Part shown: piece by piece, positions 1-26,701 of the stretch
Layout of the letters: each line of letters begins with the position of its first letter
How positions within the stretch are numbered: position 1 is the stretch's first letter
Virus record (IMG/VR): IMGVR_UViG_3300017783_004154
Coordinates: 1 to 26,701 of that record
Length of the DNA stretch: 26,701 bases
Source: a virus
Reading direction: 5' to 3' (one strand)
Translations under genes and position numbers: made by a program
The notes under the pieces: model-generated
Database searches by the model: none
Told to the model about the DNA's origin: nothing
Seen by the model: the letters and a program-made list of their open reading frames with translations, nothing else

Positions 1-156
1 GCAACACACGGTTGTGTTGAAAACAGAGGTGTAAAAGCACACAGTAGTCTTACACAAACAACTGTACTCAAAGGTGCATTTAAAGATGACCCTGGTACTA
101 AGAAAGAGTTTATGGATAATATTAAACTCCAACAATCATATGCTTGTGATAGATAG
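1..156 (+). CDS. folE: GTP cyclohydrolase I, C-terminal end (partial at window edge)
   Basis: Only the last 51 codons are inside the window, read in frame 1 and ending at TAG 154-156. The visible part contains THGCVENRGV, matching the conserved C-terminal GTP cyclohydrolase I block (xHxCxxxRGV) that supplies a zinc-binding cysteine, followed by a typical LKGAFKDDP segment and a short helix. The family converts GTP to dihydroneopterin triphosphate, the first step of folate and of 7-deazaguanine (preQ0) synthesis. The next gene starts 9 nt downstream and is queE, so the preQ0 route is the likely role here rather than folate. The N-terminal part, including the other zinc ligands, is outside the window and was not seen. 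Confidence 0.85.
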   Translation, partial: ATHGCVENRGVKAHSSLTQTTVLKGAFKDDPGTKKEFMDNIKLQQSYACDR

Positions 157-165
157 GAATAGATT

Positions 166-1059
166 ATGAAACTTAGATATTCAGAAGCATTTTATAGTGT
201 ACAAGGCGAAGGCAAGTTTGTAGGAGTACCCAGTGTATTCCTACGCACCTTCGGTTGTAACTTTCGTTGCATGAACTTTGGTTTAGATAATGAGCCAATG
301 CGTGACGAAAAACAAAAACAAGGTATTATACACAATCAAGAAGTTGCAGACTTAATTGCAAAAGATGTGCATAAAACTACAAAAGAGTTTAATGATTTGC
401 CTATTATACATACAGGCTGTGATACATACGCAAGTATCTATCCAGAATTTAAACACTTTAACAAACAAGCAGAAGTAGAAGAAGTCGTAGAACATCTGCT
501 TTCACTTACTCCAGAAGGTAAGTGGACAATGGACAATGGACAGGATATCCATTTAATTATGACGGGCGGTGAGCCGTTGTTAGCGTGGCAACGACTCTAT
601 GTAGAACTGTTCGAACATCCACGTATGAGAGACCTAAAAAATGTTACATTTGAAACAAACACTACACAACATTTACACAATGACTTCTACAACTATCTCC
701 ACAATCAAGACAGATTTGAAGTCACTTGGAGTTGTTCCCCAAAACTTAGTGTCAGTGGAGAACCTTGGGAAACTGCTATTAAACCTAACGTTGCTCATGA
801 GTATAGCTGTGTTGACGGTAGTGACATGTATCTTAAGTTTGTTGTGGCTACTAACGAAGACTTTGACGAAGTTACGAGAGCTGTTAACGAATACCGTGAT
901 GCAGGCGTCGAGTGTCCAGTATATCTTATGCCGCTTGGAGGACGTTCAGAAGAATATAGTCTCAACGTTAAAGACGTGGCGGAGGCCTGCATGGAAAGAG
1001 GATGGAGATTCACTCCAAGACTCCACATCAGCTTATTCGGAAATGCCTGGGGAACTTGA
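166..1059 (+). CDS. queE: 7-carboxy-7-deazaguanine synthase, divergent phage type
   Basis: This 297-residue protein begins with the QueE signature EAFYSVQGEGKFVGVPSVFL (residues 7-26) and has TGGEP (about residues 133-137), the SAM-binding strand of radical SAM enzymes. QueE rearranges 6-carboxytetrahydropterin to the 7-deazaguanine ring on the way to preQ0. The usual CxxxCxxC cluster motif is altered: C31 and C35 are present but the third position is F38. A conserved-looking TGCDTYAS segment adds C85, which may be the third cluster ligand in this subclass. AGGA at 155-158 lies 7 nt before the ATG. It follows folE by 9 nt, and the same operon probably carries the rest of the pathway upstream. 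Assignment is strong; cluster geometry is inference. Confidence 0.9.
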   Translation: MKLRYSEAFYSVQGEGKFVGVPSVFLRTFGCNFRCMNFGLDNEPMRDEKQKQGIIHNQEVADLIAKDVHKTTKEFNDLPIIHTGCDTYASIYPEFKHFNKQAEVEEVVEHLLSLTPEGKWTMDNGQDIHLIMTGGEPLLAWQRLYVELFEHPRMRDLKNVTFETNTTQHLHNDFYNYLHNQDRFEVTWSCSPKLSVSGEPWETAIKPNVAHEYSCVDGSDMYLKFVVATNEDFDEVTRAVNEYRDAGVECPVYLMPLGGRSEEYSLNVKDVAEACMERGWRFTPRLHISLFGNAWGT

Positions 1060-1150
1060 TTTGTTAAGACAGCAAAAACTTGATAAAGCAATGAAGGCTC
1101 CGATTAAAAAGAACTTAGACGACGAACTAAGGGAGAAAGGACTAATATGA
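1043..1150 (+). CDS. Possible small protein overlapping the end of queE
   Basis: A 35-residue reading frame starts at ATG 1043 inside the last codons of queE and ends at TGA 1148-1150, sharing ATGA with the start of the next gene. The peptide is strongly charged and helical-looking (LDKAMKAPIKKNLDDELREK). The 88-nt stretch between queE and the next gene would otherwise be the longest noncoding gap in this part of the operon, and the ATGA coupling at its 3' end is typical of real genes here. No good ribosome binding site precedes the ATG, so expression would rely on coupling to queE. The frame stays open far upstream inside queE, but that part looks like a shadow. No function recognised. Confidence 0.45.
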   Translation: MPGELDLLRQQKLDKAMKAPIKKNLDDELREKGLI

Positions 1151-1530
1151 AAAAATGGTTAAAAGATATAACGGGTATTACTGCTGAGGAAGAAAAAGTA
1201 CAAGCAGAAAAAGATGCTATAGAAAAGCAAAGAGATCCTAAATCATATCACACACGTAAAAAAGAACCGTGGGTAAATGTACTCGACATGAAAGTAAACG
1301 AAGATAACATTCGAAATGGTTTCTTTGAGCTTGATTGGAACAAATACTTTATTCAGCAACTGATCACAGAAGGTTATGGTGTTGACAACGATCCTGAAGA
1401 AGAGATTGTAGATCGTTGGTTTCGAGATATTGTATACAATATGTTAGCCGAAGAAGGTATGGACACTGATCGTGGTGCAGGATACATTAATGTTAACAAG
1501 ATTGATAAAGATAAAAGCGAAGTATCATGA
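1147..1530 (+). CDS. Unknown phage protein, 127 aa
   Basis: A soluble, highly charged protein of 127 residues with no signal peptide or membrane segment. The N-terminal third is rich in Glu and Lys and predicted helical (about residues 12-30). The middle has several aromatic residues (PWVNVLDMKV, GFFELDWNKYF), and an acidic helix follows (NDPEEEIVDRWFRDIVYNML). AAAGGA precedes the ATG at a short distance. The start overlaps the preceding small frame (ATGA) and the end overlaps the glycosylase-like gene by 4 nt (ATGA), so the three are translationally coupled. It resembles unnamed conserved proteins of T4-like marine phages in style, but no family is recognised. Confidence 0.8.
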   Translation: MKKWLKDITGITAEEEKVQAEKDAIEKQRDPKSYHTRKKEPWVNVLDMKVNEDNIRNGFFELDWNKYFIQQLITEGYGVDNDPEEEIVDRWFRDIVYNMLAEEGMDTDRGAGYINVNKIDKDKSEVS

Positions 1531-1919
1531 GAGATGACTTAATGGTTCAACAGCAAGTGTCTACTGTATGGCAACATATGGTAGGTGTCATTTGTTTAAA
1601 CCAAACTAACCGTAAACAAGTTAAAAGAGTGTTGCCGTTGTTGTTTGGCATTTGTCCTACTCCGGTGCATTTACTTAACACATCATCTGACACAATTAAG
1701 ATGCTTATAAAACCATTAGGCATGGTAAATGTACGTGAAAAAAGATTACGTCAAATGAGCGAAGATTATCTTACTTGGGACGGAGACGATGCCACAGAAT
1801 TATATGGTATTGGCAAATACGGAAGTGATAGTTACAGATTGTTTTACAAGAACGAAGTACCAGATAACGTAGGCGATCATGAACTTAAACGTTATATTGA
1901 AGAAGAATTTTGTGGTTGA
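1527..1919 (+). CDS. MBD4-like HhH DNA glycosylase (mismatch/base-excision type)
   Basis: The 130-residue protein resembles the catalytic domain of MBD4, a monofunctional thymine/uracil glycosylase of the HhH-GPD superfamily. Seen in order: a VGVICLNQT segment (residues 19-27; MBD4 has a similar FLNRT), LIKPLGM near 60-66 followed by a helix, the helix-hairpin-helix ELYGIGKYGSDSYRLF (91-106), and VGDHELKRY (115-123), where D117 matches the catalytic aspartate of MBD4. There is no HhH-Lys and no iron-sulfur Cys motif, so it should be a monofunctional glycosylase without lyase activity, unlike Nth or MutY. It lies between preQ0-pathway genes and a 5' nuclease, which fits a role in phage DNA maintenance. 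The assignment comes from motif recall, not from a search. Confidence 0.72.
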   Translation: MRDDLMVQQQVSTVWQHMVGVICLNQTNRKQVKRVLPLLFGICPTPVHLLNTSSDTIKMLIKPLGMVNVREKRLRQMSEDYLTWDGDDATELYGIGKYGSDSYRLFYKNEVPDNVGDHELKRYIEEEFCG

Positions 1920-1944
1920 CACAAGCCAGATCTGGTGCTACAAT
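1916..1944 (+). promoter_or_regulatory. Sigma70-like promoter with a palindrome in the spacer
   Basis: TTGACA (1916-1921), a 17-nt spacer and TACAAT (1939-1944) form a near-consensus sigma70 promoter 30 nt before the 5'-nuclease gene. The stop codon of the upstream glycosylase gene (TGA 1917-1919) lies inside the -35 box. The spacer carries the perfect 10-bp palindrome CCAGATCTGG (1926-1935), which could be an operator. The -35 context GGTTGAC is shared with the promoters at 6187 and 7406. Confidence 0.75.
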
Positions 1945-1973
1945 AATACTATAAATTATACAAAGGCAAACTA

Positions 1974-2960
1974 ATGGCAACTTATATACTTGTAGATACT
2001 GCTAACACTTTCTTCCGTGCAAGACATGTTGTACGTGGTGATTTAGATACTAAAGTAGGCATGGCCCTACATATTACACTTAGTGGCGTTAAGAAAGCAT
2101 GGCGTGACTTTAATGCAGATCATGTTGTGTTCTGCTTAGAAGGTCGTAGCTGGCGTAAAGACTTTTATGTGCCTTACAAGCGTAACAGACAAGAAACACG
2201 CGATGCAATGACTCCTACACAAGCAGATGAAGATAAAGTGTTTTGGGAGATATTCGATGAGTTCAAGTCTTTTGTTACAGACAAAACTAACTGTACAGTT
2301 ATGCAACATCCGCAATTAGAAGCAGATGATCTTATTGCTGGTTGGGTACAGTCACATCCTAACGATACACATATTATTATTAGTACTGATGGTGACTTTG
2401 CACAACTTGTAGCGCCGAATGTAAAGCAATACAATGGTATACAGAACGTTACTATTACACACGAAGGTTACTTTGACGACAAAGGCAATCCTGTTATAGA
2501 TAAGAAAACTAAAGAGGCAAAGCCTGCGCCCGATCCTGCATTTATGCTATTTGAAAAGTGTATGCGAGGCGACACAAGTGATAACGTGTTTAGTGCATAT
2601 CCAGGTGTACGTAAAAAAGGTACTAAGAACAAAGTAGGTCTTATCGAAGCATTTGCTGACAAAGATACAAAAGGCTACAATTGGAACAACATGATGCTAC
2701 AGCGTTGGGTAGATCATGAAGGTGTAGAGCATCGTGTATTAGATGACTATCAACGCAATGTTATATTGTGCGACTTGACAGCACAACCTGATAACATTAG
2801 AAATATTATTAATGACGTAATTAAAGATGCTATGACGCCTAAAGACGTCAGTCAAGTAGGCATGCGTCTTATGAAGTTCTGTGCTAAATGGGATATGCAA
2901 CGTATTGCAGATCAAGCGGCACAGTTTTCAGAACCATTACAAGCGAGGTACCCACAATGA
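1974..2960 (+). CDS. 5'-3' exonuclease / flap endonuclease (T4 RNase H-like)
   Basis: A 328-residue FEN/PIN-like nuclease that removes RNA primers and 5' flaps during phage replication. The acidic metal-binding residues are in the expected order: D8 in ILVDTAN, E116-D118-D119 in LEADDLIAGW, D139-D141 in STDGDFAQL, and D200-D203 in RGDTSDNV. The helix-3-turn-helix region starts at YPGVRKKG (209-216), although it lacks the usual clean GxGxK. Basic residues of the helical arch (YKRNRQETR, 68-76) are present. Length is close to that of T4 RNase H (about 305 aa). It has its own sigma70-like promoter just upstream, and its stop overlaps the next start (ATGA at 2957). Confidence 0.9.
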   Translation: MATYILVDTANTFFRARHVVRGDLDTKVGMALHITLSGVKKAWRDFNADHVVFCLEGRSWRKDFYVPYKRNRQETRDAMTPTQADEDKVFWEIFDEFKSFVTDKTNCTVMQHPQLEADDLIAGWVQSHPNDTHIIISTDGDFAQLVAPNVKQYNGIQNVTITHEGYFDDKGNPVIDKKTKEAKPAPDPAFMLFEKCMRGDTSDNVFSAYPGVRKKGTKNKVGLIEAFADKDTKGYNWNNMMLQRWVDHEGVEHRVLDDYQRNVILCDLTAQPDNIRNIINDVIKDAMTPKDVSQVGMRLMKFCAKWDMQRIADQAAQFSEPLQARYPQ

Positions 2961-3433
2961 CATTAAAAGCGAAACCAGTATTGAAAGATAAATTCTGGAT
3001 TGTAGAGAACGACGGTGAAAAAATTGGCACTATGTCATGGAATGATGATCGTTACATGTTCTCAAGTGCAGTAGAAACATGTTTCTTTGACAACCAAAAA
3101 GAAATGAAAAAGAAGTTTGGTGTCGATCTTGTTTGGAGTGATCTTAAGATTGATGAAAACAAAGAAGATATTAAGTTTGAAGTACATGGCTTTCCTACAA
3201 GTGTACGACCGTTTAATGAAATGTATGATGTAAAAAATAAGTTACCGTTGTTTACAAAAAGTGAAAAAAGCAAAAGTCTGTATGCCGCAGGTTACTACAT
3301 TATTAGATTTGAAAAAGGTTGGGTTAAAAGTTTTTGTCCAAAGCTAATTACTATTGAACGCTACGAATCAAAAGGACCGTTCAAAAAAGAAATTACAATG
3401 AGACAGGAGTTATCAAAAGCAAATGCAAAATGA
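2957..3433 (+). CDS. Unknown phage protein, 158 aa
   Basis: The likely start is ATG 2957, which overlaps the nuclease stop (ATGA); a longer frame reaches back to 2888 inside the nuclease but has no reason to be used. The protein is mostly beta-like and aromatic: FWIVENDGEKIGTMSW at the N-terminus, then GFPTSVRPFNEMYDV and a C-terminal YYIIRFEKGWVKSFCPKL. No membrane segment, signal peptide or catalytic motif was seen. The look of the sequence fits a conserved protein of marine T4-like phages, but I cannot name a function. Its 3' end overlaps the next gene by 11 nt, implying coupled translation. Confidence 0.8.
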   Translation: MTLKAKPVLKDKFWIVENDGEKIGTMSWNDDRYMFSSAVETCFFDNQKEMKKKFGVDLVWSDLKIDENKEDIKFEVHGFPTSVRPFNEMYDVKNKLPLFTKSEKSKSLYAAGYYIIRFEKGWVKSFCPKLITIERYESKGPFKKEITMRQELSKANAK

Positions 3434-3662
3434 ACCTATAAACACTAATCCTATCCAAATGTTCATTCAACAGGTTAAAAACGCAGAGCAATCACAATCA
3501 CGTGAAGTAAAGTTAGATATAGCAAATGCTAAACGTCTTGCTTTTACTTTAGGTGAAGTTATGGCAAGACTACACGGTGATCTTGAGAAGTTTGTTAAAG
3601 AGAACGCAAATGGTAACAACGATGTTATTGAAGTTAACATTGGCGAAAAAAGCGATTGGTAG
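3423..3662 (+). CDS. Unknown small phage protein, 79 aa
   Basis: A short helical protein: after a Gln/Asn-rich start (MQNEPINTNPIQMFIQQV), residues 15-62 form a likely amphipathic or coiled helix (EVKLDIANAKRLAFTLGEVM). It has an acidic tail and no Cys or membrane segment. The start lies 11 nt before the end of the preceding gene, so translation is probably coupled. A gap of about 50 nt containing a GATAAATA box and a hairpin separates it from the next gene. Function unknown. Confidence 0.75.
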   Translation: MQNEPINTNPIQMFIQQVKNAEQSQSREVKLDIANAKRLAFTLGEVMARLHGDLEKFVKENANGNNDVIEVNIGEKSDW

Positions 3663-3679
3663 TAAACTGCGTATAAAAA

Positions 3680-3716
3680 GATAAATATATACGTACATAA
3701 TGGAGTACGTATATAT
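3680..3716 (+). promoter_or_regulatory. Late-promoter-like box merged with a hairpin over a start region
   Basis: GATAAATA (3680-3687) resembles the T4-type late promoter TATAAATA. It overlaps a perfect 12-bp inverted repeat: arms 3685-3696 and 3705-3716, loop ATAATGGA (3697-3704). The ribosome binding site GGAG (3702-3705) lies in the loop and arm edge, and the probable start ATG 3715 begins in the 3' arm. If transcription starts upstream of the arm, the mRNA hairpin could restrict initiation. If it starts within the arm, the hairpin would be absent. Confidence 0.55.
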
Positions 3717-3999
3717 GAGTAGACCAAAACCAAATGTTCTTTTAGAACATATAAACACAAAAACTTATAGAGCAGAACAGGTCTTAGAAGCTGAAGCTAT
3801 CTGGGCAGTGTTCTATAAGAATCAAGCATTTAATCTAAAAAGTTTTAATGCACTTACGAATTATCCGGGTCCAAAATATAAGAAAACAAGTTTTTCAAAT
3901 CCCGGACATGCACATAATCTTGCAAAAAAAATGAACGATGTGTTCAACTCTGAAGACTTTTCTGTCGTAAAACTTACTACAGGAAAGCCAGTAGAGTAA
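3715..3999 (+). CDS. Unknown phage protein, 94 aa
   Basis: I prefer ATG 3715 (MSRPKPNVLLEHI) over the in-frame ATG 3700, because GGAG lies 9 nt before 3715 and 3700 would sit in the hairpin loop without a ribosome binding site. The protein has KTYRAEQVLEAEAIWAVFY, then a basic stretch with YPGPKYKKTSFSNPGHAHNL and a mixed C-terminal end. This pattern is familiar from unnamed proteins of marine T4-like phages, but no function is known to me. No membrane segment. The stop codon shares one base with the next start (TAATG at 3997-4001). Confidence 0.78.
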   Translation: MSRPKPNVLLEHINTKTYRAEQVLEAEAIWAVFYKNQAFNLKSFNALTNYPGPKYKKTSFSNPGHAHNLAKKMNDVFNSEDFSVVKLTTGKPVE

Positions 4000-4628
4000 T
4001 GAAGCCTCACCAAATTGAATGGCGAGATGCAATATTAGGACGTAAGTCAATAAACTTAGATATAAGCAATCTCTGCACACTTGAATGTCCAAGATGTGAT
4101 CGTCAAAAGAAAGGTAGACCTGTGCCTGGTCATAATATGACTGTGGAAGAATTTACTAAAATTGCTGATTACTTTGATAAAATATTATTTTGTGGACAAA
4201 TATCAGATCCGATATTTAATCCTAATCTATTAGACTTTATACAAATTGCTAAAGAAAAGGGCAAGCAACTTAATATTCATACAGCCGCATCACAAAGACC
4301 TACAAATTGGTGGAGTAATGCATTTGATACAATAGATAAAGACAAAAGTAAATGGATATTTGCTTTAGACGGATTACCAAAAGATAGCCACAAGTATAGA
4401 ATAAATCAAGACGGTGAACATGTTTGGGAAATGATGAAACTTGCAGTAAGCAAAGGAGTAAACGTAGGTTGGCAATACATTGTGTTTAAATACAATGAAG
4501 ACGATATTGAGACATGTAAACAAATGGCTATAGACAATGGCATACAATTTAACTTAATGCACAGTTCAAGATGGCGTGGACGAGACGATCCTTACAAGCC
4601 TTCTAAAAATTATAGGATTGATAGATGA
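3999..4628 (+). CDS. Radical SAM enzyme core (SPASM part encoded separately)
   Basis: A 209-residue radical SAM core. The 4Fe-4S/SAM motif is CTLECPRC (C26, C30, C33), preceded by the typical LDISNLC strand. ILFCGQISDPIFNP (about 62-75) takes the place of the usual GGEP strand, with GQ-S-D instead, as in SPASM-type enzymes. The core ends abruptly at YRIDR with no C-terminal auxiliary domain. The next gene starts in the ATGA overlap and supplies a Cys-rich SPASM-like domain, so the two probably act as one enzyme. The family modifies peptides, proteins or small molecules by radical chemistry; the substrate cannot be told from sequence. Confidence 0.88.
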   Translation: MKPHQIEWRDAILGRKSINLDISNLCTLECPRCDRQKKGRPVPGHNMTVEEFTKIADYFDKILFCGQISDPIFNPNLLDFIQIAKEKGKQLNIHTAASQRPTNWWSNAFDTIDKDKSKWIFALDGLPKDSHKYRINQDGEHVWEMMKLAVSKGVNVGWQYIVFKYNEDDIETCKQMAIDNGIQFNLMHSSRWRGRDDPYKPSKNYRIDR

Positions 4629-4933
4629 AGAAAAAATTAAAACCAAAGTGCCATCCTGATTACGAAAACGGACAAAGCCAGTTTGGTTATAGTGCTCAAG
4701 GTTATCTTTTGCCATGCTGTTGGTGTGACCAAGGTGCGCCTGAATTTGAAAAGTTAAAAACTGAAGATTTAGCAGTAGCAAATAACGATAGTATACAAGA
4801 TATAATTACAAGCGATGCATGGGTAGAGTTTGGTAATAGTTTAGTAGCAAGTAATGGTGAAAACGCACCTGCAATGTGTTGGAAATACTGTGCCAGCGAT
4901 AAAGATGTAATAAAAAAAGTTACAATAACATGA
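4625..4933 (+). CDS. SPASM-like auxiliary Fe-S domain protein, partner of the preceding radical SAM core
   Basis: A 102-residue protein with cysteines at 9, 31, 32, 34, 85 and 89. The block GYLLPCCWCDQG (26-37) and the C-terminal MCWKYC (84-89) match the SPASM arrangement, in which a C-terminal domain of a radical SAM enzyme binds auxiliary 4Fe-4S clusters. Here it is a separate gene overlapping the radical SAM core by ATGA (4625-4628), in a different frame. Translational coupling would give equal amounts of the two halves. A sequencing frameshift in a single fused gene is the main alternative, but a well-placed ATG at the overlap favours a natural split. Confidence 0.78.
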   Translation: MKKKLKPKCHPDYENGQSQFGYSAQGYLLPCCWCDQGAPEFEKLKTEDLAVANNDSIQDIITSDAWVEFGNSLVASNGENAPAMCWKYCASDKDVIKKVTIT

Positions 4934-5310
4934 ATTGGAAAGAGACATATACTAAAATATTCTTAAAAGAGCTTGACATTGCTATATCAGAAGCAAATGT
5001 AAAGCAGTATATGCCTCTATGGTGGCAAAATACACGAAGCAAAGGCACAGGTGGCCTTAGGCTTACTGATGATGGCTTTGATATTCTTTCTAAGATAGGC
5101 TTAGAAACATATGATATACCTTATCCGAAAGAAATGCCTCTCACAACACAAGTTATAATATTTTTAGATCAATTTATAGACTGTCCGTACTATCTTACCA
5201 ATAGAAGTATAACTGTAACAAACCAAAAGAAAGCAGTCGAACTTACTCTTTTCTCAGGAGATTTACGTAAGTATGGTTTGACAAAGGCTATGAATAGAAA
5301 CAAGGAGTAA
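4930..5310 (+). CDS. Unknown phage protein, 126 aa
   Basis: The start overlaps the preceding stop (ATGA at 4930). The protein is soluble and helical at the N-terminus (YTKIFLKELDIAISEANVK), then has GGLRLTDDGFDILSKIGLE (41-59) and LTTQVIIFLDQFIDCPYYL (71-89), followed by a basic C-terminus. The LRLTDDGFDIL segment could be part of a winged-helix-like fold, but this is weak. No catalytic motif. An unknown conserved-style phage protein. The next gene starts 5 nt after the stop, with AAGGAG supplied by the last codons of this gene. Confidence 0.78.
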   Translation: MNWKETYTKIFLKELDIAISEANVKQYMPLWWQNTRSKGTGGLRLTDDGFDILSKIGLETYDIPYPKEMPLTTQVIIFLDQFIDCPYYLTNRSITVTNQKKAVELTLFSGDLRKYGLTKAMNRNKE

Positions 5311-5315
5311 CATAC

Positions 5316-5813
5316 ATGTGGTATAGAGGTAATGTAGATCCGTATTGGATTGATGACGATTACAAACAAGTACATTTTGTGCATAAACCAGCAAAGCATG
5401 AACTTGTGCAAGAATGGAAACGTATGGGATATGACTACAAGACCTACACCGGAGACATGTATAATGTTATAAACGATATTCCGCCTTGGATATCAAATGT
5501 ATCAAAACAAATAGGTTTAGAAAACTGCGGTTACACTATATATAAAATGCAAACAGGTATTGTTATGCCCTTACATGTAGATCACATGGATCGTTATTGT
5601 CAAGTATTTGATGTAGATAAAGATAAGGTATGGCGTTGTATTGTTGCATTAGAAAATTGGCGTAGTGGACATTACTTTGAAATAAGCGGTACTCCTATTT
5701 TAGATTACAAAGCAGGTGATTACATATGTTGGAGCAGTGATGAAGAACATATGGCGGCAAACATAGGCCCATACACCAGATATACCCTACAAATTACTGG
5801 TACAAAAAACTAA
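5316..5813 (+). CDS. 2OG-Fe(II) oxygenase-like double-stranded beta-helix protein
   Basis: A 165-residue protein with the facial triad of 2-oxoglutarate/Fe(II) oxygenases: H87-V-D89 in PLHVDHMDRY, H145 in DEEHMAANIG, and R155 in YTRYTLQI as a candidate 2OG-binding residue. A typical YKAGDYICWSSDEEH strand leads to the distal His. These enzymes hydroxylate or otherwise oxidise proteins, nucleic acids or small molecules. AAGGAG precedes the ATG. It lies next to a radical SAM pair, the same combination seen repeatedly in the minus-strand block of this window. The substrate is unknown. Confidence 0.78.
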   Translation: MWYRGNVDPYWIDDDYKQVHFVHKPAKHELVQEWKRMGYDYKTYTGDMYNVINDIPPWISNVSKQIGLENCGYTIYKMQTGIVMPLHVDHMDRYCQVFDVDKDKVWRCIVALENWRSGHYFEISGTPILDYKAGDYICWSSDEEHMAANIGPYTRYTLQITGTKN

Positions 5814-5822
5814 TTATATCGA

Positions 5823-5843
5823 AACCTATACTTTTTATAGGTT
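5823..5843 (+). terminator. Hairpin after the oxygenase-like gene, weak terminator
   Basis: AACCTATA (5823-5830) and TATAGGTT (5836-5843) form a perfect 8-bp stem with a CTTTT loop, 10 nt after the stop codon at 5813. The following sequence, GTATTCT, is only a poor U-tract, so termination would be partial. Confidence 0.45.
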
Positions 5844-5870
5844 GTATTCTCACGACTCTAATGCTATATT
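5842..5870 (+). promoter_or_regulatory. Possible sigma70-like promoter for two tiny membrane genes
   Basis: TTGTAT (5842-5847), 17 nt, then TATATT (5865-5870), 31 nt before ATG 5901. The -35 box is imperfect and starts on the last two bases of the hairpin's 3' arm. It follows a likely transcription boundary, which supports it. Confidence 0.4.
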
Positions 5871-5900
5871 ATATGTATAGCAACACAAAGGAGAAACGCT

Positions 5901-6056
5901 ATGACACAAGGAATGATTATTTACGCTATTATCTGTGTAATCTTAGGCATCACTTTTATGGCTGTCGGCAATCTAATACTTGGTACACTTGTTGCACTAT
6001 GTGGTCCACTTTGGTTAACCATACAAGTAAACGCAAATGATGAGGAGGATGAATAA
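5901..6056 (+). CDS. Small membrane protein, 51 aa
   Basis: ATG 5901 follows AAGGAG with good spacing and the frame ends at TAA 6054-6056. The 51 residues are almost entirely hydrophobic, with two possible membrane helices (about residues 4-22 and 24-42), and the C-terminus is acidic (NANDEEDE), probably cytoplasmic. The gene stop overlaps the next start (TAATG). No lysis-gene hallmark such as a polar-hydrophobic-basic holin layout is clear, so holin-like function is only one guess. Phages often carry such small membrane proteins of unknown role. Confidence 0.7.
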   Translation: MTQGMIIYAIICVILGITFMAVGNLILGTLVALCGPLWLTIQVNANDEEDE

Positions 6057-6190
6057 TGGAACTTTTAATCAACGTAGTGTTTGCTTTTTTCTTTGGCTTA
6101 GGTATTGCCGCAATGCTGTCAATGTTAAGTGGCGTATTATGGATGTTTTATGACATGTTTTTTGGTAAAAAAGATGAAAAAAGTGGTTGA
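6056..6190 (+). CDS. Small membrane protein, 44 aa
   Basis: ATG 6056 shares one base with the preceding stop, and GAGGA lies just upstream at 6042-6046. The 44 residues form one long hydrophobic segment (about 3-36, FFFGLGIAAMLSML followed by GVLWMFYDMFF) with a basic-acidic tail (GKKDEKSG). The stop codon TGA 6188-6190 lies inside the -35 box of the next promoter. With its neighbour it makes a two-gene unit of tiny membrane proteins. Function unknown; a role in superinfection or membrane remodelling would be a guess. Confidence 0.68.
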   Translation: MELLINVVFAFFFGLGIAAMLSMLSGVLWMFYDMFFGKKDEKSG

Positions 6191-6214
6191 CTTTTAGAGC
6201 AGAGAGTGTATACT
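6187..6214 (+). promoter_or_regulatory. Sigma70-like promoter for the MoxR gene
   Basis: TTGACT (6187-6192), a 16-nt spacer and TATACT (6209-6214), or TACTAT (6211-6216) with 18 nt, stand 56 nt before the MoxR start. The -35 box contains the stop codon TGA of the small upstream gene and has the GGTTGAC context shared with two other promoters in the window. Confidence 0.65.
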
Positions 6215-6269
6215 ATATATATAGTTAGAAATTAAGCACTGATAACTAAACACAAAAGAGGAATACAAT

Positions 6270-7355
6270 ATGGAAAACGCATCACTTAGAACAGTATCGC
6301 CTAACAAGGCAAAAAACAGCATCCAACGAGCTTTTGCTAAGAAACGTCCAATCTTTTTATGGGGACCTCCAGGCATTGGTAAATCTGACATTGTTCATCA
6401 GATTGGGGACAATATGGATGCAAAAGTTATTGACATTCGTTTGTCGCTTTGGGAACCTACAGACATTAAAGGTATTCCTTATTACAGCGCAAACGATAAC
6501 AAAATGGTTTGGGCGGCGCCAGCAGAACTTCCGACTGCGGAAGAAGCAGCCAAACATAAATGGATCATTTTGTTTTTGGATGAGATGAACTCTGCGGCAC
6601 CAAGTGTGCAGGCAGCGGCTTATCAACTTATCCTTAACCGTAAGGTTGGCCAATACGAGCTACCAGACAATGTACTAATTATTGCCGCTGGTAACCGTGA
6701 AGCAGACAAAGGTGTTACTTATAGAATGCCTGCTCCGCTTGCTAACCGTTTTGTACACTTGGAAATGGCTGTCAACTTTGACGACTGGTTCCAGTGGGCA
6801 GTAAACAACAATATACATTCAGATGTTGTTGGTTACTTGCAATTTAGTAAGAAAGATTTATACGATTTCGATCCTAAGTCTCCTTCACGTTCTTTTGCAA
6901 CACCACGTAGTTGGTCGTTTGTAAGTGAACTACTTGAAGATGACGACGACGAAAACACTACAACCGATCTTGTAAGTGGTTCCGTTGGCGAAGGTTTGGC
7001 TGTCAAATTTATGGCACACCGTAAGGTTGCCGCAAACATGCCTAACCCAACCGACATACTTGTAGGAAAGGTTAAAGAGCTACAGAACAAAGAAATCAGT
7101 GCTATGTATTCCCTTACTGTTTCTCTTTGCTATGAGCTAAAAGAAGCTTCAGACAAAGGCGATAAGAAGTTTGACGATAAGGTTAATAACTTCCTACGCT
7201 TTGCAATGGATAACTTCGATACTGAGTTAGTTGTTATGGGCATTAAGCTCGCACTTACACAGTACCAGCTACCCATTGATCCAGATGAAGTTGAATGTTT
7301 TGATGAGTTCCACGATAGATTTGGTAAGTACATTAAAGCGGCTCAATCAGCGTAG
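6270..7355 (+). CDS. MoxR-family AAA+ ATPase
   Basis: A 361-residue AAA+ ATPase of the MoxR type. Walker A is GPPGIGKS (32-39), Walker B LFLDE (101-105), sensor 1 is N142 in AAGN, and the arginine finger is probably R160 in LANRF. MoxR ATPases work as chaperones with a VWA-domain partner, which is the next gene. A helical lid domain follows (residues about 200-350), with an acidic DDDDE stretch near 222-227. AGAGGA precedes the ATG. It has its own sigma70-like promoter and a strong terminator, so its dose is separately set from that of its VWA partner. The cellular target in phage infection is unknown. Confidence 0.9.
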   Translation: MENASLRTVSPNKAKNSIQRAFAKKRPIFLWGPPGIGKSDIVHQIGDNMDAKVIDIRLSLWEPTDIKGIPYYSANDNKMVWAAPAELPTAEEAAKHKWIILFLDEMNSAAPSVQAAAYQLILNRKVGQYELPDNVLIIAAGNREADKGVTYRMPAPLANRFVHLEMAVNFDDWFQWAVNNNIHSDVVGYLQFSKKDLYDFDPKSPSRSFATPRSWSFVSELLEDDDDENTTTDLVSGSVGEGLAVKFMAHRKVAANMPNPTDILVGKVKELQNKEISAMYSLTVSLCYELKEASDKGDKKFDDKVNNFLRFAMDNFDTELVVMGIKLALTQYQLPIDPDEVECFDEFHDRFGKYIKAAQSA

Positions 7356-7363
7356 TGTAACTG

Positions 7364-7402
7364 GGTAGAACGGGTTCTTTTGAGCTCGTTCTACCTTTTT
7401 TT
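7364..7402 (+). terminator. Strong intrinsic terminator after the MoxR gene
   Basis: A 14-bp stem (7364-7377 with 7382-7395, including two G-T pairs) with a TTTT loop is followed by seven T residues (7396-7402). It starts 9 nt after the MoxR stop codon and ends just before the next promoter. Confidence 0.9.
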
Positions 7403-7405
7403 CGG

Positions 7406-7443
7406 TTGACTTATCGTATATAATCGTATATAATTGTATATAT
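7406..7443 (+). promoter_or_regulatory. Sigma70-like promoter with 10-bp tandem repeats
   Basis: TTGACT (7406-7411), a 17-nt spacer and TATAAT (7429-7434) form a near-consensus promoter for the VWA gene. The spacer and -10 region are built from tandem 10-bp units: TCGTATATAA at 7414-7423 and 7424-7433, then a variant TTGTATATAT at 7434-7443. A helical-turn repeat like this could bind a regulator on one face of the DNA, or offer two -10 boxes (a second TATAAT at 7419-7424). Confidence 0.75.
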
Positions 7444-7467
7444 AAATTAGAAAGAGGACATAGCACA

Positions 7468-8790
7468 ATGTTTGACAAAGACGTATTATACAACGTAGAA
7501 GGTAAAAAGCACTGGACACCTGATCCAGATATTACACCTGAAGCACTTGAAGAAATGCGAGTTGAAGTACTTGATCGCATTATTGTTGCTCGTGTAGGTT
7601 TGCTTCTACGACACCCTTTCTTTGGTAACATGGCAACACGTTTACGCATCTTAGCCGCAGACGATTGGTGCCCTACTGCCGCAGTTGATGGCAGAAACTT
7701 ATATTTTAACACTCAGTTCTTTAATGCAATGGACAATAAAGAGATAGAGTTTGTTATTGCACACGAAATTTTACATTGTGTTTTTGATCACTTAGAACGT
7801 AGACAAGATCGCAACCCAATGATTCATAACATTGCTTGTGATTACATTGTTAACAATACACTTGTACGTGATCGCATTGGTACAAGTCCTAAAATTGTTG
7901 ACTGCTTCCAAGATTTTAAATATGAAGGTTGGATGTCCGAAGAAGTATACGAAGACATTTTCCAAAAGTATGATGAAGAACAACTAAAACAATTAGGCGA
8001 ATTATTAGACGAACACTTGGATTGGGAAGGTGACGAAAGCGACGGTGACAACGGATCTGCACCAGGCGAAGAAGGTGAAGATTCAAACGGTAACAAAGTT
8101 AGCAAGAAACGTCCTAAGTATTCTAAAGAAGACTTGCGTCAGATACGAGACGAAGTAAAAGAAAAAATGTTAGGTGCGGCACAAACTGCTGGTGCAGGTA
8201 ATGTTCCTGCTGGTGTGCAACGTATGATAAAAGAGCTTACTGAGCCTAAAATGAACTGGCGTGAGCTTATTAGACAGCAAATACAATCAACTATTAAGAA
8301 TGATTTTACATTTGCTCGTCCGTCACGTAAAGGCTGGCACACAGGTGCTATACTGCCTGGACACAATTTTGACGAATCAATTGACATTGCTGTTAGTATT
8401 GATATGTCAGGCTCAATTGGCGATGAGCAAGCCAAAGACTTCCTTAGTGAAGTAAAAGGCATTATGGAAGAATTCAAAGACTATAAAATTAAAATATGGT
8501 GCTTTGATACTGCCGTTTATAACGAAGACGACTTCAGTGCAGATGATGGTCGTGACTTACTTGAGTATGAAGTAAAAGGTGGCGGCGGTACGGACTTTAT
8601 GGCTAACTGGACATACATGAAAGAACAGGATATACAGCCTAAGAAGTTTATTATGTTTACAGATGGATATGCTTGGGATAGCTGGGGTGATCCAGACTAT
8701 TGCGAAACTATCTTTATTATACACAGTAATAGTGATAAAAACTTACAAGGTCCGTTCGGAATAACTGCACACTATGATAAGGCGGCATGA
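7468..8790 (+). CDS. Putative metallopeptidase-like protein with C-terminal VWA domain (MoxR partner)
   Basis: A 440-residue protein. The N-terminal half contains HEILH (99-103), a zinc-binding HExxH motif in the context EFVIAHEILHCVFDHLERR, as in the DUF2201-type metallopeptidase-like domain. A very acidic linker follows (about 181-206). The C-terminal half is a VWA-like domain with a MIDAS motif, DMSGS (312-316), and a later GGGGTDF element. Such proteins pair with MoxR AAA+ ATPases, here encoded directly upstream. AGAGGA lies before the ATG and a strong promoter serves this gene separately. Proteolytic activity is not shown by sequence alone. The stop overlaps the next gene (ATGA at 8787). 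Confidence 0.87.
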   Translation: MFDKDVLYNVEGKKHWTPDPDITPEALEEMRVEVLDRIIVARVGLLLRHPFFGNMATRLRILAADDWCPTAAVDGRNLYFNTQFFNAMDNKEIEFVIAHEILHCVFDHLERRQDRNPMIHNIACDYIVNNTLVRDRIGTSPKIVDCFQDFKYEGWMSEEVYEDIFQKYDEEQLKQLGELLDEHLDWEGDESDGDNGSAPGEEGEDSNGNKVSKKRPKYSKEDLRQIRDEVKEKMLGAAQTAGAGNVPAGVQRMIKELTEPKMNWRELIRQQIQSTIKNDFTFARPSRKGWHTGAILPGHNFDESIDIAVSIDMSGSIGDEQAKDFLSEVKGIMEEFKDYKIKIWCFDTAVYNEDDFSADDGRDLLEYEVKGGGGTDFMANWTYMKEQDIQPKKFIMFTDGYAWDSWGDPDYCETIFIIHSNSDKNLQGPFGITAHYDKAA

Positions 8791-9065
8791 AAAAAACTAA
8801 ACCCAACCCATTAGAAGTATTTGAAGTACGGAAGTGTAAGTTTGCACCTCCGTATTTTGAGTATATTGATCTTCCTATGCATTACAATTTAGAGAATTCA
8901 TTATCTAAGTGGATTAATAATAATCTAAAAAAGAAATATTACTTAGGAAGAAACGTAGCATTAGATAATGCAAACAGTATTTCAAATGTCATTACAATAG
9001 GATTTGAAGATCCTAAAGAAATGAGCTATTTCACATTGGCTTGTCCACATTTGAAATACAATTAA
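8787..9065 (+). CDS. Unknown small phage protein, 92 aa
   Basis: Starts in the ATGA overlap with the VWA gene. The 92 residues are basic and aromatic with an N-terminal KKTKPNPLEVFEVRKCKF, a central helix (SLSKWINNNLKKKYYLGRN) and a conserved-looking C-terminus (IGFEDPKEMSYFTLACPHL). No membrane segment or catalytic motif. This looks like a conserved protein of T4-like marine phages; function unknown. Confidence 0.78.
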   Translation: MKKTKPNPLEVFEVRKCKFAPPYFEYIDLPMHYNLENSLSKWINNNLKKKYYLGRNVALDNANSISNVITIGFEDPKEMSYFTLACPHLKYN

Positions 9066-9101
9066 ATAAAGTACGCATATATAATAATATAGGAGTTAAA
9101 T

Positions 9102-9371
9102 ATGAGCGACGAAACAAAAAAGACTGAAGCACCTGAAGTGGCGGCAACAGAAGCAAATACGGCGCCTGCAACTGAAAATGCAGGAGCTCCGGACTTAACT
9201 GTACAAGACTTGCAAAATTTAAAAAACATTATTGATGTAGCAAGTCAACGTGGTGCATTTAAGCCTAACGAAATGATGACAGTGGGTCAAGTTTATACTA
9301 AACTTGAATCCTTCTTAGGTGCAGTGAGTCAAGCACAAGCACAGAACCCAACAACACAACCGCAAGGTTAG
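9102..9371 (+). CDS. Unknown phage protein with Ala/Glu/Thr-rich N-terminus, 89 aa
   Basis: AGGAG lies 6-7 nt before ATG 9102, with TATAAT-like DNA (9080-9085) upstream but no convincing -35. The first 30 residues are low-complexity Ala/Glu/Thr/Pro and probably disordered. The rest forms two likely helices: LTVQDLQNLKNIIDVASQRG and VGQVYTKLESFLGAVSQAQA. The C-terminus is Gln/Thr/Pro-rich. This disordered-helix-disordered layout fits an adaptor or scaffold-like phage protein, but that is inference. It is the first of a run of four unknown genes leading to the tail-fibre gene. Confidence 0.78.
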   Translation: MSDETKKTEAPEVAATEANTAPATENAGAPDLTVQDLQNLKNIIDVASQRGAFKPNEMMTVGQVYTKLESFLGAVSQAQAQNPTTQPQG

Positions 9372-9381
9372 GAGTAATAAT

Positions 9382-9996
9382 ATGTTAAAACATGTAGGCC
9401 GAATGGCTAATAACCAAAGAAAAGTAATTGTTGCATACAAAGTAGTACCAGGTGAGCCTGATAATGCTATTGTAGTAACAACTGAAAACTTAGATGCTGG
9501 TGATCATGATGCACTAATTAAGTTAGTTGAATCACCTGCAGGACAAGAAGCAGAAGATCTTGCTACAGCAATGGCAAGAACAAGACTACCAGATGGTAGA
9601 AATATGTTGGCGGCATTTAACGCACAAGGTAAAATGGTAAAAGCGGCAACTAATACAGTTGAAATGACACCAAATTCAAATACAAGTGTTATGCTTAACG
9701 AGATCAACGAAGCTATTGCATCACAACGTGGCGTAACAGTTGCTGATCTTGCTGTACAACCAGAAAACGAAAATGTTCAAAGAGCAGAACCTGTAGAAGC
9801 AATTGACGAGCCAGCACAGGCATATGCACAGTCAACACCAACTACAGACGGAGTACTTACCGACGAGGATCTTGCGGCTCAATATCGTTCACAAGCTGAT
9901 TCGATGTTTAAAGAAGCAAAACGTCTTAGAGAACAAGCAGAAGAGTTAGTTCCTACTAAGAAAAAAGCCAGCAAAAAAGTCGAAGAAGGTGCCTAA
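9382..9996 (+). CDS. Unknown phage protein with coiled C-terminus, 204 aa
   Basis: AGGAG precedes ATG 9382. Residues 1-100 form an alpha/beta-like domain (RKVIVAYKVVPGEPDNAIVV, then ALIKLVESPAGQEAEDLATAM). Residues about 125-160 are low-complexity and acidic. The C-terminus is a charged helix (YRSQADSMFKEAKRLREQAE) ending in a basic KKKASKK tail, likely coiled coil. A protein of this layout is common upstream of structural genes in T4-like marine phages, but I cannot assign a role. Its stop overlaps the GTG start of the next gene. Confidence 0.8.
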   Translation: MLKHVGRMANNQRKVIVAYKVVPGEPDNAIVVTTENLDAGDHDALIKLVESPAGQEAEDLATAMARTRLPDGRNMLAAFNAQGKMVKAATNTVEMTPNSNTSVMLNEINEAIASQRGVTVADLAVQPENENVQRAEPVEAIDEPAQAYAQSTPTTDGVLTDEDLAAQYRSQADSMFKEAKRLREQAEELVPTKKKASKKVEEGA

Positions 9997-10315
9997 GAAA
10001 AACTCTTTACCACCCGACGTAGTTAGCCAATGGCCCGAAATTTTTAGTGATATAGAAATTAAGGCTGTTCCTTTAGAATATATAGATAGTATGCGTGTTT
10101 CGTTTGAGGACGGAAAGGTATGGGAAATTGACATATCTAAGACTCGTAAAAGCATAACTAAAGAAGAACAACAAAAAGAACTTGAAGAAACACTACGTAA
10201 CTTTATTGAAGAATATAGCACAGTTATTAAAACTGTGGACTTTCGCTTGAAGACCCAAAAGGTCATATCTGACATGAAAGAACGTACTAACAAGTTTATG
10301 AAGAAGCGAAAGTAA
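9989..10315 (+). CDS. Unknown phage protein with GTG start, 108 aa
   Basis: The frame begins with GTG 9989, overlapping the last 8 nt of the preceding gene; no ATG lies near the N-terminus. The protein starts with MPKKNSLPPDVVSQWPEIF, then has FEDGKVWEIDISKTRK, a long helical stretch (EEQQKELEETLRNFIEEY) and a basic C-terminus. GAAGAAGG just before the GTG can serve as ribosome binding site. Function unknown; position between unknown genes and the fibre gene suggests a structural or assembly role, which is inference. Confidence 0.75.
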   Translation: MPKKNSLPPDVVSQWPEIFSDIEIKAVPLEYIDSMRVSFEDGKVWEIDISKTRKSITKEEQQKELEETLRNFIEEYSTVIKTVDFRLKTQKVISDMKERTNKFMKKRK

Positions 10316-10338
10316 CAAATACAATATTCGATTTATTT

Positions 10339-10346
10339 GATAAATA
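10339..10346 (+). promoter_or_regulatory. Late-promoter-like box before the tail-fibre gene
   Basis: GATAAATA (10339-10346) is identical to the box at 3680 and resembles the T4-type late promoter TATAAATA. It lies 30 nt before the ATG of a structural gene that would be expressed late. Confidence 0.5.
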
Positions 10347-10376
10347 CTTTAGTAGACGATACTTAGGAGTTTTATA

Positions 10377-11807
10377 ATGGCATTACGTTTAAGACGCGGA
10401 ACCAATGCAGAGCGATTGTTAATAACGCCTCTTGAAGGTGAGCTTATATATGCAACTGATACCAAGAAATTATACATTGGTGACGGTGCAACAACAGGCG
10501 GTAATCTAATTGAATCAGCTGGCGCTGCCGGCGGTGCAACTGCGTTAGACGAGTTAACAGACGTAGATGTAGATGGCGCTCCAAACCAATCAGTACTTTA
10601 TTATAACAGTTCATCCGCAAGATGGGAACCTGTTGCGGTTAACACATTATTTGATGTTGCTAACTTAACTGTTGGACAAAATTTACGTATTGACATTGTA
10701 GGACAAGATAGTACACTAATTGTTGATTCAAATACAAGTAGCGTACACTTAGGTAACAATCAAATAGGCGACTTAGACAAAGTTGTTATTACAGGTACTC
10801 CTGCTCAATATACTCCTTTAGCATGGGACGGTGCTAATTGGATCAACACAGATAATGTTGATGCAAGTATTTGGGATGATGGCACAAAAATTATCGACAA
10901 TGTAGCAAGAAGTGCTAAAATAGATATGTACACAGATGCTGGTCAAAAAACAATTGATCACAATTCAGGTAACTTCTTTTATCCAGATGGCGTACAAATG
11001 ATCGACGGTGGACTAAAGGCGTTTGCTGGCGATGTACAAGGTACAATACAAGGTAACGTAGTAAGTCAAGACTTACTTGTAACTATGGTTGATGCTACAG
11101 CACAATCAGTTACAGCACCAGGTGGTATTACAGGTGATTTAAAAGGTTCAGTTGTAGGCGATGATAGTACTGTTATGGTTGACGGTGTTTCCGGAACAAT
11201 AGTAGGTGCTATAGTAGGTTCAACTGCATCATTTAGTGGACAAGTTGATATTAATGCGGCTACTAACATAGAAGGCAATATACAATTAGGTGCAACTTCT
11301 ACAGCAGATTATACACTTAACGTTTATTCAACTACACATGGTTCCTTTGGTACAAGTATTATTGGTGTTCAAAATATTGGCGACACAGCAGTAGCAAACG
11401 AAATTGGGTTATCTAAATTTAGAGGAACAGTAAGTGCAAGAACAGCGGTACAATCAGGTGATTCATTAGGTGGTATTGCTTGGGCAGGCGCTGAAGTTGA
11501 CGGTGGTTCAAGTGCAGTTGCAGGTGCTATTCGTGCTGTTGTTACAGCGGCTCCGGGCACAGACAGTATTGAAGCTGACATACAAATTCTTACAAGAGAT
11601 GGCTTAATTGCTAACTATGATGAAGCACTTCGTGTTAGACATGACAAAGTTACAGCGGCAAGCGGCGCATTTAAGTTAGTAAACTATGCAGATACTACAG
11701 CAAGAGATGCGGCTATTCCTACACCAGAAGCTGGAATGATGATTTACTTAACTGCTACTAATAAAGCACAAGTTTGGAATGGTTCTGCTTGGACAGACTT
11801 ACACTAA
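10377..11807 (+). CDS. Tail-fibre-like structural protein
   Basis: A 476-residue protein. Residues 3-50 (RLRRGTNAERLLITPLEGEL, then YATDTKKLYIGDGATTGG) match the short N-terminal domain found in phage tail fibres and in the major tropism determinant (Mtd) group, where it attaches the fibre to the tail. The shaft is Gly/Thr/Asp-rich beta sequence with a degenerate repeat: IVGQDSTLIVD (107-117), a related block at 218-239 and VVGDDSTVMVD (259-269). The C-terminus (437-476) has YADTTARDAAIP and QVWNGSAWTDLH, common at fibre ends. It probably binds the host surface. AGGAG and a late-promoter-like box precede it. The minus-strand modification block begins right against its 3' end. Confidence 0.82.
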   Translation: MALRLRRGTNAERLLITPLEGELIYATDTKKLYIGDGATTGGNLIESAGAAGGATALDELTDVDVDGAPNQSVLYYNSSSARWEPVAVNTLFDVANLTVGQNLRIDIVGQDSTLIVDSNTSSVHLGNNQIGDLDKVVITGTPAQYTPLAWDGANWINTDNVDASIWDDGTKIIDNVARSAKIDMYTDAGQKTIDHNSGNFFYPDGVQMIDGGLKAFAGDVQGTIQGNVVSQDLLVTMVDATAQSVTAPGGITGDLKGSVVGDDSTVMVDGVSGTIVGAIVGSTASFSGQVDINAATNIEGNIQLGATSTADYTLNVYSTTHGSFGTSIIGVQNIGDTAVANEIGLSKFRGTVSARTAVQSGDSLGGIAWAGAEVDGGSSAVAGAIRAVVTAAPGTDSIEADIQILTRDGLIANYDEALRVRHDKVTAASGAFKLVNYADTTARDAAIPTPEAGMMIYLTATNKAQVWNGSAWTDLH

Positions 11808-11824
11808 TCAAATAACTGATTAGT
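11803..11824. terminator. Hairpin at the convergent junction, weak bidirectional terminator
   Basis: ACTAATCA (11803-11810) and TGATTAGT (11817-11824) form an 8-bp perfect stem with a 6-nt loop, spanning the stop codons of the fibre gene (plus) and the last minus-strand gene. Neither side has a good U-tract. Confidence 0.4.
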
Positions 11825-12382
11825 ATCATATAATTCTACAATTTCATTAAACGGTATATCAGTACTAAACTGACAGTGAAATCTAAAGTCATCTGTTTCG
11901 TTTAATGCGCTGTGAAATTCTTGTAAATTAAAAATAATAGCATCTTCTGTTTCATAAGTTGCAGTGTATTCATTCTTAAATACTGCTTTATCATAATTTT
12001 CATAAGTGCCACTTTGTAAAGTCCAAAACTGTGTTGGTCCAAACTTTGATCTATCTTGTGGATATATAGGAAGACTTATAACACTTATTCTTGGCACATA
12101 TGGATTATATTGATCTATATGTATCTTACCTACAGTATAAGGTGTTTGTCCTAATATTTCATAATGAACAGGCACTTTAAAACGCTTGCCCACTTCGTCC
12201 ATTAATTCTGTTGGCATGTAGTCTTTAGGGCAATACCAGTTCCAATCAGTTTTACCATACTTGTCCGGCTTAGTACCAGTATATGCAAAATTATCTTTGT
12301 TTGCTAATATATGTTCAACAAGTTTATCTTGTGTTTCTTGTGTAAAACTTAATCCTTTAACATATTGGCAATAAGGTCTCAT
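11804..12382 (-). CDS. 2OG-Fe(II) oxygenase-like protein
   Basis: A 192-residue protein with the double-stranded beta-helix triad: H88-I-D90 in KIHIDQYNPY, H157 in LQEFHSALN and R167 in DDFRFHCQF. The strand SVISLPIYP after the HxD is typical. Likely a 2-oxoglutarate/Fe(II)-dependent oxidase; substrate unknown. It is the last gene of the long minus-strand block, and its stop overlaps the stop region of the tail-fibre gene. AAAGGGAG precedes the ATG, while the start overlaps the end of the adenylate-forming gene by 4 nt. Its place next to the fibre gene makes a structural protein one possible substrate. Confidence 0.75.
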   Translation of the reverse strand: MRPYCQYVKGLSFTQETQDKLVEHILANKDNFAYTGTKPDKYGKTDWNWYCPKDYMPTELMDEVGKRFKVPVHYEILGQTPYTVGKIHIDQYNPYVPRISVISLPIYPQDRSKFGPTQFWTLQSGTYENYDKAVFKNEYTATYETEDAIIFNLQEFHSALNETDDFRFHCQFSTDIPFNEIVELYDTNQLFD

Positions 12383-13080
12383 ATCTTTCTCCCTTTGTAG
12401 TACATCCTTTTACTCATATCAAGTGCAACAATATCTCCTGTTGCAAACCAGTCATCGTAAATACTTGTTGGTCCTTTAACATGTAATTCATGATTGATAA
12501 TTTTCCAATCGCAATAGTAAGTATCGCCTAATATAGTATACTGTTCAAAGCAACGTTCTTTAACATGCTTTACCTTTTCCATACTATCAAACTCTATGTT
12601 TATAGTAATTGGTCCTATTTCACTCATTCCCCAGTTAGGTTGTACAATAGCACCTTTACTTACAAATGCTTCAATCATTTCCCATGTAACAGGATCACTG
12701 CCACCTAATATACGCTTGCCTGTTAGATCACAATTTAAAAAGCCTTTTGTGTTCATTAATGCAGTCATTTGTGCAGGAGCAAGGAAAGTATGTGTATAGT
12801 CCTTAAAGTCCTTTAGAAATGTAAATGCGTTAAATTGCTGTACTTTGAACTCTGCGCCTAAACTATATGCAGGCAATGTTTGCGTTAATAAGCCGCCTGC
12901 ATGGGTCATACGTGTTACTGTAAGCACCTTAGAACGCTTTGTAAGCTGTTGTGCGTCAATAGCAACATCTATGCAAGCTCTTAAGTTATCTGGTGTTCTA
13001 AGAACCATCTTAGGCTTGCCTGTAGTGCCACTACTACTTATTTCAACACCTTTAGTAAGTATTAGTCTATAATCTATCAT
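12379..13080 (-). CDS. Minimal ANL-superfamily adenylate-forming enzyme
   Basis: A 233-residue protein with the core motifs of acyl-CoA synthetases and NRPS adenylation domains: SSSGTTGKPK (15-24, ATP-binding loop), NWGMSEIGP (149-157), WFATGD (211-216) and a terminal YKGRK (228-232). Full-length relatives have about 350-550 residues. This one lacks most of the N-terminal domain before the P-loop and stops exactly at the hinge, so the C-terminal subdomain with the catalytic Lys is absent. It may still bind ATP and an acid, form an acyl-adenylate with help from another protein, or be inactive. It is closest in style to MenE-like (o-succinylbenzoate) ligases. ATGA overlap with the upstream GMP reductase gene. 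Confidence 0.82.
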   Translation of the reverse strand: MIDYRLILTKGVEISSSGTTGKPKMVLRTPDNLRACIDVAIDAQQLTKRSKVLTVTRMTHAGGLLTQTLPAYSLGAEFKVQQFNAFTFLKDFKDYTHTFLAPAQMTALMNTKGFLNCDLTGKRILGGSDPVTWEMIEAFVSKGAIVQPNWGMSEIGPITINIEFDSMEKVKHVKERCFEQYTILGDTYYCDWKIINHELHVKGPTSIYDDWFATGDIVALDMSKRMYYKGRKI

Positions 13081-14108
13081 TGTTCATACTTTGCTAAACT
13101 ATTGTTAATTTGATTGTTTACTCTAACAAACGTTGTACGCTCGTATAGCATGTTTATATGCTCTGCACCTACATAAGTGCATATACTACGTAAACCGCCT
13201 TGTATTTGCTTTATAACGCTTATTATAGACCCTTTACACGGTACTAATAGATCTCTACCTTCGTTAGGTCTATATTCTTGTTCTGTAGGATTATGGTTAT
13301 TATACATAGTTGTACTACCAAGCCCATAAAAGTTTACATACTTTTTACCGTCTATTTCTACGATATTATCACATTCTTCTGACTTAGATACCATACCTGC
13401 TACCATTACCATTTGTGCGCCTGCACCTATTGCTTTGCATACATCTCCAGCAGTAACACATCCACCGTCTGATATAATCTTTGCACCGTGCTTGTTTGCT
13501 TGCTCATAGCAATCCATGATTGCACTTAACTGTGGTATTCCTGTACCTACTTCTGAACGTGTTCGGCAGGCCGCGCCACTTCCTACTCCTACTTTTATAT
13601 AATCAGCACCAGCATGTACTAATTGTTCTATAAGTTCTGGTGTAGCAACATTTCCTGCACATATGTTTATATGAGGGAATAATTCTCTATAGTATTTTAT
13701 TGTGCTAATCATGCCTTGTTTGTTTGCATATACATTAGCAATGTCAACATTTATAAATCCTATGTCAGGATATTTAGACACTACTACTTTAGTTTTTTCT
13801 ATATCCCAGGGCTGTACGCCGCTTGTAATAGCTATAAACCGCCGATCTTGCATAGTTTCTAACTTAGCAATATGTTGGTCTTTTGTATATTCTTTGTGTA
13901 TAAATGTAAAAACTTTAAGTGGAGTAAGTAGTTTAGCAATACTATAAGTACCAGTACTGAGCATATTTGACACTATAACAGGCGTTGCTGTAGTGTCTAA
14001 CCAATCTATTTCTATATCAACATTCTTGCGTGTTAGAGGTTTATCACTTGCTCGTGGCTCTATTAGTACATCACTGAAGTCTAACTTTAGATCTTGCTTT
14101 ACTTTCAT
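13077..14108 (-). CDS. guaC: GMP reductase (IMPDH/GMPR family)
   Basis: A 343-residue TIM-barrel enzyme. Visible family motifs: DFSDVLIEPR (10-19), FINVDIANVY (118-127), ICAGNVATPE (149-158), VGVGSGAACRTR (173-184) with the catalytic-type C181, and KIISDGGCV further on. There is no CBS insert, and the length matches GMP reductase (about 345 aa) rather than IMP dehydrogenase (about 490 aa). The enzyme reduces GMP to IMP with NADPH. In this phage it could rebalance purines or feed an unusual nucleotide pathway. The ATG directly abuts the stop of the upstream radical SAM gene. IMPDH-like chemistry is the alternative; the symbol is given on length and motif grounds. Confidence 0.85.
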   Translation of the reverse strand: MKVKQDLKLDFSDVLIEPRASDKPLTRKNVDIEIDWLDTTATPVIVSNMLSTGTYSIAKLLTPLKVFTFIHKEYTKDQHIAKLETMQDRRFIAITSGVQPWDIEKTKVVVSKYPDIGFINVDIANVYANKQGMISTIKYYRELFPHINICAGNVATPELIEQLVHAGADYIKVGVGSGAACRTRSEVGTGIPQLSAIMDCYEQANKHGAKIISDGGCVTAGDVCKAIGAGAQMVMVAGMVSKSEECDNIVEIDGKKYVNFYGLGSTTMYNNHNPTEQEYRPNEGRDLLVPCKGSIISVIKQIQGGLRSICTYVGAEHINMLYERTTFVRVNNQINNSLAKYEQ

Positions 14109-15062
14109 TTAGTATCCATTTTCATTTAATTTTACGTGTTCATAAAAAGGAGCAAGTTTCCAGTCTGGTGTAATGCGTCCTCTACGTACACTACCTGGAT
14201 CAGGTATACCTTTTTCGTTTTCTGTATCCCAATCTGTCAACTTAACCCAAATACCTTTATATCTAAACTTAGGATCATGTGTGGTATCAACAGGGTATTC
14301 TATTCCGCAAATTTCTGGAGCACCTGCATATCTATGGTTAATTTTATAAAAGTCCCAAATGTATTTTTCCGGCAAATTAAATTGTTTTGCAGTTATACGT
14401 ACCAAGTCTTCCATCTTCCAGTTTTGGTCTTCACCTTCCATATACCTACCAATTTGTCCTACATTCTTAAAACGCAATGTTACATTTTTTATATCAAGTT
14501 CTTTGATTAAGTTCATCATACGTGTAGGTGCCTCATCGTTTACACCTTTAACTAATATAGTACCTAAATCTAAAGAAAATTTGTTTGCAACATTTTTTAG
14601 TGCTTTTAATTTTTTTGTTGCACACGGCATATCATCAATTGCTGTATACCAATCGTCTCTATCAACTCCATTCATACTCATGTATAAATGCGTTAACCCT
14701 ACATCTACTAATTTTTGTACAAAACTTTCACTGGATAAGCGTAAACCATTTGTAATTAATATACACATGTGACCTGCATCTAAAACTGTTCTAATAAATT
14801 CTATACAGTCTTTGTGGAGTGTAGGCTCTGCACCTATTATACGAAACATACGTTGAGCGTGATTTGGACCAACTGGCACACGTTTAATAAATTCTTTAAA
14901 TTTTTCTAACTGCATGTCAGGTGGTAGTCTATTGGGTAAGTAGCAATTCTTACATTCCATATTACATCTATGTGTTACATCAACAAATATATCTGTAAAA
15001 ATATTATCTTCAGGCTCCAGTTCATAATAGTCTAAATTTTTAAGATCAATTATTTTAGTCAT
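14109..15062 (-). CDS. Radical SAM protein
   Basis: The start at 15062 is chosen because GGAG stands 8 nt before it; the frame stays open 48 nt further upstream inside the neighbour. The protein has 317 residues. The cluster motif is CNMECKNC (C33, C37, C40) in FVDVTHRCNMECKNCYLPN, and the GGEP-like strand reads FRIIGAEPTLH. A C-terminal part after the barrel (about 230-317) has one Cys and many aromatics, without a clear SPASM motif. It overlaps the B12-type radical SAM gene by 8 nt. The two consecutive radical SAM genes may act in succession. Substrate unknown. Confidence 0.88.
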   Translation of the reverse strand: MTKIIDLKNLDYYELEPEDNIFTDIFVDVTHRCNMECKNCYLPNRLPPDMQLEKFKEFIKRVPVGPNHAQRMFRIIGAEPTLHKDCIEFIRTVLDAGHMCILITNGLRLSSESFVQKLVDVGLTHLYMSMNGVDRDDWYTAIDDMPCATKKLKALKNVANKFSLDLGTILVKGVNDEAPTRMMNLIKELDIKNVTLRFKNVGQIGRYMEGEDQNWKMEDLVRITAKQFNLPEKYIWDFYKINHRYAGAPEICGIEYPVDTTHDPKFRYKGIWVKLTDWDTENEKGIPDPGSVRRGRITPDWKLAPFYEHVKLNENGY

Positions 15063-16554
15063 TATAGATCTCCAGCTTTTTCCTTTTGTATGCTTGAATA
15101 GCTTCAGCATATAACTTATTTAAGTTTCTTTTAATATATACATCCCCAGCTGTGAATGTAAGCAATTCTCGATGATCAAATTTTGTTAAATGTTCAGTCA
15201 TATCAAAATTGAATAATTTTTGTTTCATAAAATATTTTTCCATATATGAGTCTGCAAATTCTGTTGCTCTTTTAAAGTTACTCCATTCACTTTCCCATAC
15301 TAATACTCTGTTGTCTAATTTATTATTTTGTTGCCCTACTGATTTAAGATTATTAAATCCTTTGCTATCTGCCCAATCAAGTACATCTTTATCTTTAGTA
15401 AGTGTATATCCATATTTTTCTGCATCAACACTAAAGTCACTTTGCGTAGTATTGTCTTGATCAGTGCTTATATGCAATCCCCAATAGAAAAAACTTTCCC
15501 AGTTTTCAAGCATCCAATCTAATCCTTCTTGCCAAGATTCTTCTGGTTCAAAAGGTAATCCTGCAATCATACCACACGTTCCTCGATATACTCCGATACG
15601 CTTAAGAAACTCTTCACGTATCCAAAGTAGTCCTTTTTTAATTTTATCAGGGTGCATACCTTTGCCAATTGCTTTGGCGGCAAGTGGATGTAGTGTTTCA
15701 ATACCATAAAAATGCATCCAACATCTTGCTCTACATAATAATTCAACTTGTTGAGGACGAGCTATGACTAAGTCTAATCTAATAAAACAACTAAAATTTG
15801 GTTCGAATGGTAATCGCTCAACAACATTAGCAAGTTTTTCTATCTTGCTATCTCTATCATTAAATGTATCATCACTTATAATATAATTTTTTGTACCATA
15901 CAATGTATAGTTACGCATTATTTCGTTGTAAATATCTTCTTCACATCTACTATAGTCTTCCTTAACACCTAAGAATGCATAGTTACAATACTTACATTTA
16001 AATTTACAGCCTCTTGAAAGTTCTAAAGTAAGTGCTTCTTCTGGCTCTATAAAATCATTAGACGTATATTCAACATCAAACTTTTCGATATCTAAACCAG
16101 TATAGTTTTCGTTTGCATCAACCAAATAACTATTAGGTGCCCATTCAGGATATTTTCCTTTTGGGTGCAATAACGATTTATTAAACATCCAATCTAACAC
16201 AGGACGTAGTGCATACTCGCTATAACCATATACCATAACGTCTGCACCATAATCTATTTGATAAGGTTTAGGACCGCCCATAAGTATTTTTGCGTTTGGA
16301 TAATTGTCCTTTATGTAGGCAATTTTTTCAAGAATCATATCATCTTGCATCCATAAATTGCTTATACCAAATAGGTCTACCTCATAAGGTAAACTATCAA
16401 CAAACTGTTTAATTTCTTCATTGGACCAACGAGAAATCCAATCCAATACTTCGACAGTCCATCCGTCGCTTCGCATCATGTCAGCAACTTTGTATGCTCC
16501 CATAGTTCTTCTAACGATGTTTTCACCGCTCTCGTTTAAGAAGACTGCGTTCAT
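15055..16554 (-). CDS. B12-binding-type radical SAM protein
   Basis: A 499-residue protein. The N-terminal 130 residues look like a cobalamin-binding Rossmann domain (GAYKVADMMRSDGWTVEVLD, then AKILMGGPKPYQ), although the DxHxxG cobalamin motif is not visible, so B12 may not be bound through a lower His ligand. The radical SAM motif CKFKCKYC (C183, C187, C190) sits in LELSRGCKFKCKYCNYAFLG, followed by an FNDR/FEPNFSCFIRLD barrel layout as in class B enzymes. The C-terminal 150 residues are helical. This family does methylations, cyclisations and C-S or C-C bond formation. ATGA overlap with the methyltransferase upstream. Confidence 0.85.
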   Translation of the reverse strand: MNAVFLNESGENIVRRTMGAYKVADMMRSDGWTVEVLDWISRWSNEEIKQFVDSLPYEVDLFGISNLWMQDDMILEKIAYIKDNYPNAKILMGGPKPYQIDYGADVMVYGYSEYALRPVLDWMFNKSLLHPKGKYPEWAPNSYLVDANENYTGLDIEKFDVEYTSNDFIEPEEALTLELSRGCKFKCKYCNYAFLGVKEDYSRCEEDIYNEIMRNYTLYGTKNYIISDDTFNDRDSKIEKLANVVERLPFEPNFSCFIRLDLVIARPQQVELLCRARCWMHFYGIETLHPLAAKAIGKGMHPDKIKKGLLWIREEFLKRIGVYRGTCGMIAGLPFEPEESWQEGLDWMLENWESFFYWGLHISTDQDNTTQSDFSVDAEKYGYTLTKDKDVLDWADSKGFNNLKSVGQQNNKLDNRVLVWESEWSNFKRATEFADSYMEKYFMKQKLFNFDMTEHLTKFDHRELLTFTAGDVYIKRNLNKLYAEAIQAYKRKKLEIYND

Positions 16555-17174
16555 ACCTTTTTACCTATGTAATTCCAACAAGGATAATCGCCCCATTCTT
16601 TAAATGAAGGTAATAAATCAGGCTGTAAGTATGCAGTATCGAATATTGTGTTTTCTATTTCTTCTTTTTGTAATTGGGGAGGCTTGTATTCTTCTGTACT
16701 TAATTCTTTATCTACTGCTCTACCTGATTGACTGCAATACAAACCTTCTGTGACTAATACATCATATATACGCTGTAGATATTTTTCTCTGTGTTCTGTA
16801 GGAATAAAATGATACAATCCAAAGTCGAAAACTGCATCATAGTTATTGCCTGGTAATTTGTCATTTAGGGCATCAAGACAAAAAAAGGTTGCTTCTGACT
16901 CTTTTGCTTTTGCAATATCAATTGCACTTTGTGATAAGTCGACACCTGTCACAGTATACCCCTGCTTGGCCAATGCTGTTGTATTACGTCCTGCACCACA
17001 ACCAATATCAAGTATTTTTGCACCTGTAGGTATGTACAAGCAAAACTTTTCTAATGCATTTGCAGGTGCTTCGCCCCACGCAGGTACAGAATCACCATCA
17101 TATATTTTATTCCAAAACTCTGGTAATTCTACTTCGTATGTGTCTAACTTTTTGTTAACCGGGTACGTTTGCAT
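16551..17174 (-). CDS. Class I SAM-dependent methyltransferase
   Basis: The frame is open to 17225, but the stretch before Met at 17174 overlaps the neighbour deeply; I choose 17174 (207 residues, 20-nt overlap), though 17192 is possible. Motif I is LDIGCGAGRN (55-64) and motif II is GVDLSQ (77-82), with a typical DAVFDFGLYHFIP motif IV region. N-terminal FWNKIYDGDSVPAWGE resembles small-molecule methyltransferases of the thiopurine/tellurite-resistance (TehB) type. It lies upstream of two radical SAM genes and downstream of two oxygenase-like genes, suggesting a role in the same pathway. The substrate cannot be told. Confidence 0.87.
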   Translation of the reverse strand: MQTYPVNKKLDTYEVELPEFWNKIYDGDSVPAWGEAPANALEKFCLYIPTGAKILDIGCGAGRNTTALAKQGYTVTGVDLSQSAIDIAKAKESEATFFCLDALNDKLPGNNYDAVFDFGLYHFIPTEHREKYLQRIYDVLVTEGLYCSQSGRAVDKELSTEEYKPPQLQKEEIENTIFDTAYLQPDLLPSFKEWGDYPCWNYIGKKV

Positions 17175-17754
17175 TAAAGTCTCGTAAAGCATTTTCGTAA
17201 GTATCTTCGTAACCCCATGTTGCAATTAACCTGGGATTAGGATCTACTTTATTTGCTTCTTTGTTGAGTACTCCGTGTGGCTTTGAAGTATTAATAAGAA
17301 CAGGAGTGTCTTGTATTGCATATTCAACAGCAGGAGTAGAGTTAACTACATATTCTAAATATTCATTAGTATACCATGTACCCCAATCATTACCAAAGTA
17401 ACCTTCTATGTAAGGTGCTGTTTCACCGCCTTCATGAAATGTTGTCAGTTTGTTTGGCCCTGTATTTGCAACAGGTATAGTTATACTTACACGTCTATGG
17501 TTATCTACATGAACCGGCCATGTAGGTTCTGAATTTTTAAGAACTTTAACATAAGGAAATAACTTAGGAAAGTTATCTCTTAAAACTTGTAGATACGGAT
17601 GATCTTCTACAGCAATTGGATATACATCAGTAAAATGTGCTAATCCTCCTATGTCTGTACTATTCAACCATTCGTCTGTAACAATAGTTTTACAAATATC
17701 ACTTATATATTTTACATTAAATATATTCGGTATTTCACAATAATAATCATTCAT
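17155..17754 (-). CDS. 2OG-Fe(II) oxygenase-like protein
   Basis: The start at 17754 is chosen for its ATGA overlap with the upstream gene and AAAGGATG 6-13 nt before it; the frame runs open for 39 nt more. The 199 residues hold H82-V-D84 in WPVHVDNHRRVS, H160 in NTSKPHGVLN and R175 in PNPRLIATWGY, in the order of 2OG-Fe(II) oxygenases. A Tyr/Trp-rich insert (residues 115-145) may cover the active site. The gene directly upstream encodes another triad protein of about the same size; the two are only distantly alike and may oxidise different positions or substrates. Confidence 0.75.
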   Translation of the reverse strand: MNDYYCEIPNIFNVKYISDICKTIVTDEWLNSTDIGGLAHFTDVYPIAVEDHPYLQVLRDNFPKLFPYVKVLKNSEPTWPVHVDNHRRVSITIPVANTGPNKLTTFHEGGETAPYIEGYFGNDWGTWYTNEYLEYVVNSTPAVEYAIQDTPVLINTSKPHGVLNKEANKVDPNPRLIATWGYEDTYENALRDFNANVPG

Positions 17755-18260
17755 AGTATTACATCCTTTAATTGCTTTTCGTATATACTGCACACTTCAT
17801 CGAAAGTTTCTTCAAAACACAATTGGAATACAATTCGCGTTTCGTTATTTTCTGTAAAATGCACATTATGGAAATATTCTCCAGTATTTAGTATTGCACC
17901 TTGCCCCTCATAATTTATAGAAGTTACAAAGTTTTTGTCATCGTCAAAAAAATGTGTTTCGCCACAATTTTTTGTTAGTGGATAACTTACTACCGTTTGA
18001 CGAGGCATATATTGATTGTCAAACTCATTATACCTATTACGGTCTTTGTGTATTGTACTACCTGATTCAGATACCTTAAGTAACTGGCAGGTACACTTTA
18101 CATCTGTAGTATTGAAATGTTGTATTGTGCTGGGTAATTTAAAGAAACTGATCTTATAACTTATATCCATAAAGGCTCCTGGTGCAAGTGCAATGTCTAA
18201 AAGATTTTGCTTTGTCTTGTCACTGATGCCATAAGGAATAAGTTTATAGTACGGTTCCAT
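17751..18260 (-). CDS. 2OG-Fe(II) oxygenase-like protein
   Basis: ATG 18260 gives 169 residues; an in-frame ATG at 18281 is also possible and the ribosome binding sites do not decide. The triad-like residues are H71-K-D73 in STIHKDRNRYN, H131 or H134 in YFHNVHFTENN and R142 in NETRIVFQLCF. The strands QTVVSYPL and GQGAILNTGEYFHNV are typical of the double-stranded beta-helix. Overlap with the aminotransferase gene upstream is 17 nt. The substrate is unknown; tandem placement with the next oxygenase-like gene suggests linked steps or a pair of subunits. Confidence 0.73.
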   Translation of the reverse strand: MEPYYKLIPYGISDKTKQNLLDIALAPGAFMDISYKISFFKLPSTIQHFNTTDVKCTCQLLKVSESGSTIHKDRNRYNEFDNQYMPRQTVVSYPLTKNCGETHFFDDDKNFVTSINYEGQGAILNTGEYFHNVHFTENNETRIVFQLCFEETFDEVCSIYEKQLKDVIL

Positions 18261-19089
18261 ATTCAGTTTTTTTACCTTCATACTGGGCAGTAAGAAATGC
18301 TGTTACTACACCTGTTTTAGTAGTAGCAGTAACACCACCACTTGAACTTGTGATAAACACTTCGTCTGCACTTTCAAATAAGTCTACGCTTATGGGTATT
18401 CTTTTGAATGTAAGTCCGGTCTCATTACATATATCCTCAACAACACTCATAGTAATACCTTTTAAACAATTTTTATCAGCAGTCATTACAATTTTGTCTT
18501 TTACAATACCTACATTGAATCCTGGTCCTTCTGTGATAAAACCGTTTGTGTCTACAAGCACAGTTGTATCATACTCGGTTGGACGCTTACGTTGACTCAT
18601 TGTTAATTCTATCCAAGCCATATTTTTATATGTCTGACCGTAGTAATCATCGTTAACACGTTTTATATCTTTGTCAAGATAGAGATTTACTGCTGGAGTG
18701 CTTGCTATAGGATAACTTGGTTTGATATACATTGCAAAATTTACAGGACAGTTCTCTAAGTCTCTCGGATTGCCACTCGGTGGATATCCTCTCCAAGCAA
18801 TGAACCATACAAACGCATTATCAATTGGATTGCGTTTTTTTAACTCTTTAATAATTTCTAAAGGGTCAGTCCATTCTGGATCTGGAAGGGTGAGTCCATA
18901 ACGCTCTGCACTATTTCTAAATCTTTCATAATGTCTATCATAACAAAATGCTTTGCCGTTATACACAGGCATAACATCATATGTAGCATCACAATGAATA
19001 AATCCAAAGTCTAATACACTCGGTCCTATTTCTCTAAGCGGCTTATATTCGCCGTTTTTATATGCTATTAAGTCTAATACGTCATTCAT
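18244..19089 (-). CDS. PLP-dependent class IV aminotransferase
   Basis: A 281-residue class IV (BCAT/D-amino-acid transaminase/aminodeoxychorismate lyase) fold protein. Seen: VLDFGFIHCDATYDVM (25-40), YDRHYERF (50-57), K155 in QTYKNMAWIELT as the PLP lysine, ITEGPGFNV (185-193) with the PLP-binding E187, LKGIT (209-213) and EVFITSSSGGVTATT near 249-263 (phosphate-binding turn). The enzyme swaps amino groups between an amino acid and a keto acid or lyses aminodeoxychorismate; the sub-group cannot be decided. It provides amine chemistry in a block rich in oxidases and radical SAM enzymes. Start overlaps the small membrane-protein gene by 8 nt. Confidence 0.87.
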   Translation of the reverse strand: MNDVLDLIAYKNGEYKPLREIGPSVLDFGFIHCDATYDVMPVYNGKAFCYDRHYERFRNSAERYGLTLPDPEWTDPLEIIKELKKRNPIDNAFVWFIAWRGYPPSGNPRDLENCPVNFAMYIKPSYPIASTPAVNLYLDKDIKRVNDDYYGQTYKNMAWIELTMSQRKRPTEYDTTVLVDTNGFITEGPGFNVGIVKDKIVMTADKNCLKGITMSVVEDICNETGLTFKRIPISVDLFESADEVFITSSSGGVTATTKTGVVTAFLTAQYEGKKTEYGTVL

Positions 19090-19342
19090 CTAAAAATTCC
19101 ACTTTCTTAAGTTGTGGGTCATCAGGCAATTTTTTCTTGAGTTCCTTTAGTCTATTAATACGCCACTCCAATAATTTGAAGTCAAGTACCCAAGGAAAAA
19201 TGGCATGAAGTAAACTTCCTATACAAATAGCAAACAAGAAGAAAAATTCTCCAATTGCTAAACGGAAATGCCACCAGTAGCCAGCGTCAGGACGACCAGC
19301 TTTGCTTTTAGCTTCCCGTAAATGGTTAGGATTATACCACAT
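19082..19342 (-). CDS. Small membrane protein (DUF6356-like)
   Basis: An 86-residue protein with one clear membrane segment: EFFFLFAICIGSLLHAIFPW (32-51). It follows an amphipathic, positively charged N-terminus (HLREAKSKAGRP) and ends in a basic then acidic tail. The GSLLHAIFPWVL pattern resembles the DUF6356 small-protein family, though this comes from memory. AAAGGATA lies before the ATG, and the start overlaps the GNAT gene by 11 nt. In an otherwise enzyme-filled block it could anchor an enzyme complex at the membrane, but that is inference. Confidence 0.75.
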   Translation of the reverse strand: MWYNPNHLREAKSKAGRPDAGYWWHFRLAIGEFFFLFAICIGSLLHAIFPWVLDFKLLEWRINRLKELKKKLPDDPQLKKVEFLDE

Positions 19343-19886
19343 AGTTATTTTGTATCCTTTCTCGTCTTTGTAAATATTCCTCTACGTTTAGTTTCCAAAG
19401 AGTTTGATTAGTGTAGTATAACACAATATCACCACAGTTGTCAAGTATGTTTTGCCTTGCCATTAACTGCATAGTTCGATGGTTGCGGCTTGCTTTACCG
19501 TTACTGTGTTCATGATCTACGTTTGTTGTAATATATAATTCATTACTCGGACACCAATCTATAAACTTAGGAACAAATTCTCTAAACGTAATGCTGTTCC
19601 ATTGTGCTTTACCTAAACCTTTAAAGTTATCACTATAAGGTAATTCGCAACCACGGAACAATATACGCCATGCATGATCACCTACTTCTGGCAGTGGATG
19701 AGCACCGGCCACAGCAACAATTTTATCATTGTCAACTGCACACCAATATTCTCCTGTCTGTTTACACCATAATAATTTCATGGATTGTAAACTTGAATTG
19801 TTTTGATATCCTAATTTATCGCACTCTTGACAGAATGTTTGTAGCATATCTAAATGTTTGTCGGTGATAATTTCTATACTTAGCAT
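19332..19886 (-). CDS. GNAT-like N-acetyltransferase
   Basis: A 184-residue protein. The pattern EYWCAVDNDKIVAVAGAHPL (47-66) is the beta2-beta4 part of a GNAT fold, followed by WRILFRGCELP and a Cys/Asn-rich C-terminal half (SRNHRTMQLMARQNIL). The canonical Q/RxxGxG/A acetyl-CoA loop is not clear, so activity is not certain. No ribosome binding site stands before the ATG. A 30-nt gap (19887-19916) upstream is the longest in the minus-strand block, and a promoter could lie in or near it, but no clear boxes were found. Confidence 0.65.
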   Translation of the reverse strand: MLSIEIITDKHLDMLQTFCQECDKLGYQNNSSLQSMKLLWCKQTGEYWCAVDNDKIVAVAGAHPLPEVGDHAWRILFRGCELPYSDNFKGLGKAQWNSITFREFVPKFIDWCPSNELYITTNVDHEHSNGKASRNHRTMQLMARQNILDNCGDIVLYYTNQTLWKLNVEEYLQRRERIQNNYVV

Positions 19887-19916
19887 ATATAGTAGTTACC
19901 GTTTTTTTGGTGAAGT

Positions 19917-20528
19917 TTACTTAACTCTGAACTGCTCGAACAAAACGTCAAAGCTCTCTTGGTTAAGTTCGTAATTTACAACTAACCAATAGCTCGGTTT
20001 AGATGTACTGTTAAAAAGTTCATGCTCTTTTGCTGTATCAAGAAAGTACAAAACATTAGGTTCAAAATTAAGTGCTTTGCCTTCCATAACAAATGTACAA
20101 GGGTTTTTCAATGCCGCTATTAAGCGTACATGATGAAAATTATTTTTATAGTAATCTCTATGTTTAGGAAAGTATCCACCTGGATTTAATTTTAGTACAT
20201 GTGTTCTAAACATCCAAGGTTGATATGGTAGCAAAAATTTACGTAAATCAGGACTGTCATAATATACAGGTGTAGGAATAGTAAAGTCCCGTTCTTCTAT
20301 TTCCATATCATGTTCTTTGTTATATTCCGTTAAACTGTCAAGATCGGGTACTCCGCTTACACCGCCATCTAAACTTGTAATGCTTAGGCCTTGCCTATCG
20401 ATTTTCTTGCGTGGATTATATTGTACATATTCAAAGTTTTCTTCAGTCCAGTCAATAAACTTAGTGCCGTTTATTCTGCTATTGAGAGGTATAAAAGATC
20501 CGTAATTTAATAATTGTGAATATAACAT
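19917..20528 (-). CDS. AspH/2OG-type oxygenase-like protein
   Basis: ATG 20528 is chosen: it shares one base with the upstream stop (TAATG). The 203-residue protein has KLNPGGYFPKHRDYY (113-127) with H123-R-D125, then VRLIAALKNP, LNFEPNVLYFLDT and AKEHELFNSTS with H169. This is the pattern of the aspartyl/asparaginyl beta-hydroxylase branch of 2OG oxygenases, in which the acidic ligand can be variable; here all three metal ligands are visible. The N-terminal 90 residues are unlike known domains. Protein hydroxylation is a reasonable guess; the target is unknown. Confidence 0.75.
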   Translation of the reverse strand: MLYSQLLNYGSFIPLNSRINGTKFIDWTEENFEYVQYNPRKKIDRQGLSITSLDGGVSGVPDLDSLTEYNKEHDMEIEERDFTIPTPVYYDSPDLRKFLLPYQPWMFRTHVLKLNPGGYFPKHRDYYKNNFHHVRLIAALKNPCTFVMEGKALNFEPNVLYFLDTAKEHELFNSTSKPSYWLVVNYELNQESFDVLFEQFRVK

Positions 20529-21373
20529 TAGTTGCACCAAACCTTTTTCAATGTTGCTGTATTAAGTATTTTAAAATATTCAGTTTCGTCTTTATCTTTA
20601 AAAAGGCGACCTAAGGGTATTTGTCCAAAACTATTTTTAGGTTCATCAGGATCGTAACCGCCAGTCTCCATCCATTGCCGCATTTTAATAATACGCTGTT
20701 GTTGAGTTCCATATGCTGTTGTTTTAAAGGTCATATTAAAACTGGGGCTCCACTGTGTGAGTGGTACTGCTGACGATGGCTGTTTATATGCCTTCCATTG
20801 TTTTTCCCATTCTTGTCCCACTGCATTATAATTTAAGTATAACACATAAGGTTCTTTCCAGGGTGTAAACAATTTATAATCACTCTCTTCAAAATCGTAC
20901 TTAGGTACGTTAGGTTGGCCTGTTTTGGGATCAACAAACCTAAATCGTATACGAGGAAAGTTTTTTACTTTTTTTGATTTTGCTTCTAACAAATGTATTA
21001 TATCATTAAGTAAACCCCTATCTTGCCTTGCAATATCTTGATCGTGTGCTTGTTCTACCCACGTATCATCTTTTGCAATATTTTCATATATTAAATGTAC
21101 ATTATATAAATCATCAAGGGTATATTCATCTAATATCATAGTAATAGGAATTGTATTAGGCACATGGCTGTTTATTTTTTCAATAATATTTTGTAAAGGT
21201 CTCCATGTTTCATCTTCAATATCTGTACCCTGACTTTGTAGTTCCCAATCTGTGCTTTTAGGCACAAGATTGTTTACTTGCTCAAAGTTAGCATACCAAC
21301 GTCGAGTAAAGTCATTATCATACAAATGAAATTCGAATTTTTTTAAGTTTGTAAATTGAAAATGTATTCTCAA
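20528..21373 (-). CDS. Unknown protein with TTG start, 281 aa
   Basis: I choose TTG 21373 as start: it overlaps the upstream stop as TTGA and has AAAAAGG with 8-nt spacing. An ATG at 21415 lies 46 nt inside the neighbour with no such support. The protein begins (M)RIHFQFTNLKKFEFHLYDN. It has a charged helical middle (DQDIARQDRGLLNDIIHLLE) and an aromatic, basic C-terminal half with several Trp. No catalytic motif, Cys cluster or membrane segment is seen. It sits between the radical SAM paralogues and an AspH-like oxygenase, so it may be a substrate-recognition or partner protein; I cannot name a family. Confidence 0.72.
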   Translation of the reverse strand: MRIHFQFTNLKKFEFHLYDNDFTRRWYANFEQVNNLVPKSTDWELQSQGTDIEDETWRPLQNIIEKINSHVPNTIPITMILDEYTLDDLYNVHLIYENIAKDDTWVEQAHDQDIARQDRGLLNDIIHLLEAKSKKVKNFPRIRFRFVDPKTGQPNVPKYDFEESDYKLFTPWKEPYVLYLNYNAVGQEWEKQWKAYKQPSSAVPLTQWSPSFNMTFKTTAYGTQQQRIIKMRQWMETGGYDPDEPKNSFGQIPLGRLFKDKDETEYFKILNTATLKKVWCN

Positions 21374-21657
21374 ATTTTGTGCCTTTTTGTTTTCAAATCT
21401 GCTACACACGTACAACTACGTTTTGTACAAATTATATTATCTTTAGGCAAGTTCCATACTTCGTCATCAACGTGGCCAATAGGGCCGCCCATTTTACATG
21501 TACCTCTAAACAATGAACCATCTGAATAAATGTCTATACTTTCTGTACCTATACCACAACTCCAACCTTCAAAATTTACTGCTTCAGCTTTTACTAAGTC
21601 GTTTGCCCAAACTTCTTCTGACTCAGTTAGTGTGTATACTTTTAAATCAGGCTTCAT
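21370..21657 (-). CDS. Free auxiliary Cys-rich domain, related to the N-terminus of a nearby radical SAM enzyme
   Basis: A 95-residue protein with cysteines C34, C54, C77, C82 and C84 (CX19C, then CX4CXC). The same spacing and the flanking GW.C, dG.l/vyG..C and IICxxxxCxC patterns occur in residues 30-79 of the radical SAM protein two genes upstream, so the two are homologous. There the domain is fused ahead of the radical SAM core; here it stands alone, just downstream of a core that lacks it. It likely binds an auxiliary Fe-S cluster in trans. It overlaps the upstream radical SAM gene by 11 nt. Confidence 0.8.
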   Translation of the reverse strand: MKPDLKVYTLTESEEVWANDLVKAEAVNFEGWSCGIGTESIDIYSDGSLFRGTCKMGGPIGHVDDEVWNLPKDNIICTKRSCTCVADLKTKRHKI

Positions 21658-22327
21658 CTATTTGCTCCAACATCTTAAATCTAAACTCAGTGTTATTTAA
21701 AAATTCTAATTGATCGGGATTATAAACTGGTTCATAACCATTAGGTCCCCATTTTTTTCTAATACGTTTCATGCTATATCTTATTTCATTGTTCTCACAA
21801 AATTTAACAAGCCTTACTGCTTTGTCCCAAAACTCTGGCTCCATCATAAGATTCAAACTTATATGTTTGTGCTGTTGCTTTTGTGCTTCTGCATGAGCTG
21901 TAACTAATTTATTTTCAAATTCATCTGTAGTCTCTAAATATTCGAAATGACTACTAAACTGTATAACATCAATTTGTTGTATTAATTGTTTGTAGTAATT
22001 TGCTGTTCTTGATCCATTAGTATTTAATCCTACGATCCAACCGTTTTTAGATTTTAAATGTTTGCATAATTTACTAAAGGCAGGGTTTACTGTAGGTTCT
22101 CCGCCTGTAAACCATATACGTACTTTAGGCTTAGGACTATTCAATTCAATCTTGTCTGCAATAGTTTTTAAGTTTTCAAAATCTCTGTGAGGACTGTGCA
22201 TGTCATGCAAGTTATCAGGACAATACACACAATTATAATTGCAACGTTTGCCTATATTCCAATGCACGTAAAAATAGTTTTCATCACGTGTAGCTTCCAT
22301 TGCTATTATGTCTTTATAGTCTACCAT
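21647..22327 (-). CDS. Radical SAM core protein, paralogue of the upstream gene
   Basis: A 226-residue radical SAM core: WNIGKRCNYNCVYCPDN with C29, C33 and C36, and FTGGEPTVNP with GGEP at 75-78. Strong similarity to residues 128-313 of the protein encoded immediately upstream (WNLGRRCNYDCSYCPS, FTGGEPTINP, FTNTNGTAS/GLNTNGSRT) shows a tandem duplication. It lacks the N-terminal Cys domain of its paralogue, which is supplied by the next gene. The start overlaps the paralogue's end by 7 nt. Radical SAM enzymes of this layout often modify peptides or small molecules; substrate unknown. Confidence 0.87.
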   Translation of the reverse strand: MVDYKDIIAMEATRDENYFYVHWNIGKRCNYNCVYCPDNLHDMHSPHRDFENLKTIADKIELNSPKPKVRIWFTGGEPTVNPAFSKLCKHLKSKNGWIVGLNTNGSRTANYYKQLIQQIDVIQFSSHFEYLETTDEFENKLVTAHAEAQKQQHKHISLNLMMEPEFWDKAVRLVKFCENNEIRYSMKRIRKKWGPNGYEPVYNPDQLEFLNNTEFRFKMLEQIDEA

Positions 22328-23262
22328 TGTCCGTTCCTAATATAGTGTAGTTGTTGTTCATTGTATGGATATAATTTATTGTCATCTGCTTTGTCTACTA
22401 ACGGCTCTGCATTTACTTTAAGTCCGTAACTTAGTAGTGTATCAATTATATCTGTATATTCTTTATCAAATGTCAACGGCATCATCATTTTTACGTATAT
22501 ATTTAAACCTTTTAACTTTTCAAGTTTTTTAACTAATTTAGGTAACACTGTAAATTCTTCGTGTACACTTAGATATAAGCCGCCAACTTCGGCTAATCTT
22601 TTAAGTTTCTTTACACTCGCTGTCCCGTTAGTGTTAGTAAAGACACTTACTCCTTGGTGACTTACTGCATACTCTACCATTTCTATATAGTCTGGATTTA
22701 TTGTAGGTTCTCCGCCTGTAAATGTAAATTTAATTTTTGGTTGTTGTATTTGTTTATATAGATTATCAAATGCAATCTTAAATCTTTCTAAACTTAGGTG
22801 TGGACTGAAGTTATCGTGTACTGTAGACGGGCAGTAACTACAATCATAATTACATCTACGTCCAAGATTCCAATTAATTTGGAATGTTGCATCTGGACCA
22901 AACTTTTTGTCGTCTATTATTGCTTCTACATCTTGTAAATCTTTTACTACTGGATAGTTGTAACTGTGGTCTATAGTTGGTATAATGCCTTTTGTTTTTT
23001 CTTTAGGTATGCCGATGTCACTCGAACAATAACAACTTGCCGCTGGACAAATTATAGGCTCAGTGGGCAACTCAAATCCTTTATACACATTCCCGTATTG
23101 TCCGCTATGCTTACATACATTACCATACACGTATCCATTCATATTAATCCATAAGAAATCATGACCGCTGTAACAATGCCAACCCTTAAACTTATTGTTG
23201 TTTGCTTTGTATACTCCGTAATCTGCTTGTACTATTTTGTCTTTTGTTTTTGCGATTATCAT
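22321..23262 (-). CDS. Radical SAM protein with N-terminal auxiliary Cys domain
   Basis: ATG 23262 is chosen for its ATGA overlap with the upstream gene; a GTG at 23274 is also open. The 313-residue protein has an auxiliary domain with C30, C50, C72, C77 and C79, then the radical SAM core with CNYDCSYC (C137, C141, C144) and TGGEP near 182-186. Having the auxiliary domain ahead of the core is unusual; SPASM and twitch domains normally lie C-terminal. A paralogous core and a separate copy of the auxiliary domain follow directly. The three genes look like products of a duplication and shuffle, perhaps forming a heteromer. Confidence 0.87.
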   Translation of the reverse strand: MIIAKTKDKIVQADYGVYKANNNKFKGWHCYSGHDFLWINMNGYVYGNVCKHSGQYGNVYKGFELPTEPIICPAASCYCSSDIGIPKEKTKGIIPTIDHSYNYPVVKDLQDVEAIIDDKKFGPDATFQINWNLGRRCNYDCSYCPSTVHDNFSPHLSLERFKIAFDNLYKQIQQPKIKFTFTGGEPTINPDYIEMVEYAVSHQGVSVFTNTNGTASVKKLKRLAEVGGLYLSVHEEFTVLPKLVKKLEKLKGLNIYVKMMMPLTFDKEYTDIIDTLLSYGLKVNAEPLVDKADDNKLYPYNEQQLHYIRNGQW

Positions 23263-24407
23263 AATTCTAACCACTTTCTGGTTAATGGACCTAATACATC
23301 TTGTGCTTGCATTTTCCTTTGTTGCAAAAACAGAATTACTTGCTCTCTTACCTTTGCCATAGGCACTTGAGGATTGTGTACTAATCTTTTTTGTAGACGC
23401 TCGCTAACTTGCTCTTTTGTGTGTTCAATAATACTTGCAGGAGCGTTTGAATAATTTAACGGATGATGCACAGGTTTAATTTCACAACTCCACCAAACTT
23501 GATCAATGTAACCATTGTCTGTAAACCATTTTTCCATTTCTGAAATATACTCTAAATTAAGTATGTTTACTAACGGATTTATTTTAAACTGTATATTATC
23601 AGCTTTATTTTCTTGTAGAAATTTTAAATTGGCTGCCATTTTCTCAAATTTATGCGGCCATCTAATAAAATCATAGTTGCTGTGTATTCCGTCTATACTG
23701 ATACGCATTAAAGATGTTTTGAACTGTGCAAGTTGATCTAACACTTTTTGGTTTATGATTGTTCCATTAGTTGTTACTTCAAAATTGCAATCGTTTGCAT
23801 ACCCTTGTTCTAATGCTTCGCCAATTTGGTCCCAGTTATTTTTTAAAAAAGGCTCACCGCCTATAACTTTGAATGTATGAACTTTATAAGTTTTTAGTAT
23901 GTCAGCAATAAACGTACCTAATTTAGGCTGTTGTGCATCAACCTCTATGTCCCAATTAAAAGGAATAGTATCCATTTTAGATGCAGTTTTTGCTATTAAA
24001 CTGCTGGCTGAAGGACCGCAGAAAGGACATGCTAAATTACATTCGTTACCTAAAACAATATCTAATCTGTTTATATCATATCCTCTATGCTCATTGTTTA
24101 ATTGCTTTTGGTTAATGCCCAAACGGGGACTTTCTATGCCTGCTTTTTCTTGCAAAATACAACGATTACAATCTGGAGGTAGATAAGAATTTTTCTTAAA
24201 ATATTGTTTATACCAACTATTAGAGGGGTGTTCAAATATATCTTTTGCATCTGATACAGGAACAAATTTCTTTATACTTGATTCGGTAAATTCGTTTGCT
24301 ATATTACAACAGGGTTTGCGTCTAAGGTATAACTGTCCATTTTGTTCCATGAAGTGTAACCTCATACCCTTGTCTACGTATGCACAATAGTTCTTTTTCT
24401 TGGCCAT
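23259..24407 (-). CDS. Twitch-type radical SAM protein
   Basis: A 382-residue protein. The radical SAM motif is CNLACPFC (C123, C127, C130) in DIVLGNECNLACPFCGPS, and GGEP lies at 183-186, followed by VTTNGT and RISIDGIHSNYDFIRWP, typical of the twitch/SPASM group. An N-terminal region holds CC at 33-34 and CNRC (80-83), which could bind an additional cluster. The C-terminal 60 residues are helical. Its start shares one base with the methyltransferase-like gene upstream, a pairing I recall for this family in marine phages, which is not checked here. Substrate unknown. Confidence 0.87.
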   Translation of the reverse strand: MAKKKNYCAYVDKGMRLHFMEQNGQLYLRRKPCCNIANEFTESSIKKFVPVSDAKDIFEHPSNSWYKQYFKKNSYLPPDCNRCILQEKAGIESPRLGINQKQLNNEHRGYDINRLDIVLGNECNLACPFCGPSASSLIAKTASKMDTIPFNWDIEVDAQQPKLGTFIADILKTYKVHTFKVIGGEPFLKNNWDQIGEALEQGYANDCNFEVTTNGTIINQKVLDQLAQFKTSLMRISIDGIHSNYDFIRWPHKFEKMAANLKFLQENKADNIQFKINPLVNILNLEYISEMEKWFTDNGYIDQVWWSCEIKPVHHPLNYSNAPASIIEHTKEQVSERLQKRLVHNPQVPMAKVREQVILFLQQRKMQAQDVLGPLTRKWLEL

Positions 24408-25108
24408 TACTTTAGCCCAATTAACATATATCGTGTGTACTTAGGCATTTCTAAACTGCCTGAGTAGCAAAGTGTATCCATGGGTGCTTTAGAAGCAAAT
24501 TCTTCAACGCTACTAACGCAATTGACATGTTCTTCAATAGCAACATAATTGTTGCTCTGTAAACATATAAGTTTACCTGCAGGTATTTTACTATACCATT
24601 CATCAAAATTTTCTATGTGTTCGCAACTTGTGTTTATGATAGTATCAGGATGATCTGTAATATCATAACTCATTCTATTGTTGGCTTTGCTCCATGTCGT
24701 CCATGTATGCTCATTATAGTCTATATCCATAATGTCTTTTGTAACTGCCTTAAATTTCCAACTTTGCAATACTTGCGGTTTGTTTATAGTATCTGCAATA
24801 TCTAAACAACTTTCGTCTATGTCAAAGCTACGCATTTTTTCAATACTTAAACGGCTTTGAAATAACATAGCGGCAAGTGTAGCATACCATCCTGCACACA
24901 AATAAACTGTGCCTAAAGGAATACCTAACTTTTCTAACTCCTTTACTAACCAACGTTTGCTTTTTAGTTGTCCCCAACTTAAAGCATCTGAAAGATCTGC
25001 ATCACAGTTATCAACAGCATTACGAAGATTATTAAACAAAGGATTGTCCGTAAGAACAAGCATCCTTCCAAATATATCTTTATCGTCTTGCCATTTTATA
25101 TTAGGCAT
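24407..25108 (-). CDS. Class I methyltransferase-like protein (Rossmann fold)
   Basis: A 233-residue Rossmann-fold protein. Motif I is degenerate: TVYLCAGWYATLAAML (67-82) instead of a GxGxG loop. The acidic strand-2 end is MRSFDIDESCLDIAD (92-106), and DTIINTSCEHIENFDEWYSKIP fits motif IV. The overall layout is that of SAM-dependent methyltransferases, but the Gly-poor loop makes SAM binding uncertain. AAGGAG stands 6 nt before the ATG. It lies between a glycosyltransferase-like gene and the twitch radical SAM gene, with 8-nt and 1-nt overlaps, so it shares their transcript. Confidence 0.75.
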   Translation of the reverse strand: MPNIKWQDDKDIFGRMLVLTDNPLFNNLRNAVDNCDADLSDALSWGQLKSKRWLVKELEKLGIPLGTVYLCAGWYATLAAMLFQSRLSIEKMRSFDIDESCLDIADTINKPQVLQSWKFKAVTKDIMDIDYNEHTWTTWSKANNRMSYDITDHPDTIINTSCEHIENFDEWYSKIPAGKLICLQSNNYVAIEEHVNCVSSVEEFASKAPMDTLCYSGSLEMPKYTRYMLIGLK

Positions 25109-25766
25109 TAAATTGCTCCTTTAACCAATCAAAATCGTTTATTAACCGAAGATCAGCGCCATTAGAAAGCCCAAACTCCCTGCCAGCAATAGCACCTTTA
25201 ATAGCGTATTCGCCGAAGGGACGGTCTCTTCCCACAGTTGTCCATATTTGTAATCTTTCATTTGTTTCATCCTCTTTTTGTCTGTCAATAATTTTACTAC
25301 TTAATTTTGCACATTCTCTAAATGCACCTTTCCATGCTTCAAACTCTCCAGTATCAAATGCTGTAATATTTGCTACTTCTTGCACAGCAATAAATTTTTT
25401 GCTAATGCTTGTAGTCATATCAGGCTTTGTTACATCCATGTTAAGTGTTAGTGTACGTGGAAATAATTTTACACCTCCATAACCATATACTAAATCATTA
25501 ATAGGATTCTGCGCACGCCAAACATGCACATGATCTAATTGATGATCTGGTACTTCGTAGTCAAACATAAAATCTTCTAATATTAAAGCATCTCCATCTA
25601 CTATCCAAAACATTTTAGTAAAACATTTTTTTGCGGCAGCAATATGTGCTTGATGTATTCCTTTAACACCATGTACACGTTTTGCCATTGGAAAGCGTTC
25701 CTTTAATTTAGAGTAATTATCCTCTGCATTAGGTTCTTCATAGCTTATGAATACAATATCATACAT
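25101..25766 (-). CDS. GT-A-like glycosyltransferase
   Basis: A 221-residue protein. The N-terminus MYDIVFISYEEPNAEDNY and the segment KMFWIVDGDALIL (51-63) give a nucleotide-binding strand and a D57-G-D59 motif like the DxD of GT-A glycosyltransferases. The C-terminal half (GEYAIKGAIAGREFGLSNG) is less typical. The size is small but fits single-domain GT-A enzymes. With the sugar-nucleotide dehydrogenase directly upstream (8-nt overlap) it suggests a uronic acid or related sugar being added to something. The acceptor might be a phage protein, phage DNA or the host surface; sequence does not say. Confidence 0.7.
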   Translation of the reverse strand: MYDIVFISYEEPNAEDNYSKLKERFPMAKRVHGVKGIHQAHIAAAKKCFTKMFWIVDGDALILEDFMFDYEVPDHQLDHVHVWRAQNPINDLVYGYGGVKLFPRTLTLNMDVTKPDMTTSISKKFIAVQEVANITAFDTGEFEAWKGAFRECAKLSSKIIDRQKEDETNERLQIWTTVGRDRPFGEYAIKGAIAGREFGLSNGADLRLINDFDWLKEQFNA

Positions 25767-26701
25767 TTCTTGTGTTACCGTAGTGCCTTACTTCACAGTT
25801 ATCATTAGTATACTTTCTCCAAGGATCTACAACAACACTATTATTAGGTATGTCACAATATAGTTTGTCAGTGTCATCGCCTTCTTCTTGCATATATTTG
25901 TATGTTGTACTTGCACTATGCGCCAAAAGCATTACACAAGGTTCCTCTGGCCTGTTATCGTCTCCAGTCAATGGATCAATATATGTTGGTTCGAAATCGT
26001 ATTCTGCACAATAATGACCTACCAGCAAACTGTAACTGCCGTCAGTATATGGTACACCAGGCTTATATGCTTTGCCGTGTATATAAATTGGCATGTTCTT
26101 TTCATTGGCAATATCAACAAGCGTAATTGCTAAATTTTGTGCTTGTATTTCTCTTGCGTTCATAATACTATCAAACAAATCATAACCTAAGTCTAATTCT
26201 TTTGCAAGGAAACGTAAAGCAATATTATCACGTGGATGACATGCTCCGCCATCGCCCATACCAGCTGTCATATACTGCGGACCCATAATGCGTTTTGTAC
26301 TTTTTGCTAATGCGTTTGTAACAACATCTACATCAATGTTACCTTGTATTTCAGCGACATCTTGTATCATGTTCACTAATCCAATTTTTGCACTAATAAA
26401 TGTATTGTAAAATACTTTGATACATTCGCACTCGTCCCACGTACCAATTTCGTAACGTGGTTCATTTTCCATAATAGTTTTATAAAAATCTATTAGCTCA
26501 CGTGCATCACCGTTGATGTCACCGTCTTCTGTGCCAATCATTACCATTTCAGGATTGACCATATCCCATGCTACACTGCCCATTGCAATTAAGTATGGAT
26601 TATAAACAAATCTTGGATTAGTAATTCTTGTTATAAATTCACTACGCACTGTGCCTGGTAAGACAGTACTAATAAGCACAAGCAATTGATCTTTGTGCAT
26701 A
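25759..26701 (-). CDS. UDP-glucose/GDP-mannose-type dehydrogenase, partial (start outside window)
   Basis: Only the C-terminal 313 or so residues are inside the window; the NAD-binding Rossmann domain lies beyond the right edge. The visible part starts at LLVLISTVLPGTVRSEF and includes the central helical domain (ECIKVFYNTFISAKIGLVN), the catalytic Cys region MGDGGACHPRDN with C154 (counted from the edge), and the C-terminal nucleotide-sugar domain (YKPGVPYTDGSYSLLVGHY). The family oxidises UDP-glucose, GDP-mannose or similar sugars to uronic acids. The sugar is unknown; the GACHPRD sequence differs from the common GSCFPKD. It precedes a GT-A-like glycosyltransferase in the same transcript. 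Confidence 0.85.
   Translation of the reverse strand, partial: MHKDQLLVLISTVLPGTVRSEFITRITNPRFVYNPYLIAMGSVAWDMVNPEMVMIGTEDGDINGDARELIDFYKTIMENEPRYEIGTWDECECIKVFYNTFISAKIGLVNMIQDVAEIQGNIDVDVVTNALAKSTKRIMGPQYMTAGMGDGGACHPRDNIALRFLAKELDLGYDLFDSIMNAREIQAQNLAITLVDIANEKNMPIYIHGKAYKPGVPYTDGSYSLLVGHYCAEYDFEPTYIDPLTGDDNRPEEPCVMLLAHSASTTYKYMQEEGDDTDKLYCDIPNNSVVVDPWRKYTNDNCEVRHYGNTRNV

Follow-up and report, generated by a model that had tools for sequence, protein, structure and literature searches.

A conserved operon that resembles a single biosynthetic pathway beside a tail-fibre gene of uncultured marine T4-like phages

Introduction

Auxiliary genes of phages are usually single enzymes borrowed from their hosts. 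Proteusin-type (polytheonamide) clusters, in turn, combine a B12 radical SAM methyltransferase with other radical SAM enzymes, a 2OG hydroxylase and a methyltransferase. T4-like marine phages of the pelagimyophage group carry a variable island, the host recognition cluster (HRC), that holds fibre genes, glycosyltransferases, a nucleotide-sugar dehydrogenase and radical SAM cassettes (PMC7029224), and cyanophages carry marine viral flavin-dependent halogenases (Gkotsi 2019, cited in PMC10452541).

Here we describe a locus in a stretch of 26,701 nt (positions 1-26,701 of the IMG/VR record IMGVR_UViG_3300017783_004154), which we refer to in its entirety as the window. With proteusin-type clusters it shares the combination of B12 radical SAM, other radical SAM, 2OG hydroxylase and methyltransferase genes, to which it adds an aminotransferase, an adenylating enzyme, a GNAT and a GMP reductase, while no precursor peptide was recognised in it. 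Its gene classes and variable island are like those of the HRC (PMC7029224). In contrast to the HRC, the variable part here has a conserved operon next to it, and close homologues of 4 of its genes (AT4, AMPb, DUF6356 and B12rS, described below) were not found in INPHARED phages, HTVC008M included. As with the cyanophage halogenases, a tryptophan-halogenase-family gene occurs here in T4-like marine phages; however, in some relatives it sits within the conserved biosynthetic operon, and the window itself has none.

Results

Two units beside a tail-fibre gene

A first-pass annotation of the window described 19 almost gapless minus-strand genes abutting a tail-fibre gene. The fibre gene was borne out by a match to the Mtd_N family:

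10377-11807, plus strand: tail-fibre gene, Mtd N-terminal domain (PF18454, E 4e-10)

It is preceded by ATAAATA at 10340, 37 nt upstream, and is convergent with the block, its stop overlapping that of OX1 by 4 nt. The ORF listing gives 20 rather than 19 minus-strand genes at 11804-26700, and the dense packing holds, with a largest gap of 30 nt and most neighbours overlapping. Near the other end of the window, at 166-1059, lies a QueE-like gene. The block is composed of 2 units, a variable one at 20528-26700 and a conserved operon of 12 genes at 11804-20540, listed here from its upstream end:

19917-20540, minus strand: AspHyd, oxygenase, first operon gene, having in relatives a divergent upstream region of its own (PF05118, E 4e-4, just below cut-off)
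19332-19886, minus strand: GNAT-type acyltransferase (matches the solved GNAT 3t9y by profile, E 2e-4)
19082-19342, minus strand: DUF6356, small protein with a hydrophobic stretch (PF19883, E 5e-4, below cut-off)
18244-19089, minus strand: AT4, class IV aminotransferase similar to (R)-selective amine transaminases (PF01063, E 6e-35)
17751-18281, minus strand: OX3, Fe(II)/2-oxoglutarate oxygenase (H78, D80, H138, R149 invariant)
17155-17793, minus strand: OX2, oxygenase by motif only (H95, D97, H173 invariant)
16551-17225, minus strand: MT1, class I SAM methyltransferase (PF13649, E 1.2e-19)
15055-16554, minus strand: B12rS, B12-binding-type radical SAM protein (PF04055, 55.3 bits; CX3CX2C present)
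14109-15110, minus strand: rS_A, radical SAM protein (PF04055, 54.5 bits; CNMECKNC)
13077-14108, minus strand: GMPR, GMP reductase homologue (PF00478, E 1e-59)
12379-13080, minus strand: AMPb, truncated adenylate-forming (ANL) enzyme (PF00501, E 8.5e-16)
11804-12382, minus strand: OX1, Fe(II)/2-oxoglutarate oxygenase, last operon gene (H88, D90, H157, R167 invariant)

Enzymes of the operon

AT4 belongs to fold type IV, with an invariant catalytic lysine (K155) and the HxDxTYDV-type motif FGFIHCDATYDV. Among solved structures it comes closest to amine transaminases (E 3e-31), and residues 8-257 can be aligned with (R)-selective enzymes of the same fold class and motif (PDB 8zm7, 6fte), from which AT4 differs by a conserved phage-specific loop (WRGYPPSGNPRD). 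AMPb displays the P-loop SSSGTTG together with GMSE and ATGD, the P-loop and GMSE/TGD being invariant or nearly so among 22 sequences. It spans PF00501 positions 170-335 of 384 and is devoid of the N-terminal part and the C-terminal domain, the latter normally completing ANL catalysis. Its relatives are equally short (about 223-254 aa); alphaproteobacterial matches sit in frames of at least 480 aa, and no short form was found among bacterial matches, all of which were in long frames. DUF6356 has a homologue in locus L209 that exceeds the PF19883 cut-off, and its hydrophobic stretch probably spans the membrane.

The HxD..H motif is invariant in each of the 4 oxygenase families. OX2, for which no HMM match was found, may start downstream of its annotated start. 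AspHyd (H127, D129 and H173 invariant) has a profile match to solved beta-hydroxylases, and the solved proteins nearest to it work in nucleoside-antibiotic biosynthesis or use free amino acids as substrates. The AlphaFold model of OX3 (pLDDT 88) resembles 2OG oxygenases in the PDB (E 1e-5), while the weaker model of OX1 (pLDDT 69.5) resembles prolyl hydroxylase-type Fe(II)/2OG oxygenases there; PDB sequence profiles gave nothing useful for OX1, OX3 or B12rS. The latter scores 29.8 bits against the B12-binding family PF02310 (cut-off 32.1), and its best NCBIfam match is to PhpK-type P-methyltransferase (E 1e-13). GMPR matches NF003470 with E 1.9e-95 and 320 bits, below the curated equivalog cut-off of 397, and has invariant C181, T183 and E283, which we take to be the catalytic Cys, Thr and Glu of GMP reductase (GuaC).

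The variable unit

The upstream unit consists of 8 genes:

20528-21415, minus strand: 295-aa protein, no assignment (no match in profile searches)
21370-21657, minus strand: auxFeS, auxiliary Fe-S domain as a stand-alone gene (cysteine pattern like the rS_C N-terminus)
21647-22327, minus strand: rS_B, radical SAM core only (PF04055, 52.7 bits)
22321-23274, minus strand: rS_C, radical SAM core with an auxiliary domain at the N-terminus (PF04055, 59.1 bits)
23259-24407, minus strand: twitch-domain radical SAM protein (NF033640, 174.7 bits, curated cut-off 170)
24407-25108, minus strand: MT2, putative methyltransferase, unconfirmed (weak similarity to spermidine synthases)
25101-25766, minus strand: putative GT-A glycosyltransferase, unconfirmed (invariant DGD motif)
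25759-26700, minus strand: UDP-glucose/GDP-mannose dehydrogenase (UGDH), N-terminal ~110 residues cut off by the window end (PF00984, E 2.5e-16; phrog_9148, E 9e-74)

Cysteines 34, 54, 77, 82 and 84 of auxFeS correspond to 34, 54, 76, 81 and 83 of rS_C. Over the whole block, 5 ORFs exceed the PF04055 cut-off, each with CX3CX2C. Most enzyme assignments of the first-pass annotation therefore stood: 5 radical SAM cores, 4 HxD..H oxygenases (OX2 by motif only), a GNAT (through the weak 3t9y match) and, each backed by an HMM, the class IV aminotransferase, GMP reductase homologue, adenylate-forming enzyme and sugar dehydrogenase. The 2 methyltransferases it listed were reduced to MT1, no convincing Pfam family being found for MT2, and its GT-A lacked a convincing match among Pfam and PDB profiles. 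Among relatives the upstream unit differs from phage to phage, a single island having as many as 14 radical SAM genes; the twitch radical SAM protein, used as a search anchor in viral contigs, returned no relatives and so offered no way to trace this unit.

Conservation and modular exchange

All 19 dereplicated loci with AT4 have GNAT and DUF6356 directly upstream of it and AMPb downstream, on one strand. Of the loci anchored on DUF6356, 44 were checked and each contained AT4. Across dozens of contigs homologous genes keep a fixed order, and dN/dS values of about 0.07-0.12 indicate purifying selection. Since fixed order recurs and selection is purifying, the block is beyond chance. Scattering of the genes among relatives, named in the first-pass annotation as evidence against it, was thus not what the neighbourhood comparison found, and the co-transcription it thought likely gains from the one-strand layout retained across relatives. 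Its single 15-kb pathway survives as the 12-gene operon but not as 20528-26700, which varies.

Exchange occurs within this framework. Between the same neighbours, one slot is occupied by B12rS, by a flavin halogenase (PF04820, E 8e-75) or by methyltransferase/oxygenase genes. GMPR is found in 14 of the 19 core loci and missing from 5, and OX3 always occurs with it (10/10; Fisher p 0.011, uncorrected for ancestry). AMPb and GNAT are paired also in phages without AT4, suggesting that acyl activation and transfer form the deepest core. Elsewhere this pair adjoins glycan-type genes, in L217 a DegT sugar aminotransferase (E 6e-84) and in L233 a relative of nucleotide-sugar dehydrogenases, which speaks for the envelope-glycan proposal made below.

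The variable upstream unit, together with stand-alone GMP reductases in other phages, would suit a set of unrelated auxiliary metabolic genes in a hypervariable island, GMPR serving purine supply and the rest acting separately. We consider this improbable given the core order in 19/19 loci, the dependence of OX3 on GMPR, the gene overlaps and the lack of the core genes in the cultured phages of INPHARED. No DNA similarity of 11804-19800 to cultured phages was found, while the UGDH end has a short match (~560 bases) to HTVC008M and one marine single-cell virus. In bacteria, class IV aminotransferases (mostly alphaproteobacterial) had no core genes as neighbours, the GNAT profile had no match in 6 genomes, and DUF6356 neighbourhoods were uninformative, with no obvious envelope gene clusters among the loci read. 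A candidate bacterial copy, on contig L045 from a gammaproteobacterial MAG, was rejected: the contig has gp23 and is that of a phage.

A hypermodified DNA base or nucleotide, akin to one hypothesis of the first-pass annotation, could arise if GMPR and QueE acted on a purine or deazapurine. GMPR in most core loci, the QueE-like gene and QueC-like PP-loop proteins in some islands are in keeping with it. However, 5 core loci do without GMPR, no DNA-modifying transferase was recognised, TGT/DpdA (PF01702) was found in 0 of 16 relatives' records, some of them fragments, and QueD in only 3 of 16. The deazaguanine route was rejected on the latter counts, and DNA modification in general is poorly supported and highly improbable.

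The site beside the fibre gene

The features of a host-recognition island found here are the flanking fibre gene and a T4-like phage. The window is too short to show gp23, and the T4-like assignment rests on T4-type gp23 (PF07068) in larger relatives (G003, G004, G010, G015, G018, G022). For gp23 of G015, Phosso, Vibrio phage 2.275.O and PA5oct are the nearest (68-70%); the best 15 of 2515 records include no pelagiphage. Structural-type proteins, judged by eye, lie upstream of the G015 island.

The site raises the prospect that a virion protein, for instance the adjacent fibre, is hydroxylated, C-methylated, acylated or glycosylated. Fibre and operon are convergent in many relatives as well and co-directional in L007, L036 and L227; moreover, AspHyd is preceded by a late-type motif in G010 (NATAAATA), and TATAAATA can be seen ahead of it in L039 and L042. 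In contrast, 7 relatives (L012, L029, L030, L032, L035, L037, L043) have no late motif upstream of AspHyd. Furthermore, because the AMPb-GNAT pair is also found away from the Mtd_N-type fibre, adjacency alone does not point to fibre modification; it reflects the inheritance of a single site next to the conserved exo/AAA/VWA/fibre genes. We therefore regard virion modification as unlikely.

Discussion

In uncultured marine T4-like phages, the operon from 20540 to 11804 looks like, and behaves as, a single biosynthetic pathway. We infer its enzymatic steps, product and location as follows. AT4 would convert a keto compound to an amine, AMPb would turn a carboxylic acid into an acyl-adenylate, and GNAT would join acyl group and amine, with DUF6356 tethering these enzymes to the inner membrane. 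Tailoring of the product would then fall to oxygenases, the methyltransferase, radical SAM enzymes (B12-type and others) and, in relatives, the flavin halogenase, while the variable unit, with its sugar dehydrogenase, putative glycosyltransferase and further radical SAM proteins, might supply or attach a phage-specific sugar part. Our tentative proposal, which we hold at appreciably less than even confidence, is that this acylated, tailored amine resides on the envelope glycan of the infected cell and is encoded in a host-recognition island. Such decoration could leave the cell no longer recognised by competing phages. This proposal is weakened by the missing C-terminal domain of AMPb, the unconfirmed GT-A and the position of bacterial DUF6356 outside obvious envelope clusters, and no standard O-antigen flippase, polymerase or ligase was recognised in the conserved core.

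Alternatively, joining the activated acid to the amine might yield a diffusible small molecule (antimicrobial, signal or metal ligand), with oxygenases, radical SAM proteins or halogenase as its tailoring enzymes. The relatives of AspHyd act on small molecules, and an aromatic small molecule would be a fitting target for a flavin halogenase, which favours a metabolite; the natural-product-like tailoring set, the halogenase/B12-radical-SAM swap in one slot, the likeness of AT4 to amine transaminases and the fact that some phages have AMPb-GNAT but no accompanying fibre or sugar genes point the same way. HMM scans of the operon nevertheless found no NRPS, PKS (ketosynthase), condensation or carrier protein, and the conserved core has no exporter, leaving this alternative rather unlikely. 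It is a serious possibility, albeit short of an even one, that the phages own a natural-product-like pathway in which a fixed core for acyl activation, acyl transfer and amination is combined with swappable modules (radical SAM, halogenase, oxygenase), giving diverse products that serve as weapon or surface mark.

Taken together, these findings indicate that uncultured marine phages maintain a dedicated pathway of several steps, whose modules are exchanged as in natural-product clusters. Its fixed four-gene core (GNAT-DUF6356-AT4-AMPb) makes the question of its product testable: a host-surface mark, if true, would account for the phages' means of fighting competitors, and a metabolite would represent a new source of chemistry.

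A near-gapless enzyme block beside a fibre gene

The 26,701-base window, a complete IMG/VR record, had been proposed in the first-pass annotation to carry a dense minus-strand block of biosynthetic enzymes abutting a tail-fibre gene. Listing of ORFs agreed with this arrangement, giving 20 ORFs between 11804 and 26700 that overlap or are separated by gaps of 30 nt or less, and the adjoining plus-strand gene encodes a fibre with an Mtd N-terminal domain. Scans against Pfam, NCBIfam and PHROG bore out the five radical SAM proteins, and returned family matches for the class IV aminotransferase (AT4), the GMP reductase homologue (GMPR), the short AMP-binding protein (AMPb) and the nucleotide-sugar dehydrogenase, whose gene is truncated at the window end. 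Of the two methyltransferases claimed, the same scans supported one, while assignment of the second was unconfirmed, as was that of GT-A by family searches. The HxD..H residues of the four suggested oxygenase folds are invariant in all four families (OX1, OX2, OX3 and AspHyd). The predicted structure of OX3 is a good model that matches Fe(II)/2OG oxygenases; that of OX1 is a weak model, yet it agrees with an Fe(II)/2OG oxygenase.

Two further stretches of the window hold related genes. The split pair recurs in relatives.

3999-4933, plus strand: split genes for another, separate radical SAM core (209 aa) and, after it, a SPASM-like protein (102 aa)
5316-5813: an oxygenase-like gene near this pair

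A conserved operon and a variable island

We mapped the window proteins on 38 distinct viral loci obtained by an AT4-anchored search. Comparison of gene order across these loci revealed a fixed succession, AspHyd-GNAT-DUF6356-AT4-OX3-OX2-MT1-B12rS-rS_A-GMPR-AMPb-OX1, from which certain genes are absent at certain loci (GNAT, acyltransferase-type; DUF6356, a small, probably membrane-spanning protein; MT1, a methyltransferase; B12rS, a B12-binding-type radical SAM protein, with rS_A, another radical SAM protein, beside it). The fibre gene follows the OX1 end on the opposite strand, and the exo, AAA and VWA genes around it are common to many AT4-carrying contigs. After dereplication at 90% identity, 19 loci had enough flank to be counted. 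In 19 of these 19 loci AT4 has GNAT and DUF6356 on its upstream side and AMPb on its downstream side, all encoded on the same strand, the contigs being fragments and the counts conditional on the presence of AT4. GMPR was found in 14/19 and OX3 in 10/19; OX3 never occurred without GMPR, in a co-occurrence test that ignores shared ancestry. Codon comparison indicated purifying selection on the coding regions. One contig carrying the same core, L045 (PBDY01000027.1), is binned in a gammaproteobacterial MAG, yet is T4-like phage sequence.

The view of a single 15-kb block held for the operon up to AspHyd, which is conserved, but not for 20528-26700, which varies among relatives. A short divergent intergenic region precedes AspHyd in several relatives, and therefore 19917-20540 opens the conserved operon. 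Most genes of 20528-26700 are found in the same order only in one relative (L001); other records have differing gene sets, in which radical SAM genes number as many as 14. These islands also hold nitroreductase-like and QueC-like proteins and, judged by eye, SGNH-type enzymes.

Phage records whose islands hold 12-14 different radical SAM genes each
G014, 33053-61623
G009, 18172-33876
G015
G018

An exchangeable slot between OX3 and GMPR

The interval between OX3 and GMPR contains B12rS, with or without rS_A, in some relatives, a flavin halogenase in others, and OX2 plus methyltransferase genes only in further ones. Tailoring enzymes of natural-product clusters vary in the same way. A distant halogenase-family relative (23% identity) lies between the fibre gene and DUF6356 in one locus (L036, 8598-9749).

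AMPb and GNAT form the deepest core

An AMPb-anchored search provided a view independent of the AT4-anchored counts. AMPb and GNAT adjoin also in phages without AT4, evidence that other phage groups can dispense with it. There, the pair is often accompanied by a DUF6356-like protein and by an unnamed 250-aa family with a GGHxxGR-like motif that is at most weakly sulfotransferase-like.

Members of the 250-aa family next to AMPb-GNAT
L217, 9285-10049
L209, 8680-9411
L227, 6724-7479

AMPb retains the P-loop and core motifs of ANL (adenylate-forming) enzymes, while the N-terminal subdomain and the C-terminal domain are absent in the relatives examined; its alphaproteobacterial matches sit in much longer frames. 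The simplest chemistry for AMPb-GNAT would be acyl adenylation followed by acyl transfer. Near the core, some loci have genes that by eye look like those of a tripartite tricarboxylate transporter (L209, 9926-12397; L220, 9776-11386; L045, 13705-15536), which could serve carboxylic acid import.

Phage type and expression timing

Larger relative records encode a T4-type gp23; for one of them, the best gp23 matches listed were Sinorhizobium phage Phosso, Vibrio phage 2.275.O and PA5oct (68-70%). Among the cultured phages of INPHARED, none has a gene for AMPb, DUF6356 or B12rS, and the AT4 matches in that collection are distant, at about 25% identity.

Copies of the motif NATAAATA are depleted across these phage records as a whole. 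At least about half of them are located no more than 90 nt upstream of an ORF, a distance of 17-40 nt being frequent, as is expected for a T4-type late promoter. The window has a 7-base match to the late-type motif at 10340, before the fibre gene, and AspHyd of one relative (G010) is preceded by NATAAATA. In L039 and L042, TATAAATA likewise precedes AspHyd, but it was not found at that position in seven other relatives.

Candidate functions

Searches for the deazaguanine route in relatives make DNA modification by the block enzymes, one of the earlier suggestions, unlikely. At 166-1059 (plus strand) the window encodes a QueE-like protein (phrog_2076, E 2e-50) from which the CX3CX2C motif is absent. 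Modification of the fibre by the core enzymes is possible, although the core occurs also away from this fibre. That the operon product is a metabolite is favoured by the flavin halogenase in relatives' operons, by the likeness of AT4 to amine transaminases, and by relatives of AspHyd that are small-molecule hydroxylases. Envelope glycan decoration is favoured because of the island position and because sugar genes stand beside AMPb-GNAT in other phages, namely a DegT gene in L217 and a dehydrogenase relative in L233. An envelope decoration of this kind is also the proposal made for the pelagimyophage host recognition cluster (PMC7029224).

Follow-up and report, generated by a model that had tools for sequence, protein, structure and literature searches.

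Genes B and C of a metagenomic phage contig encode, with a probability of about three in four, a single core-Twitch radical SAM enzyme made as two polypeptides, and the adjacent gene A encodes its sister, in which a Twitch-like domain is placed before the core. In radical SAM enzymes the core makes the 5'-deoxyadenosyl radical, whereas a Twitch domain holds one auxiliary cluster. The window, i.e. the whole stretch of phage DNA that was analysed, is an IMG/VR virus record of 26,701 bases.

Organization of the locus

Five genes are transcribed from the minus strand in the order D, A, B, C, N1, with overlapping ends.

Gene D: 23259..24407, minus strand, radical SAM protein of the NF033640 (N_Twi_rSAM) family, 174.7 bits with a cut-off of 170
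Gene A: 22321..23262, minus strand, auxiliary (Twitch-like) domain followed by a radical SAM core in one chain, i.e. in the domain-first (permuted) order
Auxiliary domain of gene A: 22984..23274, minus strand, delimited by alignments, with the five cysteines C34, C54, C76, C81 and C83
Gene B: 21647..22327, minus strand, radical SAM core only, 226 residues, overlapping the end of A
Gene C: 21370..21657, minus strand, free-standing auxiliary domain of 95 residues with the five cysteines C34, C54, C77, C82 and C84
Gene N1: 20528..21415, minus strand, directly after C, no family match in profile searches

The likely start of gene A is the ATG at 23262, which gives 313 residues and overlaps the stop codon of D. 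Residue numbers of A refer to the 317-residue form that starts at the GTG at 23274 (22321..23274), in which the auxiliary domain occupies residues 22-93 and the core residues 129-313.

The Pfam model PF04055 matches A with an E-value of 8e-16 (residues 136-237) and B with 7e-14. At 59.1, 52.7 and 47.6 bits, A, B and D all lie above its gathering score of 29.5 and belong to the radical SAM superfamily, and the CX3CX2C cluster motif is invariant in the alignments of the radical SAM cores. The initial annotation had described the two neighbouring cores as paralogues, which was borne out: the motifs CNYDCSYC and FTGGEPTINP recur in B as CNYNCVYC and FTGGEPTVNP, and a search within the window with A matched B at 4e-28. 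The same search matched C at 8e-10 and, together with the alignments, establishes that the auxiliary domains of A and C are homologous, so that unrelated domains, named beforehand as an outcome that would count against the idea, are excluded at the level of sequence. The five-cysteine domain was also found where it had been described, in front of the core in A and alone in C, with the Twitch-type spacings CX19CX21CX4CXC in A and CX19CX22CX4CXC in C.

Fused, split and permuted relatives

Core and domain HMMs were run over 165 loci, referred to below by L numbers, and the architectures of the open reading frames were counted. These comprise 142 of the core-domain type, 39 of the domain-core type and 17 with the domain alone, some of them cut by contig ends. 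With 142 against 39 domain-first frames, core and domain in one chain, in this order, is the common form, suggesting that B and C are the usual enzyme split in two and A is an order-permuted sister. B and C align end to end with fused core-auxiliary proteins and the cut falls in the linker. C retains the linker motif AND and aligns with the C-terminal domain of the fused proteins.

The core tree places the split cores of the window, L001, L010 and L012 in one clade (support 99) among the core-domain proteins, and the domain-first proteins cluster together (22 rows, 2 changes). In the domain trees, built on approximately 76-84 columns, the free domains of the same four loci again form one clade (99/100), and the domain of A groups with those of the domain-first proteins from L001, L010 and L012. 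Constraining the window's A and C domains to group with each other was rejected by an AU test (p-AU 1e-6), so that a recent exchange between A and C, by domain swap or gene conversion, is ruled out; judged from these trees, each auxiliary domain goes with the core of its own enzyme. A common origin of all domain-first forms was neither supported nor rejected by the AU test (p 0.39). L001 (838-1824) and L002 (1935-2921) have, upstream of D, one more domain-first paralogue of A, which is very divergent; it has the longest branch in both large trees and is absent from that place in the window.

The split has arisen more than once. The split genes of L075 are nested among fused genes of the L034/L037 type in both the core and the domain tree, indicating recent splitting there. 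A third independent split, with adjacent core and free-domain genes, is found in L093 (6004-7106) and L094 (5917-7019), which are Bdellovibrionia MAG contigs of 917 kb and 56 kb, outside recognised viral contigs.

Conservation of the split and selection on gene C

Independent IMG/VR contigs from other samples also have the D-A-B-C-N1 block, and in them protein identity is approximately 44% for D, 50% for A, 73% for B, 77% for C and 35% for N1; these contigs are fragments and partly redundant, with L001/L003 and L002/L004 being near copies. A scan with C retrieved ten loci, nine of which have a free domain. The order A-B-C is kept in all nine, and the genes are contiguous apart from an insertion in L010/L011, where the homologues of B and C are separated by a gene for a PP-loop (QueC-like) ATPase (L010 7624-8256). 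Gene D lies directly upstream of A and overlaps its start, an adjacency kept in L001-L004, L010 and L012.

C is under purifying selection, with a dN of 0.17 and a dS of 1.26 between the window and L001, and 0.24 and 1.13 between L010 and L012, figures that are rough because dS is near saturation. The gene overlaps the end of B by 11 bases and has a ribosome-binding site of its own, GGAG 7 nt before the ATG, which is kept in L001/L002; similar purine-rich sites precede C in other lineages.

The conserved gene order, the selection on C and the gene inserted between B and C in L010/L011 all argue against an assembly artefact. The initial annotation had foreseen that relatives might carry the domain fused at the C terminus and that the arrangement might then be such an artefact; the former is true of most relatives, the latter is not the case. 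In isolated phages, tblastn searches matched A and B only weakly, in the core, and C not at all. A single-sequence scan of IMG/VR with A gave no matches, and the alignment scan gave the relatives.

Cysteine residues and family matches of the auxiliary domain

All five cysteine residues are invariant in an alignment of 27 divergent copies of the auxiliary domain. They lie on either side of a predicted hairpin and continue into CX4CXC, paralleling the five C-terminal cysteines of SkfB (PMC6231123). The ligand pattern of SPASM/Twitch enzymes, with cysteines flanking a hairpin and a CXC/CX4CXC-type group, is thus present, with GX6C replacing the GX4C of the motif. In its combination of a core with a small cysteine domain that would hold one auxiliary cluster, the system resembles Twitch enzymes of the SkfB, BtrN and MoaA type, but their domain is C-terminal in the same chain, whereas here it is N-terminal in A and a separate gene in C. 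The SPASM model PF13186 matched 4 of 35 members, with a best E-value of 0.012, and neither A nor C. Profile searches of the Protein Data Bank gave chance matches only, none of them credible, for the auxiliary domain alone and nothing useful for the C-terminal part of the fused proteins. The Twitch fold proposed for the auxiliary domain is a prediction from sequence.

NF038073 is the sole NCBIfam model matched by both core and auxiliary domain (33 of 35 members). The N-terminal 97 residues of A match model positions 192-253 and its core positions 11-135, i.e. the two halves of A stand in reversed order. With 43.3 bits for A and 14.2 for C, the cut-off of 200 bits is far from reached, and A is not a member of this family (STM4011), on which a literature search found no paper. 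NF033640, with its cut-off of 170, scored 38.6 bits with A and 28.6 with B. The short name of that family, N_Twi_rSAM, suggests an N-terminal Twitch domain, and its member D adjoins A. The N-terminal stretch of D matches model positions 16-87, the N-terminal end of the model, whereas the auxiliary domain of A has no match to this part. Name and match together suggest that curators have already noticed an N-terminal Twitch domain. Free-standing or N-terminal SPASM/Twitch domains and circularly permuted radical SAM enzymes were not found described in open-licence papers. The earlier statement that the arrangement had not been seen described therefore applies to the free and permuted forms in that literature, but less well to an N-terminal Twitch domain as such.

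Pairing of domain-first and core-first enzymes

Domain-first and core-domain genes often adjoin, for example in L020, L028, L029, L031, L035 and L091. At 40 of the 75 loci of partner-type core-domain genes, a domain-first gene lies within 10 kb, and in 23 of these within 200 bp; 21 of the 23 close pairs have the core-domain gene followed by the domain-first gene on one strand. The remaining contigs, lacking a close domain-first gene, have one elsewhere in 16 of 30 cases. Conversely, of 14 contigs that carry a domain-first gene, 9 also have a full-length core-domain partner. Some contigs, most of which are fragments, carry one partner gene without the other. For other core-domain lineages, a domain-first gene was found in none of 30 contigs, a control that is biased because these contigs were retrieved for having a best match that was not domain-first. 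Their co-occurrence on most contigs makes it likely that the domain-first and core-first enzymes are a functional pair, and A with B and C looks like a split version of such a pair. The L020-type partner has closer relatives than B in the core tree.

A parallel case in a second radical SAM family

The window also contains a split pair of a second radical SAM family.

Second-family core-only gene: 3999..4628, plus strand, PF04055 E-value 5e-6, just below the gathering score
Second-family SPASM-like auxiliary gene: 4625..4933, plus strand, overlapping the end of the core gene, PF13186 E-value 0.0025, below the gathering score

Fused core-domain frames of this family number 59, near copies counted. 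Core and domain are split in the window, L033, L037 and L088, split in the reversed order of domain and core in L010/L011 (3870-4842), and fused in the order domain-core in three frames, from L011, L012 and L013. One clade of five (support 98, in a quick tree with long branches) unites the split core/domain genes of the window and L033, the domain/core genes of L010 and the fused domain-core proteins of L011 and L012. These states are the pattern expected if permutation proceeds via gene fission, reordering and re-fusion, and they suggest such a route.

Proposed mechanism and alternative explanations

In the two-polypeptide enzyme, B would bind the SAM [4Fe-4S] cluster and generate the 5'-deoxyadenosyl radical. 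C would bind one auxiliary Fe-S cluster and, as far as sequence can tell, dock non-covalently on B at the usual C-terminal Twitch site. Its cluster may ligate the substrate or take the electron back after hydrogen-atom abstraction, and its five cysteines would allow either a fully ligated cluster or an open site for the substrate. In SkfB, the Twitch domain wraps back to the N terminus of the core and extends the barrel sheet beside beta-1 (PMC6231123). A domain in a SkfB-like place could be tied to the core N terminus, as in A, to the C terminus, as in the fused relatives, or to neither, as in B and C, and its position by the core N terminus would explain attachment at either end or none. Given the fused, split, reordered and permuted states in two families, the auxiliary domain appears to be a detachable module that acts in trans. 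A and the B-C enzyme probably act in the same pathway, and perhaps as a complex.

The constant gene order also leads to the question whether the domain of A, or C, could serve the active site of the other enzyme within an obligate A-B-C complex in which clusters are shared or exchanged. The three genes are always contiguous in the split clade, bar the gene before C in L010/L011, and domain-first enzymes occur together with core-first ones. Two radical SAM enzymes can depend on forming a complex, as TrnC and TrnD do (PMC12093266), and intermolecular electron transfer via auxiliary clusters has been reported for PapB (PMC10470005). Yet recent exchange is rejected by the domain trees, where each domain has remained with the core of its own enzyme, and since each enzyme has its own fused domain in most relatives, sharing would be unnecessary; the shared complex is considered improbable. 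Of the initial annotation's proposal of a two-component radical SAM enzyme with a shared or swapped auxiliary cluster, the two components are thus retained, as a split form of an enzyme fused in most relatives, but the swapping is contradicted by the grouping of each domain with its own lineage, and sharing, although compatible with the sequences inside a protein complex, is not supported.

A regulatory or vestigial split, in which B would work by itself with a single cluster and C would be an electron carrier, chaperone or substrate carrier, is held to be no more probable than the shared complex. C aligns with the domain of the fused relatives with the linker included, the same core and domain pairing recurs in independent splits, and purifying selection acts on both B and C, even though many radical SAM enzymes lack an auxiliary cluster and C, with its own ribosome-binding site, has moved away from B in L010/L011. 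Least probable by far is ribosomal frameshifting within the 11-base overlap, by which B and C would normally be made as a single chain. The window and L001/L002 share the conserved overlap GATGARGCCTGATTTAAAAGT, but C has a start codon and a ribosome-binding site of its own, an obvious slippery heptamer is absent, another gene separates B and C in L010/L011, and the junctions in L012, L248 and L249 are different.

The reading of B and C as one enzyme in two polypeptides can be extended to an A-B-C complex that has two radical sites and two auxiliary clusters, between which electrons or substrate would pass, and to module fission, reordering and re-fusion as a general permutation route in radical SAM enzymes, seen here in two families. 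This extension is speculative and regarded as unlikely, though somewhat less so than the shared-cluster complex.

Neighbouring genes and possible role

N1 also directly follows the free domain in split relatives, and it directly precedes the core-auxiliary gene in the fused loci L045, L047, L049, L063, L067 and L073. Its presence beside both forms makes it a likely partner or substrate of the B-C enzyme and further ties B and C to the fused enzyme. L001 and L002 have two copies of N1, each followed by a PP-loop ATPase gene.

Genes resembling UDP-glucose dehydrogenase and aspartyl hydroxylase, a class IV aminotransferase gene and a methyltransferase gene lie nearby. Seven radical SAM genes are spread over the 26.7 kb (166-24407), namely a QueE-like gene at 166, those at 3999 and 14109, a B12-binding type at 15055, and B, A and D. 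A homologue of IMP dehydrogenase/GMP reductase at 13077-14108 (PF00478, E-value 1e-59) adjoins radical SAM genes in the phage. In pelagimyophages, sugar genes occur in the host-recognition region, where radical SAM cassettes are variable, and these sugar genes are thought to change the host surface (PMC7029224). It is tentatively proposed that the cassette tailors a sugar, a surface glycan or a peptide building block during infection.

Relation to known systems and significance

The thuricin CD maturases TrnC and TrnD are likewise two radical SAM enzymes from one gene cluster that act as a complex, but each is a complete chain that includes its own auxiliary and peptide-recognition domains, none of them detached (PMC12093266). 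Some T4-like phages are also rich in radical SAM genes, with about a dozen of unknown role in the Campylobacter phages CP220 and CPt10 (PMC2853527) and the marine TARA_ERS488813_N000010 (PMC5332604); a detached or permuted auxiliary domain is not mentioned in the accessible portions of those papers.

What auxiliary clusters do in radical SAM enzymes has been called largely enigmatic (PMC10470005). With the auxiliary domain as a separate protein, the two clusters could be loaded, titrated, mutated and observed singly, which makes the system a natural test of the domain's role, and comparison of the fused, split and permuted enzymes found in nature shows which covalent links can be done without. 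That the link has been lost repeatedly in two families suggests an interface between domain and core that is strong and tolerant of geometry, which may be useful for chimeric radical enzymes. For annotation, the locus is a warning that small five-cysteine genes beside core-only radical SAM genes may be the missing halves of enzymes.
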